From an uncultured Lachnospiraceae bacterium (lineage in GTDB: Bacteria > Bacillota > Clostridia > Lachnospirales > Lachnospiraceae), in NCBI GenBank assembly GCA_947631625.1, contig CANRMA010000012.1, positions 1 to 64,000 of the forward strand: a DNA stretch of 64,000 nt, in the 5' to 3' direction. Numbering within the stretch: the stretch's first letter is position 1; each line of letters begins with the position of its first letter. A model generated the notes under the pieces. The model was given only the letters and a program-made list of their open reading frames with translations, had not been told where the DNA came from and made no database searches. The position numbers and the translations under genes were made by a program. Below are positions 1 through 64,000 of this stretch, one piece after another.

Positions 1-128
1 GGCTCAGGCTGCCGAGCCTGAGCCTATTATATCACATTCTCAAAAGCGAATACCCTAATCGTTCTAATTCAGAATTGCAAAGCAATTCTGTTGGCTCAGG
101 CTGCCGAGCCTGAGCCTATTATATCACA
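1..128. repeat. Two copies of a GC-rich palindrome separated by a second palindrome
   Basis: A perfect hairpin with 10-base arms (GGCTCAGGCT / AGCCTGAGCC, loop GCCG) occupies 1-24 and is followed by TATTATATCACA. The same 36 bases recur exactly at 93-128. Between them, 70-90 is another perfect hairpin (CAGAATTGC, loop AAA, GCAATTCTG). The arrangement resembles an intergenic palindromic repeat element cut by the window edge. Neither hairpin has a clear T-run, so a plain terminator is less likely. Confidence 0.8.
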
Positions 129-412
129 GTTTTGCATATCTGTTTAGCTTACTTTTCAAATTACTGCCGTTTCTGCAGTTGATTATGATACATTTTACCG
201 CTTTTATTTACGCCTTCTGCCTTCTCGCGCTTACGGACACCGCTTATCCTGTGTCACAGACAAAAAGCGGCATCTCCGATTTATGGAAAATGCCGCCTGA
301 CAGACTGCCTGTATTTATTTCAATTTCTGCAATTTCAATCTCTTCAATTTTAATTTTTTTAAGCATTGATTACATCATGAAAATACAACCTCGGAGGCTC
401 TAAGGCCCAATC
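129..412. other. Gene-poor stretch with no well-supported gene
   Basis: No open frame here has a convincing ribosome binding site. The best candidate is a 40-codon minus-strand frame at 244-366 (MLKKIKIEEIEIAEIEINTG...), Ile/Glu-rich, lying after the 46-codon frame that ends at 413. The plus-strand frame at 179-403 has no Shine-Dalgarno sequence. I do not call either as a gene. Confidence 0.4.
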
Positions 413-553
413 TCATTCACAATCTTCCTTCTCCATCAGCTCATCCAAAATGTTCTCATCTCCGGTAATCTCAAGATTCAGTAAATTATCTGTAACAGAA
501 AACTGAATATCTCCTATTCCAAATTCTGTATCGCCGATTTTAAAAGTGTTCAT
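413..553 (-). CDS. Small acidic protein of unknown function (46 aa)
   Basis: The frame runs from ATG at 551-553 to TGA at 413-415 and begins MNTFKIGDTEFGIGD; an in-frame ATG three codons earlier (560-562) is an alternative start. The product is acidic, with a C-terminal run LDELMEKEDCE, and has no signal peptide or membrane segment. It lies about 75 bases downstream of the FliD-like gene on the same strand and may be the last gene of that transcript. The ribosome binding site is poor, so it could be translationally coupled, a remnant or spurious. I do not recognise a family. Confidence 0.4.
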   Translation of the reverse strand: MNTFKIGDTEFGIGDIQFSVTDNLLNLEITGDENILDELMEKEDCE

Positions 554-637
554 AAAAATCATTTTTCAAAGGACGGGGTTCGCTTGGGCTGCGTCTTTTA
601 CCGCCTTTGCAAAACCTCATCCTTTGCACACCGGCTG

Positions 638-1558
638 TCAGGGTTCGTCATCCTCGTCTTTTTTTGTATCGGTTATCGGTTTAAAAGCTTCTTCTCTTTT
701 CTCCTGTTCCTTTTTCTCCAGTTCCTTTTCCCACCACGATTTATACTTGTCTTTGTCGCCTACTTTTTCGTCGATTGTACTCTCAAACAGATTGGAAACC
801 GTATTGGAATAAGTTCCTTTCTTATTATAGGTCTTATCCACGCCTTTCGTTCTCGCCGCAGCGTTGGAAATAGCGGATGCTTTCTGAGAGATTTGGTCTC
901 CAAAAGAAGCGTATCCTGTGAACATAGTTTTTAAGGTAGAGATATTGTCAAGCTCAATGCCGGTTTTCCCCAGAACTGTTTTCTTCTTCAAATCTTCCTC
1001 ATCAAACTTAAGCTTATTGCCTTTGCCGATCGTAATGCCTAATTTCGAAAGCAGATTACCGTTTTTCCCCGTTGTGCCGGTCATCCATGCCGCATTGCGC
1101 AGCACATTCTTCGTTTCCGAATTGCCCGCCTGTTCCACCACGAAATTGTAATCGTCAACAAAGGTCTTGACCGCCTTTGTGATGGCATCCCAGTCATAAT
1201 CCCAGACTTCCGTTTCTTCTCCGGTTTCTTCATCTTTTCTTGTAAATTTCTTTTTTTCATAAAGCGAGGCATCGCCCAACGCATCCACAGACTTTTTCAG
1301 TGAGTCTGCGCCGGAACGCATCAGCATCAGCGTTTTGGAAGAATCACCAAACTGTGACAGCTTATCTGCGTCCTGCTTCGCATAATAAGACTTCATCAGC
1401 TTCCCATAGCTCCCGTTTTTGATCATGGCATAGTCTGACACATTGATATCGCTCATGCCATTGTCAATATAAGGGGCGCCGCCTCCAAACAATGAAGAAT
1501 AATCCATATTGGTATTGTATCTGCTTGCATATTCACTGAAACTGTTTATTTCTGACAT
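638..1558 (-). CDS. Protein with a FliD C-terminal-like signature (306 aa), non-flagellar context
   Basis: The start is well supported by AAAGGAGGAATGAGTT before the ATG. No signal peptide is visible. Residues about 125-200 resemble the C-terminal part of flagellar cap protein FliD: a helix with FVDDYN, then a stretch ending LLSKLGITIGKGNKLKFDEE, matching the usual FliD pattern of 'LaaLGIt..kdGkLsfDe'. A predicted helical region follows, with ISQKASAISNAA also FliD-like, and a highly charged tail rich in KE and ending KKDEDDEP. No flagellar gene occurs nearby. The gene lies downstream of a 330-codon gene and of a LytTR two-component system, which suggests a regulated surface or secreted assembly protein, but that is inference. 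Function unknown. Confidence 0.85.
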   Translation of the reverse strand: MSEINSFSEYASRYNTNMDYSSLFGGGAPYIDNGMSDINVSDYAMIKNGSYGKLMKSYYAKQDADKLSQFGDSSKTLMLMRSGADSLKKSVDALGDASLYEKKKFTRKDEETGEETEVWDYDWDAITKAVKTFVDDYNFVVEQAGNSETKNVLRNAAWMTGTTGKNGNLLSKLGITIGKGNKLKFDEEDLKKKTVLGKTGIELDNISTLKTMFTGYASFGDQISQKASAISNAAARTKGVDKTYNKKGTYSNTVSNLFESTIDEKVGDKDKYKSWWEKELEKKEQEKREEAFKPITDTKKDEDDEP

Positions 1559-1561
1559 AAC

Positions 1562-1648
1562 TCATTCCTCCTTTATAATCGCACACTTACATGGGTATAA
1601 ACCGCTGTCGGCATAAGCATTGTAAACGCTGTTTATCGTCATTGACAT
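1562..1648 (-). CDS. 28-codon open frame overlapping the leader of the FliD-like gene
   Basis: ATG at 1646-1648 is preceded by AGTAGGTGATGCT, a weak ribosome binding site. The peptide begins MSMTINSVYNAYADSG and ends CKCAIIKEE; its last codons overlap the Shine-Dalgarno sequence of the next gene. It could be a leader peptide coupling translation, a small bioactive peptide with a CKC motif, or the truncated start of a lost paralogue. No evidence separates these. Confidence 0.25.
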   Translation of the reverse strand: MSMTINSVYNAYADSGLYPCKCAIIKEE

Positions 1649-1671
1649 AGCATCACCTACTGCTTTGACTT

Positions 1672-2664
1672 TTATTTTACACCTAAATAGACTTCTGCCC
1701 CATACTCAATGTCAATCCCTTTATGTTCGTTCAGGACATAATCCTTTCCGCCGACTGTCACCGTCTGCCCCGGCTGGAATTTATCAAGATGAAATGTCTG
1801 TCCGCTTACCAACATATTGTACCGCCTGTCATATGCTTCCTTTGTAAAAAGCGCGCCCACTTTTTCGTTTTGGGACATAAAATATGTCTGGGAATTGCCG
1901 CCGACCGTCACCGTGAAAAATCCGTTCTGTATACCCGCTTCTTCCAACTTGCTTCTGATTTCTTTCTGACTGTAATCTTGTTCCAACCCATAAGTGCTGT
2001 TCTTTGACAACCTATTCCAAAAATCAGCATAATCCGCCGCTTCCTTGTCAAAGCTTTCTTTTCCAAAGTTGGCAAAGGCGCCCTGACTTAATGAGGAGCC
2101 CATCGAAAGCACCCTATGGTTTCTACCGTCCTTTCCCGTAAATTGATAATACGAGTAGCTGTCAAAACGCACCTCGTTGTCCTTCACGGACATCTGTTTG
2201 GGATTGTGGATTCCCAACGCATCATTGACGTCAGCCGGATTAAAATACATCCTTTCACTCACGGGACGGCTTTCTACCGGGTATCTGCTGGTTTTGCTAT
2301 ATACGTTCTCAGTGCCCCGAAAATAAGCCATTTTTCCATCATAGCCGAGCATATAGCCGTCATATTTTTTGATTGCATCCAGTATTTCCTGTCCCGAATA
2401 AAACGGCCTTCTCTGGCTCGGATGCCGTCTCGGTCTTGCGCCCGCCAAAGTTCCCTGTCTTGTATAAAGTTTCGATGCTGTACGGTTTCCTTTGTGGTAA
2501 AGAACGCCGTTCTTCATATAAGTTTGGGAATACTTATTGACACGGTTCCAATCCGGCATATTCATACTCCCGACATTTCTGCTTCCAAACAGCCTTGAAA
2601 CCATAGAAGAATGGTTAAATAAGCTGCTGTTCATAAAATTAAAGAAATTTCCATTGGTCCTCAT
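1672..2664 (-). CDS. Hypothetical protein, 330 aa, partner of the FliD-like gene
   Basis: AAGGAGGTAAAACT precedes the ATG, so the start is firm. The product has no signal peptide or membrane helix. The N-terminus (FFNFMNSSLFNHSSMVSRLFGS) is Ser/Asn/Phe-rich, residues 30-100 are basic and Tyr/Arg-rich, and the C-terminal third carries short beta-like segments with VTVGG (FFTVTVGGNSQTYF, then VTVGGKDYVLNEH). I recognise no known domain. It is separated by about 110 bases from the FliD-like gene on the same strand, and a possible LytTR operator lies about 240 bases upstream, so both may be targets of the adjacent two-component system (inference). Confidence 0.85.
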   Translation of the reverse strand: MRTNGNFFNFMNSSLFNHSSMVSRLFGSRNVGSMNMPDWNRVNKYSQTYMKNGVLYHKGNRTASKLYTRQGTLAGARPRRHPSQRRPFYSGQEILDAIKKYDGYMLGYDGKMAYFRGTENVYSKTSRYPVESRPVSERMYFNPADVNDALGIHNPKQMSVKDNEVRFDSYSYYQFTGKDGRNHRVLSMGSSLSQGAFANFGKESFDKEAADYADFWNRLSKNSTYGLEQDYSQKEIRSKLEEAGIQNGFFTVTVGGNSQTYFMSQNEKVGALFTKEAYDRRYNMLVSGQTFHLDKFQPGQTVTVGGKDYVLNEHKGIDIEYGAEVYLGVK

Positions 2665-2714
2665 AGTTTTACCTCCTTGTGTTTAACAACTTGAAATCCG
2701 TTTCTAAAACTACA

Positions 2715-2882
2715 TTAAATCTTAAAATCAAGCCCTGCCGTTTCCGATATTGCGGCAATGTTCGGATTTGCCATTGCTTCAACCATTTTCTCCGTCAAAT
2801 CCCGCATATCTTTTCCCCCAACTTTAAACTCATAAGATTTCAGGGCTTCACTCTCTGCCTTCTGCTTTTCATATCGTGCTTT
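2715..2882 (-). pseudogene. Remnant of a gene 3' end (55 codons, no start)
   Basis: An open frame reads KARYEKQKAESEALKS..., continues with GGKDMRDLTEKMVEAMANPN and ends LDFKI before TAA. It has good coding character (amphipathic charged helix, then a compact tail) but no ATG at its beginning; an upstream TGA closes the frame. An internal ATG at 2805-2807 (MRDLTEKM...) follows GGGGGAAAAGAT and could make a 30-residue peptide. The simplest reading is the tail of a gene whose front was replaced when the kinase gene came to lie next to it. Confidence 0.4.
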
Positions 2883-2901
2883 TCAACCATAAACTTCATA
2901 G

Positions 2902-2934
2902 ATATGGCGTGAACTACGGCATTTTGGGTGTGAA
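2902..2934. promoter_or_regulatory. Possible LytTR-type double binding site at the kinase 3' end
   Basis: Two direct half-sites, GGCGTGAA (2906-2913) and GGTGTGAA (2927-2934), are spaced 21 bases start to start, two helical turns. Over 33 bases, 29 match the site upstream of the response regulator at 5156-5188. LytTR-family regulators bind paired direct repeats with this kind of spacing (established knowledge). The site overlaps the last codons and the stop of the kinase gene and faces the unknown genes downstream on the minus strand. A -10-like CGATATG lies at about the same distance downstream as the proposed -10 of the other copy. Confidence 0.55.
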
Positions 2935-4362
2935 CGTCTTTTCATACATCATAACAGTAAGAATAAATGTCTTTCCTCCCTCCATTTCTTTTATGGTAAT
3001 ATCAATATCTCCCTTATATTTTCCGGCGCACCTTTTGATATTTTCCATTCCCAGACCATGAAGCCGTCTGTCCTCTTTGCTGCTGACCGGCAGACCTGTT
3101 TCCCTGTCCATCGTAAGGCTGCCGGAAAAACCATTCTCAACCTCAATAAAAAACAGGCTTCCCTTCCGGTAGGAGCGTACATTGATTTTTTTCTCTCCCT
3201 CCGCTTTTCCCGCGGCTTCTACTGCATTTTCCAATGCATTATTCAACACAATTCCTATATCGTAAACATCAATCTGCTTTTTATCGGGATATGTAAAATC
3301 CGCCGTAAAGGCAATGTTTTGTTTCTCCGCTTCCTGCTTTTTCTGATGCAGGATCACATCCGTAATCGCATTTCCCGTCCGGTAGGCAAAATCCAACCTG
3401 CCCACTGTTTCTTCCATTTGCCCGATATAGCTGTCCAGTTCTTCCCGTTCTTTCCCGTCCGTCCTGCCGATCACTGCCGCTATGCTCTCCAAGTGGCTTC
3501 TCATATCATGCTTAAGCCCCCGCATATCAGCATAAATATCCTGTATTTCAGTAATCTCCCGCTGCACCTGTTTTATCTGGTTTTCTAATATGGAGCGTTT
3601 CCGTTCTTCTTCATTTAGCTGCGCCAGCTTTTGGAAAAGGATCATAGAAGATACATTTACGCCCAGCAATAAAATACAGATAAACGGCACCCAAAACAGG
3701 GTAGCGGGAACTCTTTTAAATATTGTTTCTGTCACTCCGTTTTCTGTGGACAGTATCATCATTCGCAACGTTATTGCGATACACAAGGATACCAAACTCG
3801 GAAGTGTCAAAAACGCATTTTCATGTTTCTGCAGCTGATAGTCTTTTTTTACAAATTTAACCGCTATGACGGAAAGGTATGTTGCAAGCAGCAGCAAATA
3901 CATCAAAATAGTGATTGCCCCAATTATCCCATTAGAAGCTGCCGTCCACTTCTTTGCTTTCTCTATACTGTCAATCCATCCTTTTGTCAAAAAAACAGCA
4001 GAAATTTTCCGGTCCGCATAATATAAACCGGTCATTATCACTACGACAATATAGACGATGATCTTTTTCCCGCCGATAAAACTGACGGTAACAAAAAACT
4101 GTTTGGATAAATCCTTTTGATATAACAGCATTGAAAGAAACAGAACAATCCCCATATCGGCAGCCGCTTTCAAAATAATGCTGAATGAAGATTCGGTGTT
4201 GATTCGCTCTCCTATCAGGCTTTCAAAAATAAAAGAAAGAAACGCCCACGCAAACAAAGCTGTTTTTCTTGATGTTTTCGCTTTCAGAAATTTATCCGCA
4301 TAAATACTTCCCATGATACTGTTGATAAAATCAATGCCAAAAGGAAGAACCCATTCAAACAT
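2914..4362 (-). CDS. AgrC-like sensor histidine kinase (GHKL family)
   Basis: The ATG at 4360-4362 follows GGAGGAATCGTTA, and the gene overlaps the regulator stop by 8 bases (ATGTTTGA), so this start is preferred over an ATG 24 bases upstream. About 240 residues form six or so membrane helices. A coiled linker leads to the phosphoacceptor region near residue 295 (GLKHDMRSHLESI), then the GHKL-type ATPase with N-box NALENAVEAA, a degenerate G region and HGLGMENIKR. This architecture is typical of peptide-sensing kinases that pair with LytTR regulators. No AgrD- or AgrB-like gene is visible, so the ligand is unknown. The last codons lie inside a possible LytTR operator. Confidence 0.9.
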   Translation of the reverse strand: MFEWVLPFGIDFINSIMGSIYADKFLKAKTSRKTALFAWAFLSFIFESLIGERINTESSFSIILKAAADMGIVLFLSMLLYQKDLSKQFFVTVSFIGGKKIIVYIVVVIMTGLYYADRKISAVFLTKGWIDSIEKAKKWTAASNGIIGAITILMYLLLLATYLSVIAVKFVKKDYQLQKHENAFLTLPSLVSLCIAITLRMMILSTENGVTETIFKRVPATLFWVPFICILLLGVNVSSMILFQKLAQLNEEERKRSILENQIKQVQREITEIQDIYADMRGLKHDMRSHLESIAAVIGRTDGKEREELDSYIGQMEETVGRLDFAYRTGNAITDVILHQKKQEAEKQNIAFTADFTYPDKKQIDVYDIGIVLNNALENAVEAAGKAEGEKKINVRSYRKGSLFFIEVENGFSGSLTMDRETGLPVSSKEDRRLHGLGMENIKRCAGKYKGDIDITIKEMEGGKTFILTVMMYEKTFTPKMP

Positions 4363-5080
4363 TAACGATTCCTCCGTTTTTAGCATAGTTCATATACCGC
4401 TTAATGAAGTCGGTATATTTCTTCTGCGCAAGGAGCAGTTTATCCCCATTAACAACTTCAATCATATCCGTGCCATAGGAAGCGATTTTTTCCATATTCA
4501 CAAGGTAGCACCTGTGGCAGCGGTAAAAGCTGCCGCCCGCCGCCTGCTCCCATTCGTCCATTTTCCCATAGGTTTCCAAAACCCCCGTTTTTGTGTGGAT
4601 AATGACCTTTTTGTTTGCGCTTTCAATGTAAAAAATATCTCTAAGGTACACTTTTTTCTGTACGCCCGCATTTTTGACAAAAAGATATTGTTTTTCCTGT
4701 TCCTGCATGGCAAACGCTTCTTTCCATGCCCGCCCAAAAACAGTGGCAAACTTCTCTTTCTTCAGTGGTTTTACCAGATATTGAAACGCCGACACGTCAA
4801 ACGCATCATACACATACTTTTCATAACCTGTCACAAAGATGATAATGCTCTTTGCCCGTCCTTCTTTCTCCTGCTTCCGCCTGATCTGCCGCGCTGCGTC
4901 AAGACCTGACACTTTCTCCATTTCCACATCAAGGAAAGTAATATCAAAATCTTCCTCTGCCTTTAACATTTCCTCCCCGCTTGTAAAGGTTACGATTTCG
5001 GCACTGCCTTCCTGCTCTTTTATGAGTGAAACGATATGCTCCCTTGCCGCTTTATCATCGTCGCAGACTGCAATTTTCAT
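4355..5080 (-). CDS. LytTR-family response regulator (AgrA/VirR-like)
   Basis: The N-terminal receiver shows the acidic pocket CDDD (residues 6-9), the phosphoacceptor Asp51 in FLDVEME, a conserved Thr in FVTGYE and Lys104 in YLVKPLKK. Residues about 135-235 form a LytTR DNA-binding domain (YIESANKKVIIHT, FYRCHRCYLVNMEKI, LLLAQKKYTDFIKRYM). AGGAGTTT precedes the ATG. The gene is translationally coupled to the kinase. A double direct-repeat site 76 bases upstream suggests autoregulation; a second copy beyond the kinase suggests control of the unknown genes there. Confidence 0.93.
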   Translation of the reverse strand: MKIAVCDDDKAAREHIVSLIKEQEGSAEIVTFTSGEEMLKAEEDFDITFLDVEMEKVSGLDAARQIRRKQEKEGRAKSIIIFVTGYEKYVYDAFDVSAFQYLVKPLKKEKFATVFGRAWKEAFAMQEQEKQYLFVKNAGVQKKVYLRDIFYIESANKKVIIHTKTGVLETYGKMDEWEQAAGGSFYRCHRCYLVNMEKIASYGTDMIEVVNGDKLLLAQKKYTDFIKRYMNYAKNGGIVNV

Positions 5081-5155
5081 AAACTCCTACTTCCTTACTT
5101 ATGCGCATTTTGCCCCTTTATCATATATTAGCAGATTTTATGACATATCGGAATA

Positions 5156-5188
5156 ATATGGTGTGAACTACCGGATTTTTGGTGTGAA
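5156..5188. promoter_or_regulatory. Possible LytTR-type double binding site upstream of the regulator gene
   Basis: Two identical half-sites GGTGTGAA (5160-5167 and 5181-5188) are 21 bases apart. On the minus strand the site lies just upstream of a promoter-like stretch: TAATAT at 5125-5130 as -10 with a poor -35 (TTCCGA, 5148-5153), as expected for an activator-dependent promoter. The same arrangement recurs at 2902-2934. Confidence 0.6.
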
Positions 5189-5439
5189 ATTTGTTCGGTT
5201 TGTACACTTCCATGCTGCTTTGTCTGCGCCAAACTCAGGCATGATCTTAACGCGCCGCAAAAGTGTATATAATCATACATATTTGTAAACAATTTTTATG
5301 ATTGTCCATAAATTAAATTAATTAAGTTTTGGTTAAGTTTTAATTAAATATTTCCCAAAACCTTTATTTAATTACCAATTTTTGCTATAATAAAGCGGTA
5401 TTATATAAATCCTGCTATTTATCACGGGAGGCATTATAT
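5189..5439 (+). promoter_or_regulatory. Upstream region of the PBP gene with an extended -10 promoter
   Basis: This is the rest of the divergent gap between the response regulator and the penicillin-binding protein. TATAAT at 5386-5391 preceded by TGC gives an extended -10; the -35 region is weak. The stretch 5285-5375 is AT-rich with several TTAATTAA-like runs. GGGAGG at 5426-5431 is the ribosome binding site. No gene is seen. Confidence 0.5.
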
Positions 5440-8181
5440 ATGAATTATGGTAAAAAAAGTGTCCGTCAGAAACAGAAGGCGCTTAACTCTAAATCCGGAA
5501 AATGGGGGAAGAAGCTTGGTTTTACGTTTATACAGGTATTTCTGATCCTTATAATATCAATCGCCATAGTAGGCGCGTCCGCCGGGATAGGCATATTTAA
5601 GGGCGTTCTGGCAACGGCTCCCGACATAGGGAACATTGACGTGACTCCGTCAGGTTTTTCAACCTTTGTGTACGACATTGAAGGAAATCAGACCGCCAAG
5701 TTGGTGTCAACTGATTCAAACCGCATACCTGTAAGTATGGATATGGTTCCCGAAAATCTGGCACACGCTTTTGTGGCGATCGAAGATGAACGTTTTTACG
5801 ATCACAACGGAATAGATATCAAGGGTATTATCCGCGCGGGAGTCAACGGCATACGGAATAAATTTCATTTCAAGGAAGGCGCCAGCACTATCACACAGCA
5901 GCTTCTTAAGAACAATGTTTTTACCGACTGGACAAGTGAAGATTCTCTTACGGATAAGGTTAAACGTAAGATTCAGGAGCAATATCTTGCGTTGGAGCTT
6001 GAAAAGGTAATGGATAAGGACGACATCCTTATCAACTATATGAATACCATAAACCTAGGTCAGAACACACTTGGGGTTCAGGCGGCTTCACAACGTTATT
6101 TCAACAAATCCGTCAGCGATCTGACTCTTTCGGAATGCGCTGTGATCGCAGGCATTACTCAAAATCCGAGTAAATACAATCCTATAACACATCCCGATAA
6201 TAATGCGGAGCGTCGTGAAAAAGTCCTGAACAACATGTTGGAACAGGGTTATATAACTCAGGCGGAACATGACACGGCATTGGCTGACGACGTATATTCC
6301 CGCATTCAGGTCGTAAATTCGGAAACCAATGAGGACACTGTAAATACATATTTCGTAGACGCCCTTACGGATGATGTATTGGAAGATCTTATTGCGGCAG
6401 GTTACAACGAAACTCAGGCCTATACCCTTTTATACAGCGGCGGCCTGAAGATATATTCAACGCAGGACCCTGATATTCAGGCTATCTGTGATGAAGTTTT
6501 TGCAGATGAAAACAATTTCCCGTCAAATACCAAATGGTATCTGAACTATGAGCTGACTATCGTAAAGGAAAACGGCGACAGGGTAAATTACAGTACCGAA
6601 ATGCTTAAAAAGTTCTTTGAAGAAAGCAGAACGGGTTATAATCTTATTTATTCAACTCAGGAAGAGGCCTATGCCGATATAGAGCTTTATAAGGAGGCGG
6701 TGCTTGGCTACGGCGACGAAGTATTCAGCGAAAACATTTCGCTTACGCCGCAGCCCCAGGTCTCGCTTGTTGTAGAGGATCAGAGCACGGGCCACATTGT
6801 GGCGATGGAAGGCGGCCGCGGCGCCAAATCCGGAAGCCGTACCTTAAACCGCGCCACTGACGCCGTAAGACAGCCGGGATCGACATTTAAGGTAGTTTCC
6901 ACTTATGCTCCCGCGCTCGACAGCGCAGGCCTGACGCTTGCCACCGTCTTAAATGACGCGCCTTTTAACTACGAAGGAGGCAAACCCGTAAGTAACTGGT
7001 ATAAGACCGGTTATAAGGGAATATGTTCATTCCGGGACGGTATACGCGAATCGCTGAACATTATCGCGGTAAAAGCTTTGACATGGATAACTCCAAGGCT
7101 TGGATATGACTACCTGATAAACTTTGGCTTTACTACTCTGGTGGAAAGCAAAGAAATAGACGGAAATATCTACTCAGATATCCGGCAGCCGCTTGCGCTT
7201 GGCGGTATAACTAACGGTGTGACCAATAAAGAATTAAATGCCGCCTACGCCTGCATAGCCAATGGCGGAACTTATATCAGACCGAAGCTGTATACAAAGG
7301 TTATCGATCATGACGGCAACGTAATATTGGACAATACGCCGCCGCAGTCAAAACAGGTTATAAAAGAGACCACAGCTTTCCTGCTGACTGACGCCATGGT
7401 GGACGTTGTATCGGCAGCAGGCGGTACCGGAGGCGCCGTAAATTTTGGTAATATGGCCATTGCCGGTAAGACAGGCACTACTTCCAGCAGCGTTGACGTA
7501 TGGTTTGCAGGTTTTACGCCGTACTACACAGCCACAACCTGGGCAGGTTATGACAATAACATCAAAATGAAGTCATCAGAGGAAACCAACCTCGCCAAGA
7601 AGCTGTGGCGGGCCGTAATGTCCAAAATACATGAGGATCTGCCAAGCGCTTCATTTAACGTGCCAAGCGGGATCGTAACAGCTACGGTATGTTCACGTTC
7701 GGGTAAACTGCCTATAGACGGCTTATGCAACGGCACTTTGAAAACAGAATACTTTGCGGAGGGCACGGTTCCCACCACAACCTGTGACGTTCACTATGCA
7801 GGCCCCATCTGCCAGTACAGCGGTCTCCCCGCTACTGAATTCTGTCCTTTCAGGGTTGACGGAGTGGCAGAGCTGCCGCTTATGGAAGACGCTTCGCTAC
7901 AGAGCGGCAATCCGTCCGCAACAATTAAAGAAGTCGTAAACCCGGACGGAACGACCACCACAGTAACCGTGCCTCAGACCACGAACGTCTGCCCTCACAA
8001 TGCCGAATTCTTTGCTGATCCGAATCACGAAGCGATAATCAATCAACAGCGCAGCGAAATTGAGCAAAGAAACGCTGCTGCCGCGGCAGCAGCGGCCGCG
8101 GCGGCGGCCCAACCTGCAGAGGGAGCGGCTGCGCCGCCCCAGGAAACGTCTCCCGCGCCGGAAGGCGCGCAGACGCAATAA
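5440..8181 (+). CDS. Class A penicillin-binding protein (PBP1A-type transglycosylase/transpeptidase)
   Basis: GGGAGG precedes the ATG by 8 bases. A basic cytoplasmic start and one membrane helix (about 26-50) anchor the 913-residue protein outside the membrane. The glycosyltransferase 51 domain has the catalytic Glu115 in EDERFYDHNGID and the GASTITQQLLKN motif. The transpeptidase domain has all three active-site motifs: Ser481 (STFK), Ser538-x-Asn540 and Lys677-Thr-Gly. It polymerises and cross-links peptidoglycan from lipid II. A C-terminal domain with paired Cys residues ends in a long Ala run and a Pro/Ala/Glu-rich tail of about 40 residues, probably wall-spanning. The gene is monocistronic on the plus strand, ending at a bidirectional terminator. 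Confidence 0.96.
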   Translation: MNYGKKSVRQKQKALNSKSGKWGKKLGFTFIQVFLILIISIAIVGASAGIGIFKGVLATAPDIGNIDVTPSGFSTFVYDIEGNQTAKLVSTDSNRIPVSMDMVPENLAHAFVAIEDERFYDHNGIDIKGIIRAGVNGIRNKFHFKEGASTITQQLLKNNVFTDWTSEDSLTDKVKRKIQEQYLALELEKVMDKDDILINYMNTINLGQNTLGVQAASQRYFNKSVSDLTLSECAVIAGITQNPSKYNPITHPDNNAERREKVLNNMLEQGYITQAEHDTALADDVYSRIQVVNSETNEDTVNTYFVDALTDDVLEDLIAAGYNETQAYTLLYSGGLKIYSTQDPDIQAICDEVFADENNFPSNTKWYLNYELTIVKENGDRVNYSTEMLKKFFEESRTGYNLIYSTQEEAYADIELYKEAVLGYGDEVFSENISLTPQPQVSLVVEDQSTGHIVAMEGGRGAKSGSRTLNRATDAVRQPGSTFKVVSTYAPALDSAGLTLATVLNDAPFNYEGGKPVSNWYKTGYKGICSFRDGIRESLNIIAVKALTWITPRLGYDYLINFGFTTLVESKEIDGNIYSDIRQPLALGGITNGVTNKELNAAYACIANGGTYIRPKLYTKVIDHDGNVILDNTPPQSKQVIKETTAFLLTDAMVDVVSAAGGTGGAVNFGNMAIAGKTGTTSSSVDVWFAGFTPYYTATTWAGYDNNIKMKSSEETNLAKKLWRAVMSKIHEDLPSASFNVPSGIVTATVCSRSGKLPIDGLCNGTLKTEYFAEGTVPTTTCDVHYAGPICQYSGLPATEFCPFRVDGVAELPLMEDASLQSGNPSATIKEVVNPDGTTTTVTVPQTTNVCPHNAEFFADPNHEAIINQQRSEIEQRNAAAAAAAAAAAAQPAEGAAAPPQETSPAPEGAQTQ

Positions 8182-8199
8182 CAATCATATGACAAATAT

Positions 8200-8229
8200 A
8201 AAAGGAGCCTGATAATTCAGACTCCTTTT
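8200..8229. terminator. Bidirectional terminator between the PBP gene and the coiled-coil gene
   Basis: Arms AAAAGGAG and CTCCTTTT flank an inner CTGA/TCAG pair with loop TAAT and one mismatch. It gives a T-run on both strands, so it can end both convergent transcripts. The stop codon of the minus-strand gene (8217-8219) lies inside the hairpin. Confidence 0.8.
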
Positions 8230-8516
8230 ATATTATTGATCTTCTCTTCCAACTCTTCAACTGCTGTCTTTGCATTGGTTATCGCCCTGCAGCATTCTTC
8301 ATAGATATCATCCGGTTCCTGTCCGCGCTGTTCATAATACAGCTTTCCTATCTCGGCATAATTCTTTTTGATAACATCTTCACAGGTCCTGATCTGACTC
8401 TTAAGGTTGGTAACTTCGGCAAGCTCCTTCGCCTTATCACTTACCTCTTTTCCTTTTTGCGATATGGTTTCGCTAAGCTTGTTTACAAACTTTCTTCCGT
8501 CAAAATTTGTTTCCAT
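8217..8516 (-). CDS. Small coiled-coil protein (99 aa)
   Basis: AAAAGGAGGTAGTTTT gives a strong start. The protein is almost wholly helical: an N-terminal segment SETISQKGKEVSDKAKELAEVTNLKSQI, the pattern KKNYAEIGKLYYEQRG, and a second helix ending VEELEEKINNIKGV. This matches small proteins common in Clostridia, some of which carry a zinc ribbon that is absent here. Function is unknown. It lies 23 bases after the flavodoxin-like gene and is probably the last gene of that operon. Confidence 0.85.
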   Translation of the reverse strand: METNFDGRKFVNKLSETISQKGKEVSDKAKELAEVTNLKSQIRTCEDVIKKNYAEIGKLYYEQRGQEPDDIYEECCRAITNAKTAVEELEEKINNIKGV

Positions 8517-8539
8517 AAAACTACCTCCTTTTATTTATA

Positions 8540-9952
8540 TTACAGCGATTTTCCGTCTATTACTTTTTCATACAGCTCATTAATAGCATCTGTTATTTTA
8601 TATTCGACCTTCTCGCTTACAAAGGGCTGTCTCATTAAACGGTTAAACAGTTTCATCATAATAACGGTATCCGAGCTTCTAAGAAGCGCTTTCGCGCCCG
8701 CTCCGTAAAAATTCTCATTGAACCTTATCCTGTGTTCAAGCGCATAAGCGAGTTTATCGGCGCAACCTTCCATCGTATCTGCCCCGACGCCTTCGTTTGT
8801 CGCAACGCCTGCGGTAAAGCTTTTCCCGATCTGGCTTCTTGCTTCCAGAATGAACTTAAGATTTTCCTCACGTGAAAGTTCACCGTCAACTATATAAGCC
8901 GTAGGCTTGCCTGAAAGAGCGTCGATGTATCTGTCACAAAACCGTCTCTCATCAAAGCTCTTGAACGGAACGCCCATTGAGTGGTCTTTAATCGTAAATG
9001 CATACACAATGCTGTCCGCCCTCTCCAGTTTCCTGTAAATAAAAGCTTCGAAATCGTCCGCATCTTCTTCATAAGCATCAGGCATACACGCATGGCAGTT
9101 CGCGCACCCCTCGCCCAGATCATAATTCTGCAGATTGATCACATGACTTTCATAAGGCAGCAATCTTCTAAAATCAATTATCATGCGGCGCAGTCTGATA
9201 TTGTCCCTGCTGCAATCCGTTACGATCACTACGCTATACTTACTGTTTTTATTCCTCCTAACGCCGCCCTTTTTATCATTACTTAGCTTATCATTATTTA
9301 ACTTATCATCGCTTAGCTTATCATTATTTAACTTATCATCGCTTAGCTTATCATTATTTAACTTATCATCGCTTAGCTTATCATAACTTAACTTATCATC
9401 GCCTTCATCATTATCATTATAATTATCCGTATATTGATCGGCAGCTTCCGGTCTTATCTCCCTGCAGGTCAAAGTCTCTTTATCTATTATATGCTTAATA
9501 TAATTCCAATAAGTAATTATCTGCAGCCGTCCTACCTTATCCAGAAGATCCTTGGTTTCTTCATAAAAACCTCCAAGCGCCTTCAAGCCCATGTCCCTGC
9601 AGTTATCTTCTATGTATCGCTGCGCCGTCACGTCATAAAAATGACTTGACGCAGTTATCTGAGTGGCATATTTGCCTTTCATGTCAATATCCTGCGCTTT
9701 TAAGGCAGATATAAAACGATGTAGGCCTGCAGGCGCCATAAAAGTATATACCGGATAAGCAAAGAGCAGCATATCAGCCCTTTCCACAGCTTCACACACA
9801 CCGCTCATATCCTGCTCCAACACTTCTATGTCTTCCCCTGCATGAATGACCTCAAATGCATCTTTGGGAAACTTCTTTTGTAAAAAACGTATCGTCTGAT
9901 AGGTCACGCTGTCCCGCCCTTTAGGACTTCCGTTTATTACCAAAACATTCAT
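8540..9952 (-). CDS. Two-domain flavodoxin-fold NAD(P)H-dependent oxidoreductase-like protein (470 aa)
   Basis: The start at 9952 follows GGAGGATCATA and leads directly into the flavodoxin motif NVLVINGSPKGRDSVTYQ, so it is preferred over a frame extension 10 codons upstream. The N-terminal domain (about 1-165) has the FMN phosphate-binding loop SPKGRDS and FAYPVYTFMAPAGLHRFI. A second, more divergent copy (about 225-390) has VVIVTDCSRDN, the Cys-rich GCANCHAC seen in iron-sulfur flavoproteins and multimeric flavodoxins, and MGVPFKSFDERRF. Between them lies a low-complexity linker of SDDKLNNDKL repeats. It is probably a redox enzyme; the second domain has lost parts of the cofactor site. It belongs with the transglutaminase and chemoreceptor genes upstream. 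Confidence 0.85.
   Translation of the reverse strand: MNVLVINGSPKGRDSVTYQTIRFLQKKFPKDAFEVIHAGEDIEVLEQDMSGVCEAVERADMLLFAYPVYTFMAPAGLHRFISALKAQDIDMKGKYATQITASSHFYDVTAQRYIEDNCRDMGLKALGGFYEETKDLLDKVGRLQIITYWNYIKHIIDKETLTCREIRPEAADQYTDNYNDNDEGDDKLSYDKLSDDKLNNDKLSDDKLNNDKLSDDKLNNDKLSNDKKGGVRRNKNSKYSVVIVTDCSRDNIRLRRMIIDFRRLLPYESHVINLQNYDLGEGCANCHACMPDAYEEDADDFEAFIYRKLERADSIVYAFTIKDHSMGVPFKSFDERRFCDRYIDALSGKPTAYIVDGELSREENLKFILEARSQIGKSFTAGVATNEGVGADTMEGCADKLAYALEHRIRFNENFYGAGAKALLRSSDTVIMMKLFNRLMRQPFVSEKVEYKITDAINELYEKVIDGKSL
9281..9400 (-). repeat. Four tandem 30-base units inside the flavodoxin-like gene
   Basis: Units at 9281-9310, 9311-9340, 9341-9370 and 9371-9400 are identical or nearly so and encode a ten-residue repeat of the type SDDKLNNDKL; each unit itself is an imperfect 15-base doublet. 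They form the linker between the two flavodoxin-like domains and keep the frame, so unit number could vary without loss of the protein. Confidence 0.95.
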
Positions 9953-10017
9953 TATGATCCTCCATTCCTGCCCGGTCTGCATCCAACCCTTGTATAAGAT
10001 CCCTGTATATCGTGTAT

Positions 10018-11646
10018 CTACTGTATCGCCACGTCATATGTGACAAGATAAAAATCGTCCTGCAAAGCTTCGATCTGCCAGTTGATCCTGTATACGGAAG
10101 CTCCAAGCTGTGATATGACTTTGTCCATATATCCCTGCCTGTAACCGTTATTCTGCAACGAGCCGTATACGGCTTCAAAAAGATCTCTTCCTTTGATAAG
10201 GTTGCTGAATTTGTAATTACCCGCGCCTCTTGAAAGAAGATTACGATAACAGTCGTTATAATATTCATCCAGATACGTCAGCGCGTTATTTTCTGAATAG
10301 CCAAGCTCTTCAATGCTTCTTCGACTGTCGTAGTCCTCTTCATTACTGCTTCCATCGTCTCCATTGCCATTATCATTCCCATTACCATTGTCATTTCCGT
10401 CATCGGTATCTTCTTCATCGTCTTCTTCCAAATTGCGGTAAGCTATACCGTTGCAGGGCGGCAGATAAACAGAAAGTTCCTGCCTTAAATGGTTCCAGGC
10501 GAAATCGGCATCCGACTTATTAAAGTAATCATATGTACCCTCTCCCGTATCGTCCCAGGTAGCATCCACATTATAGTATCCGTCGTCTAACGCAACTATA
10601 TCCCACGCATGGCTTTCGCCTGCATATCCGGTACAGTAATAACACGGTATTCCAAGCTGCTGCATCATATACTGGAAAGCCCTCGCATATCCCGCGCATA
10701 CCGTCCTTCCGTTTACAAGCGCGCTGTATGCGCTCTGGTTTATATTAGCAAACGTAACATATTCGGTATTGGCTATAAGTTCATCATGCACGTGCTTTTC
10801 TTTTTCATAATCGCTGTCAAGGTCTTCGGCGCCTGAGGTTATCTCATTTGCTTTTTCATTGAAAGTCTTCTTTTCCGCAGTCAGATTGTCCGCCGTATAG
10901 TTAAACTGCAGATCGATCTCAGCGCAGTTCCCGTCGCGCTTATATTTGCAGGAGTAAGCCGTATCTACCCAGAAAAGCTCCGGATGATCGTTATAAACGG
11001 CCGCAAACGCATCTTTAAGCGCTCCTGTAGACACACTCTCGACCGGGGCAAATCTTTCGTTAAGCGCATTGGCATTGGCGTAAATCTGTCGGTAAAGATG
11101 CTGTCCTTTACCGTCCAACATATAGTAATAAGGATAAAAGCGCGGATCAAAGCTGAGCATATCCCCGGTTTCACCGACACTAAGCTCGCTAAGCAGTTCG
11201 GCCGCCTCTTCATCATCTATTTCACTGTTTTCGGCATGCACAGGTTCATAACCGTTTTTATCCGCAACTTCATCCGGCACTTCAAGGCCAAAGACAGACG
11301 GATCGATCTTTTGATCGTCTTCATCTTCTCTCTCGTCCGCCCAGACCACTCCGCTCGGCCGTGTCTCATACTGCGGAGCCGAATACCCTGCAGCCTGCGT
11401 ATCGGCTGACGGCGTCGTTTCCGTCTGTTCGGACTGCGTGGAAATGCTTACGGAAGGCACTGCCCCGCCATCCTGTACGCCAAGCGCGTTACCCGCATCA
11501 TACAGCGGCTTTTTCTCTTCGTCAAGTTTCAGCGCTTCCGCAATCTTTCCCGACAGCTCAGGTTTAACTGCGCATACCATAATAAGCGCGCATAAAAGTG
11601 CAAACAATATAAGAATTCCATATAAAATTTTTTTAATGATCCTCAT
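10018..11646 (-). CDS. Membrane-anchored transglutaminase-like protein (542 aa)
   Basis: AGAAGGTAAAAGTT precedes the ATG. One N-terminal membrane helix (about 6-27) is followed by a low-complexity acidic/Ser/Thr region to about residue 110. The transglutaminase/protease-like core has the catalytic triad in order: Cys317 in GRTVCAGYARAFQYMM, His in GESHAWDIV and Asp in YYNVDATWDD. A Gly/Asn/Asp-rich linker (DDGNDNGNGNDNGNGDDG) leads to a C-terminal domain of about 110 residues. Such proteins act outside the membrane, often as peptidases or cross-linking enzymes on wall or surface proteins; the substrate here is unknown. It sits between the chemoreceptor and the flavodoxin-like gene, 66-78 bases from each, probably in one transcript. 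Confidence 0.9.
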   Translation of the reverse strand: MRIIKKILYGILILFALLCALIMVCAVKPELSGKIAEALKLDEEKKPLYDAGNALGVQDGGAVPSVSISTQSEQTETTPSADTQAAGYSAPQYETRPSGVVWADEREDEDDQKIDPSVFGLEVPDEVADKNGYEPVHAENSEIDDEEAAELLSELSVGETGDMLSFDPRFYPYYYMLDGKGQHLYRQIYANANALNERFAPVESVSTGALKDAFAAVYNDHPELFWVDTAYSCKYKRDGNCAEIDLQFNYTADNLTAEKKTFNEKANEITSGAEDLDSDYEKEKHVHDELIANTEYVTFANINQSAYSALVNGRTVCAGYARAFQYMMQQLGIPCYYCTGYAGESHAWDIVALDDGYYNVDATWDDTGEGTYDYFNKSDADFAWNHLRQELSVYLPPCNGIAYRNLEEDDEEDTDDGNDNGNGNDNGNGDDGSSNEEDYDSRRSIEELGYSENNALTYLDEYYNDCYRNLLSRGAGNYKFSNLIKGRDLFEAVYGSLQNNGYRQGYMDKVISQLGASVYRINWQIEALQDDFYLVTYDVAIQ

Positions 11647-11723
11647 AACTTTTACCTTCTTACGTTTATTATGGCTGTCCGACAGATTACTTTAAAAATA
11701 ACGCATGTTATTTATCTAAATTT

Positions 11724-13916
11724 CTAAATCCTGAATGCATTAACCGCTTCCGTAAGCTCTTTTGCCCTGTTTTCAAGTTCAACAGTGGAGCTGTGAAGAT
11801 TATCTATCATCGTCATCTGGTTCTTCAGCGAATCATTTACGGTAGATACTGAGGCAGTGGTTTCTTCCGATACGGAAGAAATATTATCAATAGCCTCCAG
11901 AGTATCGTTTCTGTGTCTTTCCATACTCTCTATGGTATGTCTCAGAGAGGCTATCTCATTTATCAGGCTCTCGAGATAATCGTTCATATTGCCGAATACA
12001 CTTATCGTATCATTAACGGTCACGGTCTGTACGGATACTATCTGTTCAGCCTGCGCGGCGACTTTTACGGTATCTTCCGCATAACCCTTTATCTCCTGCA
12101 TAACATCCTGGATCTGCTTGGCGGCGCCGATGGTTCCGTCTGAAAGCGAGCTTACCGACTGGGCGACTACCGCAAAGCCTCTTCCCGCTTCTCCTGCCCT
12201 TGCAGCCTCAATAGATGCATTTAAAGATAAAAGGTTGGTCTCCTCGGCTATACCGTTGATAACCTCAACAAAACCTTCTATTGCGGAAAGGCTCTCTTCC
12301 AGATTTCTGATATTGGTCGTAACATTTTTGGTAATATTGGTCGTATCCTGAGACTTGGATGACAGATCGTCCATTGTCGATATGCCTCGCGCTATTATCT
12401 CCCTGGTATTTTCGGTGATCGATCCCATGTTCTTAACCGTTTCAACAGCTCTTGTGATCCTATCTGACAGTTCATCCATCTGAGCCACACAGTTTTGCGC
12501 ATCATCAGCCTGATTGTTCAGCCCTTCTCCCATCTCATCGACCGCAGTCGCGATCTGGTCTCCGGAACTTGTGATAACTTCCGATACTTCGGCAAGTTTC
12601 TCCGTAGACACGGAAACATTCTCCGTAGTCTTAAGCACCTGCACGATAAGATTTCTCGTATTGTTGACCATATCGGCTATACTCTTTACCAACAGCTTAA
12701 ATTCATCTTTTCTGTCAGTATTGATGCTCACGGTAAGGTCGCCCCCGGATACTATCCGGAGTTTATCGCTTATCTGTCTGATCGAAGACGTAATTCCGAT
12801 TATGATAAGGACCGTGGCAGCGATCGCTATTATACAGGTGATAAGCACCATTAAAAACGTAATATTCTTAATGGAATCGGCTCCCGCGTTTACCATGCTT
12901 AAAGGAACCATTGCGCAGATGGCGGAACCGTTCACATAGCTCTTGCTTATCATAAATAAATAATCGGTGTTATTATATTTCACATAATCTATTATGGTAG
13001 CCGCGTTATCCGCCATTGCCTCGGTATAATAAGGCTGGTCAAGGAAAGAAAAATCTGAATTATTTACTATTTCATTTCCCTCAAGCATGAGTTCTCTGCC
13101 GTCAGCGGTAATAAAAGCCGATTTACTTCCTTTTCCAAGATCCAACGCTCCCATTATATCCGCCATGGCAGCCGCGCTGTAGTCCACGACGATGCATGCC
13201 CTTCTGGTCGTCATGGGTCTTATGTAAGAGCAGATATAATCATCTGCGGAATAGTCCGGATAATATTGGGAAAATACCTCATCAATATAGTCATGGGAAC
13301 CGACCCAGCTTCCGTGCAGCGACTCAAAACACGCCGCCTCAGGTTTATCCTCCAGTTCATTATAGAAACCCGGCACATCCGCTTCCCCATCATATGTGGA
13401 AATTACGGAAAGACCGCTGCCCGGAATAATATATATGTTTTTAATAAATTCATTTCCCGTCTGCTTTACTTCCAGATCGACGGAAACATTTTCTATTATT
13501 TCCTTCTTACTCCATTCGTTGTATATGGACCCTGTGGCAAGCCTTACAAGGTCCGTATCATAATACAGCTGTTCAGACTCCGATATTGCCGACTGAAAAC
13601 CGAAATCAAGATATTCCACGGCCATTGACATGGCTTTGGACATGGAGTCTTCATAATTTGAGGACATGCCCGAGGCCGCGAGCGAATATGCAACTATTCC
13701 TATAATAACAGTGCATACAAGCGGTATCGCAAAGCCGATGACCAGTTTGGTCCTGATACCGATCCTGCTTTGTCTGTCCTTCATGGTTCTTTTGGCATTA
13801 CTGAAACTTTTCCCCTCTGCGCCATCGGTCCGGGAAGAAGCATCTTTTACAGCGCTCACTTGCCGTTCTTTATCATTTATGTTCTGATCATTTATATTCA
13901 TTTCATTATCAGCCAC
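11724..13916 (-). CDS. Methyl-accepting chemotaxis protein (730 aa)
   Basis: The start is GTG at 13914-13916, with AAAGGAGAGAAAAAC before it. An unusually long cytoplasmic N-terminus (about 55 residues) precedes the first membrane helix, then an extracellular dCache-like sensor of about 270 residues, a second helix near 345-370, a HAMP segment ([18 protein letters not shown]) and the signalling domain with the conserved tip [28 protein letters not shown]. It would report to CheA/CheW, which are not in this window. The gene starts 37 bases after a TRAP-type binding lipoprotein, suggesting that the receptor senses that protein or its ligand. Confidence 0.96.
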
Positions 13917-13953
13917 GTTTTTCTCTCCTTTCGCAATCGCCTGCCATATGTTC

Positions 13954-15030
13954 TTACTTCGCCCTTCTGATCATATCAAGGTACTCGGTAAGACCGTTTT
14001 GCTCCGCATAGCTGTCCTGGATCGCAATTGCGGGCTGTTTAAATGCTTCTATATCCATATCTTCATAATCCGTTACAATAGCGCCCTCAGCGATACACTG
14101 CGCTTTGGAACTGTCCATCATCTCATAGGTTACGGCGCGTTCCTGCAAGGTCGCAGCCAAAGAGGCCGTATCTATCCAACTCTTCTGTTCGCCGGTCAGG
14201 CTGTCATAAAAATCTCCGTTCATTATAAAAAGACGGGTCGTATAATCATGATGTGTCTCGCATATATATTTGCCATTTACAGTCTTATGATGCTCTTTTA
14301 ACATAAGATTGGTATAATCGTTCTCCGCAGAATCCACTCCGCCGCTGTTAAGTACGTCATACAGCTCTCCCCAGCCTATATTTACGGGTTCCGCTCCAAG
14401 AGACGTCCAGTAATCATATACCACTCCCGAAGTCTGAGTCCTTATGGTAAAACCTGCCACATCCTCAGGCTTTGTAATGGGCGCCTTACCGTAATAATCA
14501 CGCACTCCTGCCGACCAGTAGCCCATGATACGGTATTTATTGTTGGTTTTGTCCAAAATTATATCAGTCATTGCAGAGCCGAACTCTCCATCCATTGCCG
14601 CCTCCCAATGGCTGAAACCGTCAAAAAGATATAAAAGCGAAAGCATATCAACTTCCGCCGCGCCGGCAGAAGTCATATGTCCCGGAGAACATACTGCCAT
14701 CTGGATCTGACCGTTGTCTAACATAGTCAACAGCTCAGCTTCGTCTTCACTCAGATCCCCGTCGCTGCACACTACCTTAATGGCGCCGCCGGAAAGCTCC
14801 TCCGCAATCTCTTTAAAAGTTTCCAGTCCAAAGTGATACGGATTGTCAGCAGAGGTCTGGTTGGACGCTATAGTCAGCGTGATCTCAGGCTCCGCAGCCC
14901 CGGTCTGTTCTGCGCCGGCGCCCTCAATAGAGCCAATGGTCCTTCTCTGACCGTTACTGCCGCAGCTGCATAATATGCCTGCCATAAGTCCCGTGACTAC
15001 CAGTAAGGACAGCTTTTTATTAAATCTCAT
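13954..15030 (-). CDS. TRAP-type (DctP family) solute-binding lipoprotein without its permease
   Basis: GGGAGGGGGTACTGTTAA precedes the ATG. A signal peptide ends in a lipobox-like LCSC, so Cys23 (or Cys21) is probably lipid-modified. The mature protein follows the DctP fold: [22 protein letters not shown], then [15 protein letters not shown], the conserved Arg region [14 protein letters not shown] type (here [15 protein letters not shown]), and [26 protein letters not shown] binding proteins typically bind organic acids through the Arg in FTIR. No DctQ/DctM permease gene is adjacent, while a chemoreceptor follows directly, so a sensory role is likely (inference). It would be anchored on the outer face of the membrane. 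Confidence 0.92.
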
Positions 15031-15269
15031 TTAACAGTACCCCCTCCCATACATATTCTTCTCCAATATGTACATAACTACAGATTATATTTAAAATTTT
15101 ATTTTGATATTATTTCGAATTTTATTTCGTATATTATCTCAGATTTTATTACATATTTTATTGTAACATTTTATTGGTTATTCGGCAACAACTTATATGA
15201 ATGTGTAATCTATCTAATGTGTAATCTATCTAATGTAAAATTTATCATGGAGAAATGTCCTGTCACCGT
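15031..15269. other. AT-rich gap with short repeats
   Basis: 15090-15175 is very AT-rich with degenerate ATTTTATTTC-like units. 15200-15238 holds a 16-base direct repeat (TGTGTAATCTATCTAA, second copy adjoining). Promoters of the binding-lipoprotein operon are expected here but none stands out. Confidence 0.5.
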
Positions 15270-15893
15270 TCATTTGTATATAACTTTTCTAAGCTTATTC
15301 TTTATCCTCTGCAGCGCGTTGTCCGTGGATTTCACGTCACGTCCGAGTACCCCGGCTATCTGCGTATACTTCATTCCCGTAAGATACAGATCAAGAACCT
15401 GCTTTTCAAATCCGCTGAGTTCCTTTTCAATGATCTTTTCAAGCTGCTTTACATTTTCTTTATCAATTACCATTTCCTCAGGGCTTAAATCCGAGTTCCC
15501 GATCATCATATCCACAAGCGCGGTATTTTCTCCGTTTATTCCCGAACCGTCTTCGCCCGTTCCATATAGGGAAACATATGTATTCAGAGGGATATGCTTC
15601 TGTCTCCTTGAAGCCTGAACGGCAGTGTATATCTGCCTTGATATGCACAGGTCGGCAAATGTGGAAAAGCTCGCGTCCCTGCCGCTGTCAAAATCTCTTA
15701 TAGCCTTAAAAAGCCCTATCATGCCTTCTTGGATAAGGTCGTCGCTGTCCGCGCCGAGGATATACATGGACTTTGCTTTGCTTTTCACAAGATCTTTGTA
15801 CTTGTTCATCAGAAAATCCATGATCTTGGTATCGCCGTCATGAAGTTGTATCACAAGCTCTTCGTCGCTGTAACTGTCGTAATCTTCTTTCAT
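15270..15893 (-). CDS. sigH: RNA polymerase sigma factor SigH (Spo0H-like)
   Basis: The 207-residue protein has sigma-70 region 2 (YKDLVKSKAKSMYILGADSDDLIQEGMIGLFKAIRDFD), including the DDLIQEG core-binding motif and FSTFADLCISRQIYTAV, and region 4 (LSGFEKQVLDLYLTGMKYTQIAGVLGRDVKSTDNALQRIKNKL) with its helix-turn-helix. Length and sequence fit sigma-H, which drives early sporulation or stationary-phase genes in Firmicutes. It follows rlmB with an ATGA overlap, the conserved Firmicute order cysS-mrnC-rlmB-sigH. Whether the organism sporulates cannot be told from this. Confidence 0.93.
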   Translation of the reverse strand: MKEDYDSYSDEELVIQLHDGDTKIMDFLMNKYKDLVKSKAKSMYILGADSDDLIQEGMIGLFKAIRDFDSGRDASFSTFADLCISRQIYTAVQASRRQKHIPLNTYVSLYGTGEDGSGINGENTALVDMMIGNSDLSPEEMVIDKENVKQLEKIIEKELSGFEKQVLDLYLTGMKYTQIAGVLGRDVKSTDNALQRIKNKLRKVIYK

Positions 15894-16633
15894 TTTCCCA
15901 GTCTCTGCCTTACTATTTCATATGCAATGACTCCTGCCGCAACCGAAGCATTAAGGGAATCAATATCGCCCTTCATGGGAATGGCCGCGGTAAGATCGCA
16001 CTTTTCCTTAACCAGTCTTCCCACTCCTTCGCCTTCGCTGCCGATAACGACCCCGATCGCGCCTTTCAGATCAAGATCATACATAACAGTTCCGTCAATA
16101 TCGGCGCAGACGAACCACAGTCCTTCTTTCTTAAGTTCATCTATTGTTTTGCCGAGATTAGTCACCTTTGCCACCGGCGTATAATTAACCGCCCCCGCCG
16201 ACGTTCTTGCAACCGCCGCCGTAAGCCCTGCCGCCCGGTTCTTGGGGATTATGACGCCATGCGCGCCCGCAAGATTAGCAGTCCTTATTATCGCGCCCAG
16301 ATTATGGGGGTCTTCTATATTATCCAGAAGAAAAATAAAAGGCGCCTCGCCTTTCTCCTTAGCCTTATTAAGTATGTCCTCCACAGTGGCGTACTCATAC
16401 GCCGCAACAGAAGCGATCACGCCCTGATGCCTGCCTGTTTCGGATAAAAGATCCAGTTTTTCCCTTGTTAAATATTTAACAATGCAGTCACGTTTCTTAG
16501 CCTCACGCTTTATGCTCATTATCGGACCATCCTGACAGTTATCAAGTATATATAATTTGTCTATGGTCCTGCCCGCGCGAAACGCCTCTAACACTGCATT
16601 TCTGCCTTCGATCTGCGACTCCGTATATCCCAT
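15890..16633 (-). CDS. rlmB: 23S rRNA (guanosine-2'-O-)-methyltransferase RlmB
   Basis: AAGAGGAGATAAAA precedes the ATG. The 247-residue SpoU-class protein has an N-terminal substrate-binding domain (IEGRNAVLEAFRAGRTIDKLYI) and the trefoil-knot SPOUT domain with FLLDNIEDPHNLGAIIRTA, IGSEGEGVGRLVKEKCD and IPMKGDIDSLNASVAAGV. It methylates the ribose of G2251 (E. coli numbering) in the ribosomal P loop. It lies between mrnC and sigH as in Bacillus; the bacillar yacP gene is missing between it and sigH. Confidence 0.95.
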   Translation of the reverse strand: MGYTESQIEGRNAVLEAFRAGRTIDKLYILDNCQDGPIMSIKREAKKRDCIVKYLTREKLDLLSETGRHQGVIASVAAYEYATVEDILNKAKEKGEAPFIFLLDNIEDPHNLGAIIRTANLAGAHGVIIPKNRAAGLTAAVARTSAGAVNYTPVAKVTNLGKTIDELKKEGLWFVCADIDGTVMYDLDLKGAIGVVIGSEGEGVGRLVKEKCDLTAAIPMKGDIDSLNASVAAGVIAYEIVRQRLGK

Positions 16634-16678
16634 TTTTATCTCCTCTTTACATATTCCGTCTCAGATGTTTCCAAACCG

Positions 16679-16744
16679 CCTCTAAATCTCAATCCCTCTA
16701 AATCTCAACGTCCCTAAATCTCAACGTCCTTAAATCTCAAGCCC
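16679..16744. repeat. Tandem repeat, about 16-base units, over the mrnC stop codon
   Basis: Four degenerate units of the type CTAAATCTCAACGTCC run from the last codons of mrnC into the gap before rlmB. On the minus strand each unit reads TTGAGATTTA, so the stop codon and the codons before it have been copied in tandem downstream. Confidence 0.9.
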
Positions 16745-17188
16745 TAGCTTCCCAAACGCAATCTTTATCAGGTCTGTGAGCCTGTCCATATCATCACTCA
16801 GATAAAGATATCCGAACAAAGCCTCCAGACCGGTCGCCTTATGATAATCCGCAGTGGAAGCGTTCTTGGCCGTGGTATGGGGCCTGGCATTGCGGCCGCG
16901 GCGAAACACCGAGGCTTCTTCGGCATTTAATTCCGTCTCAAGCGCCTCTGCCATCCTTGCCTGCGTTTTGGCGTTTACATAACGTATCACGGTCTTATGA
17001 AGCTTGTCGGGCGGCCTGTTAGCCCTTTCCACAACTATACTGCGGATGATAAGGTCGTACACGGCGTCGCCGATATACGCCAGAGTCAGAGGCGAATATG
17101 TCCGTATGTCCGTCTTTTTACAATTAAAACCGTCCCGAATCTTCCAAAGGATCGATGCTTGCAGCGTATCTTTTATGCTCTCTTCCAT
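16730..17188 (-). CDS. mrnC: Mini-ribonuclease III
   Basis: This 152-residue protein is an RNase III catalytic domain without the dsRNA-binding domain. It shows SPLTLAYIGDAVYDLIIRS (the acidic signature), then the basic FRRGRNARPHTTAKNAS and the second acidic motif YHKATGLEALFGYLYLS. Mini-III matures 23S rRNA ends in Firmicutes. Its start overlaps the end of cysS by 16 bases, with AGAAGGCGTAAA as ribosome binding site inside cysS, so the two are translationally coupled. Confidence 0.95.
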   Translation of the reverse strand: MEESIKDTLQASILWKIRDGFNCKKTDIRTYSPLTLAYIGDAVYDLIIRSIVVERANRPPDKLHKTVIRYVNAKTQARMAEALETELNAEEASVFRRGRNARPHTTAKNASTADYHKATGLEALFGYLYLSDDMDRLTDLIKIAFGKLGLEI

Positions 17189-18597
17189 TTTACGCCTTCT
17201 CTTGTATCTTCCAGGATTATTCCCTGCTTAAGCAGGTCATCACGTATCTCGTCAGCCCTTGCAAAATTTTTGGCTTTCCTTGCTTCCTGTCTTTCTTTAA
17301 TGAGCACCTCTATCTCATCATCGAGGATATCGGACTCTTTTTCCACAATAAGCCCGCAGATATCGGAAAGCATTACTATTTCGTCCTTAAGGGCTTTCAG
17401 GAATTCCCTGCTGCTTTGCTCTCCCGCTTCGGTGTTTGCAAATTTTACCAGTTCAAAAATTGACGAAATTGCGTCAGCGGTATTAAAGTCGTCGTCCATA
17501 GCCTCTTCAAACTTGGCGATAAAACCCTTCGCCTTTTCAAGCGCGTTTCGCTCCGAATCTGCTTTATCCGTATCTTCCATTTTATCGGCTTTGGCATTTT
17601 CAATAAGGAAATCCAGGTTGGATACGCAGGTTACGATCCTATCATATCCGTTTTTGGCGGCTTCCATAAGCTCTGCGCTGAAATTCAACGGGCTTCTGTA
17701 ATGCGCCGAAAGCATGAAGAAACGCAGTATCTGAAGATCGTACCTTTCGCTTATGTCCCTCACCGTAAAGAAGTTTCCCTCGGATTTGGACATCTTTTTA
17801 TTGTCTATATTCAAAAAGCCGTTATGCATCCAATACTTTGCAAATGTTTTCCCGTTTGCCGCCTCGGACTGCGCTATCTCATTCTCATGATGCGGGAAGA
17901 TCAGATCCTCTCCGCCTGCATGTATGTCAATTTCGTCCCCAAGGTATTTCTTACTCATGACGGAGCACTCTATATGCCAACCCGGGCGTCCTTTGCACCA
18001 GGGAGACTCCCAGTATGGCTCTCCTTCTTTCTTGGGTTTCCACAATACAAAGTCGAGCGGATCTTCTTTCTGGTCCTCTCCCGATACCAGAAGAGAACGG
18101 TTGCCGCCGCGCAGATCATCCAGATTTTTATGCGACAGCTTACCGTAATCCTTAAAACTCCTTGTCCTGAAATACACAGTGCCGTCCGCAGCCTTATAAG
18201 CATGGCCTTTTTCCATAAGAGTCTCTATCATATCAAGCATGCCGTCTATTTCATTGGTAGCAAGCGGGTGCGTCGTGGCAGGCTTTACATTTAACGCCTT
18301 CATATCCTTTTTGCACTCGTCTATATATCTGTTGGAAATTACCGAAGGCTCCACGCCTTCTTCATTCGCTTTCTTAATGATCTTGTCATCCACATCGGTA
18401 AAATTGGATACATAATTTACGTCATAGCCTTTATATTCCATATATCGTCTGACCGTGTCAAAAACTATCATCGGCCTTGCATTGCCTATATGGATCAGGT
18501 TATAGACGGTGGGTCCGCAGACATACATGCTTACCTTTCCTTCTTTAACAGGCTCGAACTCCTCTTTTTTCCCCGACATTGTATTATAAATCTTCAT
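17173..18597 (-). CDS. cysS: Cysteinyl-tRNA synthetase
   Basis: The ATG at 18595-18597 follows GGAGGCTTATGAT and gives the normal N-terminus MKIYNTMSGKKEEF; an ATG 21 bases upstream lies over the cysE stop and is less likely. The 474-residue class I synthetase has the zinc Cys in YVCGPTVYN, HIGN as the HIGH motif, the zinc site around WHIECSVM and GGEDLIFPHHENE, and KMSKS in KKMSKSEGNFFTV. It charges tRNA-Cys. It follows cysE by 17 bases and is coupled to mrnC, the usual Firmicute order. Confidence 0.97.
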   Translation of the reverse strand: MKIYNTMSGKKEEFEPVKEGKVSMYVCGPTVYNLIHIGNARPMIVFDTVRRYMEYKGYDVNYVSNFTDVDDKIIKKANEEGVEPSVISNRYIDECKKDMKALNVKPATTHPLATNEIDGMLDMIETLMEKGHAYKAADGTVYFRTRSFKDYGKLSHKNLDDLRGGNRSLLVSGEDQKEDPLDFVLWKPKKEGEPYWESPWCKGRPGWHIECSVMSKKYLGDEIDIHAGGEDLIFPHHENEIAQSEAANGKTFAKYWMHNGFLNIDNKKMSKSEGNFFTVRDISERYDLQILRFFMLSAHYRSPLNFSAELMEAAKNGYDRIVTCVSNLDFLIENAKADKMEDTDKADSERNALEKAKGFIAKFEEAMDDDFNTADAISSIFELVKFANTEAGEQSSREFLKALKDEIVMLSDICGLIVEKESDILDDEIEVLIKERQEARKAKNFARADEIRDDLLKQGIILEDTREGVKWKRA

Positions 18598-18614
18598 ATC
18601 ATAAGCCTCCATTA

Positions 18615-19292
18615 TCACTCAGCGTCATTTATACGTTTAAGTTCCCTCACCTGCCGCTCAAGATCCAGCAGTCTGTTGGTAAGCTCTTCGTTCTCATGCT
18701 GCAAAACCGCCAGATCTTCCATAACGGGATCCGGCAGGTCGATCTGGTCCATCTCTTCCTGCGGCAGACTGATATTCCCACGCTTGACCACACGGCCCGG
18801 AACGCCGACTACCGTAGAATTGGGCGGCACTTCCTTAAGCACCACGCTTCCCGCGCCGATCTTGCTGTTATCGCCTATCGTAAAAGATCCAAGCACCTTG
18901 GCTCCCGTACTTATCATAACGTTATTACCTACAGTGGGATGTCTTTTGCCCTGCTCTTTACCCGTACCGCCAAGCGTTACGCCCTGATAAAGCGTTACAT
19001 TATCGCCGATTATCGTAGTCTCTCCTATTATAACACCGTTTCCGTGATCTATAAAAAAGCCCCTGCCTATCTTTGCTCCCGGATGGATCTCAATTCCGGT
19101 CTTGCGCACACCTTTCTGGGATATCCATCTGGCCAGAAAATAATGCTTTTTCTCATAGAGCCTGTGTGCGATGCGGTAATATATCATTATCTTAAAACTA
19201 GGGTAAAGAAATGCCTCCATATCGGAATGAATGGCGGGGTCGCGCTCTTTTATGACCTTTATCTCCTCGCGTATGCGACTTATAAGCCCCAT
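18615..19292 (-). CDS. cysE: Serine O-acetyltransferase
   Basis: The 225-residue protein has the helical N-terminal domain ([31 protein letters not shown]) and the left-handed beta-helix of hexapeptide repeats with the active-site His in [12 protein letters not shown] and the CoA-binding [15 protein letters not shown]. It makes O-acetylserine from serine and acetyl-CoA, the first step of cysteine synthesis. After the hexapeptide domain there is an extra C-terminal coiled coil of about 50 residues ([26 protein letters not shown]). The C-terminus therefore lacks the usual short tail that binds cysteine synthase, or has it replaced. It heads the cysE-cysS-mrnC-rlmB-sigH cluster. Confidence 0.95.
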
Positions 19293-19345
19293 TTTATTAC
19301 GCCCCTTTACTTAATCGTTTAAGTCCGTCTGTCCATATATAATCC

Positions 19346-19397
19346 AAAAAAGCGGATAACCTGTCTCCTTCCGTATGAGAGACGAAATTATCCGCCT
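19346..19397 (-). terminator. Intrinsic terminator after the hybrid kinase gene
   Basis: On the minus strand, GCGGATAA (19388-19395) pairs with TTATCCGC (19352-19359), with an inner GTCTC/GAGAC pair, and is followed by six T. It lies 48 bases after the kinase stop and before cysE. An attenuator for cysE is the alternative; I see no T-box motifs. Confidence 0.8.
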
Positions 19398-19444
19398 TTA
19401 GTATCAGAATATGCAAAACGTTAGTTTTTGTCAAGCACGAAACC

Positions 19445-22144
19445 CTATAATAATCTGTTACCCCAATCCCTGAGAATATCTTCACAGCTGTCCACGTCGA
19501 TCTCTTCCACCGCAGCCTTCAGGTTTTCGAACATCTCCTGCTGCCAACCCTCATACCGGTATTGGCCCATTTCTTTAACCACAGACTCCATCTGGTCAAT
19601 ATCCAGATTTTCAAGCGCATCCCTCATGCTTGAAAAATATTCCAACAGATCCGAAAAAGAAATGTTCTTCTTCTCGGACGCGTCGGTCTCTTCCTCCGGA
19701 CAGTAAGGCTCCAACACTTTTATGTAATTTCTGTATTGCTCAACAAGAGCGTCCGTGTTTTGATGTATGAATTCGGAATCCCTTGCATTTCCCGCTTTTT
19801 CAAGCGCCGCCGCTTTTTCTGAAAGCGAGACCGCCCCTATCTGTTTGGACGAGCTTTTCAGGGAATGAACCTCTATTGTGAACGCGGGCCAGTCCTCTTT
19901 TGTCTCAAGTTCTTTGATAAGCGTGGATTTTTTATCGATAGTCCGATAATAAGCTTTCAAAATAGTCCAAAAAAGCTCTTCGCTTCCCAAAAACTTAAGC
20001 GCGAAGTTCACATCCAGATCTCCGACCTTTATATCCGACGCCGGCTCTTCTTTGGGCTTACCGCTCTGGGCAGAGTATATCTTCTGTATCTTTTCTATAG
20101 GAAGCCACTGCCTGAGCTTGGATATCAGCATACGAAGCTCTATAGGTTTGGCGACAAAATCGTTCATTCCTTCCTGACAGAACATTTCCTTGGTCCCCTC
20201 TACCGCATTAGCAGTAAACGCGATGATGGGCACATCATTATATTCAGGGTGCAGACGCCTTATTATATGGGTGGTCTCCACTCCGTCCAACTCGGGCATC
20301 ATATGATCCATGAATACTATATCGTAATGTACTTTGCTGATCTTGTCTATCGCCTCCATACCGCTTATCGCAGTATCTATCTTCATATTAAGAGGTTTTA
20401 ACAGCCCTTCCGCAACTTTTAAATTGACATCGTTATCATCAACTATAAGTATATTGGCGTCCGGAGCCACAAATTCAAATTCATTCATGGCCGCATCCGC
20501 ATTATTTTCAAGTTTGGTGCTCTCACCGTTGAGTATCATCGCTATAGTCAATATGGACAGCGGCTTACGCACGATAAACAGGTTTTTGATCCCGTCGTAT
20601 GATTGTATCTCATCAAAAAAATCAACCAACATAATGGCCGTTATCTTGGGATTGTTCCTTATCAGGTCTTCAAACGCCGAGAAAAACATATCCTTTTCAA
20701 AAAATATATAAAGCTCCTTCTGCCCTATCAGGCTCTTAAAATCGGCGTCCGAGTCCAGATCCCTGTACTCCACTCCAAGCCTTTCCACGTCCTCGCACAA
20801 ACGTTCTTTGACATACTGATTGGATATAAGTCCCGCAACCAGTATATCTTCCGGATCTTTTACGGTGATGGCGGGCGTATCGTCAACAACCTTCTGCGGA
20901 AGCACAAATGAAAACTTGCTTCCTTTTTCATACTCGCTCTCTACCCATATATTTCCTTTCATCAGCCCCAAAAGCTGCTGTGAGATCGCAAGGCCAAGCC
21001 CCGTGCCTTCGATATTACGGTTTCTCTTACTGTCTACCTGTTGGAAAGATTTGAATAATTTATCCATATCTTCCTTTTTGATACCTATACCTGTATCCTC
21101 GACGGACACCTGGAGCATGATCTCATCAGGGGATTCGTTTACATAATCCATCTTTATGAGAATTCTTCCCCTGTTGGTAAATTTAGCGGCATTGTTGGCA
21201 ATATTGAGCAGGATCTGCTTGATCCTTATATTGTCGCCCAAAAGCTTGTTCGGCATATTGGGGCTTATATCCAGTATAAGCTCTACGTCCTTGCCTTTAA
21301 GCCTTGTCATCACTATGTTGGTGACGTCGCTTATAACCGACATGGGCTCGTAATCCATGACGTTGATATCCATTTTGCCGGATTCGATCTTGGAAAAATC
21401 CAAAATATCGTTAATGATAGTCAGTAACGCCTTACCGGATTCTTTTATCTGCATGATATAATCTCTCGCCGCAGGCGGGAGCTGTTCGCGCAGGGCCATT
21501 TCCGCCATGCCTATAACGGCGTTCATGGGAGTCCTTATCTCATGGCTCATATTGGCAAGAAAGTCCGACTTCATATTTGACGTTTTTTCCAGATCCTGCC
21601 GCGCCTGATATGCAAGAAATTTATTGTACGCCATATCGGAAAGTATCTCAGCGATAGTGGACAAAAATTTGGCAGCTTTCTCAACACTGTCTTTATCCAC
21701 TATATTAACCTTGCGTACCGCTTCATAATATTTATCCGGATCTACGTCTATCTCCTGCGCGATCTTCTTTATCTCGGCTTCGTCGGGCGGCGCCGTCAAG
21801 ACCTGGCCGCCTATAAAGCAGCCTACGATCTTATTGTTTGCCATGATCGGAGCGGCAAAATCAATAAGGCCGGCATGACATATATAAGAGGTTGACATGC
21901 CTTTTTCCAACGCAAGCTCCGCGCCGTATTTATCGCACTGCGTGCATCTTAAACAGCCAAGCGGCGAGTTTCTGGTATATTTCATGCAAAATTCGGAAAA
22001 ATTGGAGCCTTCCGTAACGGGCACTCCGTTTCTGTCTGTCGTTAAAGCCGCAATACCCGTATGATTTGAGAACGCATCCTGTATTTTCTGCAGTGTGTCT
22101 CTGTCTATCAGATCAGTCAAATATAAATCATAATCCATACCCAT
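19445..22144 (-). CDS. PocR-domain hybrid sensor kinase with receiver and HPt domains (899 aa)
   Basis: AGAGGA lies 6 bases before the ATG at 22142-22144, so this start is preferred to the ATG 6 bases upstream. No membrane helix is seen, so it acts in the cytoplasm. Residues about 10-170 form a PocR sensor domain with Cys64, Cys67, Cys70 and Cys89-His90, a family that binds small organic ligands. HisKA has His201 in NMSHEIRTPMNAVIGM; the ATPase has N, G1 (DTGIGIKKEDMDKLF) and G2 (GTGLGLAIS) boxes. A receiver-like domain (about 445-570) lacks the normal Asp context; a true receiver follows (ILIVDDNDVN, FMDHMMPELDG, AKPIELR). The C-terminal HPt has His in IEVHSLKSSSKQIGA. It follows a double-receiver gene by about 100 bases. 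Confidence 0.93.
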   Translation of the reverse strand: MGMDYDLYLTDLIDRDTLQKIQDAFSNHTGIAALTTDRNGVPVTEGSNFSEFCMKYTRNSPLGCLRCTQCDKYGAELALEKGMSTSYICHAGLIDFAAPIMANNKIVGCFIGGQVLTAPPDEAEIKKIAQEIDVDPDKYYEAVRKVNIVDKDSVEKAAKFLSTIAEILSDMAYNKFLAYQARQDLEKTSNMKSDFLANMSHEIRTPMNAVIGMAEMALREQLPPAARDYIMQIKESGKALLTIINDILDFSKIESGKMDINVMDYEPMSVISDVTNIVMTRLKGKDVELILDISPNMPNKLLGDNIRIKQILLNIANNAAKFTNRGRILIKMDYVNESPDEIMLQVSVEDTGIGIKKEDMDKLFKSFQQVDSKRNRNIEGTGLGLAISQQLLGLMKGNIWVESEYEKGSKFSFVLPQKVVDDTPAITVKDPEDILVAGLISNQYVKERLCEDVERLGVEYRDLDSDADFKSLIGQKELYIFFEKDMFFSAFEDLIRNNPKITAIMLVDFFDEIQSYDGIKNLFIVRKPLSILTIAMILNGESTKLENNADAAMNEFEFVAPDANILIVDDNDVNLKVAEGLLKPLNMKIDTAISGMEAIDKISKVHYDIVFMDHMMPELDGVETTHIIRRLHPEYNDVPIIAFTANAVEGTKEMFCQEGMNDFVAKPIELRMLISKLRQWLPIEKIQKIYSAQSGKPKEEPASDIKVGDLDVNFALKFLGSEELFWTILKAYYRTIDKKSTLIKELETKEDWPAFTIEVHSLKSSSKQIGAVSLSEKAAALEKAGNARDSEFIHQNTDALVEQYRNYIKVLEPYCPEEETDASEKKNISFSDLLEYFSSMRDALENLDIDQMESVVKEMGQYRYEGWQQEMFENLKAAVEEIDVDSCEDILRDWGNRLL

Positions 22145-22252
22145 CAACATTCCTCTTTTTAATATTCAGGTTACAGGCATCCGAAAAATTCTTTAGCGGT
22201 ACATGGCAACAGGAATTTCGCAGCCGCCCGCTGCTTGAGTTATGTAAACCTG

Positions 22253-23248
22253 CTATTTTATGTTATGATTGATCGTATCTATAAGTTTATCGTGATCTAT
22301 GGGCTTAAGCAAATAGCCCTGCGGTTTCAGCGCAATGGCTTCCTGAATCTTCTCGCGATCTGACACGCCTGTCAGAAATACTACCGGAATATCTTTGGTA
22401 AACTGATTCTGACGTATCTTTTCCAGAACATCGGGTCCGTTTTCACCCGGCATCTCATAGTCCAACAATATCAGGTCAGTCTTTTTACGTTCCAAAAACT
22501 TCATTGCTATCTTGCCGTTGATGGCGGTCGCTATATCATAATCGTTATGCAGCTGCTCCTTAACAGTCTTAAGCATAATGGGATCGTCGTCCACGACCAA
22601 GATATGTTTACGCTCTTCCGTATTGGCGGCAGGCTTACGGCTCATATCAGGATTGCCCGCAGATCTGCTTTTTTCAAAAAGCGCATTTCCCGTTACGTCT
22701 GACGAACCGGAGTCATTAAGCGCGGCATCCAACGAAGAAAGGGCGTTCCTTAACGAATCCAGATCCAGATCGTCCACTTTTGAATGGCCCCCCCCTCCGA
22801 ATGGTTTGTAACTTTCGTTTATCGGAGATATATTTTCTTCGGCAGCCTGTTTTTCCCGATATGTCTCAACATACTCCTGTCTTTCGTCCATAAATTTTAC
22901 TATTTTTTCTGTAATGGAATGTGCGGTAAAAGGCTTGACGATCTCCAGATTGACAACGTTTACGGCGGTCTTTTGAAATTCATTGCACTCTTCCGCGGTT
23001 CCGATCAGGATTATGGGAGTTCTCGATTTCTGTATAACAGGCTTGATATTTACCATCTGCTTAATGGAGTCCAAATGTTCGTTATGCGCGCAGTACACCA
23101 ACGCGTCGGGCACAAAATATTTTATATGCCGCATAATATCCGTATAACGGACGGAACATGACACTGCTTCGAACACATCGTCCATATGTATAAAAAAATC
23201 GTCTATTACAGGCTTATTGTTTCCAAGAACAAGGATCTTATATTTCAT
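22253..23248 (-). CDS. Double-receiver response regulator without output domain (331 aa)
   Basis: The C-terminal 120 residues are a canonical receiver: HILVVDDDPIMLKTV, phosphoacceptor Asp in LILLDYEMPGENG, Thr in VFLTGVSD and Lys in GYLLKPIDHDK. The N-terminal 130 residues have a receiver-like fold (YKILVLGNNKPVIDDFF, PIILIGTAEE, LEIVKPFTAHSI), but the acidic pocket and phosphoacceptor are replaced (DALVYCAHNE), so it is probably inactive. A Gly-rich linker joins them. There is no DNA-binding or enzymatic output domain, so it likely passes phosphate or binds partners, presumably with the hybrid kinase downstream. The Shine-Dalgarno AGAGAGG lies about 11 bases from the ATG. Confidence 0.9.
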   Translation of the reverse strand: MKYKILVLGNNKPVIDDFFIHMDDVFEAVSCSVRYTDIMRHIKYFVPDALVYCAHNEHLDSIKQMVNIKPVIQKSRTPIILIGTAEECNEFQKTAVNVVNLEIVKPFTAHSITEKIVKFMDERQEYVETYREKQAAEENISPINESYKPFGGGGHSKVDDLDLDSLRNALSSLDAALNDSGSSDVTGNALFEKSRSAGNPDMSRKPAANTEERKHILVVDDDPIMLKTVKEQLHNDYDIATAINGKIAMKFLERKKTDLILLDYEMPGENGPDVLEKIRQNQFTKDIPVVFLTGVSDREKIQEAIALKPQGYLLKPIDHDKLIDTINHNIK

Positions 23249-23337
23249 TAAAAACCATACCTCTCTTTATAACCGTAAATCCCATCGGGCGTCTGCGAGA
23301 CGCAATCACCCGGCCGTTTTATTCTCTTTTATAAAAA

Positions 23338-23366
23338 ATAGTAACATATCGATCAATATTTTGCAA
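23338..23366 (-). promoter_or_regulatory. Promoter of the double-receiver/hybrid kinase operon
   Basis: On the minus strand, -35 TTGCAA (23361-23366) and -10 TACTAT (23338-23343) are spaced 17 bases. The transcript leader then holds a GC-rich hairpin, GCGTCTC/GAGACGC type, around 23289-23303 (GCGTCTGCGAGACGC). Confidence 0.55.
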
Positions 23367-23370
23367 CACA

Positions 23371-23417
23371 AACACTGCCGGTCAGTTATTACGTGTCAGT
23401 TATTAACGGTCAGTGTT
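23371..23417. repeat. Inverted and tandem repeat over the ispF stop codon
   Basis: AACACTG (23371-23377) pairs with CAGTGTT (23411-23417). Inside, GTCAGTTATTA occurs twice (23381-23391 and 23395-23405). The ispF stop lies within it. It may act as a weak terminator, but no T-run follows. Confidence 0.7.
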
Positions 23418-23960
23418 ATTACAACAGCCCCTGCAGCCTGCGCAGTCAGCGCCTCCAAACGACGTTTCGGCGTCCCTATGCGGTTCCATGGGAGTTGTGA
23501 GCATACATATGGCCTGCGCCGCGATACCTTCTCCGCTTCCCGTAAAACCAAGGCCTTCCTCCGTCGTCGCCTTGACGTTTATTTGTGAAACGTCTATTTT
23601 AAGCGATGACGCGATATTCTGCCTCATATCGTCGATATACGGACGCATTTTGGGATTTTGGGCTATGATCGTCGCGTCAATATTTTCTATAAAAAACATA
23701 TGCTCCTCAAGCAGTTGACCAACTTGGTCAAGCAATTTTATTGAAGAAATACCCTTATACTTATCGTCGCTGTCCGGGAAATGCTTGCCTATATCGCCAA
23801 GCGCCGCCGCGCCAAGCAAAGCGTCCATAATAGCATGGAGCAGCACATCCGCGTCTGAATGTCCCAACAGTCCTTTTTCATAAGGGATCTCAACCCCTCC
23901 GAGTATGAGTTTTCTGTCGTTTACAAGACGGTGAACGTCATATCCCATTCCTATGCGCAT
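23403..23960 (-). CDS. ispF: 2-C-methyl-D-erythritol 2,4-cyclodiphosphate synthase with a Cys-rich tail
   Basis: [13 protein letters not shown] gives the zinc Asp/His pair (D8, H10), and [22 protein letters not shown] supplies the third zinc ligand and trimer site. [20 protein letters not shown] and [28 protein letters not shown] complete the family. It makes MEcPP in the non-mevalonate isoprenoid pathway. The family is usually about 157 residues; this one has 185, with a C-terminal extension bearing CAGCRGCC, a possible metal-binding tail. The start overlaps the stop of the upstream gene (TGATG), so the two are coupled. Confidence 0.95.
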
Positions 23961-24598
23961 CAGTCAATAAGCCCCCTGTCTTTTACAAGCTGTATGATGA
24001 GCTTAACCGCATAATCCTCTCCGAGAGCTTTGGTATTGATGGACAGATCGTACTGCGCAGGATCAAGCCAGTTATGTCCCGTAAAATATTTATAATAATT
24101 GGAACGGTATTTATTGGTCTTTAATATGAGTTCTTCGGCCTCGTCTTTGGATTTAAGCACTCTTTCCATGATATTTTTGATGCAAAGATCCATTGGAGCC
24201 TGAATATTTATACGTATGGCGTTCTCATAGCCGCGCAGCACATGGTTGGCCGCCTTGCCTATGATTATGCAGGGTTCCTTGTCTGCGGCCGCCAGATCTT
24301 TTATCACCTGCGCCTGAAAATTAAAAAAGTTTTCCGCGGTAAGATATCTCTTATCGCCCGCCTGATATACTTTGCCGTCGTCATATGCGCCTTTGGACGA
24401 ATTGATCGCTATGATATTCTTCCTTATCTTTTCATTGGCTTCAAAAAAGTATCTTTCGTTAATACCGCTTAAATCCGCAGACATCTGCAAAATCTCTTCA
24501 TCATAGTAAGCTATGCCTAACTGCTGCGCGATCTTTCTTGCAACATGACTGCCGCCGCTTCCGTAACCTCTGGAAATGGTAATGACATAATTTTTCAT
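23960..24598 (-). CDS. Cytidylate kinase-like family protein (212 aa)
   Basis: GGAGGTATCAGT precedes the ATG at 24596-24598; a frame extension 11 codons upstream has no such signal. The protein opens with [31 protein letters not shown], the P-loop and lid-type start of the cytidylate-kinase-like family common in Clostridia, and later has [12 protein letters not shown] and [16 protein letters not shown]. It lacks the full NMP-binding pattern of true Cmk, so the substrate is uncertain; members of this family are usually paralogues of the housekeeping enzyme. It is translationally coupled to ispF. Confidence 0.88.
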
Positions 24599-24649
24599 AC
24601 TGATACCTCCTTGCCTGTTGTGCTTTTTCACGATTACCGCTCTGCCGCT

Positions 24650-24739
24650 TTACGGCCTCCGTTAATTTTACGGACTCCGCCAGTTTTACGGACTCCGTTA
24701 TTTTTACGGTCTCCGTTATTTTTACGTCCTCCGTTAATT
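24650..24739. repeat. Tandem 18-base repeat starting at the coaBC stop codon
   Basis: Five units of the type TTACGGACTCCGTTATTT run from the last codons of coaBC to about 50 bases before the next gene. On the minus strand each carries AACGGAGNCCGTAAAA; the stop TAA lies in the first unit. Confidence 0.95.
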
Positions 24740-25924
24740 TCTATGCTCAATTATATAGTCAAGCAGCTTATCCGCCACTTCGTCTTTGCTCATGATAGGA
24801 AGCTGTATGGTATCATTCTTTGTTAAAAAAGTAACAATGTTTGTATCCGCGCCAAAGCCCGCTCCCGACTGTCTGATACTGTTGGCAACGATCATATCCA
24901 GATTTTTCTTCTCCAGTTTCTTTCTCGAATTCTCCAGAAGGTTCTCGGTCTCCATGGAAAAACCGCACAAAAACTGTCCTTCTTTTTTGTGGGCGCCAAG
25001 ATGACCCAGAATATCCTCTGTGCGCTCTAGCTCTATTGACATATCGCCGTCTTTTTTCTTAATCTTCTCATCCGCCGCAGCTTTAGGCCGATAGTCGGCT
25101 ACCGCCGCCGCCTTTATTATTATATCCTGATTTTCGGCCTTATCCTTGACCGCCGCCGCCATATCCGCCGCGGATACTATATCTATGACATTGACCCCGA
25201 TAGGGGGCGTAAGTTCCGTTTTACCTGACACAAGTGTCACTTTTGCTCCGCGCATCATCGCGGCCCTTGCTATGGCATAGCCCATTTTACCTGTGGAATG
25301 ATTGCTTATATACCTTACCGGATCTATCTTTTCCATAGTCGGGCCTGCCGTTACAAGCACATTCAGGCCCGCCATATCTTTCGGCTTAAGAGCCTTTATT
25401 ATATATTCCGCCAAAATCTCAGGCTCAGGCATTTTACCCTCGCCTACATCTCCGCAGGCCAGATAGCCCGTTGCAGGCTTTATGACTTCCATACCGTAGT
25501 CTTCAAGACGTTTCAGGTTATCCTGCACTATGGGATTATTATACATCCTCGTATTCATGGCAGGCGCAAAAATCTTGGAACATTCGCAGGCAAGCAGCGT
25601 AGTCGTAAGCATATCGTCCGCAAGCCCATGCGCCGCCTTGGCTATTATGTCCGCAGAGGCAGGAGCCGTCATAAATACATCGGCTTTTTTGGCAAGCTCG
25701 ACATGCTCCACGTTATATTTAAAATTCCTGTCAAAAGTATCGACAAGACATTTGTTTCCGGTTAATGTTTCAAATGTTATCGGATTTATAAAATTCAGTG
25801 AATTTTTAGTCATTATAACAGTAATATCCGCACCCTGCTTTTTTAACATGCTTGCAAGATACGCGGTCTTGTACGCCGCTATTCCGGCGCTCACACCCAA
25901 TACTATATTCTTTCCTTTCAGCAT
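24734..25924 (-). CDS. coaBC: Bifunctional phosphopantothenoylcysteine decarboxylase / phosphopantothenate-cysteine ligase
   Basis: The CoaC half (1-190) is a flavoprotein with VLGVSAGIAAYKTAYL, the substrate motif APAMNTRMYNNPIVQ, and ACGDVGEGKMPEP carrying the active-site Cys. The CoaB half has VLVTAGPTMEKIDPVRYISNHSTGKMGYAIA, the KAAAVADYRPK motif and KIKKKDG before the nucleotide site. It converts phosphopantothenate and cysteine to 4'-phosphopantetheine in CoA synthesis. At 396 residues it is of normal length. The GAAAGGCGTTAATA leader supports the start. coaX and a pantothenate-type ECF transporter lie upstream, separated by a palindromic element. Confidence 0.96.
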   Translation of the reverse strand: MLKGKNIVLGVSAGIAAYKTAYLASMLKKQGADITVIMTKNSLNFINPITFETLTGNKCLVDTFDRNFKYNVEHVELAKKADVFMTAPASADIIAKAAHGLADDMLTTTLLACECSKIFAPAMNTRMYNNPIVQDNLKRLEDYGMEVIKPATGYLACGDVGEGKMPEPEILAEYIIKALKPKDMAGLNVLVTAGPTMEKIDPVRYISNHSTGKMGYAIARAAMMRGAKVTLVSGKTELTPPIGVNVIDIVSAADMAAAVKDKAENQDIIIKAAAVADYRPKAAADEKIKKKDGDMSIELERTEDILGHLGAHKKEGQFLCGFSMETENLLENSRKKLEKKNLDMIVANSIRQSGAGFGADTNIVTFLTKNDTIQLPIMSKDEVADKLLDYIIEHRN

Positions 25925-25949
25925 TATTAACGCCTTTCTGTATTTATCT

Positions 25950-26100
25950 GAAGCCGCCGCGAGGGTTTAACAGACCAATGCAGGCCCGCTTTCGCTACGT
26001 CTCACCTGCAGCGGCGCTAAGCTCGAAAATACCTCGCTAAGTGCCGGCGGGTTCAAAGTGCCTGCGTTTGGTATGTTAAACCCTCGCGGCGGCGGCTTAC
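25950..26100. mobile_element. Palindromic intergenic element A (MITE-like)
   Basis: About 150 bases fold into one long imperfect hairpin. The outer arms AAGCCGCCGCGAGGGTTTAA and its complement are at 25951-25970 and around 26077-26098; GCAGGC/GCCTGC lies further in. The tip holds CTAAGCTCGAAAATACCTCG, shared almost exactly with the element at 55.8 kb read in reverse. In the arm, GTTTAACA/TGTTAAAC replaces the ATTTAACA/TGTTAAAT of the other copies, a paired change that keeps the hairpin. It sits between coaX and coaBC. No direct flanking repeat was found. Confidence 0.8.
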
Positions 26101-26170
26101 GGTTAAGACTTAATTTGAACATTATTTAATCATTAATTTTATTAATTTGCGTATATGATAAGTGTGCGGC

Positions 26171-26941
26171 TCATGGCTCAACATTCTTATTGTATATTAC
26201 ATACAGCCCTTTAAGAGTCAGCTCGTTGTCGTGTATTATCTCTTTTTTGCAGTGCGGAACTATGCAGCCTGCAAGTCCGCCTGTGGCTACGACTTTGGTT
26301 TCATAGCCAAGCTCTTCCCAGATGCGCTCAAGCATTCCGTCTATGCTTGCGGCCTGAGCTATTATGATGCCGCTTTTCATGCAGTCGATGGTGTTTCTGC
26401 CTATTACTTTCTTGGGCGCTTCCAGACTTATCCTCGGAAGCTGTGAGGTACGGTTTACCAGAGATTCCAGCGATACCTTGACGCCGGGGATTATCTGTCC
26501 GCCGATATAATTTTTCTTATCGTCCACCACGCTTATGGTAGTAGCGGTTCCCATATCTATCATTATGATCGGCGCGCCGTAGTATTTAAGCCCCGCCACA
26601 GCATTGACTATCAAGTCGGAGCCTACCTGCGCCGGATTGTCCATAAGTATGTTGAGTCCGGTCCTGACTCCCGGCCCCACCAAAAGCGGCGTAATGCGCA
26701 AAAGCTTCTCCATTGAAGCTTTGACGATATTATTGAGAGGAGGCACTACGGAGGCGATGATACAGCCACTGATATCCTCGATTTTAATATTATAAAGATC
26801 CAAAAGAGTCTTAAACTTCACTACATATTCGAGTTCCGTATTGGAAATATCTGTGGAGACTCTTTCCACAAAATATATTTTTTCCTGCTCTATGCAGCCT
26901 ATTACTATGTTTGTATTGCCTATATCGATCGCAAGTATCAT
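26171..26941 (-). CDS. coaX: Type III pantothenate kinase
   Basis: The ASKHA-fold protein of 256 residues starts MILAIDIGNTNIVIGCI with the phosphate-binding Asp. It has GPGVRTGLNILMDNPAQVGSD, the pantothenate-binding stretch, then MIDMGTATTISVVDDKKNYIGGQIIPGV and ATGGLAGCI. It phosphorylates pantothenate, the first committed step to CoA, and type III enzymes are typically insensitive to CoA feedback. It follows the ECF S component by 19 bases on the same strand, so uptake and phosphorylation of pantothenate are encoded together. Confidence 0.96.
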   Translation of the reverse strand: MILAIDIGNTNIVIGCIEQEKIYFVERVSTDISNTELEYVVKFKTLLDLYNIKIEDISGCIIASVVPPLNNIVKASMEKLLRITPLLVGPGVRTGLNILMDNPAQVGSDLIVNAVAGLKYYGAPIIMIDMGTATTISVVDDKKNYIGGQIIPGVKVSLESLVNRTSQLPRISLEAPKKVIGRNTIDCMKSGIIIAQAASIDGMLERIWEELGYETKVVATGGLAGCIVPHCKKEIIHDNELTLKGLYVIYNKNVEP

Positions 26942-26960
26942 CGCCGCAGCCTCCGCTCTG

Positions 26961-27794
26961 TTATTTATTTTTTACCGGTTCTTTCACGGGTTTTACCCTG
27001 ATAAGCGCCAGTCCCACGCCCGCCACGATGATCGCGGCGACTACGGCCTCTATGACGCCGTTAAAACTCACAACGCCCATAATGGTGTCAAAAACGGCCT
27101 CGCCCGCGATACCGAGAGCCTGCGCGTACGCATCTTTATATAAGATAAAGATACCGCTCATTACAAAAAGGGTATTGGTGAACGCGCCGAAAAGTCCTGC
27201 GTAAGCAAGCGCTATATTGGCTGTGGACTTTTTACGCCCGTATAAAGTAAGCAGCGCAAATAAAATAACGCCCGTTATCAATCCTATTATGATACTTAAT
27301 GCGCCGGAGCCGCCGTCCGAGGCCAACATTCGATTTAAAAATAAATATACGGATATAAATAAAATGAGGGACGCCGCAAGATTAACAACAACATTCCACA
27401 CTTTCTGTCCGCCTTTTAAAAGGCTGCGGATCAGAAGATACACATAGTACGGAACTATTCCAACCAGTATTCTTGGCACAAAGCATATATAAAGGCTCTT
27501 AAAAATACCGGATACGCCTACTATATTGGCGGCAAGCACCGGCGAAAATACAAACGCCGACGGCGTGGCCGCTTTAAAGGTGTTGTTGATAAAACTTGTC
27601 AATCCGAATACGAAACCTAAGAATGCGCCTTTCTTCGGTCCGAGAAATAGCGCTCCCAGGATTACCGGAATGTGGATTATAGTTGCATTGATGACAACCA
27701 AAGGGATATACCCCAGTGGCGTGAAGGCCATTATTATTATAATGGCGGTGAAGAGTGCCGTCAGCACAAGTTCATAAGTCTTTTCATTTTTCAT
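26961..27794 (-). CDS. ECF transporter S component, probably for pantothenate (277 aa)
   Basis: AGGAGGAAACGTACC precedes the ATG at 27792-27794, which begins MKNEKTYELVLTALFTAIIIIM; a long in-frame extension upstream crosses the promoter and is rejected. Six or so membrane helices follow, with the pattern IPLVVINATIIHIPVILGALFLGPKKGAFLGFVFGL typical of ECF substrate-binding subunits. The energy-coupling module (EcfA/A'/T) is not here and would be shared. The neighbours coaX and coaBC point to pantothenate (PanT-like); the substrate is an inference from context. Confidence 0.88.
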   Translation of the reverse strand: MKNEKTYELVLTALFTAIIIIMAFTPLGYIPLVVINATIIHIPVILGALFLGPKKGAFLGFVFGLTSFINNTFKAATPSAFVFSPVLAANIVGVSGIFKSLYICFVPRILVGIVPYYVYLLIRSLLKGGQKVWNVVVNLAASLILFISVYLFLNRMLASDGGSGALSIIIGLITGVILFALLTLYGRKKSTANIALAYAGLFGAFTNTLFVMSGIFILYKDAYAQALGIAGEAVFDTIMGVVSFNGVIEAVVAAIIVAGVGLALIRVKPVKEPVKNK

Positions 27795-27845
27795 GGTACG
27801 TTTCCTCCTGTTATTATTCTCTAAATCGAGATACAATACAGTTAA

Positions 27846-27874
27846 ATAATACCATACATATAATTTATTTACAA
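27846..27874 (-). promoter_or_regulatory. Promoter of the ECF S component-coaX transcript
   Basis: On the minus strand, -35 TTGTAA (27869-27874) and -10 TATTAT (27846-27851) are 17 bases apart, about 50 bases upstream of the start codon. Confidence 0.65.
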
Positions 27875-27914
27875 GATTAGCGGCAAAAAATACACCCGCC
27901 CAAAAATACACCGA

Positions 27915-28622
27915 TCAGCCGCCCAGATACGCTTTGCGTACCGTATCGTCCTTAAGAAGCTCGTCTCCCGTTCCCATATTGACGATACGCCCGGTTTCAA
28001 GCACATAGCTTCTGTGCGCTATGGAAAGCGCCATCTGCGCGTTCTGCTCTACAAGAAGTATGGTGGTGCCCGCCTTGTTAAGCTCCTCTATTATCTGGAA
28101 TATCTTTTCTACCAGAATAGGCGCAAGGCCCATAGAAGGCTCATCCAACATCATAAGCTTGGGCTTGGACATAAGCGCCCTGCCCATGGCAAGCATCTGC
28201 TGCTCGCCGCCCGAAAGCGTACCCGCAATCTGCTTATATCTTTCTTTAAGTCTCGGAAAACGGTCGTAAACATCCGCTATAAGATCCGCGATTTCCGCCG
28301 AGGAGCGTGTGTAGGCGCCCATTTCCAGGTTTTCCTGTACCGAAAGCTGCAAAAAGATCCTTCTGCCTTCCGGACACAGCGCCATGCCGCGGTTTACTAT
28401 TTTATGCGCAGGAACTCCAAGCAGGGAGCTTCCTTCAAACTCAACGCTGCCGGTCGCAGGCTTGAGCAGTCCTGCCACGGTATTTAAAGTCGTCGATTTA
28501 CCCGCGCCGTTTGCGCCGATAAGGGTCACTATCTCCCCTTCGTTTACCTCAAAGGAGATGCCTTTTATAGCATGAATGTTACCGTAATATACATTGATAT
28601 CCTCAACCTTTAACATACTCAT
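27915..28622 (-). CDS. livF: Branched-chain amino acid ABC transporter ATPase LivF
   Basis: The 235-residue ATPase has Walker A GANGAGKSTTLN, the Q-loop region NRGMALCPEGRRIFLQLSVQENLEMGA typical of LivF, signature LSGGEQQMLAMGRALM, Walker B LMMLDEPSMGLAP and the H-loop in LLVEQNAQMAL. AGGAGGTTAAGCC precedes the ATG, and the start overlaps the livG stop (ATGA). It powers the LivHM permease with LivG. Confidence 0.95.
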   Translation of the reverse strand: MSMLKVEDINVYYGNIHAIKGISFEVNEGEIVTLIGANGAGKSTTLNTVAGLLKPATGSVEFEGSSLLGVPAHKIVNRGMALCPEGRRIFLQLSVQENLEMGAYTRSSAEIADLIADVYDRFPRLKERYKQIAGTLSGGEQQMLAMGRALMSKPKLMMLDEPSMGLAPILVEKIFQIIEELNKAGTTILLVEQNAQMALSIAHRSYVLETGRIVNMGTGDELLKDDTVRKAYLGG

Positions 28623-29416
28623 GGCTTAACCTCCTTTTTCTTACCCAGATAAGCCTCGATGACCTGAGGGTTGTTCTGTATCTGCGACGGATTTCCCTTG
28701 GCTATTATCCTGCCGAAATTAAGCACCGCTATGCCTTCGCAGATGCCCATTACCAGACTCATATCATGCTCTATAAGAAGTACTGCGATATGGAACTGAT
28801 CCCTTATCTTACGGATATTCTCCATAAGCTCCGCGGTTTCCGATGGATTCATTCCGGCCGCCGGTTCATCAAGCAGAAGTATCTTGGGCTGCGTTGCAAG
28901 CGCGCGAACGATCTCCAGCCTTCTCTGCGCGCCGTAGGGAAGCGAACCTGCGGTTACGTCGGCCAGATCCTGCATATCAAATATGGACAGAAGTTCAAGC
29001 GCTTTTTCATGGCTTTTCTTTTCCTCGCTCCAATATTTCGGCAGCCTGAAAATACCGCTCCACATATTGTAATCGGTATGATTGTGCAATCCTATCTTGA
29101 CATTGTCTTCCACGCTCAGCTTGTCAAAAAGCCTTATATTCTGGAAAGTACGCGCTATTCCGGCGCGGTTCACCTGAATGGTGTTCATACCCTCGGTATC
29201 TTTCCCGTCCAGAATTATCCTGCCCCTTCCGGGCTGATAGACCTTCGTAAGAAGGTTGAAAATAGTGGTCTTTCCGGCGCCGTTAGGCCCGATAAGCCCC
29301 GCTATCTCGGTTTTGGCTATGGATATGCTGAAATCGTCCACGGCGGTCAGACCGCCGAAATCTATTCCTAAATGTGAAACCTCAAGTACAGGTCTGTTAT
29401 CTTTTTCGTTACTCAT
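28619..29416 (-). CDS. livG: Branched-chain amino acid ABC transporter ATPase LivG
   Basis: The ATG at 29414-29416 follows AAAGGAGCAGGGTGT. The protein (265 residues) has Walker A GPNGAGKTTIFNLLTKVY, the LivG-specific ARTFQNIRLFDKLSVEDNVKIG, a somewhat changed signature (LPYGAQRRLEIVRAL, with YGAQ instead of SGGQ as is usual in LivG), Walker B ILLLDEPAAGMNPSE and the H-loop LLIEHDMSLVM. It pairs with LivF on the cytoplasmic face. Confidence 0.95.
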   Translation of the reverse strand: MSNEKDNRPVLEVSHLGIDFGGLTAVDDFSISIAKTEIAGLIGPNGAGKTTIFNLLTKVYQPGRGRIILDGKDTEGMNTIQVNRAGIARTFQNIRLFDKLSVEDNVKIGLHNHTDYNMWSGIFRLPKYWSEEKKSHEKALELLSIFDMQDLADVTAGSLPYGAQRRLEIVRALATQPKILLLDEPAAGMNPSETAELMENIRKIRDQFHIAVLLIEHDMSLVMGICEGIAVLNFGRIIAKGNPSQIQNNPQVIEAYLGKKKEVKP

Positions 29417-29439
29417 ACACCCTGCTCCTTTCAAGCCCG

Positions 29440-30492
29440 CTACTCCTTAACAGCCGCTTTTTTGGTAAATCTGCCCGTAATACTGCCGATAAAGGCTTTG
29501 GCCTTGCTGTTATTGGTAATGATCATAACAAGAATCAACACTATTGCGTACACTAACATACGATAATCCTGGAACTGTCTCAAAAGCTCCGGAAGTACGG
29601 TAAGTATGGCCGCCGCTATTATCGAACCGCGCAGATTGCCTATACCTCCGAGAACTACAAATACCAAAATAAGTATAGATGTATTAAAATCAAACTTCTT
29701 GGGAACTACGGTTGAATAATTAAGCGCGTATAACGCTCCCGCCGCCCCTGCCATGGCCGCAGATACCACGAAGGCCATCATTTTATATTTCATTATATTA
29801 AGTCCACAGGATTCGGCCGCTATCCTGTTGTCGCGGATAGCTTTGATAGCGCGTCCCGCGCGGCTGTTTACAAGATTTTGTATTATAAAAAGAACGATAA
29901 GCACCAGAATGACCGCGCTTAAAAAGGTGGATATCTTCTGAATCCCAAGCGCGCCCATAGGCCCGTTGATTATTACCGTTCCTCCGGGTTCCATATTAAG
30001 AGAATTACCGTCTTTCATGCTGAAATGCAGGCCGTTAGAGTCCGCGCCTATATAAAGACAGTTCAATATATTTTTGATTATCTCGCCAAAAGCAAGCGTT
30101 ACTATTGCAAGATAGTCTCCTTGAAGACGAAGCACCGGAAAACCGATGATAACGCCTGTCACAGCTGCGAGCAGAGCTCCTGTGATTATTGCAATCATAA
30201 GTCTTAAAGGAGCGGCCGTGACTGAATTTTGAAGCGAGACCGCCGCCACCACGCCGCTGAAAGCCCCCACGCTCATAAAGCCCGCATGTCCGAGGCTCAA
30301 TTCGCCGGATATGCCGACTACCAGATTAAGCGCAAGCGCCATAACAACATAAGTACAAATAGGGATCAACTGACCCGATAACGAACTGCTCAGTTTACCC
30401 GCAGAAGACAATACCTGAAAAATAACAAAAAACACTATGACTATTCCGTAATTTATAAAACTGCTTCGTGCACTTTTTGACATTTTTTTCAT
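29440..30492 (-). CDS. livM: Branched-chain amino acid ABC transporter permease LivM
   Basis: The start at 30492 (MKKMSKSARSSF) is about 8 bases after AGGTG; upstream ATGs at 30498 and 30516 lie on or before that site. The 350-residue membrane protein has about ten helices and the family motifs ALALNLVVGISGELSLGHAGFMSVGAF, GFPVLRLQGDYLAIVTLAFGEI and the EAA-like NSRAGRAIKAIRDNRIAAESCGLNIMKYKM. It forms the translocation path with LivH, whose stop it overlaps or adjoins. Confidence 0.94.
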   Translation of the reverse strand: MKKMSKSARSSFINYGIVIVFFVIFQVLSSAGKLSSSLSGQLIPICTYVVMALALNLVVGISGELSLGHAGFMSVGAFSGVVAAVSLQNSVTAAPLRLMIAIITGALLAAVTGVIIGFPVLRLQGDYLAIVTLAFGEIIKNILNCLYIGADSNGLHFSMKDGNSLNMEPGGTVIINGPMGALGIQKISTFLSAVILVLIVLFIIQNLVNSRAGRAIKAIRDNRIAAESCGLNIMKYKMMAFVVSAAMAGAAGALYALNYSTVVPKKFDFNTSILILVFVVLGGIGNLRGSIIAAAILTVLPELLRQFQDYRMLVYAIVLILVMIITNNSKAKAFIGSITGRFTKKAAVKE

Positions 30493-30502
30493 AACCATGC
30501 AC

Positions 30503-31372
30503 CTACACTTTCTCATTGACTTTTTTGCCCATAAGTCCCGTAGGTTTCACAAGCAATATAAGAATCAGAACCGAAAACACGATAGCATCGGATAATTGTG
30601 TGGAAATATACGCTTTACCGAATATTTCTATTATGCCGAGCAGGATACCGCCGAGCATGGCGCCCGGAATTGAACCGATACCGCCGAATACCGCAGCGGT
30701 AAACGCCTTGATACCGGGCATGGCGCCCGTTGTAGGCATAAGAGTGGGATAGGCCGAACAAAGCAATACACCTGCAATAGCAGCAAGGCCGGAACCTATC
30801 GCAAAAGTTAAGGAAATGGTCGCGTCAACATTTATACCCATAAGTCTTGCAGCATCCTTATCCTCAGACACCGCGCGCATTGCCTTTCCCATTTTCGTTT
30901 TACCGGTGAATAAAGTAAGCGCTATCATGATAACGATACAGGCCGCAATCGTAACAAGAGCCACCGACGAAATCTGAAGCCCGCCTATCACAAGCGGCGG
31001 AAGCGTGACCATATTAGGGAATGACTTGGGATTGGAAGTCCAGATGATAAGCGCGATATTCTGCAAAAAGTATGAAACGCCGATCGCAGTGATCAAAACC
31101 GCAAGGGAACTGGCATTCCTGAGCGGCTTATACGCCAGTCTTTCTATGACTATTCCAAGCACTATACATACAACCACCGAAGCAAGCACACAGAAAAGCA
31201 CAGGCCAGCCAAGATAACTCGTGGCGCAATAAGCCACATAACCGCCTATCATAATGACATCTCCATGCGCGAAGTTAAGCATTTTCGCTATACCGTATAC
31301 CATTGTATAACCAAGCGCTATTATCGCATATACGCTTCCAAGACTTATACCGTTTATCAGATAATTTAACAT
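30503..31372 (-). CDS. livH: Branched-chain amino acid ABC transporter permease LivH
   Basis: GGGGGATAAAT precedes the ATG. The 289-residue protein has about eight helices and the LivH signatures NGISLGSVYAIIALGYTMVYGIAKMLNFAHGDVIMIGGY at the N-terminus and GKAMRAVSEDKDAARLMGINVDATI in the cytoplasmic loop. It lies about 130 bases after livJ, behind a partial terminator. Confidence 0.95.
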   Translation of the reverse strand: MLNYLINGISLGSVYAIIALGYTMVYGIAKMLNFAHGDVIMIGGYVAYCATSYLGWPVLFCVLASVVVCIVLGIVIERLAYKPLRNASSLAVLITAIGVSYFLQNIALIIWTSNPKSFPNMVTLPPLVIGGLQISSVALVTIAACIVIMIALTLFTGKTKMGKAMRAVSEDKDAARLMGINVDATISLTFAIGSGLAAIAGVLLCSAYPTLMPTTGAMPGIKAFTAAVFGGIGSIPGAMLGGILLGIIEIFGKAYISTQLSDAIVFSVLILILLVKPTGLMGKKVNEKV

Positions 31373-31459
31373 ATTTATCCCCCGTTCTTACCCAGCCTGC
31401 AGACTCATTATCAAAAAGATCCATGCTTTTTGATGTATGCAGAGTAAGCATAAATTTAC

Positions 31460-31493
31460 AAAAGGGACTGCCATCACGAGACAGCCCCTTTAA
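31460..31493 (-). terminator. Partial terminator between livJ and livH
   Basis: On the minus strand AAAGGGGCTG pairs with CAGTCCCTTT (one wobble) and is followed by TTTTGT. It lies just after the livJ stop. It probably lets only some transcripts continue into livHMGF, giving excess binding protein, a usual pattern in such operons (inference). Confidence 0.75.
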
Positions 31494-31504
31494 CTTCATA
31501 AAGT

Positions 31505-32824
31505 TTACAGACCTACATATACACCGTTTTCAATAACAACAGCTTTGGGAGCCTTATTGACTTCGCCTGCCGCCGTCCAGGTCATTCCTGAACCTGTAAC
31601 ACCGTCTACCGTGAAAGCAGGATCGGTAAATACCGATATAAGGATATCGCAAAGTTCTTCATAGCCCATTCCGTCTACGTTAAGTCCGCCGTTGTTGGCT
31701 GCATAGTATTTAAGAGCTTCATAGATCGCATAAGGGCAGTCATAACCGTCTGCTGCGAACTGTGAAGGTGTTTCACTGTTAGCTGACTCATACTTGGATA
31801 CAAATGAAGATGTAAGCTCATCAGTTGCATCGGCAGAGAAAGGAGTAAGCAGCATAACGCCTTCTGCAAGAGAGGTATCAAAGCCCTCAAGAGAAAGGAT
31901 ACCGTCCATACCGTCTACGCCGAACAGCTTGACATCATAGCTCATATCCGCCGCCTGTTTCATGATCAGAGAAGCGGGCGTATAGTAAATAGGCAGGAAG
32001 ATAAGTTCCGCGCCTGCATTCTGAGCTTCAGTAAGCTGAACCGAGAAATCGTTTGCAGTATCATCAGTAAATGTTGTTGTTGAAACAACTTCAAGACCAA
32101 GCGTATCAGCCTGCGCCTGGAAAGTCTGATAGATACCTGTTGAGTATGCATCTGCGTTATTGTAGATAACTGCTACTTTCTCAGCAAGCTTGTTATCGAA
32201 GATATACTGCGCCGACGCTGAACCCTGGTTAGGATCAGAGAAGCAAAGCTGGAATACATTGTCATTTCCCTCTGTTACGGAAGTCGCCGAAGCTGAAGGC
32301 GTAAGCATGAACATACGGTCTGCATATGCTTCCGCTGCAACTGCGACACAGGGAGTTGTGGTAACACAGCCTATGATAGCCTGAGCGCCCCAGTCTTTAA
32401 GATTATTGTAAGCATTAACTGATTTCTCAGCGTCATGCTCGTCATCCTGCGCATTTAACTCGATCTGGAAATCTGCGCTTTCTGCATTGATCTCTTCTAC
32501 CGCGATCTGAGAACCGTTGTCTACCGCATTACCGTAAAGAGCAGCCGCGCCCGTAAGAGGACCTACAACGCCAAGCTTAAGTGTTCCCGTAAGAGAACCG
32601 CCTTCTCCTGACGCATCCGCATTTGTATCTGCTGCGGCGTCTGTCGCAGCATCTGTTGTGGTGTCTGCCGCGGCGTCTGTCGTAGTATCTGTTGCGGCAT
32701 CTGTCGCAGTATCTGTTGTGGTGTCTGCCGTATCTGCGCTTGATGAATCAGCAGAACCGCCGCAGGCTGTCAGCGAGCAGATCATTGCCGCCGACAAAAG
32801 AACTGCAAGTAACTTTCTTTTCAT
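31505..32824 (-). CDS. livJ: Branched-chain amino acid ABC transporter substrate-binding lipoprotein LivJ/LivK
   Basis: GGAGGAGATTATT precedes the ATG at 32822-32824. A signal peptide ends in LTAC, with Cys21 as lipid anchor. Residues 22-75 are an unusual low-complexity linker of Asp/Thr/Ala (DTATDAATDTTTDAA type) encoded by degenerate tandem DNA repeats near 32630-32740. The periplasmic-binding-protein type I domain follows (LKLGVVGPLTGAAALYGNAV, GCVTTTPCVAVAAEAYADRM, SASATSVT). It captures Leu/Ile/Val or a related amino acid at the outer membrane face and hands it to LivHM. The substrate is inferred from the family. Confidence 0.94.
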   Translation of the reverse strand: MKRKLLAVLLSAAMICSLTACGGSADSSSADTADTTTDTATDAATDTTTDAAADTTTDAATDAAADTNADASGEGGSLTGTLKLGVVGPLTGAAALYGNAVDNGSQIAVEEINAESADFQIELNAQDDEHDAEKSVNAYNNLKDWGAQAIIGCVTTTPCVAVAAEAYADRMFMLTPSASATSVTEGNDNVFQLCFSDPNQGSASAQYIFDNKLAEKVAVIYNNADAYSTGIYQTFQAQADTLGLEVVSTTTFTDDTANDFSVQLTEAQNAGAELIFLPIYYTPASLIMKQAADMSYDVKLFGVDGMDGILSLEGFDTSLAEGVMLLTPFSADATDELTSSFVSKYESANSETPSQFAADGYDCPYAIYEALKYYAANNGGLNVDGMGYEELCDILISVFTDPAFTVDGVTGSGMTWTAAGEVNKAPKAVVIENGVYVGL

Positions 32825-32858
32825 AATAATCTCCTCCATTATTAAAAAATATTTTTAC

Positions 32859-32900
32859 AAAAAATGACCTTCCCTCTAATTAAATTAATGAGAAAGTCAT
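32859..32900 (-). terminator. Terminator-like hairpin in the livJ leader
   Basis: On the minus strand ATGACTTTCTC pairs with GAGGGAAGGTCAT through GC, AU and GU pairs and is followed by about six T. It lies between the livJ promoter and start codon, so it could attenuate livJ. No aptamer or T-box sequence fits in the short leader ahead of it. Confidence 0.7.
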
Positions 32901-32926
32901 CTTTGACCTTATAATTGTATACAAGT

Positions 32927-32955
32927 ATATTAGGACAGTTTTATACATTTGTCAA
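32927..32955 (-). promoter_or_regulatory. Strong promoter of the liv operon
   Basis: On the minus strand, a consensus -35 TTGACA (32950-32955) is 17 bases from -10 TAATAT (32927-32932). It is about 100 bases upstream of livJ. Confidence 0.85.
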
Positions 32956-32963
32956 TAAAAAGT

Positions 32964-33011
32964 TTTAGGTTTGGTTTACCGGGTTTGGTCTCAACCGGTT
33001 CTGGTCTCAAC
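32964..33011. repeat. Tandem 16-base repeat downstream of the ABC exporter
   Basis: Three units, the last two CGGGTTTGGTCTCAAC (32980-32995) and CGGTTCTGGTCTCAAC (32996-33011), lie about 30 bases after the exporter stop codon. Confidence 0.85.
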
Positions 33012-33041
33012 TAAAGCCCTGATGTTTCAGTGAATGATCTT

Positions 33042-34943
33042 TTACGTAGCTATCGCATTTCCCGTATACAACTGATAGTACCTGCCCTTCTCCTCCAGAA
33101 GCTGATCGTGCGTGCCGCGTTCAATGATACGTCCCTGCTCCAGAACCATGATACAGTCGGAATTTTTGACGGTGGAGAGTCTGTGGGCGATCACAAAAGT
33201 AGTCCTGCCCTTCATCAGCTTATCCATACCGTCCTGCACGATGCGCTCTGTACGGGTATCTATGGAACTGGTCGCTTCGTCCAGTATCAGCACCGGCGGA
33301 TCTGCTATCGCCGCGCGCGCTATTGCAAGAAGCTGTCTCTGCCCCTGGCTTAAGTTCGCGCCGTCTCCGGTCAGCACCGTATCATAGCCTTGCGGCAAAA
33401 GTCTGATAAAACCGTCCGCATTCGCCAGTTTAGCCGCCGCGACCACTTCCTCGTCGGTGGCATTCAGCTTGCCGTATCTTATATTGTCCATTACCGTACC
33501 CGTGAAAAGGTGCGTATCCTGCAATACGATCCCAAGAGACCGCCTTAAGTCCGCTTTTCTTATCTTGTTGACATTAATACCGTCATAGCGTATCTTGCCG
33601 TCCTGTATATCATAGAAACGATTGATAAGATTCGTAATGGTCGTCTTACCCGCTCCGGTAGATCCGACAAAAGCAATCTTCTGCCCCGGCTCCGCATAAA
33701 GCTTCACATCGTGCAGCACTATCTTTTCATCGTTATAACCAAAGTCCACGCCGTCAAACACCACATCGCCCTTTAACTCCACATAATCCACGGAGTGATC
33801 CGCCTGATGTTCATGACGCCATGCCCATCGGCCTGTACGTTCCGGGCTTTCCATAAGCTCACCGTTTACTTCTTTCACATTTACCAATGTAACATAGCCG
33901 TTGTCCGTCTCGGGCACTTCGTCCATCATCTTAAAGATACGTTCTGCGCCGGCCATCGCCATTACAATGGAGTTGAACTGTTGACTCACTTGGTTAATGG
34001 GCATATTAAAGCTCTTGTTAAAAGTCAGGAAACTCGCCAACTCGCCAAGCGTAAGCCCTGAAATGCCGGACAGCGCCAACACGCCGCCCACAATAGCGCA
34101 CACCACATAGCTGACATTACCCAGCTGCGCATTGACCGGCCCCACGATATTTACCAGATAATTCGCCTTATCCGCGCTGTGATACAGATTATCATTCAAT
34201 TCTTTAAACCGCCTGATATTCGCTTCCTCGTGGCAGAATACCTTGACGACCTTCTGTCCGCCCATCATTTCTTCGATAAATCCGTTGACCTGCCCCAGAT
34301 CTTTCTGCTGTTGCAAAAAGTACCGGCTGCTTAAACCCGCCACCTTTCTGGTAGCCAACAGCATGACCGCCACCATTACAAGCGTCACGAGCGTAAGCGG
34401 AATGCTAAGCACGAGCATACTGATAAACACGCTTACTACCGTTATGGCGCTGTTGAACACCTGCGGCAGACTCTGGCTTATCATCTGACGCAGAGTATCC
34501 GTATCATTGGTATAGGTTGACATAATATCGCCGTGTGAGTGCGTATCAAAATATTTGACCGGAAGCGTCTGCATATGAGAGAACAGATCGTCTCTGACAT
34601 TTCTGAGCGTTCCCTGCGTCACGTTTATCATTATGCGGTTATAGGTATATGCGGATACCACGCCGATCGCATAAAAACATGCAACCCTGAATATGGCTCC
34701 CGCAAGAGGTTTAAAATCAGGCGTATCCGACAAAAGCAGAGGCGCGATATAATCATCTATCAGACGCTGTATGAACATGGTTCCCTGCACATTTGCAAGA
34801 ACACTCACTAAGATAAGCGCCGCAACGATGATAAGATGCACGCCGTAATTTTTCGCCACATACTTTATCAGTCTCTTAAAAACTTTTCCCGGATTTTCTA
34901 TTCTTTTGCCTCTTGGCATTCTTCTTCCCATTGGTCCCGGCAT
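33042..34943 (-). CDS. ABC exporter half-transporter, catalytically intact subunit (633 aa)
   Basis: Six membrane helices (about 35-340) are followed by a nucleotide-binding domain with Walker A GSTGAGKTTI, signature LSQGQRQLLAIARA, Walker B VLILDEATSSIDTRTE with the catalytic Glu, and the H-loop IAHRLSTVK. The linker between membrane and ATPase parts has an extra stretch of about 45 residues (ESPERTGRWAWRHEHQADHS). With the upstream gene, whose stop overlaps its start by one base (TAATG), it forms a heterodimeric multidrug or peptide exporter of the LmrCD/BmrCD type. Substrate unknown. Confidence 0.95.
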   Translation of the reverse strand: MPGPMGRRMPRGKRIENPGKVFKRLIKYVAKNYGVHLIIVAALILVSVLANVQGTMFIQRLIDDYIAPLLLSDTPDFKPLAGAIFRVACFYAIGVVSAYTYNRIMINVTQGTLRNVRDDLFSHMQTLPVKYFDTHSHGDIMSTYTNDTDTLRQMISQSLPQVFNSAITVVSVFISMLVLSIPLTLVTLVMVAVMLLATRKVAGLSSRYFLQQQKDLGQVNGFIEEMMGGQKVVKVFCHEEANIRRFKELNDNLYHSADKANYLVNIVGPVNAQLGNVSYVVCAIVGGVLALSGISGLTLGELASFLTFNKSFNMPINQVSQQFNSIVMAMAGAERIFKMMDEVPETDNGYVTLVNVKEVNGELMESPERTGRWAWRHEHQADHSVDYVELKGDVVFDGVDFGYNDEKIVLHDVKLYAEPGQKIAFVGSTGAGKTTITNLINRFYDIQDGKIRYDGINVNKIRKADLRRSLGIVLQDTHLFTGTVMDNIRYGKLNATDEEVVAAAKLANADGFIRLLPQGYDTVLTGDGANLSQGQRQLLAIARAAIADPPVLILDEATSSIDTRTERIVQDGMDKLMKGRTTFVIAHRLSTVKNSDCIMVLEQGRIIERGTHDQLLEEKGRYYQLYTGNAIAT

Positions 34944-36700
34944 TACTCTTCACCTGCCTTTTCATCGAAATCCCCACCGCCGCCGGTCTGGGATTCATAC
35001 ACTTCACGATAGATCTCATTATTCTCAAGCAATTCCTCATGCGTTCCGAAACCGTTGATACACCCGTCGTCCATGACTATGATACGGTCCGCATGTTCCA
35101 CGCTAGAGATACGCTGAGCGATTATAAGCTTGGTCGTATCGGGTATCTCCTGCGCAAAAGCTTTTCTTATGCGGGCGTCCGTAGCCGTATCCACGGCGCT
35201 CGTGCTGTCGTCCAGAACAAGTATCTTAGGCTTCTTTAAAAGCGCTCTGGCGATACACAGCCTCTGTTTCTGTCCGCCCGACACATTAGCGCCGCCCTGC
35301 TCGATATATGTATTATAGCCCTGGGGAAGTTTCTCTATAAATTCATCCGCGCACGCAAGACGGCAGGCTCTCCTGCACTCCTCCTCGTCGGCGTTCTCGT
35401 TGCCCCATCTGAGGTTATCAAGTATCGTGCCGGAGAAAAGCACATTCTTCTGCAGCGCCACAGACACCTGATTGCGCAGACTCTCCATATCATACTCGCG
35501 CACGTCCCTGCCGCCCACCAGAACGGAGCCTGACGTCACATCATACAGCCTGCTTATAAGATTGACCAGACTAGTCTTCGCGCTTCCCGTACCGCCGATT
35601 ATGCCTATCGTCTCACCGGACTTAATCTTAAGATTGATATCATGCAGCACAGCCTTATCCTTATCGCCGTAATAGGAAAAATCCACGTCTCTAAACTCAA
35701 TATCGCCGTTTGCCACCTCGCAGACAGGGTTATCCGGATTGGTCAGATCGCTTTTCTCACACAGCACCTCGCTTACACGCTTCGCGCTCGCCATGCTCAT
35801 GCTCATCATAACGAAGATCATGGAGATCATCATCAGATTCATCAGAATATTCATACAATATGTCAGCAGACTCATCAACTCGCCCGTCTTAAGCATATCC
35901 TGCACGATAAGCTTCGCTCCGATCCAGCTTATCAAAAGGATACAGCTGTATACCGTAAACTGCATGACAGGCATATTAAGGACGACATTCTTCTCCGCTT
36001 TCAGGAAAATGTCATAAATGCCCTGACTCGCCTTCTTAAACTTGCCGGTCTCATAATCCTCGCGCACATAGGCCTTTACAACACGGATCGCGCTGACGTT
36101 CTCCTGAACGGAAGCGTTCAGCTCATCGTACTTGGGGAACGCCATCTGAAAATATTTCATAGCCCGCCTGATAAGAAAAGCAAGCACTATAGCGAGCAGC
36201 AGCACCGCAATCAGATACACGGACGCCAGCCTTGCGTTGATAAAGAACGCCATAGCCATAGCGCATATCATGCTGATAGGCGCGCGGAAACACATACGCA
36301 GCAGCATCTGATATGCCATCTGTATGTTTGTGACATCCGTGGTAAGCCTCGTCACCAGTCCGGCCGTACTGAACTTATCCAGATTGGAAAATGAAAAAGT
36401 CTGTATGTTCTCAAACATCGCCTGCCTGAGATTTCTTGCAAATCCGGTGGACGCCCTTGCGCCGTACTTACCGCCCATTATGCCGCAGTAAAGGCCCGCC
36501 AGCGCCATTACTATCATCAGGCCGCCAACCATATAGATATGCCTCATATTTCCCGCTTCCACACCGTCGTCGATAATGGAGGCCATCAGAAACGGAATCA
36601 GCGTCTCGAAAATAACTTCCAAAATCATAAATACCGGCGTCAGAATGGATTCCTTCTTGAATTCCCTGATCTGCGCCGCCAAAACTTTGATCATATTCAT
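34943..36700 (-). CDS. ABC exporter half-transporter, degenerate-site subunit (585 aa)
   Basis: Six membrane helices and an ATPase with Walker A GGTGSAKTSL (Ala in place of the last Gly), signature VSGGQKQRLCIARAL and Walker B ILVLDDSTSAVDT, where Asp replaces the catalytic Glu. This combination marks the non-catalytic partner in heterodimeric exporters. The start could be the ATG at 36698-36700 or the one 6 bases later; the ribosome binding site is weak (CAGGG). The gene is first in the pair. No adjacent regulator gene was found. Confidence 0.94.
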   Translation of the reverse strand: MNMIKVLAAQIREFKKESILTPVFMILEVIFETLIPFLMASIIDDGVEAGNMRHIYMVGGLMIVMALAGLYCGIMGGKYGARASTGFARNLRQAMFENIQTFSFSNLDKFSTAGLVTRLTTDVTNIQMAYQMLLRMCFRAPISMICAMAMAFFINARLASVYLIAVLLLAIVLAFLIRRAMKYFQMAFPKYDELNASVQENVSAIRVVKAYVREDYETGKFKKASQGIYDIFLKAEKNVVLNMPVMQFTVYSCILLISWIGAKLIVQDMLKTGELMSLLTYCMNILMNLMMISMIFVMMSMSMASAKRVSEVLCEKSDLTNPDNPVCEVANGDIEFRDVDFSYYGDKDKAVLHDINLKIKSGETIGIIGGTGSAKTSLVNLISRLYDVTSGSVLVGGRDVREYDMESLRNQVSVALQKNVLFSGTILDNLRWGNENADEEECRRACRLACADEFIEKLPQGYNTYIEQGGANVSGGQKQRLCIARALLKKPKILVLDDSTSAVDTATDARIRKAFAQEIPDTTKLIIAQRISSVEHADRIIVMDDGCINGFGTHEELLENNEIYREVYESQTGGGGDFDEKAGEE

Positions 36701-36904
36701 CCCTGCTCTCTTATTTTCTTTTACCTTAATTTACCGTTATCTTTTAGCATTGACCAAATAAATATTAATGTCAATACCATACTCAAAAAATTTATAAAAT
36801 TTTATAAAAAATTTATAAGACTAAAGAAAAGGAAGCTGCCATACAACGAATTTTCATCAAATATTGTCCTTTGGGAGACTTTAATTTAGATAGGAATGAG
36901 GGTT
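36701..36904. other. AT-rich upstream region of the ABC exporter genes
   Basis: The gap between the exporter and the tRNAs holds a TTGACA on the minus strand (36769-36774) with no good -10 at standard spacing, and an AT-rich run (36775-36825) of repeated TTTATAAAATTT-like sequence. No gene is seen. Confidence 0.4.
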
Positions 36905-36974
36905 GTTGACCGAGAGCTGTTTACCGAAGCTAATTGTCCGAGAGCTGTTGACCGAGAGTTGTTGACCGGATAAG
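36905..36974. repeat. Tandem 14-base repeat
   Basis: Five units of the type GTTGACCGAGAGCT lie end to end (36905, 36919, 36933, 36947, 36961) just after the tRNA terminator in the minus-strand sense. Second and third units are the most diverged. Confidence 0.95.
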
Positions 36975-36997
36975 GGCGTTAAATGCAGGAACGGGAA

Positions 36998-37039
36998 ATA
37001 AAAAAGAGCTGAAAACCGCTAAATCAAAGGCTTTCAGCT
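36998..37039 (-). terminator. Intrinsic terminator of the tRNA transcript
   Basis: On the minus strand, AGCTGAAAGCC pairs with GGTTTTCAGCT around an AT-rich loop and is followed by CTTTTTTATTT. It lies 15 bases after tRNA-Met. Confidence 0.9.
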
Positions 37040-37053
37040 ATCTTTTTAGGCAA

Positions 37054-37127
37054 TAGCGAGAGGGGGATTTGAACCCTCGACACTACGGGTATGAACCGTA
37101 TGCTCTAGCCAACTGAGCTATCTCGCC
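37054..37127 (-). tRNA. tRNA-Met (anticodon CAT)
   Basis: The 74-base gene folds as a cloverleaf: acceptor GGCGAGA/TCTCGCT, D-arm with AGTTGG, anticodon arm TACGG-TTCATAC-CCGTA, and T-loop GGTTCAAATCC. The 3' CCA is not encoded. The anticodon stem lacks the GGG/CCC of initiator tRNA, so it is probably elongator Met; an Ile2 tRNA with a modified CAT anticodon is possible. Confidence 0.95.
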
Positions 37128-37134
37128 ATATAAA

Positions 37135-37207
37135 TGGGACCTATAGGGCTCGAACCTATGACCCTCTGCTTGTAAGGCAGATGCTCTCCCAGCTGAGCTA
37201 AGATCCC
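37135..37207 (-). tRNA. tRNA-Val (anticodon TAC)
   Basis: The 73-base gene has acceptor GGGATCT/AGGTCCC, anticodon arm CTGCC-TTACAAG-type loop with TAC, and T-arm with GGTTCGAGCC. The discriminator base is A and no CCA is encoded. It is 7 bases upstream of tRNA-Met in the same transcript. Confidence 0.96.
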
Positions 37208-37251
37208 ATTTCATCATTGATGAGGCTGTCCAAATCACAGCCCGCTTTGTT

Positions 37252-37281
37252 AGTATACAATTTATACAATACTTTTGTCAA
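37252..37281 (-). promoter_or_regulatory. Promoter of the tRNA-Val/tRNA-Met transcript
   Basis: On the minus strand, -35 TTGACA (37276-37281) and -10 TATACT (37252-37257) are 18 bases apart, about 45 bases upstream of tRNA-Val. Confidence 0.85.
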
Positions 37282-37350
37282 GCGATTTATTAAATTTGTC
37301 AAACGAATTTTGTTAAATTTGTCAAACGAATTTATCAAACGATTTATTAA
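37276..37350. repeat. Tandem repeat containing copies of the -35 box
   Basis: Units of the type TTTGTCAAACGAATTT, about 21 bases long with losses, occur three to four times upstream of the tRNA promoter. Each carries TGTCAA, that is TTGACA on the minus strand, so the -35 region itself has been multiplied. Confidence 0.85.
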
Positions 37351-37453
37351 TTTACCCCAAATTTACCTCTAAACCTCAAAAATACATCCCCGGAGAGGAT
37401 TTTGACGCCTAAAAGCAATACACGGATTTTATGCGGATGGAAGCGTTCGGCAT

Positions 37454-39223
37454 CTACATCCGCTCCGGCGCGCTAAATCCCAGTAGGTCGATGCAGGTCT
37501 CAAGAACTTCTTTAGTCAGCATAAGCAGTGATATCCATCCTGCCTTTTTATCCTCGTCCTGCTCCGTGAGTATCCTTGTCTCATGATAAAAGCTGTTAAA
37601 AGCATTGGCCAGATCGTAAATGTACGCACATATCCTGTGCGGCGCAGCTTCTTCATACGCCGCTTCAAGCATGGCATTGAACTGAGCGATCTGGAGCATA
37701 AGGGCTTTCTGCGCTTCATTTTCGGCAGGTCTGATCTCAATCTCAGGATTTGCGACGTTTTTCTGCTCATTATATTTATTTAAAATAGATTTTATCCTTA
37801 CAATAGTATAAAGTATATACGGCCCGGTATCGCCTTCAAATGACGTAAATCTTTCCACATCGAAAATATAGTCTTTGGAGGCCTGATTGGACAGATCGCC
37901 GTATTTTACCGCGGAAAGCGCCACGACCTCGGCGGTCTTTTTGGCCTCTTTGTCATCCATAGTTTTATTTTCGGCAATCTTTTTATACATTTCTTCGTTA
38001 ATGTCATTTAAAAGCATTTCAAGGCGCATAACGCCGCCGTCCCTGGTCTTAAACGGTTTGCCGTCCTTGCCGTTCATGGTGCCGAAGCCTATGTGCATAA
38101 GCTCCGTCTCAGGCTTTACCAGGCCTGTCTTTCTTGCGCAGCGGAAAATCTGCTCAAAGTATAAGTCCTGCCTTTTATCCGTAACATAAATAAGTTTATC
38201 AGGCGCATATTTATCCATGCGATCCATAATGGTTGCCAGATCCGTCGTATTATACAGCGCCGCGCCGTCTGATTTAAGGATTATGCAGGGCGGTATTTCT
38301 TTGGCATCGCTCTCTTCTTTGACATCTACGACAAGCGCGCCGTCGCTCTCATAAGCATAGCCGCCCTTTTTCATATTCTCAACCATAACGGGAATTATGT
38401 CGTGAACGTCGGATTCGCCTTTCCATAAATCAAAATCGACTTTCAGGTTGTCGTAATTTTTCTTAAGATCGGCGACCGAAACGTTTAAAATATGTTTCCA
38501 GAGCGCCCTGTACCCGCGGACTCCGTTCTGGAGCTTAAATGTATCCTCCATCGCTTTTGCCTTATAATCCGCATCTGACTTGGACTTGGCGCTGGCCGTG
38601 GGATAGATCTCCTCCAGTTCCGATATGGTAAAAGGAGCTTCTTTGGGATATTCTCCTTCGTAATTTTCATCAAAATAAACCAGATCTGGCTCTCTTAACT
38701 TAAGCTCGGTAATGATAAGCCCCATCTGAAGCCCCCAGTCGCCCAGATGTATGTCGCCAAGCACATCATGTCCTGCATAACGGCATATCCTTTTGACGCT
38801 CTCCCCTATTATCGCAGGACGAAGATGCCCTACATGCAGGGGTTTGGCAACATTTGGACCGCCGTAGTCAACAATGATCTTCTTAGGTTTTTCCGGCATC
38901 TGCAGTCCGAATTTGTCGCTTTCACTCATTTTTTGCAGGAAATCCTGCAAAAATTTATCCGACACCTTTAAATTAAGAAAGCCCGGAGGCGCCACGTCAA
39001 CCTGAGAAAATACCGCGCTCTCCTTTAATTTGTCCGCCGCCTCGTTTGCTATCACAAGCGGCGCCTTATGGTACTTTTTCGCGCCCGCCATTGCTCCGTT
39101 GCACTGAAACTCACACAAATCGGGGCGGTTAGAAAGCGTTACCTTTCCAAGCGCCGCATCATATCCTGCATCTTCAAATGCGCTTTGCATTTCCTTTGAT
39201 ATAAGCTCCAAAAATTTTTCCAT
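37454..39223 (-). CDS. argS: Arginyl-tRNA synthetase
   Basis: AAAGGATATAAATATA precedes the ATG. The 589-residue class I enzyme has the N-terminal additional domain, then VDYGGPNVAKPLHVGHLRPAIIGES with HVGH as the HIGH motif and the family-specific YGGPNVAKP, and the D-arm binding C-terminal domain. The KMSK motif is replaced (FKTRDGGVMRLEMLL), as in many ArgRS. It charges tRNA-Arg. It stands alone between the tRNAs and the palindromic elements. Confidence 0.97.
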   Translation of the reverse strand: MEKFLELISKEMQSAFEDAGYDAALGKVTLSNRPDLCEFQCNGAMAGAKKYHKAPLVIANEAADKLKESAVFSQVDVAPPGFLNLKVSDKFLQDFLQKMSESDKFGLQMPEKPKKIIVDYGGPNVAKPLHVGHLRPAIIGESVKRICRYAGHDVLGDIHLGDWGLQMGLIITELKLREPDLVYFDENYEGEYPKEAPFTISELEEIYPTASAKSKSDADYKAKAMEDTFKLQNGVRGYRALWKHILNVSVADLKKNYDNLKVDFDLWKGESDVHDIIPVMVENMKKGGYAYESDGALVVDVKEESDAKEIPPCIILKSDGAALYNTTDLATIMDRMDKYAPDKLIYVTDKRQDLYFEQIFRCARKTGLVKPETELMHIGFGTMNGKDGKPFKTRDGGVMRLEMLLNDINEEMYKKIAENKTMDDKEAKKTAEVVALSAVKYGDLSNQASKDYIFDVERFTSFEGDTGPYILYTIVRIKSILNKYNEQKNVANPEIEIRPAENEAQKALMLQIAQFNAMLEAAYEEAAPHRICAYIYDLANAFNSFYHETRILTEQDEDKKAGWISLLMLTKEVLETCIDLLGFSAPERM

Positions 39224-39241
39224 TATATTTATATCCTTTCA

Positions 39242-39498
39242 TAAATTCAGGTATTTATAGGTAATTGCGAAACTCTGATTTACGTCTTTAAGATTGTGCA
39301 GATTTAACAAAACCCTTGCAGGCACGCTTGCGCTGCATTGAGTCTCGCAACGGTACTAAAGCTGCAAAATACGCAGCTTAAGTACAAACGCAAATTCTTT
39401 GCGTTGCGGCCTCAGAGCGCCTGCAATGGTGTTTGTTAAATCTGTACAATCAATATACGTTGAAAGATAGTTTCGAAATCACTAAATTCAGATATTTA
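39242..39498. mobile_element. Palindromic intergenic element B with flanking 16-base direct repeats
   Basis: The element (about 39258-39482) begins GTAATTGCGAAACTCT and ends with the near-complement AGTTTCGAAATC. Inward it carries CAGATTTAAC, then GCAGGCACGCTTGCGCTGCA, and the core GTACTAAAGCTGC-AAAATAC-GCAGCTTAAGTAC, followed by the matching half. It aligns along its length with the element at 55.8 kb read in reverse. Flanks are TAAATTCAGGTATTTA (39242-39257) and TAAATTCAGATATTTA (39483-39498), 15 of 16 identical, like a target-site duplication. It lies in the argS-queH gap. Confidence 0.85.
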
Positions 39499-39557
39499 GA
39501 CAATGCAAAACCCTGTCCAAAGCGTTTCGCCTAAAATCCCTGCTTCCAACATCGTAA

Positions 39558-39685
39558 GAAGCAAATATAATGTTGCGCGGGGCCCTATGCAGGCGCCGGT
39601 CCTTAGGCTGCGTACTTTGCAGCCTTAGTAACGCTGCGCCGGAGTTGGAGCGCAAGCGCGCCCCGCACAACATTATATTTGCTTC
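39558..39685. mobile_element. Palindromic intergenic element C
   Basis: A hairpin of about 128 bases with outer arms GAAGCAAATATAATGTTG and its complement CAACATTATATTTGCTTC, then CGCGGGGC/GCCCCGC. The tip, on the minus strand, is ACTAAGGCTGC-AAAGTAC-GCAGCCTAAG, the same core as element B. Part of the flank of the core (CGCTTGCGCT, and CGCCTGCA) also matches B, but the outer arms are unrelated. It lies 59 bases beyond B and ends at the queH repeat. Confidence 0.8.
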
Positions 39686-39733
39686 GCCCCCATTGTTGCC
39701 CCAGTCGCCGCCCCAGTTGTCGCCCCCGTTCCC
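39686..39733. repeat. Tandem 12-base repeat at the queH stop codon
   Basis: Four units: GCCCCCATTGTT, GCCCCAGTCGCC, GCCCCAGTTGTC, GCCCCCGTTCCC. They fill the space between element C and the queH stop (39733-39735). Confidence 0.9.
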
Positions 39734-40413
39734 TAAACGCCACGTACAGAATACACGCACCCGCAGTAATTCTGTCTGTACAGTCCATACTTTTCAGACA
39801 ATTCTATCGAGCGTTTATACCCGTCCTTTTTTTTAAAATCGGAAGGCAGCCAACTTACGCCGCACCGCGCGGAAAGGGCTTCGCCTATTTCGTTTAATTT
39901 GGCGGCATTTTTAAGCGGACTGATCGTTAAGGTGGTTGTGAAATAATCATAACCGCCTTCGGCCGCAATCTGCGACGTTTTTCTAAGGCGTAGTTCATAG
40001 CAGACAAAGCAGCGTTCACCGCCTTCAGGGCAGCTCTCCAGTCCTTTTACCGCCGTAAAGAAACAGTCAGGCTCATAGTCTCCCTCTATTACGTCTATCG
40101 GGTAAGCGACCGTTTCGGTCAATGAAAGTTCCTCATTGTACGCCGCTATCAGCCGCTTCTGTTCTTCGACACGTTTACGGTATTCGATATCGGGAGAAAT
40201 GTTAGGATTATAATAGAATACCGTTATCTTAAAATATTTCCGCAGATACTCAAGCACATAACTGCTGCAGGGCGCGCAGCAGCTATGAAGCAAAAGGCTT
40301 GGCGGATTTACGGGCTTCACATTGGGCTTAATATCCGACCGGACAGCATCGTCCTCATAAAGCCCTTCTATTATTTTCTCCAATTCTTTCTGATAATTTC
40401 TGACTCTGTCCAT
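39733..40413 (-). CDS. queH: Epoxyqueuosine reductase QueH
   Basis: The 226-residue protein has the QueH Cys motifs: LLHSCCAPCSSYVLEYL near residue 42, then SCPEGGERCFVCYELRLRKTSQIA, with YNPNISPDIEYRKRVEEQKRL between them and a C-terminal QNYCGCVYS. These bind an iron-sulfur cluster and a second metal. It reduces epoxyqueuosine to queuosine in the anticodon of GUN tRNAs, replacing the cobalamin-dependent QueG. GACGGGATATATAAA precedes the ATG. It follows carB after a tandem repeat, and is probably expressed from its own promoter or by read-through. Confidence 0.95.
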   Translation of the reverse strand: MDRVRNYQKELEKIIEGLYEDDAVRSDIKPNVKPVNPPSLLLHSCCAPCSSYVLEYLRKYFKITVFYYNPNISPDIEYRKRVEEQKRLIAAYNEELSLTETVAYPIDVIEGDYEPDCFFTAVKGLESCPEGGERCFVCYELRLRKTSQIAAEGGYDYFTTTLTISPLKNAAKLNEIGEALSARCGVSWLPSDFKKKDGYKRSIELSEKYGLYRQNYCGCVYSVRGV

Positions 40414-40426
40414 TTTATATATCCCG

Positions 40427-40511
40427 TCCGGTTCTATATTCAGCCTGTTTCCATATCCTGCCCGTTTCTATATTCTGCCCGGTTCCATATCATGCCCGGT
40501 TCTAAATCCTG
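40427..40511. repeat. Tandem 17-base repeat downstream of carB
   Basis: Five units of 17 bases of the type CCCGGTTCTATATCCTG run from 40427 to 40511, filling most of the gap between the carB stop (40527) and the queH start. Confidence 0.95.
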
Positions 40512-40526
40512 CTTTCACTGCCCGTC

Positions 40527-43500
40527 CTAACGTCTGGATATGGTCGAAATATCGATAAGATCCAGTTCTCCCTGCGACGCTGCATTCTCCAAGCTAGAAA
40601 CAAGGGCCGACGCAGTGTCCATAGCGGTTATGCAGTATACGCCGGTCTCGATTGCGGTTCTTCTTATTAAGAAGCCGTCTCTGCTCTTGTCGCGGCCCTG
40701 TGTAGGCGTGTCTATAACAAGATCGATCTCATGTCCTAAGATAAGATCCATGACCGTCGGGGACTCCTGATGTATCTTATTTACTTTTCTTGCCTTAACA
40801 CCGGCGTCGTTAAGAGCGGCAGCCGTACTTCTGGTGGCATAGATTTTATAGCCAAGTTTTTCAAAACGTCTGGCGACTTCTATCGCCTCGCCCTTGTCGG
40901 CATCCTTTACGGTGATTATCATACGTTTATACTTGGGCAGGTTGACGCCCGCGCCAAGAAAGGCCTTGTACAATGCCTCGTTAAAAGTCTTTGAGATGCC
41001 CAGACATTCTCCTGTGGACTTCATTTCCGGCCCTAAGCTTATTTCCGCGCCATAGATCTTTTCAAATGAAAAGACGGGCATTTTGATCGCAAAATAGTCT
41101 GCGGGGGGCTGTAAGCCCGGTTCATAGCCGAGGTCTTTAATCTTTTTGCCTATTATGACTTCCGTTGCCAGATCCACTATGGGTATTCCCGTAACCTTGC
41201 TTATATATGGTACGGTACGCGACGAACGGGGATTTACCTCTATTACGAATACCTCGTCTCCCACTGCGATAAACTGTATATTTATTAACCCTATAACATG
41301 CAGGGCCTTAGCCAGCCGCTTGGAATATTCGGCGATCGTGTCTTTGACTTTTTCAGTTACGGTAGGCGCCGGATATACTGAAATACTGTCTCCTGAGTGA
41401 ACACCTGTTCTCTCTATATGCTCCATTATACCGGGTATCAATATATCGGTGCCGTCGCAGACTGCGTCTACTTCAAGCTCTTTTCCCTGTAAGTATTTAT
41501 CTACAAGAATAGGGTGGTCCTGTTCATATCTGTTAATTACCGCCATAAATTCTTCGATTTCACGATCGGATATGGCAATCTGCATACCCTGCCCGCCAAG
41601 TACGTAGGAAGGTCTTACAAGCACCGGGTAGCCCAGTCTGTTAGCTACCTCTTTGGCTTCCTCGGCCGTATAGACGGTTCCTCCGGCCGCTCTGGGTATC
41701 TGCGTCTCTTCCAGTATTTTATCAAATAATTCCCTGTCTTCGGCGGCGTCCACGTCTTCAGCTTTGGTTCCCAGAATCGGAACGCCCATTTTCATAAGGC
41801 TTTCGGTAAGTTTGATAGCGGTCTGTCCGCCAAACTGTACCACAGCGCCGTCAGGTTTTTCAATATTTACTATATTTTCCACATCTTCGGCGGTCAAAGG
41901 CTCGAAATAGAGTTTGTCGGCTATATCAAAGTCAGTGCTGACCGTCTCCGGATTATTATTGACTATAATAGTCTCATAGCCTTCTTTGGCAAAAGCCCAA
42001 GTCGCATGCACACTACAGTAGTCAAACTCTATACCCTGACCTATGCGGATAGGGCCGGAGCCTAAGACCATGACTTTTTTCTTTTTTCCGACGTCTGCGG
42101 CATCCAAAGCGTCAACTTCCGTTTCGGAACCGAATACCGAATAATAATAGGGCGTCGTCGCGGCAAACTCCGCCGCACAGGTATCAACCATTTTAAATGC
42201 GGCCGTAATACCGTTGTCATAGCGCATTTTCTTTATCTCATCTTCGCTCTTTCCAGTAAGTCTAGCGATTACATTATCCGGAAATTCAATACGCTTTGCC
42301 TCTTTTAATAAGTCAACGGTAAGCGGACCTTTTTCAAGTGCGGCTTCCATTTCGGTCAATATTGCGATTTTATCAATAAACCACGCATCTATCATCGTTA
42401 TATCGTGAATACTCTTATAATCTATACCTTTCCGTATGGCCTCGGCAATTACATAGATGCGCTGATCGTCAACTATTTTCAGGCGCTCAAGCAGTTCTTC
42501 TTTGGAGAGTGCGGTAAAGTCATAGCTGCGCAGGCAGTCAACATGCTGCTCAAGGGAACGTATCGCCTTCATAAGCGCGCCCTCGAAGTTATCACAGATG
42601 CTCATGACTTCTCCGGTCGCTTTCATCTGTGTTGTAAGTGTACGTTTAGCCGTTATAAATTTATCGAAAGGCAGTCTGGGTATCTTGACGACGCAGTAAT
42701 CGAGCGTCGGCTCAAAGCTGGCGTAGGTCTTGCCTGTAATGGCATTTTTGATCTCGTCAAGATTATAGCCGAGTGCGATTTTGGCCGCGACCTTCGCTAT
42801 GGGATAGCCCGTCGCTTTGGAGGCGAGCGCCGAAGAACGGCTCACACGCGGATTGACCTCGATCACACAGTATTCAAAGCTGGTAGGATGCAGTGCAAAC
42901 TGCACGTTACAGCCGCCTGTGATCTCCAACTCATTTATGATATTCAAAGCTGCGCTTCTCAACATCTGATATTCTTTATCGGAAAGCGTCTGGGAAGGCG
43001 CAACGACTATACTGTCGCCCGTATGAACTCCTACGGGATCGATATTTTCCATATTGCAGACGGTTATACAGTTTCCCGCTCCGTCGCGCATAACTTCATA
43101 TTCTATCTCTTTCCAGCCGGCTATGCAGCGTTCCACCAAAACCTGTCCCACTCTTGAAAGACGCAGACCGTTGGCAAGGATTTCCTCTAACTCTTTACGG
43201 TCATTCGCTATACCGCCGCCGGAACCGCCAAGTGTATAAGCCGGACGCAGCACTACGGGATAACCTATCTTTTCGGCAAAAACAACGCCGTCCTCTATGT
43301 TTTCCACCACCAGCGAGGGCGCGCAGGGCTCTCCTATTTTTTCCATAGTTTCTTTAAATTCCAGACGGTCTTCGGCCTTTTTAATGGTCTTCGCAGTGGT
43401 TCCGAGCAAAGTCACGCCATGCGCGGCCAGAAAGCCCGACTCGTCGAGCTCCATACCTAAGTTTAAGCCCGCCTGTCCGCCCATGTTAGGCAAAAGGCTG

Positions 43501-43751
43501 TCCGGTTTTTCTTTTATTATTATCTGTTCAATGACTTTGGCGGTCAACGGCTCAATGTATACTTTATCCGCTATATCTCCGTCCGTCATAATGGTCGCCG
43601 GATTGGAGTTGACCAGAATAACCTCTACGCCTTCTTCCTTAAGGGAACGACATGCCTGAGTACCCGCGTAGTCAAACTCCGCTGCCTGACCGATAACTAT
43701 CGGCCCCGAACCAATTACCAACACTCTTTTTACATTCGGATTCTTTGGCAT
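40527..43751 (-). CDS. carB: Carbamoyl-phosphate synthase large subunit
   Basis: GAGGAGGGTGTGAG precedes the ATG. The 1074-residue protein has two homologous ATP-grasp halves: RVLVIGSGPIVIGQAAEFDYAGTQACRSL at the start, repeated as VMVLGSGPIRIGQGIEFDYCSVHA near residue 560, each followed by its own glycine-rich ATP loop (GGSGGGIA and GGQGMQIA). A C-terminal MGS-like allosteric domain ends the protein. It combines ammonia from CarA with bicarbonate and two ATP to give carbamoyl phosphate for pyrimidines and arginine. It starts 1 base after the carA stop. Confidence 0.97.
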   Translation of the reverse strand: MPKNPNVKRVLVIGSGPIVIGQAAEFDYAGTQACRSLKEEGVEVILVNSNPATIMTDGDIADKVYIEPLTAKVIEQIIIKEKPDSLLPNMGGQAGLNLGMELDESGFLAAHGVTLLGTTAKTIKKAEDRLEFKETMEKIGEPCAPSLVVENIEDGVVFAEKIGYPVVLRPAYTLGGSGGGIANDRKELEEILANGLRLSRVGQVLVERCIAGWKEIEYEVMRDGAGNCITVCNMENIDPVGVHTGDSIVVAPSQTLSDKEYQMLRSAALNIINELEITGGCNVQFALHPTSFEYCVIEVNPRVSRSSALASKATGYPIAKVAAKIALGYNLDEIKNAITGKTYASFEPTLDYCVVKIPRLPFDKFITAKRTLTTQMKATGEVMSICDNFEGALMKAIRSLEQHVDCLRSYDFTALSKEELLERLKIVDDQRIYVIAEAIRKGIDYKSIHDITMIDAWFIDKIAILTEMEAALEKGPLTVDLLKEAKRIEFPDNVIARLTGKSEDEIKKMRYDNGITAAFKMVDTCAAEFAATTPYYYSVFGSETEVDALDAADVGKKKKVMVLGSGPIRIGQGIEFDYCSVHATWAFAKEGYETIIVNNNPETVSTDFDIADKLYFEPLTAEDVENIVNIEKPDGAVVQFGGQTAIKLTESLMKMGVPILGTKAEDVDAAEDRELFDKILEETQIPRAAGGTVYTAEEAKEVANRLGYPVLVRPSYVLGGQGMQIAISDREIEEFMAVINRYEQDHPILVDKYLQGKELEVDAVCDGTDILIPGIMEHIERTGVHSGDSISVYPAPTVTEKVKDTIAEYSKRLAKALHVIGLINIQFIAVGDEVFVIEVNPRSSRTVPYISKVTGIPIVDLATEVIIGKKIKDLGYEPGLQPPADYFAIKMPVFSFEKIYGAEISLGPEMKSTGECLGISKTFNEALYKAFLGAGVNLPKYKRMIITVKDADKGEAIEVARRFEKLGYKIYATRSTAAALNDAGVKARKVNKIHQESPTVMDLILGHEIDLVIDTPTQGRDKSRDGFLIRRTAIETGVYCITAMDTASALVSSLENAASQGELDLIDISTISRR

Positions 43752-43752
43752 C

Positions 43753-44937
43753 TCACACCCTCCTCATCATTGTTAAAAATTTATCAAACAGCTCGGATGA
43801 ATCCTGCGGCCCCGGACAGGCTTCAGGATGAAACTGTACCGTAAAAATATTTTTACCCGTATAATTAAGTCCCTCGTTAGTACCGTCGTTTACGTTTATA
43901 AAAGCTGGCACCGCCACACTCGGATCTAGTCTGTCCATATCCACTACGTAGCCATGGTTCTGTGAGGATATATACACGCGGCCGGTTTCCAGATCTTTGA
44001 CCGGATGATTTCCGCCGCGGTGTCCGTACTTCATCTTAAAAGTATCGGCTCCGGTAGCAAGCGCCATAAGCTGATGCCCCAGACAGATAGCAAAGATCGG
44101 TATATCGGTATCGTAAAGTTTCTTCACCTCATCAATTATACCGCCGCAGTCCTTCGGATCGCCCGGCCCGTTGCTTAACATTATGCCGTCGGGTTTATCC
44201 GCTATTATTTCTTCGGCCTTTGTTCCTGCCGGATAAACCGTCACATCACAGCCTCTTGCCGCAAGAGATCTTGCAATATTGTCTTTGGCTCCAAGATCAA
44301 GCAGCGCCACCCTAAGACCTGCTCCGTCTATTTTACGCACCATGCTCGGTTTTTTCTCACGCTTGCCCGCCGCATAATCAGCCGCGTTGAAACGCGACGA
44401 GCCGCTTATGGGCCCATTGTCCTGCAATGTACGGCTTCCTTTTAATTCATATTTCTCTTTGCAGGTTACGATTTCTACGACGTGTCCTGTTCTATACTCT
44501 TTTAATTTCGGAATTATCTCCTCTATATTATAATTCTCATTGGTGGTTATCATTCCGTTCATAGTGCCTTTTTCACGAAGTATCTTGGTAAGCGCCCTCG
44601 TATCTATTCCCGCAATGCCCGCCACTTCATTTTCACACAGAAAATCCTGAATGGTGACGTCGCATCTGAAATTACTTGGCAGTCTGCTGAGCTCTCTGAC
44701 TATGAAGCCGTCCGGCCACGCCCTCACCGACTCCATATCTTCCCTGCATACGCCGTAATTGCCTATGAGCGGATATGTCATGCACACAGCCTGTCCCGCA
44801 TAAGAAGGATCGGTCAATACCTCAAGATAACCGGCCATAGAAGTATTAAAAACGATCTCACTTATGATCTCTTTGTCCGCGCCGATGCTGACGCCGGAAA
44901 ATACGGTACCGTCTTCCAAAATTAAAAATGCTTTCAT
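43753..44937 (-). CDS. carA: Carbamoyl-phosphate synthase small (glutaminase) subunit
   Basis: The ATG at 44935-44937 follows CAGGTAACGAA and gives the usual N-terminus MKAFLILEDGTVFSG. A 28-codon in-frame extension upstream has no family support. The 394-residue protein has the CarA N-terminal domain (VFNTSMAGYLEVLTDPSYAGQ) and a class I glutaminase with Cys in AICLGHQLMALATG and His in VQFHPEACPGPQDS. It supplies ammonia to CarB. Confidence 0.97.
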   Translation of the reverse strand: MKAFLILEDGTVFSGVSIGADKEIISEIVFNTSMAGYLEVLTDPSYAGQAVCMTYPLIGNYGVCREDMESVRAWPDGFIVRELSRLPSNFRCDVTIQDFLCENEVAGIAGIDTRALTKILREKGTMNGMITTNENYNIEEIIPKLKEYRTGHVVEIVTCKEKYELKGSRTLQDNGPISGSSRFNAADYAAGKREKKPSMVRKIDGAGLRVALLDLGAKDNIARSLAARGCDVTVYPAGTKAEEIIADKPDGIMLSNGPGDPKDCGGIIDEVKKLYDTDIPIFAICLGHQLMALATGADTFKMKYGHRGGNHPVKDLETGRVYISSQNHGYVVDMDRLDPSVAVPAFINVNDGTNEGLNYTGKNIFTVQFHPEACPGPQDSSELFDKFLTMMRRV

Positions 44938-45004
44938 TTCGTTACCTGCTTTCTGTATGTATAGTCTGTTGTAAAGTTTTTGGGGCGAATTGAATGGTAC
45001 GAAT

Positions 45005-48000
45005 TTAGTTAAAATATTCAACGCCGGACTCGAATATCCTGAGATCCTGTTCGCCGTATATGTTGACTGCCACTGAGTCGCCTATTCTCTCGGAATGAGC
45101 CATTTTGCCAAGGCAGCGGCCGTCGGGGGAGGTGATACCTTCTATCTGGGCGTATGAACCGTTGATATTCCACTCTTCGGCTGCGCTTATGTTTCCGTCG
45201 GCGTCGCAGTATCTGGTAGCCACCTGTCCGTTTGCAAAAAGCTTGTCTATCCACTCTTTAGGCGCAACGAAGCGGCCCTCTCCATGTGAAGCCGGGTTTA
45301 CATAAGTTCCGCCAAGCTTAGCTTTGGCAAGCCAAGGGGATTTATTGGACACCACTTTTATATAAGCCATTTTGGAGATGTGGCGATTTACCGTATTAAA
45401 GGTCAGAGTAGGCGAATCTTCTTTCTGCCCTACTATCTCGCCATAAGGCACAAGCCCCAGTTTGATGAGCGCCTGAAAGCCGTTACATATGCCCAGCGCC
45501 AGACCGTCTCTTTCATTAAGAAGCTTCATTACCGCATCTTTTATTTTTTCATTCTGAAAAGCGGTCGCAAAAAACTTCGCGGAACCGTCCGGTTCGTCGC
45601 CCGCCGAAAAACCGCCGGGGAACATTATTATCTGGGAAGCCTCTATGGCTTTTTCAAATATTTCCACACTGTCAACTATATCCTGCGGGGTAAGGTTTTT
45701 AAATACCTTAGTTATCACATCTGCTCCCGCTCTTTCAAAGGCCTTCGCGCTGTCGTACTCGCAGTTGGTTCCGGGGAAAACCGGAATAAATACGGTAGGA
45801 CGCGCCGTTTTATGTCTGCATACATAGATTTCTTTTGCGTCGTAAGGTGAAGCCTTATAAACGCTGCCCTCGTCCGCAGCTTTGCCGTCCGCTGTATAAG
45901 GGAAGACTTTGTCAAGCCGCTTGGTCCACGCCTTAAGCGCTTCATCCATACTTATCTTCACATCGCCGTATACGAAAGCCGCCTCGTCCGTTACAGTACC
46001 TATCATAGCGCAGCCTTCTTCTTCCTTTAAAAGCTCTTTGGCCGCATCCGCAGGCATTTCAGCAATGATCTCACCCAGACCGTTTCCGAAAAGCTCCTCT
46101 TTCGGCAGGTATTCCGAAATCTTCACGCCAAGTTTATTACCGAACGCCATTTTGGAGACCGCCGCTGCTATACCTTTTGCATCAAGCGCATAGGCGGATA
46201 CAATCTTCTTTTCTGACATGAGTGTCAGTATTTTATCATAAACAGCCATTACATTTGCATAAACAGGCAGATCGTACTCATCTTTTTCAATACTGAACTT
46301 AACCAGTTTATTCCCTGCCGCCTTAAGTTCTGGACTTATCATGTTCTGTTTCTTAGTTATGTCAACCGCAAAGGAAACTAACGTAGGCGGAACGTCTATA
46401 TCGTTAAAGGTTCCGGACATCGAATCCTTACCGCCTATGGACGGCAGCCCGTAACCGATCTGAGCCGCATAAGCTCCAAGCAGCGCCGCAAAAGGCTGAC
46501 TCCAACGTTTAGCCTCCTCGCTCATGCGTCTGAAATATTCCTGGAAAGTAAAGCGTATCTTCTTATAGTCGCCGCCGTTGGCAACGATTTTGGCAATCGA
46601 CTCGGTTACCGCATATATCGCGCCATGATAAGGGCTCCAGCTTGAAAGATACGGATCGAAACCATAACTCATCATGGTGACTGTATCGGTTTTGCCCTTA
46701 AGCACCGGAAGTTTGGCTGCCATAGCCTGAGTCTCGGTAAGCTGATACTTACCGCCGTAAGGCATGTATACGCTGCCTGCGCCGATAGAGGCGTCGAACA
46801 TTTCCACAAGCCCTTTCTGCGAACATACGTTCAGGTCACTTAAAAGCTCCAACCACGCCTTTTTCACATCATTGTCTTTAAGCGCGGCTTCTACCGCCGG
46901 AACGGATATTTTCTTTAAATAATCCGCCTCTTTATCAGGCATTTCCACATAGACGGCCGTCTCCTGATGCGCTCCGTTGGTATCAAGAAAAGCTCTCTTT
47001 ATATTCACTATCTCTTTGCCGCGCCATTTAAGTATAAGCCTCGGCTCCTTAGTAACCGTCGCAACCGCGACCGCCTCAAGATTTTCTTCGTTTGCATAAC
47101 CCAAGAACTCGTCAGCGTCTTTTGGAGAAACGACTACCGCCATTCTCTCCTGAGACTCTGAAATAGCAAGCTCGGTACCGTCCAGACCTGCATATTTCTT
47201 CGGAACCTTGTCCAGATCCACGACAAGACCGTCCGCCAACTCCCCTATCGCTACCGATACGCCGCCCGCGCCAAAGTCGTTGCACTTTTTAATGAGCCTG
47301 CTGACCTCGCCGCGCCTGAAAAGTCTCTGTATCTTACGTTCGGTGGGCGCATTACCCTTCTGCACCTCAGCGCCGCAGGTCTCAATGGAGCTTTCGGTAT
47401 GCACTTTGGATGAACCGGTCGCGCCGCCGCAGCCGTCTCTTCCCGTTCTGCCGCCAAGAAGGATTATGATATCGCCCGGGTCCGAAGTCTCGCGGATAAC
47501 GTTTTTTCTCGGCGCCGCGCCCATGACCGCGCCTATCTCCATTCTCTTGGCAACATAGGCGGGGTGATATATTTCTTTGACCAGTCCGGTCGCCAAGCCG
47601 ATCTGGTTTCCGTATGAAGAATAGCCGCTCGCCGCGCCGCGCACCAACTTCTTCTGTGAAAGTTTGCCCTTCAGGGTCTCCGATACCGGAACCGTCGGGT
47701 CCGCCGCGCCCGTGACGCGCATAGCCTGATAAACGTAACCGCGGCCCGAAAGCGGATCTCTTATCGCTCCGCCAAGACAGGTGGCCGCGCCGCCGAAAGG
47801 TTCGATCTCCGTCGGGTGATTGTGCGTCTCGTTCTTAAAGAATACAAGCCATTCTTCGGTAACGGGGCCTTTTCCGTCTTCATAGTCGATCTCCACCGGC
47901 ACTACCACGGAGCAGGCATTTATTTCATCGGACTCTTCCATATCGTCCAGTTTTCCTTCTTTTTTAAGCTTACGCATTCCCATGAGCGCAAGGTCCATAA

Positions 48001-48841
48001 GACAGACGAATTTATCGTCCCTTCCCGCGAACATCTCATCCCTTGCAGCCAGATAAGAGTCGTAGCTTTCTTTTATCGGTTTCTTATAATAACCGTCTTC
48101 AAAGTCCACCTTCTTTAACTCGGTGGAAAAAGTAGTATGACGGCAGTGATCCGACCAGTATGTGTCGAGCACGCGGATCTCAGTCATGGTCGGATTTCTT
48201 TTTTCGTCATTTGCAAAATAATTCTGAATATGCATAAAATCCTTAAAAGTCATCGCAAGTCCCAGAGAGTCATAAAGCCCTTTAAGCTCATCCTCCTGCA
48301 TTTGTATAAAATCCTTATGGCCTTCCATATTTTCAAATACCGCGACGTCCGCAGGCTCGTCATAAATTGTGACAAGCGTGTCAGGTTTTACCATGTCGGT
48401 TTCCCTTGAATCCACAGGGTTTATGCAGTACGCCTTAATTTTGGCAAACTCTTCATCAGAAATATCACCTGTTATTAAATAAGTCGTCGCCGTTTTGATA
48501 ATAGGGTTTTCATCTTCCTTCAAAAACTGTACGCACTGTATCGCCGAGTCCGCCCTCTGGTCAAACTGTCCCGGCAGGAATTCCACGCTGAATACGCGGC
48601 TTTTCTCTTTAACTTCAATATTTTCTTCATACAGGATATCCACAGGCGGCTCGGAAAATACGCTCCTGCAGGCCTTGTCAAAAACAGCGTCCGATATATT
48701 CTCCACGTCGTAGCGGATAAATACGCGCACGTCCTTTACTCCCGCAATGCCCAGATAACTTCCGATCTCTTCTTTAAGTTCCTTCGCCTTTACCGCATAA
48801 GGTGCCTTCTTTTCCACATAAATCCGTCTTACTTTTCCCAT
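45005..48841 (-). CDS. purL: Phosphoribosylformylglycinamidine synthase (long single-chain PurL)
   Basis: This 1278-residue enzyme fuses the PurS-like N-terminus, the two-fold FGAM synthetase core (VLDTYWSDHCRHTTF, NETHNHPTEIEPFGGAATCLGG, and ELADGLVVDL) and a C-terminal glutaminase with Cys in LALGICNGFQALIKLG and His in the ASHGEGRF region. It converts FGAR and glutamine to FGAM in purine synthesis. GGAGG lies 12 bases from the ATG. carA follows after 67 bases, so purine and carbamoyl-phosphate genes may be co-transcribed. No purine riboswitch is seen in the 90-base leader. Confidence 0.97.
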   Translation of the reverse strand: MGKVRRIYVEKKAPYAVKAKELKEEIGSYLGIAGVKDVRVFIRYDVENISDAVFDKACRSVFSEPPVDILYEENIEVKEKSRVFSVEFLPGQFDQRADSAIQCVQFLKEDENPIIKTATTYLITGDISDEEFAKIKAYCINPVDSRETDMVKPDTLVTIYDEPADVAVFENMEGHKDFIQMQEDELKGLYDSLGLAMTFKDFMHIQNYFANDEKRNPTMTEIRVLDTYWSDHCRHTTFSTELKKVDFEDGYYKKPIKESYDSYLAARDEMFAGRDDKFVCLMDLALMGMRKLKKEGKLDDMEESDEINACSVVVPVEIDYEDGKGPVTEEWLVFFKNETHNHPTEIEPFGGAATCLGGAIRDPLSGRGYVYQAMRVTGAADPTVPVSETLKGKLSQKKLVRGAASGYSSYGNQIGLATGLVKEIYHPAYVAKRMEIGAVMGAAPRKNVIRETSDPGDIIILLGGRTGRDGCGGATGSSKVHTESSIETCGAEVQKGNAPTERKIQRLFRRGEVSRLIKKCNDFGAGGVSVAIGELADGLVVDLDKVPKKYAGLDGTELAISESQERMAVVVSPKDADEFLGYANEENLEAVAVATVTKEPRLILKWRGKEIVNIKRAFLDTNGAHQETAVYVEMPDKEADYLKKISVPAVEAALKDNDVKKAWLELLSDLNVCSQKGLVEMFDASIGAGSVYMPYGGKYQLTETQAMAAKLPVLKGKTDTVTMMSYGFDPYLSSWSPYHGAIYAVTESIAKIVANGGDYKKIRFTFQEYFRRMSEEAKRWSQPFAALLGAYAAQIGYGLPSIGGKDSMSGTFNDIDVPPTLVSFAVDITKKQNMISPELKAAGNKLVKFSIEKDEYDLPVYANVMAVYDKILTLMSEKKIVSAYALDAKGIAAAVSKMAFGNKLGVKISEYLPKEELFGNGLGEIIAEMPADAAKELLKEEEGCAMIGTVTDEAAFVYGDVKISMDEALKAWTKRLDKVFPYTADGKAADEGSVYKASPYDAKEIYVCRHKTARPTVFIPVFPGTNCEYDSAKAFERAGADVITKVFKNLTPQDIVDSVEIFEKAIEASQIIMFPGGFSAGDEPDGSAKFFATAFQNEKIKDAVMKLLNERDGLALGICNGFQALIKLGLVPYGEIVGQKEDSPTLTFNTVNRHISKMAYIKVVSNKSPWLAKAKLGGTYVNPASHGEGRFVAPKEWIDKLFANGQVATRYCDADGNISAAEEWNINGSYAQIEGITSPDGRCLGKMAHSERIGDSVAVNIYGEQDLRIFESGVEYFN

Positions 48842-48930
48842 ATTAAGCCAAGCCCTCCATTTTTTTATGAAACAAACGATGTAAAATCGTTATTCTTACT
48901 GCTTACCGTCAAGTTCAGTCAAAATATATT

Positions 48931-48958
48931 AAAAGATGCCCCCTTCTTTGGAAGCATC
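48931..48958 (-). terminator. Terminator after the TetR gene
   Basis: On the minus strand GATGC(TTCC) pairs with (GGGG)GCATC around AAAGAA, followed by TTTT. It lies just downstream of the TetR stop and upstream of purL. Confidence 0.7.
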
Positions 48959-48969
48959 CTCTATTCAAA

Positions 48970-49548
48970 TTACTCTATAATAAGTCCCTGCATTATGTAA
49001 AACAACTGTTCATCCACCATCGACTCCGTGATCCCTATTGTCTGCGAATTGATCTTCATGCCTTCCAAAACGTACATGATATTCTGCGCCGCGCCCTTTG
49101 GATTTTCACAGTAAAATTCACCCGACGCGATGCCTGTCTCTATAAGTTTCTCTATTACTTTCACTCCGGCGTCAAACTGCTTGCGCAGCATTGCGTTTTT
49201 CTTTTCTTTTTCGGAAAAAGAATACTCGTACACGGCCATTGTGAGATTGTTCTTTTTGAGTAAAAGTTCCTTCTTCTGTTCTTTAAAAAATAAAGTCAGT
49301 ATATTGGCGGCCGAAGCTTCCTCGGCAATCTTTCTGGCGACAGCGTCGTCCGTCTCATCATTGTCCTGCTTTAAAAGTTCAAGCAGCAGTTCTTCTTTGT
49401 TATTGAAATATAAATACAGGCCCCCGCGGCTGATATCGCAAGCCTCCACGATATCTTTCATGGTAACGCCCGTATAACCTTTTTCCGAAAAAATCCTGCG
49501 CGCCGCTTCCAGTATATGCTGTTTCTTCTGTAAAGATTTCTCTCCCAT
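48970..49548 (-). CDS. TetR-family transcriptional regulator (192 aa)
   Basis: The N-terminal helix-turn-helix is clear: ILEAARRIFSEKGYTGVTMKDIVEACDISRGGLYLYFNNKEELLLELL. The C-terminal helical domain is typical in length. GGCAGGTAAGTT precedes the ATG, 3 bases after the stop of the upstream unknown gene, so the two are co-transcribed. The target is unknown; the divergent 754-residue gene nearby is a candidate. No clear palindromic operator was found in the shared gap. Confidence 0.94.
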   Translation of the reverse strand: MGEKSLQKKQHILEAARRIFSEKGYTGVTMKDIVEACDISRGGLYLYFNNKEELLLELLKQDNDETDDAVARKIAEEASAANILTLFFKEQKKELLLKKNNLTMAVYEYSFSEKEKKNAMLRKQFDAGVKVIEKLIETGIASGEFYCENPKGAAQNIMYVLEGMKINSQTIGITESMVDEQLFYIMQGLIIE

Positions 49549-49551
49549 AAC

Positions 49552-50031
49552 TTACCTGCCTTGTAACATTGGTTTATCCCAAAATTCCAGATTTTCTTTC
49601 ATCTTCCGTATACATTCCAGAAATACCCGGTCTTTTACCGCATCTGACCATAGCTTTCCTTTGGTCATGCCGCCCATTACATACCTGGAAAGAATGCCTT
49701 TTATCACGTCCATATGCATAATGTCTGCCTGCGATATCGCTCTCATCTCATCCGCAAGAGTCCTGATCTTGTGTCTGGAATAGATATATTGATAATTACG
49801 GTCCAAAAGAGTCGTACGCTGCACTTCCTTGATAAAACCAAGAAGAGTGGAGTCATAGACCGGAAACGGAATGGAATTCTCGCCTATGCCTGAGTCGGTA
49901 AAATTCTTGGATACGCTTGAGCCGGCCTTCTCTTCAAGCCACGGGAGATAACGTATGAGCCGCTCCACATCGGGCCTGTATTCTTCTACGACCTGCTTTC
50001 TGTATTCAATATCTTCCAATTCCATTTTCAT
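49552..50031 (-). CDS. Uncharacterised protein (159 aa), possibly DUF6508-like
   Basis: The frame extends upstream to 50055 through a TTG, but the first ATG is at 50029-50031 (MKMELEDIEYRKQVV). The ribosome binding site is weak. The protein is soluble and mixed alpha/beta: RPDVERLIRYLPWLEEKAG, then FPVYDSTLLGFIKEVQRTTLLDRNYQYIYSRHKIRT, and a helical C-terminal half with SRYVMGGMTKGKLW. The pattern of a small domain with Leu-Pro-Trp-Leu and Pro-x-Tyr followed by a helix recalls DUF6508, but I am not sure. It is cotranscribed with the TetR gene. Confidence 0.75.
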   Translation of the reverse strand: MKMELEDIEYRKQVVEEYRPDVERLIRYLPWLEEKAGSSVSKNFTDSGIGENSIPFPVYDSTLLGFIKEVQRTTLLDRNYQYIYSRHKIRTLADEMRAISQADIMHMDVIKGILSRYVMGGMTKGKLWSDAVKDRVFLECIRKMKENLEFWDKPMLQGR

Positions 50032-50124
50032 ATAAAAACCGCGCCCTTCGATCAATTTACGGCCGGAGCCTGAATTTATTTTATCATATTTCTTAGAAAA
50101 GTACAGTATAAAATGTTCAAATTC

Positions 50125-50153
50125 TTGTAATTATTATCAAAACGGCTTATAAT
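50125..50153 (+). promoter_or_regulatory. Promoter of the 754-residue gene
   Basis: -35 TTGTAA (50125-50130) and -10 TATAAT (50148-50153) are spaced 17 bases, leaving a leader of about 90 bases before the start codon. Confidence 0.7.
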
Positions 50154-50251
50154 ATAATTTAATCAAACAGGGAACCGTTATCGAATGTTCCGTATTTAGT
50201 CAGACTATACAAAAGCGATGTCCAAAAAAATGAGAAAGGCATGGTATTAAT

Positions 50252-52516
50252 ATGGCAGTAAAAGAATATCCGGCAGGAACCGTAATGATCCAGAGCGAAC
50301 ATACGCTGAACGCTCTGCATGTTATAGTAAAAGGTTCCGTGCGCGCCTCATATCCCGGAGGCGAACTTTATTTACATAAGGGCGACGTAATGGGAATATG
50401 CGAATTAAACTACGATACACATTTCATCAACTATCAGGCGGTTGAAGACACTGCCCTGGCCGCTTATCCCTGCACGGAGAAACAGCTTACCCAGATCATC
50501 CGCACCAAGCCGGATCTTTGTAATATTATCGTCAATTCGCTGTTTAAACAGCTGCATGAAATACTCGACCAGTACGAAATGTCAAAATTCGACTGCGATA
50601 CTTTTTATCAATATCTGATGAAAAGCTATGAGGAATACTGCAGGTTTACTTCCAAACACTCTCTGGCAGCCAGGATACTTCCCGAGCTTGATTCAGTGAC
50701 CGAACTTGTTCTGGAAGAAGACATACCCGACTGGGTGGCCAAATATTACGAACAGCTTTACAGAATAGCCAAAAGCATTTCCTCCAAGTCGCAGATCGCA
50801 GACTTTATATACGGAATGATCTTAAAGGCAAGCTCTGACGTACACCGCGTATTATCGATATGCCGTGAAATTTATGACTACAAATCGGAGATACTTAAAT
50901 TTTTAATGAACGAAAACCGTCTGGACTTTTTTGATCTGTATGCAAGCGTTCTGTATAAGATCGGCGCTCACGACGAAGACTCCACTGCCATCACCGCCGC
51001 GCTCGGCACTATGATGATACAGCTTGAAAGTCAGGATTCCATAAACAGGGAAATGTATAACAGCCGCGTGGCGGAATATAAGGCAAAACTAAACGACCTT
51101 GAAGAATCAACGGAAGCTCCTACGGCGGACCAGTCTTCGGAATCCGTTAAGCAGGAACTCAAAGATTCGCTGAATATAATACTTGCATACGCCGAATGCG
51201 ATAAGGAAACGACCGACGGCTTCAGGGAAAGCATAGACAAGTTCCGCAAGCTTTCCGACAAAAACGCTACAGACGACCATGCAAGGAAGCTGCGCATGGC
51301 CATCACCAAAAATTTCTACAAGATATATTCGGCCGCTTTTATGAAGAGCCTTACGGACACCAAAGTGCCAAGAATAGTAAAAATGTTCTTCAATTTCGGC
51401 TATGTTGACGAAGACCTTGCCGGACTCGAAAACGCGGCTTACCTCTATACAATAGTCGATTCGCTGCCAAGCGATCCTTCCCGCGGCGTGTATACGGTCT
51501 ATGAATGGCTTACCGCGGTATACGAGGGCCGCAAAGTTCCAAGCCGCAACGAATTTGACAACGACTATCCGGCGTATGTGCGCGAGTTAAAGATCACAGG
51601 CAAGATCGCAGCAGCCGACGAAGCAAAGATGTTGAGCGATAAAAAAGAACAGGTGCTTTTCGAACTTCACAATATGGTAACAAGCGTTAATAAAATGACG
51701 TTCGGGCGCATAAGCATATTCAGCCCTATCTTTTTGGAGAGCAACATCTTAAAAGATCTGGAAAACACTCTGGTTTCCGCGGATACAGTTGAAAAATCGT
51801 TTAAAAATATATGTTCTACCGACTACGGCGCGTATTACAGGGAAACACTCTATACCAACCCCTCTATCGGCGTAGGCAAGGAAAATATCGACGTGGAGAT
51901 CCTGCCGGACGTCATACTTATGCCCAACGTCGGCGTCCGCGGCGTTATGTGGCAGGAGATCGAAGGCCGCAAACGTACCTCGCCCGCTCGTATGATGGTC
52001 TCGATTTTCGAAATGGAAGACTTAAACAATATTCTGGTACGCCTGACCGGCGAATACCGTTGGGAAATGTGCAAACGTATCCAGGGCGCAAGGTGGAACG
52101 ACGTATCCGAACCTTCGCTTACTAGCGAATACTTCGACTATATTCAGTTCTATAAGAAAAACAGAGAACTGTCCGCTGACGCCAAAGACAAGATCAAGCT
52201 CAGCATGCAGAAAGCCAAAAACAGCTTTAAAGAAATGTTCGTGCGTGATTACGAAGCATGGATACTCTACGAAGGCGCAGGCTCGCCCAGACTCAACAAA
52301 GTCGCGCGCACCATTTTGTTCACGCACTGTCCGTTTTCCAAGGAAATACGTACCAAGCTTAAGATAAATCCGCTCTATAAAGAAATGATGGACAGATACG
52401 ATATCAAGCTGTCACAGAGAGTACGGCATATGGATAATCTGTGCAACAAAGTTAAGCAAAACGGCGCTGAGATCCCTGAGGAACTGGTGAAGCAGAGGGA
52501 GTATCTGCTGATGTGA
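50252..52516 (+). CDS. Large protein with an N-terminal cyclic-nucleotide-binding-like domain (754 aa)
   Basis: Residues about 5-110 follow the beta-roll of cNMP-binding domains (YPAGTVMIQSEHTLNALHVIVKGSVRASYPGGELYLHKGDVMGICELN), but the phosphate-binding cassette lacks the usual Arg, so nucleotide binding is doubtful. The remaining 640 residues are mostly helical, soluble and without a helix-turn-helix, membrane segment or enzyme motif that I recognise; a conserved-looking core spans about 480-640 (EGRKRTSPARMMVSIFEMEDLNNILVRLTGEYRWEMCKRIQGARW). GAAAGG precedes the ATG at some distance. It is monocistronic, with its own promoter and terminator. Function unknown. Confidence 0.88.
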   Translation: MAVKEYPAGTVMIQSEHTLNALHVIVKGSVRASYPGGELYLHKGDVMGICELNYDTHFINYQAVEDTALAAYPCTEKQLTQIIRTKPDLCNIIVNSLFKQLHEILDQYEMSKFDCDTFYQYLMKSYEEYCRFTSKHSLAARILPELDSVTELVLEEDIPDWVAKYYEQLYRIAKSISSKSQIADFIYGMILKASSDVHRVLSICREIYDYKSEILKFLMNENRLDFFDLYASVLYKIGAHDEDSTAITAALGTMMIQLESQDSINREMYNSRVAEYKAKLNDLEESTEAPTADQSSESVKQELKDSLNIILAYAECDKETTDGFRESIDKFRKLSDKNATDDHARKLRMAITKNFYKIYSAAFMKSLTDTKVPRIVKMFFNFGYVDEDLAGLENAAYLYTIVDSLPSDPSRGVYTVYEWLTAVYEGRKVPSRNEFDNDYPAYVRELKITGKIAAADEAKMLSDKKEQVLFELHNMVTSVNKMTFGRISIFSPIFLESNILKDLENTLVSADTVEKSFKNICSTDYGAYYRETLYTNPSIGVGKENIDVEILPDVILMPNVGVRGVMWQEIEGRKRTSPARMMVSIFEMEDLNNILVRLTGEYRWEMCKRIQGARWNDVSEPSLTSEYFDYIQFYKKNRELSADAKDKIKLSMQKAKNSFKEMFVRDYEAWILYEGAGSPRLNKVARTILFTHCPFSKEIRTKLKINPLYKEMMDRYDIKLSQRVRHMDNLCNKVKQNGAEIPEELVKQREYLLM

Positions 52517-52580
52517 TGATGTAATAATGTAATGATGCTATGATATAATGATGCGATAATAAAGTAATGATGCGATGAAT
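52515..52580. repeat. Irregular short repeat after the stop of the 754-residue gene
   Basis: The segment is built from TAATGATG, TGATGATG and TGCGATAA-like words, beginning in the stop codon itself. Units are too irregular to fix a period. Confidence 0.6.
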
Positions 52581-52586
52581 TTAGTT

Positions 52587-52635
52587 AAAAGGGGGTATCA
52601 TAAATGCGGAAGACGAGCTTTTGTACCCCCTTTTT
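52587..52635. terminator. Bidirectional terminator
   Basis: AAAAGGGGGTA (52587-52597) pairs with TACCCCCTTTTT (52624-52635). It ends the plus-strand 754-residue gene and the minus-strand ATPase gene. Confidence 0.92.
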
Positions 52636-52644
52636 ATTTGTCTG

Positions 52645-53964
52645 TCATTCTTCAAGCAGCCACTCAATCAGGTTTTCAGACTTAATCCCCTCATATGAGT
52701 TATCCGGTCCGGAATCAAGCGACAACACAATCTTTTCATAGTTGTCCCGTATTTTTTGCAGCGGAGCAAGTTCGCGCTTTCTTACATCCTCACTGTTCAT
52801 GGATTCTGTCACCTGAATGTATTTCTTCTCATTAACGGTAGTTGCAATGAAATCAACCTCTGCGTTATCGATCTTACCAATCGCAACATCATATCCCCTG
52901 CGAATCAGTTCAAAATAAACGACATTCTCAATTGCATGGCCGCTGTCGCGATCTCGGAAGCCCAACAAATAATTTCTCATTGCTATGTCAACAATATAGT
53001 ATTTACCCAGTGTGCGAAGGTACTCTTTCCCTTTGATGTCGAACCGCTTGATCTCATAGAAAAAGTAGCTTTCAAGCAGCGCGTTGACATATGCCTGAAC
53101 AGTGTGCGCGCTCGGTGTGCCTTTTCTCCTTCCATCATCAAGAAGACCTTCATTCACTAAAGTATTGCCTATGGACGCAATGGAAACACTCGAACCGATG
53201 TTGTCTGCAAGGAACATTATGATCTTGCGAAGCAGTATTGGATCGGTAATCCGTTTCTGCCCCCGGCGCTTTTCACGTTCCAGAATATCACGAACTATGA
53301 CAGTAGAATAGATACCGTCAAGCAGAGAAAAAGCTTTTTCCTGATTAAGACCGACGTCGGCAATACCGGGCATCCCGCCGAAACGCATAAATGCTTCAAA
53401 GGCCTCCCGCAGTTCGTAGCGTTCACCGTTTTTATCAAACATCTGTTTACGGACGCCGCCAAAAGCGCTCTCTATTTCCCTCACTTCAAAATTATGAAAA
53501 TAAAGGAACTCACTGAAAGAAAGCGGCAGCATCTTGATCTCAACACATCTGCCGGAAAGATAGGTAGAATATTCGGAGGAAAGCAGGTAAGCATTGGAAC
53601 CGGTTACATAGATATCACAGTCCACGTCCACACGCAAAGCATTTATCGAATCCTCCCATGCGTCAATCCTTTGTATCTCATCGAAAAATAAATACATCCG
53701 CTTTCCCGACACTATTCGTTTTTTGACATAGTCGTAGATATCGTCAGAAGTCATTTTACGAAAATCATTAGACTCAAAGTTCATCTCAACGATCTGCTCC
53801 GACCGGACACCTGTTTCCGTCAAATGAGCGACCATAAGTTTCAAAAGGCTTGATTTACCACAGCGCCTTATGCCGGTGATAACCTTTACAGGTTCAGTGT
53901 CCTGAAAGCCCACAAGCTTATTGAGGTAACGATCTCTTTTTTTCAGTTTGTGCGATTCTATCAT
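52645..53964 (-). CDS. AAA ATPase of the DUF4143 family (439 aa)
   Basis: AGGAGGAATACGCT precedes the ATG at 53962-53964. The P-loop domain has Walker A ITGIRRCGKSSLLKLM, Walker B RMYLFFDEIQRIDAWE, sensor region IYVTGSNAYLLSSEYSTYLSGR and the AAA_14 continuation MLPLSFSEFLYF. The C-terminal DUF4143 part has NIGSSVSIASIGNTL, YVNALLESYFFYEIKRFD, and a restriction-endonuclease-like GYDVAIGKIDNAEVDFIATTVNEKKYIQV. Such proteins are very common in anaerobes, often in many copies; their role is unknown, though a nuclease or ATPase switch has been suggested. It is monocistronic. Confidence 0.94.
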   Translation of the reverse strand: MIESHKLKKRDRYLNKLVGFQDTEPVKVITGIRRCGKSSLLKLMVAHLTETGVRSEQIVEMNFESNDFRKMTSDDIYDYVKKRIVSGKRMYLFFDEIQRIDAWEDSINALRVDVDCDIYVTGSNAYLLSSEYSTYLSGRCVEIKMLPLSFSEFLYFHNFEVREIESAFGGVRKQMFDKNGERYELREAFEAFMRFGGMPGIADVGLNQEKAFSLLDGIYSTVIVRDILEREKRRGQKRITDPILLRKIIMFLADNIGSSVSIASIGNTLVNEGLLDDGRRKGTPSAHTVQAYVNALLESYFFYEIKRFDIKGKEYLRTLGKYYIVDIAMRNYLLGFRDRDSGHAIENVVYFELIRRGYDVAIGKIDNAEVDFIATTVNEKKYIQVTESMNSEDVRKRELAPLQKIRDNYEKIVLSLDSGPDNSYEGIKSENLIEWLLEE

Positions 53965-53987
53965 AGCGTATTCCTCCTGTTGCATAT

Positions 53988-54035
53988 AGGATAGCATAAA
54001 CTTATAAAAAAATCAACTTTTTGCACTAAAGTGCA
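53988..54035 (-). promoter_or_regulatory. Promoter and possible operator of the DUF4143 ATPase gene
   Basis: On the minus strand, -35 TTGATT (54011-54016) and -10 TATCCT (53988-53993) are 17 bases apart. Directly upstream is a palindrome with arms TGCACT/AGTGCA around AA (54022-54035), a good size for a dimeric regulator site. Confidence 0.6.
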
Positions 54036-54041
54036 TAAACT

Positions 54042-54088
54042 AAAAAAAGAGCCTTCAGAGAAGATGCAATCTCTGAAAGCTCTTTTTT
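54042..54088. terminator. Strong terminator of the OFA transporter gene
   Basis: AAAAAAAGAGC and TTCAGAGA pair with TCTCTGAA and GCTCTTTTTTT, with one mismatched pair. T-runs on both strands make it bidirectional. It lies 14 bases after the transporter stop. Confidence 0.92.
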
Positions 54089-54101
54089 TATGCTCTTTAT
54101 T

Positions 54102-55382
54102 TTATGCTTTTTCTTTATTAGTAGGTTTCACCAATACAAGGCAGATCACAAGCGCCAGTATGTACAGAACTATTGTAGCATAGAGAACCGTCTGGTAGCC
54201 TGTGGGGTTTACCGTGATCAGCTCTGTCGTTCCGTCGGCAAGCGCATGTTCGATTTCTACGGGAGTGCCAAAATGGTTTACTATCCATGTCGCCATCTGG
54301 TTTCCGGTAAGACCTGCAAAAGCCCATGCCGAAAGGGTCAGACCATGTATCGCGCTGATGTTGCCCATACCGTAGTGGTCGGACAGAAGTGTCGGCACAT
54401 TGGAGAAGCCGCCGCCGTAACCTGCATTTACTACGAAAAGCAGACAGAGCACAAGGATCATCAACAAAGTGTTTCCTTCGCCGTTTTCGATACCTCTTGT
54501 GAGCATTACCGCGCCGGTAAATACTATTGAGAGGATAAATATAAGTTTATAGATAGTGTTTCTGTCTTTCATGGTATCAGCCCATGCTGAGAAACCAAGA
54601 CGTCCGCCTGCATTGAAGATAGCGGTGACTGTTGAAATGATTCCTACAAAGCTTGCAAGGCCGATACATTTTACTATCATCTTCTCCTGCGAGATAAGCG
54701 CAAGTCCGCAGGTGATGTTTATGTAGAACATAAGCCAGATACCAACATAGTTGGTAATGGGTTTGGTTTTGATAACCGACATGATGCTCTGTCTCTCCTC
54801 CTTGGACTGAGGTTCATGCCAGTCGTCGGGTTTTTTAAGAAGCAGATGTCCCACGAACATCATTACAAAATATACAACCGCCAGTATCCAGAACATTTTG
54901 TAGATACCGCCGTCTCCAAGATTGTCAAGCATACTCTGCATGATAGGGCTGGCAATAGCCTTGGCTGCGCCAAAACCAGCTACCGCAAGACCTGTTGCAA
55001 GACCTTTTCTGTCCTGAAACCAGAGCATCAGGGTTTTAACAGGCGATAAGTAACCGGTTCCAAGGCCGATACCCATGATAAAACCGTAGCATACATATAT
55101 TCCTACAAGTGAGAGCGTACTTGAGGGATTGTTTCCGCCATACCAGATGAAGAAACCCGTTCCCGCCATACCTAATGCAAAACATATGGCTGCAATAAGA
55201 GAAGATTTATGAATATCCTTCTCAACTACATTTCCCAGAAATGCCGCCGACATTCCGAGGAAGAAAATAGCGAAGCTGAACGCCCATTCGGTAGCTCCTT
55301 TGGTATGTCCGATGTAATCTGCTATTTCCTGGCTGAAAATCGACCAACAGTAAACTGTACCTATACTGCAGTGAAGCAGCAA
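54102..55382 (-). CDS. OFA-family major facilitator transporter (426 aa as readable frame), 5' end interrupted
   Basis: The protein has twelve predicted helices and the oxalate/formate antiporter family pattern: HCSIGTVYCWSIFSQEIAD, then GIGLGTGYLSPVKTLMLWFQDRKGLATGLAVAGFGAAK (the loop 4-5 motif) and NAGGRLGFSAWADTM. It would move a small carboxylate or similar anion across the membrane; the substrate is unknown. The first codon here is TTG inside helix 1. The same frame continues upstream to a good ATG at 55451 but is broken by TAG at 55419-55421. Either the gene is dead, starts weakly at this TTG, or the stop is suppressed. Confidence 0.85.
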   Translation of the reverse strand: MLLHCSIGTVYCWSIFSQEIADYIGHTKGATEWAFSFAIFFLGMSAAFLGNVVEKDIHKSSLIAAICFALGMAGTGFFIWYGGNNPSSTLSLVGIYVCYGFIMGIGLGTGYLSPVKTLMLWFQDRKGLATGLAVAGFGAAKAIASPIMQSMLDNLGDGGIYKMFWILAVVYFVMMFVGHLLLKKPDDWHEPQSKEERQSIMSVIKTKPITNYVGIWLMFYINITCGLALISQEKMIVKCIGLASFVGIISTVTAIFNAGGRLGFSAWADTMKDRNTIYKLIFILSIVFTGAVMLTRGIENGEGNTLLMILVLCLLFVVNAGYGGGFSNVPTLLSDHYGMGNISAIHGLTLSAWAFAGLTGNQMATWIVNHFGTPVEIEHALADGTTELITVNPTGYQTVLYATIVLYILALVICLVLVKPTNKEKA

Positions 55383-55451
55383 TGCCGGAACTGCCGCGCG
55401 TATCCACTTGTTATTGCGCTAGCCCCCCGTGTTGTTTGAATTCTTTTCCAT
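55383..55451 (-). other. Detached 5' end of the OFA transporter gene with an in-frame amber codon
   Basis: AAAGGAAGATGAATT precedes ATG at 55449-55451, which reads MEKNSNNTGG, then TAG (55421-55419), then RNNKWIRAAVPALLLHCSIG in the same frame into the transporter. The stop is codon 11, in the cytoplasmic tail before helix 1. A run of six G precedes it. The frame before and after is the same, so this is a nonsense change, not a frameshift. Confidence 0.85.
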
Positions 55452-55627
55452 AATTCATCTTCCTTTACGTCTTTTCGATTTTTGCATATTTACATCAAAA
55501 AACATGCGGAAATTTCGTACAAATACAGAGTAAAACGATCAACTCCGCATACTTTCTGCCATAAAATGCTAATATATACTTTACACCAAATAATCGTAAT
55601 TTTCAATATTTTTTAAAAAATATAATC
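55452..55627. other. Upstream region of the OFA transporter gene
   Basis: This part of the 600-base gap holds the likely transporter promoter and otherwise AT-rich sequence. No gene is seen; the rest of the gap is tandem repeat (55628-55728) and palindromic element (55736-55971). Confidence 0.5.
55578..55606 (-). promoter_or_regulatory. Probable promoter of the OFA transporter gene
   Basis: On the minus strand, -35 TTGAAA (55601-55606) and -10 TAAAGT (55578-55583) are 17 bases apart, about 125 bases upstream of the ATG at 55451. Confidence 0.5.
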
Positions 55628-55728
55628 TTATCAAAATATATCCTCATCGAAATATAATTCTCATTCAAATATAATCCTCATTCAAATATAATCCTCATTC
55701 AAATATAATCCTCATTCAAAATATATTC
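55628..55728. repeat. Tandem 17-base repeat
   Basis: Units TCATTCAAATATAATCC lie at 55661, 55678 and 55695 without change, with diverged units on both sides (from 55628 and to 55728), six in all. Confidence 0.95.
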
Positions 55729-55735
55729 TTCTCTA

Positions 55736-55971
55736 TATAATATATATAAATAAGTAATTGCGAAACTCTCTCTCAACGTATATTGATTGTACAGATTTAA
55801 CAAACACCATTGCAGGCGCTCTGAGCGCGTCGGCAGTTAGCGAGGTATTTTCGAGCTTAGTGCCGCTACTGCGCTCAATGCAGCGAAAGCGGCCTGCAAG
55901 GGTTTTGTTAAATCTGCACAATCTCAAAGATGTAAATCAGCGTTTCGCAATTGCCTATAATATATATAAAT
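55736..55971. mobile_element. Palindromic intergenic element D with perfect 16-base flanking direct repeats
   Basis: The element (55752-55955) starts GTAATTGCGAAACTCT and ends GTTTCGCAATTG, so it has inverted ends. Read on the minus strand it aligns with element B over both arms (TTTAACAAAACCCTTGCAGGC, CGCCTGCAATGGTGTTTGTT), and its core CTAAGCTCGAAAATACCTCG is that of element A. It is bounded by TATAATATATATAAAT at 55736-55751 and again at 55956-55971, identical over 16 bases. It lies downstream of the large surface protein. Confidence 0.88.
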
Positions 55972-56053
55972 TAATCCAAAGCCAAAGCGGACATGACATC
56001 CTGTATCATGCCCGCTTTTGACTCTGCGGTTATCTTAACGGTTCTTCCAACTG

Positions 56054-59000
56054 TTATTTAACCGAAATCTTGACTTTAACGACGCCGCTTGCTTCATACG
56101 GTCTGCCGTAACCGTCGTCGCCATATTCGGCGGTATAAACGATATAGCCTGTAAGATTTTTCTTACCGCCGGACGTTTTAAGTTCAGAGATCTTATCTTT
56201 CTTATCATCTTTTAATTTCACGGTATATTGACCGTTAGTTTCATCTAACTCAAAGTAATCCAGAAAAGCGTTGGCTTTGCCGCCTACATTGGCATTGACT
56301 AATTTAACGGTATACCTGTCCCTGCCTTCAGAGTCTTTTAACAGGTTCTTGGCAGTATAGGAAATATCCGCTTTATAACCGTTGCCCGCTTTAAGCGAAT
56401 AAGATGTTTTAACTTTAAACGAACCCTTTATGGCCTTAGGCTTAGCTACCTTTAACGTAATCTTTACCTGTTTTGCATCAGGTTTAAATCCGCTTCCGGC
56501 AGCGCTCTTTGAAAGGGTAAGCTTTAATTTATAGCTTCCGGCAGGTATGTTTCCGTTGTCAAAACTTACGCTTATTTTGCTGTTTTCAACCGGTATAACA
56601 TTGTCCGATGAAGCCGCGGCCCCGAGCATTGAAGCCTCCAATGCCGTATATGCGTTATACTGCGCGCTGCCTTCTTTAAGTTTAGCTGAGGCGCTTCTAT
56701 CGATTTCCAGTCTGGCGGATTTGAAATTGCCTGCGCTGCTGCCCTTTAAGGTAATAATTACCTTACGGTTCTCAAGGGATCCTGCGGCAAGGCTCGAAGC
56801 AGCCAGAGCGCTGTTATTATAGTACGCGGCTTTTGCGGAAGGCGCCTTGTCTCCGTTATATGCGGTATTTGTGATCTCATATACCTTAGGAGCAATTCCG
56901 CTCTTAGTCTTGTCAGTCAGTGTAACGGTTGCTTTGCCGGACGTTACGGATATCTCATATATGCCTGCTGCGGTATCTGATTTAAGTATTTTGCCGCCTT
57001 TTACTTTAACGGTATGTTTCGCGCAGGCCATAAGATCCTGCCATTTGTCATCCGTACCTTTTTCCTGAACATTTAAGGTTATGACAGTGTTTTCCGTACC
57101 TGCAAACGAAGCTGTTTTAACAGAGGCTTCCGAAGCAGTCCCGTTTATCTGCTCTCCGTTTTCATCTCTTATTGCAAGCTGAAGTTCTGCAGGCGCGGCA
57201 TATTTGACCTTGAACTGCATAGTCTTTTTCTTTTTGCCGCCGTCGTCCGTCTGGAGCGTTAATTTGATCTTATTGGCATATTTTGTAAGCTTGAGCGTTC
57301 CGTCTTCTCCAACACTCAGCGCTTTGTTAGATGACTTATATGTCAAAAGCGAAGGATCTATTACATATTCTTTCAGTTCCTCTTCGCTGTAAGCTGACTC
57401 CGGATCAAACGCCGCTGTTTCGGAACCTTCTGCGGAACCTTTTTTCATGACAGCAACAACAATGGCATCCTTAAGTTTATCGCTTGTTACCTCCGACGCA
57501 TCTTTAACCGTAACCGCATACCTGCCTTCAGGATTTTTCTGCATGATATAAATGCCGTTAATGTCTAAAGGTTCATTAGTTATCGTAATTACGTCACTGT
57601 ATGCTTCGGTAGTATTGCCCTCATAGTCAGCGGCGGTGACATGTATCTTGAATTGGTTGCCGCTCTCGTCAGAAGAAACCGTAAAGTTTTTATTTACCGT
57701 AATCTTTCCGTTTTTAACAGTGACATTGGGGAAAGTTACGTTATCGTTGGCTTTTACCACTTCTTCCTTTATCTTCCTGACTTTAGGGGCGTCAGTGCCT
57801 TTGTTGTATGTTATGACCGCTTTCATAGATGCAGCTTTGCCGTTCTGCTTGTAGATCCGCGTCGCGGGAACATCTACGGACAGATCCTCGATTCCCTTTA
57901 ATACAGTTACTGTCAATGTTGTTGAGGCAGGCTGTAATTCAGAGGGCGCAAATGCGGTTATCTGTAAAGTATGCTTGCCGGGCAGTGTATTTTTACCCGC
58001 GGAAATGTAGAGTTTTCCATTCTCCTCGGTACATGTTACGGCGGCGTCTTCGCTTGCGCTGTTATCGACTATAGTAAGGCCTGTGCCTTTTTCGGCGTTA
58101 CTCGGAGAATACGCTACATCCGCTGCGCAAACATTCTGCTGCCCTGTATAAACCTTAGTGGTTTTCTTCTGCAGTGTGATCTTTTCCACATAAGTTGCCT
58201 TAGGATCAATAGGAACGTCCGGGGTATCGGGATCGTCCGGATCAGTCGGATCGTCCGGATCGTCCGGATTACTCGGATCGTCGGGGTCTGTGGTCGTTTT
58301 TTCGGTAGTAACGGTTATCTGGATGTCTGCAGATACCGTAAAGGAATAGTAACCGTCCGCATCTGCGGTCAGAGTATTGTCTCCGGCCGTTACCGAAACC
58401 AGTTTATATCCGTCGGCGGGCTCGACTTTGAATAAAATGCTGCTATCTTTAGCCACTGTGAGTTTTTTATCTTCAAGCGTATATGAAGCATCCTTAAATG
58501 TTAAAGATTTAACAGTCTCGTCATAGTTAAATGTAACATTATATTTTTCAGTCGGATCGTCCGGTGTGTCGGGATCGTCCGGGTCTGTGGTCGTTTTTTC
58601 GGTAGTAACGGTTATCTGGATATCTGCAGATACCGTCAAGGAATAGTAACCGTCCGCATCCGCGGTCAAAGTATTGTCTCCGGCCTTTACAGAAACCAGT
58701 TTATATCCGTCGGCGGGCTCGACTTTGAATAAAATGCTGCTGTCTTTAGCTACTGTGAGTTTTTTATCTTCAAGCGTATATGAAGCATCCTTGAATGTTA
58801 AAGATTTAACAGTCTCGTCATAGTTAAAGGTAACATTATATTTTTCAGTCGGATCGTCCGGTGTGTCTGGCTCGTCGGGCTCATCCGGAACTGTCTGTAT
58901 TATAAACAATGTACGTTTGGCAGGCGTATAAGTATATACATCTTTGCCAAGACTTTCGTCGTATGTAGGAGATAGTAAGGTGGTTCCTGCATAAACGGCG

Positions 59001-62000
59001 CTTATTTTATATCCGAAATACGGCTCAGCATAGAAGGAAACGCTGTCGCCTCTTTTAACATAATACAAATATTCCGTATCGACGGTTTCATGATAGCCGT
59101 CAGGATCATAACTGTCGTAAAAATATTCTATATCCTCTTCTGTATACGGTGTTCCATGCTCACTTTCAAATACGCTAGCACGTTGCGTCACGAAACCTAC
59201 CATATAATAAGATGCCTTGGCACCTGATTTTTCCGTCGTTATGACGATACTCTTATCCTCATCAATAACTCCAAGATAATATTGATAAGTTCCGGATTCA
59301 TTTCTAAATGGAGTAAGCGTCTTAGCATTTGCGGCATCGCCGTCTTTTGTATTGATCGTTACCACAGCATCATATCCGTTGATAGGAGTAACATCAAGTA
59401 TAAGCGGTTTTTGAATTGCTTTAACCGTATTATCAGTTGCACGCAGATAAGTTATCGTATTTGCGTAATCACAATAACCTATATATGCCGAACGTACGGT
59501 TTCAGGATAATCAAGGCTTATAATATGTGACGCATTTTCTATCTCCTTAATCCTGACCGTTGCTCTTTTGGACAGATCCGCTCCGCTCTTTGGCGTAACA
59601 GTATATACACGAATCTCCTCATCATATCTTAATGTAATGGCATCGGTAAGCGTAAAGGATTCATTATCCAATTCTAAATCAACACTATCGCTGTCTTCAA
59701 TATAAAAAGAGTAACTTTCATCCGCCGGAATTTTCAGCGTACGGCCCGTAATATTAAGATTATCACCGTCTTCATTCTTTTCCGAATATGAATAAACGTA
59801 CGTACCTGTCGATTCGTCTATATCAAAACATAATGTATAACCGTCTACAAGTCTGGCTTCAATAGTAAGATCACCGGACAGCTCATACCCTGCGCCTACC
59901 GGATAATATGATATATCATTATCATAGTCATATATTGGCTCTATAACGGTCTCAGCGCCTGTGGCGTCGGTACATACAAGGCTGTCAAGTATCACATCAT
60001 CATTAGTCTCAAAGCTGATACAGTATTTTTTACTGTTATCCAGTGTAATACTGCCGTTTTGAAGCTGATAATCAGAAGCTTCACTGTATTTTCCGACCTC
60101 CCATATTTTGATATTATTAAGTTTATCCGCATTAGCTACGGTTACTTTGCACTGTTTGACCGCTTCGGCTTTAATATTGATAGTCGTATCGCCGATTATT
60201 TTTACAGGATAACAGATATCACCGGCACTATCATATTCGGCGCCAACCAATTGATCGGCCTTACCATTTACCGTATAAGTAACGACAGGTCTGTATCCCG
60301 AATCCTTATCAATACTGCTAAGGATAAATGAAAGGTTTTCTCTTACCGAATATTGACCGGTATCGCTTCCCACCGCTGCAGCTCCATTGCTCAATGAAGC
60401 TCCATAGTCTTTAATATGTTCATCTTTTACTATGGTTACAGTGAAAGTCTTAAGTGTCTCCCTTGATACATTTATTACCATATTTTCGGTAGGAATAATA
60501 TGATATATAGGTTCATTCTCGTCCGTATAGCCACAGACCTCAGGCTGTTCAACGGTACCGTCTGCAGTAATTGTACAGGACTGTTTATAAACATCTGAAT
60601 CATATGTATCAATCGTAAAATAAAAATCTTTATTCTTGTCAACCGTTAATGTCTTATCTTCATATTCAGATGAAACAATATTATCCGAATAGTCCCAGTA
60701 CACTTCATTATCATCATTATAACATTTATATAACTCTGTAACGGATATAGCCTTAGAATCCTCATTGGTAAAATTAAATGTAAGAGGGCATCTCTCGTAA
60801 CATTTAATGGTCAGAGTATAGTCGTCAACATTCGCTGTTTCAAGATAACCTTGATAATATCCCTCTTCGTCAGGCTCATCGCTCCACTCGACGAATTCGG
60901 TATGGCCAGTCTCATACTCATCTTCATGGTCGTAAGCCTCAATATATGACGCCGTCAGCCTGTATCCCTCTTTAGGTTTTATTTTTAATGTAAGATACTT
61001 ATCATCACCACAGTTTATCTCGTTATCTTCGGAAAGTGTAAGCGGCGTTTCCATGTTGTCTTCATTATATATCAGTATGTCTTCCACTTCACTTTTGTCA
61101 TATACAAAACGGAATTTCTTAAGCTGCATACTAAGCAAGACAGTTGTATCTTCCGTTGGTGTCAGTGAATAATAATACTCACCCAATTCAGGATCATATG
61201 TGTAAGGAAGCTCTTTATCTCCGACAACAGCCGATTTTATATAATTTGAATACTTATCCGTCCAATATAAAAACAATAATTTCTCACCTTGAGGAATCTG
61301 TATAGTTAAAGAAGGAAGCGTTTCCGTACCTTCAGGCGCTGTAAAAGTATATTCATTCCAATAAGGTCTTTCAGTTTGTAAGTTCATATTAAGGTCGTAA
61401 GAAGCAGCGTCGCTGCCTGCTACGCGGAAAAGCTCATAAGTCTCTTTGGAAAGCTGAAAAGTAACATCAACGTAATCTATAAGAGAAAGTGTTACGGTAG
61501 TGTCACTCTCCATTTCCAAAGAATCAAAATCAAACTCATAGCGCACTGTATCAGACGTACCGTCTTCGTCAGAGTCAATTTCTTCGACGGAAACATCCTC
61601 AGTCGTCATTGTATATGAGATATCGTCATTTTCGTACTTGATCGAAAGCGCTTTGGTAATGTCTTTAACTTCCGCCGTACAGGAAATTGACTGGTCGTCT
61701 TTTACTACTGCCTGCTTATTATTAAGAGCAATGGTTTCACTACCCGACTTAACCGTTAAATCGATTTTGTCTTCAGGATAATTAAAGGTAAGCGTATGCT
61801 CCAAAATCGGCTCCGCCGAAATGAAAATGGTAGTTACTTCCCTGACTGTTCCTTTCTTGTTAGTAATCCCAATACTATAGTTTCTCGAATTGCTCGACCC
61901 ACGACTTTTTACCGATATACCGGCACTGTTGGCCTGTACGCTGCCAATGCGGTATCCGTCCGCAGGCGTTACATTAAATGTGAACTCGTTATATTCTATA

Positions 62001-62941
62001 TCATTATAAGTCTTCTTTATCGTATTATCCGGGATTTCGGTTAAAACATCATCATTTACCTGCCTCAATGTGATATTATCATCAACGTTAAATTTGAACG
62101 TATAATATTTGGATGCGTATATATCTACACTGATACTATCGTATTCATTTACTGAGATTTCATAAACTCCGCTGTCGTCGGGGTTAATTGTTGTTCCGTA
62201 TGACTTTTCTACTTCCTCCAATTTATAATCATCCGAAATAGTCAGTTTAAAACGCAGTTTACCCTCTCCGTTTTCATCAAGCGTAACCGGAACAGTAATT
62301 CCGTTCTCATGATCTATCTCGCCTTCATATGCCGTAAGCTCGCCGTCGTTTGAAGCATATTCAAGTTTGCTTACGAACTTCTCCGTACTCAAGCCGCCCG
62401 GTGCGACGGAAAGAGAAAAACGGAACTGCACGTCAACAGTATTTGCCGCTTCGTCTAAGGTTGCTTCGTCGGAGGAAAGTTCTTCCGAAGCTTCCGCTTC
62501 CGACTCGGAATCTTCCACTAAGGATTCATCCTCTGTCTTGGGAGCTTCCTCCGGCTCAGAATCCGCCGTTTCCTCGTTCAAACCGGCTTCGTTATCATCT
62601 GCGTTCTCGGACGCTTCTTTTGTGAGGCCGGCTTCGCTATTGTAAGCGTCTTCCTCATCAGTATCCGGAGACGTATTGTCGGTATCTGAACCGACGATAT
62701 CGGAAATTTCCTCATTTTCCTGAGTATTTTCCGACCGGTCAATGTCTTCGGCAGCATTTTCATCCGGCAGAGAAACGCCGGTGACATTCTCATCTGCAGC
62801 GGCTTCGTTCTCCGCGGCTATGGTTTCATCAGGCATAGCTGCATAGACCGCAATACTGCTTTGCGGAACAGAAGTCAGAATAACCGCAGACGAGAGCAAT
62901 ACTGCCAATGCTCTTTTGGTTTTGGCCAACATCTTTTTCAT
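56054..62941 (-). CDS. Very large secreted repeat protein (2295 aa), putative surface adhesin
   Basis: AAAGGAGAGAATTTTT precedes the ATG at 62939-62941 (MKKMLAKTKRALAVLLSS). A signal peptide ends near residue 34 (VYA-AMP). Residues 35-170 are highly acidic (Glu/Asp/Ser-rich), as in surface stalks. Then come about ten diverged beta-rich units of 80-110 residues, recognisable by starts like 'FTFNV', 'LTFNY', 'VTFQL', and by 'P.dGYkl..v.'. Two adjacent units (about 1360-1560) are almost identical and joined by PDDPDTPDDP linkers. The C-terminal 700 residues hold further beta domains (Ig-like, SYSLKAGNGYKADISYTAKNLL). No LPxTG motif, membrane anchor, SLH or choline-binding repeats are seen, so attachment is unclear. 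Confidence 0.93.
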   Translation of the reverse strand: MKKMLAKTKRALAVLLSSAVILTSVPQSSIAVYAAMPDETIAAENEAAADENVTGVSLPDENAAEDIDRSENTQENEEISDIVGSDTDNTSPDTDEEDAYNSEAGLTKEASENADDNEAGLNEETADSEPEEAPKTEDESLVEDSESEAEASEELSSDEATLDEAANTVDVQFRFSLSVAPGGLSTEKFVSKLEYASNDGELTAYEGEIDHENGITVPVTLDENGEGKLRFKLTISDDYKLEEVEKSYGTTINPDDSGVYEISVNEYDSISVDIYASKYYTFKFNVDDNITLRQVNDDVLTEIPDNTIKKTYNDIEYNEFTFNVTPADGYRIGSVQANSAGISVKSRGSSNSRNYSIGITNKKGTVREVTTIFISAEPILEHTLTFNYPEDKIDLTVKSGSETIALNNKQAVVKDDQSISCTAEVKDITKALSIKYENDDISYTMTTEDVSVEEIDSDEDGTSDTVRYEFDFDSLEMESDTTVTLSLIDYVDVTFQLSKETYELFRVAGSDAASYDLNMNLQTERPYWNEYTFTAPEGTETLPSLTIQIPQGEKLLFLYWTDKYSNYIKSAVVGDKELPYTYDPELGEYYYSLTPTEDTTVLLSMQLKKFRFVYDKSEVEDILIYNEDNMETPLTLSEDNEINCGDDKYLTLKIKPKEGYRLTASYIEAYDHEDEYETGHTEFVEWSDEPDEEGYYQGYLETANVDDYTLTIKCYERCPLTFNFTNEDSKAISVTELYKCYNDDNEVYWDYSDNIVSSEYEDKTLTVDKNKDFYFTIDTYDSDVYKQSCTITADGTVEQPEVCGYTDENEPIYHIIPTENMVINVSRETLKTFTVTIVKDEHIKDYGASLSNGAAAVGSDTGQYSVRENLSFILSSIDKDSGYRPVVTYTVNGKADQLVGAEYDSAGDICYPVKIIGDTTINIKAEAVKQCKVTVANADKLNNIKIWEVGKYSEASDYQLQNGSITLDNSKKYCISFETNDDVILDSLVCTDATGAETVIEPIYDYDNDISYYPVGAGYELSGDLTIEARLVDGYTLCFDIDESTGTYVYSYSEKNEDGDNLNITGRTLKIPADESYSFYIEDSDSVDLELDNESFTLTDAITLRYDEEIRVYTVTPKSGADLSKRATVRIKEIENASHIISLDYPETVRSAYIGYCDYANTITYLRATDNTVKAIQKPLILDVTPINGYDAVVTINTKDGDAANAKTLTPFRNESGTYQYYLGVIDEDKSIVITTEKSGAKASYYMVGFVTQRASVFESEHGTPYTEEDIEYFYDSYDPDGYHETVDTEYLYYVKRGDSVSFYAEPYFGYKISAVYAGTTLLSPTYDESLGKDVYTYTPAKRTLFIIQTVPDEPDEPDTPDDPTEKYNVTFNYDETVKSLTFKDASYTLEDKKLTVAKDSSILFKVEPADGYKLVSVKAGDNTLTADADGYYSLTVSADIQITVTTEKTTTDPDDPDTPDDPTEKYNVTFNYDETVKSLTFKDASYTLEDKKLTVAKDSSILFKVEPADGYKLVSVTAGDNTLTADADGYYSFTVSADIQITVTTEKTTTDPDDPSNPDDPDDPTDPDDPDTPDVPIDPKATYVEKITLQKKTTKVYTGQQNVCAADVAYSPSNAEKGTGLTIVDNSASEDAAVTCTEENGKLYISAGKNTLPGKHTLQITAFAPSELQPASTTLTVTVLKGIEDLSVDVPATRIYKQNGKAASMKAVITYNKGTDAPKVRKIKEEVVKANDNVTFPNVTVKNGKITVNKNFTVSSDESGNQFKIHVTAADYEGNTTEAYSDVITITNEPLDINGIYIMQKNPEGRYAVTVKDASEVTSDKLKDAIVVAVMKKGSAEGSETAAFDPESAYSEEELKEYVIDPSLLTYKSSNKALSVGEDGTLKLTKYANKIKLTLQTDDGGKKKKTMQFKVKYAAPAELQLAIRDENGEQINGTASEASVKTASFAGTENTVITLNVQEKGTDDKWQDLMACAKHTVKVKGGKILKSDTAAGIYEISVTSGKATVTLTDKTKSGIAPKVYEITNTAYNGDKAPSAKAAYYNNSALAASSLAAGSLENRKVIITLKGSSAGNFKSARLEIDRSASAKLKEGSAQYNAYTALEASMLGAAASSDNVIPVENSKISVSFDNGNIPAGSYKLKLTLSKSAAGSGFKPDAKQVKITLKVAKPKAIKGSFKVKTSYSLKAGNGYKADISYTAKNLLKDSEGRDRYTVKLVNANVGGKANAFLDYFELDETNGQYTVKLKDDKKDKISELKTSGGKKNLTGYIVYTAEYGDDGYGRPYEASGVVKVKISVK
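58278..58861 (-). repeat. Two near-identical 297-base repeats in the surface protein gene
   Basis: The segments at about 58278-58564 and 58575-58861 match almost base for base at an offset of 297 (99 codons), differing at few positions. Each encodes one beta-rich unit with its PDDP linker. So high an identity points to recent duplication or gene conversion. Confidence 0.95.
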
Positions 62942-63153
62942 AAAAATTCTCTCCTTTCCTGCCATATACAACAAAATATATGATTTTACTATATACGGCC
63001 ATACGTTGTTGTAATAATGGCTGATCTACCAATATTTCGTGTGTTTTGTTCTTTATTAATTTTAGTCATTATTAGGGTAAATTATACATCTTTACTATGT
63101 TACCGTCAAGATAAAACCGTTATGAAACACATTGAATTTAGGAGGATGTATTA

Positions 63154-63402
63154 ATGAAAATATACACTTATGAAGGAAAAGCCTATATTGTAGGCAAACG
63201 TATTAAAAAGGCCCGCATCAATCTCAAACTCTCACAGGAAGCGCTTGCGGCCAAGATGCAGTTAAAAAGCATTGAAATGTCTCAGAAAGGGATAAGCCGT
63301 ATAGAAAAGCAGGAAAGACTTGTGACGGATTATGAACTGCTTGCGTTTTCCGAAGCGCTCAAAGTCGATATTTATGAACTGCTTGGCATGTCCAAAAATT
63401 AA
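63154..63402 (+). CDS. Small XRE-family helix-turn-helix regulator (82 aa)
   Basis: TTTAGGAGGATGTATTA gives a strong start. The HTH is complete: VGKRIKKARINLKLSQEALAAKMQLKSIEMSQKGISRIEKQERLVTDYELLAFSEALKVDIYELLGM. The loop QLKSIEMSQKGIS is a little longer than usual. It is divergent from the large surface protein gene across a gap of about 210 bases and is a candidate regulator of it (inference). Confidence 0.93.
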   Translation: MKIYTYEGKAYIVGKRIKKARINLKLSQEALAAKMQLKSIEMSQKGISRIEKQERLVTDYELLAFSEALKVDIYELLGMSKN

Positions 63403-63429
63403 GACAGGATATTAAATGAAAATCATAAT

Positions 63430-63447
63430 CCCCCGGCAGGCCGGGGG
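63430..63447. terminator. GC-rich hairpin after the XRE gene
   Basis: CCCCCGGC (63430-63437) pairs with GCCGGGGG (63440-63447), loop AG. The sequence after it is AAAACTTT on the plus strand and ATTATGATT on the minus strand, so it lacks a proper T-run; a loop of two is also tight. It may still end the XRE transcript. Confidence 0.45.
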
Positions 63448-63499
63448 AAAACTTTAAAAATCATATAATTAAGTTATTAAAAAGAACGGATAAGCATTT

Positions 63500-64000
63500 C
63501 TATCTGTCCCAGCATTTTTCCCTGTCCTCTTTAGTGATCTCACGTATCACTCTACAGGGATTACCCACCGCGACGCTGTTGGAAGGAATGTCTTTAACCA
63601 CAACGCTTCCGCCGCCTATCACTACGTTATCGCCTATGGTAACTCCGGGCATAACCTGTACTCCGGCCCCTATCCAGACATTGCTGCCGACTTTTATCGG
63701 ATAGGCATATTCCAAGCCTTGATTTCTTCTTTCAAAATCGATAGGATGTCCGGCAGTATGGAAACCGCACGACGGAGCGATAAACACATCATCTCCAAAC
63801 GTCACGCCGCCACCGTCAAGAATGATAAGGCCATGATTGGCATAAAAGTTCTCGCCGACCGATATCTTGTATCCATAATCACACCAGAAATCCGGCTCAA
63901 TATGAACCTGTTCACCGGTCTTTCCAAGAATTTTTTTAATCAATTCGCTTCTTTTCTCAAGTTCCTTTACAGGCAGCTTATTATATTCCTGACACAGTGC
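63500..64000 (-). CDS. Maltose/galactoside O-acetyltransferase-type hexapeptide acetyltransferase, 5' end beyond the window
   Basis: The frame is open to the window edge (ALCQEYNKLPVKELEKRSELIKKILG at the cut), so the start is missing. The left-handed beta-helix has the family motifs PDFWCDYGYKISVGENFYANHGLIILDGGGVTFGDDVFIAPSCGFHTAGHPID, with the catalytic His in TAGHP, and IGAGVQVMPGVTIGDNVVIGGGSVVVKDIPSNSVAVGNPCRVIREI. It transfers acetyl from acetyl-CoA to a sugar hydroxyl (Maa/LacA family). The sugar is unknown. Confidence 0.92.
   Translation of the reverse strand, partial: ALCQEYNKLPVKELEKRSELIKKILGKTGEQVHIEPDFWCDYGYKISVGENFYANHGLIILDGGGVTFGDDVFIAPSCGFHTAGHPIDFERRNQGLEYAYPIKVGSNVWIGAGVQVMPGVTIGDNVVIGGGSVVVKDIPSNSVAVGNPCRVIREITKEDREKCWDR

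Follow-up and report, generated by a model that had tools for sequence, protein, structure and literature searches.

Dispersed palindromic elements of Lachnospiraceae with a conserved core and arms that may be rewritten from each other

Four palindromes in the window (the whole stretch of 64,000 nucleotides analysed here) share one small centre and carry arms that differ between copies while staying self-complementary within each; the question raised by this locus is what these elements are, and by what process both halves of an arm pair come to change in step. They are considered to be non-autonomous palindromic DNA elements of Lachnospiraceae, of which two moved as MITEs and whose arms are rewritten by copying each other; this reading is given a probability of roughly 0.6. 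All four elements, A to D, are present at the places reported in a preliminary description of this DNA, and their features are as follows.

Element A, 25951..26098, plus strand: D-type tip at 26017-26037; outer arms AAGCCGCCGCGAGGGTTTAACA / TGTTAAACCCTCGCGGCGGCGGCTT; without MITE ends.
Left target duplication of B, 39243..39259, no strand: AAATTCAGGTATTTATA.
Element B, 39258..39484, plus strand: MITE copy; G-type tip from 39356; ends GGTAATTGCGAAACT and AGTTTCGAAATCACT.
Right target duplication of B, 39484..39500, no strand: AAATTCAGATATTTAGA.
Element C, 39558..39685, minus strand: G-type tip at 39602-39628, the CTAAGG strand being the minus strand; locus-specific arms at 39558-39583 and 39660-39685.
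Left target duplication of D, 55736..55751, no strand: 16 bp.
Element D, about 55752..55955, minus strand: MITE copy; D-type tip at 55840-55860; right end GGCAATTGCGAAAC, minus strand, at 55942-55955.
Right target duplication of D, 55956..55971, no strand: 16 bp, identical to the left one.

The end coordinate given earlier, 55971, takes in the target duplication of D. As had been described, each element folds into one long hairpin and all four lie between predicted genes: A neighbours a pantothenate kinase and a coaBC-like flavoprotein, B and C occupy a single gap between queH and argS, and D neighbours an MFS gene and a 2306-aa ORF; the longest ATG frame within A-D is 20 aa, leaving them without an internal transposase gene. 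The arms quoted earlier are also borne out, ATTTAACA/TGTTAAAT in B and D and GTTTAACA/TGTTAAAC in A, and the outer arms of C are indeed different (26 nt, 96% complementary). The tip is common to all four; however, it is not perfectly palindromic. In B and C it reads CTAAG-GCTGC-AAAATAC-GCAGC-CTAAG (G-type), where by eye CTAAG is a direct repeat with an A.A mismatch around the tip, which is therefore not a perfect palindrome; in A and D it reads CTAAGCTCGAAAATACCTCGCTAA (D-type), where CTCG-AAAATAC-CTCG is by eye likewise a direct repeat. The four elements are not equals, as B and D are one MITE and A and C are the core set in other palindromic arms. Just upstream of D, at 55618-55725, a 17-bp unit forms a tandem array of 6.4 copies; the 2306-aa ORF (56054-62974, minus strand) has no Pfam match at E 0.001 and contains an internal 297-bp repeat at 58256-58876.

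The assembly from which the window comes, termed here the own genome, is 81% complete and holds many further copies. The tip pattern CTAAGNNNNNAAARTAC occurs at 25 sites, against one with the reversed control; the G-type tip with one mismatch is found at 38 sites and the D-type tip with up to two mismatches at 34, against no control site in either case. Seventy own-genome copies were read with their flanks; the core is conserved, asymmetric and about 77 nt long, and ends in the 27-nt tip. The earlier claim of a dispersed family is upheld both by these tip counts, well above the reversed controls, and by covariance-model matches in the genus and the family. Besides A and C, the core sits between other arms in L028, L185, L195 and L207; the last (G000:C22) is a tandem triplet of D-type cores at 2666, 2809 and 2952, spaced by 143 bp and with shared other arms. 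Element B has an additional small hairpin within its 3' half, and a comparable addition, about 18 nt long and within the core's 3' half, is also present in L013, L015, L019, L193, L194, L197, L200 and L212; it is found with either tip type and looks like module exchange among copies.

B and D are copies of one MITE, about 210 bp long with ends GGYAATTGCGAAAC, which most own-genome copies share; the end motif occurs, with up to one mismatch, at 132 own-genome sites. Terminal inverted repeats are present at both ends of 50 own-genome copies, B and D included, and target duplications of 9-17 bp are indicated by the 27 of these 50 that score at least 8 as flanking direct repeats, compared with 15 of 977 permuted flank pairs. 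In strain CE91-St56, GATAAAA-type ends stand on both sides in 24 of the 30 copies read; one of the 24, with no recognised end, was dropped from the flank test, and the 9-bp flanks match at eight or more positions in 12/23 copies versus 1/506 permuted. The MITE interpretation of the preliminary description thus stands for B and D on their ends and target duplications; A and C have other arms and display neither recognised ends nor target duplications. An autonomous element with these ends was not found among the best 100 of the 132 end sites in the 81% complete own genome, nor at the CE91-St56 end sites or the other loci examined, and no transposase was found for the family. Carriage by phages or plasmids was rejected, as the probes used (one pattern against viral contigs; one copy each against plasmids, with two queries, and phages) had no match. 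Small palindromes of 60-101 bp with MITE ends and no core are present at L349, L350 and L351 (AP025576) and at L191:1956-2056. The letters TTTAACA/TGTTAAA of the elements may resemble the R boxes of integron attC sites, where the integrase recognises R/L boxes with extrahelical bases; by eye, they are not present in the CE91-St56 copies.

The core covariance model R1, built without D-type rows, matches 73/77 genomes of the genus at E 0.01. Across the Lachnospiraceae it matches at least 70/397 genomes, in 63/334 genera, at E 1e-6, a lower bound because just 15 candidates per genome were scored; the named hosts among the matches listed include Eisenbergiella tayi, Acetatifactor, Lachnoclostridium and strain CE91-St56. 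Two forms occur: a long form, which is the core in long arms as in the window copies, and a short form, a hairpin some 65 nt long whose arms are characteristic of the genome it is in. The long form lies inside predicted ORFs in 5/53 cases and shows no preferred direction with respect to genes (19 S,S; 4 S,A; 9 A,S; 8 A,A). At the queH-argS site, one relative (G060) carries an oppositely oriented long form whose arms differ, and another (G061) is empty, with a spacer of about 76 nt and no palindrome; from this spacer, the arms most likely arrived with the element, loss in G061 being possible at this one site.

The short form is placed after stop codons. None of its 75 distinct copies lies inside a predicted ORF; 55 of the 64 with both neighbours stand between two same-direction genes (the rest being 6 A,S, 2 S,A and 1 A,A), with counts of 36, 4, 1 and 1, in the same order, at named loci, where convergent pairs make up 57/412 of the background. 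The distance from stop to tip is -4 to +19 nt in 45/59 short forms. A second hairpin follows in 70/71 cases by a simple energy cut; an intrinsic terminator was rejected, a run of at least five T within 20-85 nt being present in just 9/71. Ten orthologous gene groups carry the short form in two or more loci, with differing arms in several; by Pfam they include hydroxyacyl-CoA dehydrogenase, SecA, the carbamoyl-phosphate synthase small chain, TsaD, a transport permease, a flagellar rod protein and a penicillin-binding protein, and by eye ribosomal protein S11. The idea that the short form is strictly kept at a given orthologous site was rejected, as the strict tip is present at 4 of the 59 rpsK ends read and others have variants or other hairpins. 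In many of these 59 related species (L352-L410), a hairpin of varying sequence directly follows the rpsK stop, the CTAAG tip being one kind of several. At L216 (G080:C48), the short form comes right after the stop of each of several tandem paralogous genes of about 2.6 kb (260-309, 3079-3128, 5660-5709, 8434-8483), one of which is a solute-binding protein by Pfam; an interpretation of this locus as a gene-cassette array was rejected on that arrangement. In some short forms (L088, L169), a further hairpin replaces the bulge, which may be compared with structured RNAs with variable extensions. The short form is taken to be a separate use of this tip, perhaps at the mRNA level, and the shared tip is the sole link between the two forms.

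The arms of the long form, which reach about 140 nt (L176), are closely self-complementary and may diverge completely between copies. Of 14 names given for E. tayi, 9 passed filters, and the outer-arm test was made on 8; the ninth, L115, has an arm displaced by an insertion and had given 0.62 in the nine-copy comparison. Over the outer 57 nt, self-complementarity within a copy is 98% (minimum 89%) and likeness between copies 43%, versus 38% when shuffled; the nine copies agree at 90% over the 77-nt core. It is for E. tayi that wholly unrelated arms are documented here; the arms of CE91-St56 copies are 78% alike, and the MITE arms of the own genome resemble each other. The best complement of a left arm is the right arm of the same copy in 9/9 E. 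tayi, 22/26 CE91-St56 and 20/24 other-genome copies, the last with a median complementarity of only 0.72 over a 60-nt span that many of their arms do not fill. Among 18 close copies from CE91-St56 (1363 arm cells), 77 cells changed on both sides and still pair, against 2.6 expected by independence; 39 changed on one side, and 7 changed on both without pairing. Covariation was assessed by pair counts with shuffled and slid controls in three alignments: 51 of the 70 own-genome copies (A3); 10 CE91-St56 copies, one of them shortened, separate from the 18-copy count (A4); and 47 of 56 distinct short forms (A5), from which rows whose bulge is absent or displaced were left out, along with certain other rows. 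Pairing exceeds both controls in all three, so the earlier claim of paired changes above chance is confirmed; in A3 all five pair measures exceed 500/500 shuffles and all slid controls, and A5 shows no rise in one of the five, further pair types. Of the own-genome copies, 57 could be oriented and 13 could not; two of the 57 (L012, L037) have a core that is flipped with respect to their outer arms.

From the observed family, copy number, ends, duplications, paired changes and inverted cores, the following course of events is proposed. A family of palindromic non-autonomous elements would have formed round the conserved, asymmetric core and its tip; a transposase made elsewhere, whose existence and type we infer, would have recognised the terminal inverted repeats of B and D and inserted them into AT-rich targets with duplication of 9-17 bp, and A and C would hold the core within palindromic arms of other kinds. 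Throughout the family, the core would stay constant and the arms vary with both halves in step, as one arm could serve as template for the other, either by polymerase template switching at replication or by copying of a folded single strand. Such copying would perfect the arms again, let a mutation reach both halves in one event and occasionally flip the core; template switching between inverted-repeat arms is described in PMC8604942 as homogenising the arms and inverting spacers. It is possible, though the odds are judged to lie somewhat against so broad a statement, that the Lachnospiraceae harbour mobile palindromes with a fixed centre and arms continually rewritten from each other, yielding copies within one genome that have unrelated near-perfect arms, and that the same 27-nt centre serves in a sense-oriented hairpin right after the stop codon of many genes, one recognised tip being common to a mobile element and an mRNA element of the host.

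The preliminary description offered two readings of the paired changes, selection on the folded form or copying through a hairpin, of which copying is favoured here and folded-RNA selection fits less well. If a hairpin of RNA or extruded DNA were functional, independent mutations in one arm would be compensated in the opposite arm; this would agree with pairing above every shuffle in three alignments, with the conserved tip and core between copies, and with the sense orientation of the short form just after stop codons, as in an mRNA element. An RNA fold should clearly favour G.U; however, G.U is not in clear excess over A.C either in the long arms (48 G.U, 37 A.C and 103 other mismatches in 42 copies, 3534 cells) or in the short forms (15, 18 and 99 in 47 copies), which argues against maintenance of the fold as RNA. 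Transversions, which have no wobble intermediate, make up half of the paired changes (21 transversion and 19 transition pairs among 40 distinct changes), and this, like the inverted cores, argues for copying; the lack of orientation preference in the long form and the short-form measure that is not raised also count against selection, which is considered rather unlikely overall. The 39 one-sided changes in CE91-St56 are counter-evidence to arm copying, and hairpin selection at the DNA level could likewise yield paired arms without a G.U bias. Why the arms of different copies should be unrelated is accounted for by neither copying nor selection on its own; new sequence may have been captured.

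Two further alternatives concern the origin of the arms and the mode of movement. Were the core inserted into pre-existing palindromes such as terminators, the arms would be those of the target, as the site-specific arms of A, C, L028, L195 and L207 and the runs of T after L195 might suggest; this is disfavoured by the element-free G061 site with no palindrome and by arm length, as many arms of 60-140 nt far exceed terminator stems, and by the arms in CE91-St56, which form a single family whose differences are paired; such insertion is quite improbable. Movement of a REP-like element by a Y1 (TnpA-REP/IS200-type) transposase that acts on a single-stranded hairpin would be in keeping with numerous dispersed small hairpins, a conserved stem mismatch and genome-specific short-form arms. 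The Y1 family PF01797 is, however, present in 30/77 genomes and absent from the own genome and from G007, G017, G021, G048, G049, G051, G066 and G082, each with 41-62 model matches; no GTAG foot motif was seen by eye in the 47 aligned short forms, and the terminal inverted repeats and target duplications of the long form indicate double-strand transposition. The REP-like option of the preliminary description, taken as REP/RAYT movement, was rejected on this Y1 distribution and is considered very improbable. Arm-to-arm copying remains the favoured reading.

A known RNA family was also rejected: no element has an Rfam match at gathering score, the window yielding two tRNAs only and 15 loci a single lysine riboswitch that lies apart from the elements; near B and C, one microRNA match falls below threshold. 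In the open-access literature searched, no description of a named family was found, in agreement with the earlier statement that none with this core was known; further copies exist, covariation is above chance and no described family matches in these searches. If the arms are indeed rewritten from each other, mutation alone would here produce the paired substitutions that usually serve to prove a functional fold; this would be a caution for covariation methods, and the family would be a natural system in which to measure template switching at long bacterial palindromes. The occurrence of one tip in mobile elements and in post-stop hairpins across many genomes of a gut family points to a recognising protein or process.

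The family may be compared with several known systems. A microbiome survey of structured RNAs (PMC8040213) lists 250 palindromic candidates, among which the short form might figure. Correia/NEMIS, ERIC and RUP elements (PMC2229807) are similarly small, non-coding and intergenic, with terminal inverted repeats, target duplications, long stem-loops and presumed movement in trans; unlike them, the present family has a 27-nt tip conserved across a bacterial family, target duplications longer than TA and long self-complementary arms that are unrelated between copies in E. tayi. The Rickettsia palindromic elements of the same source are also dispersed palindromic repeats (105-146 bp), however they are known from protein-coding genes, in contrast to the rarity of predicted-ORF locations here (0/75 short and 5/53 long forms). 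REP/BIME sequences with TnpA-REP (PMC8266576) share high-copy intergenic hairpins, a stem irregularity and frequent proximity to gene ends; they differ in that the family described here has no matching Y1 distribution, no GTAG seen, terminal inverted repeats with target duplications in the long form and an almost exclusively sense-oriented short form. Also comparable are template-switched inverted repeats (PMC8604942) and the mitochondrial palindromes of Nematomorpha (PMC6649704), which keep near-perfect arms while the sequence changes, with spacer inversion reported in the former, comparable to the inverted cores; those systems are single loci or mitochondrial genes, whereas the elements of the Lachnospiraceae are a dispersed mobile family with a fixed core.
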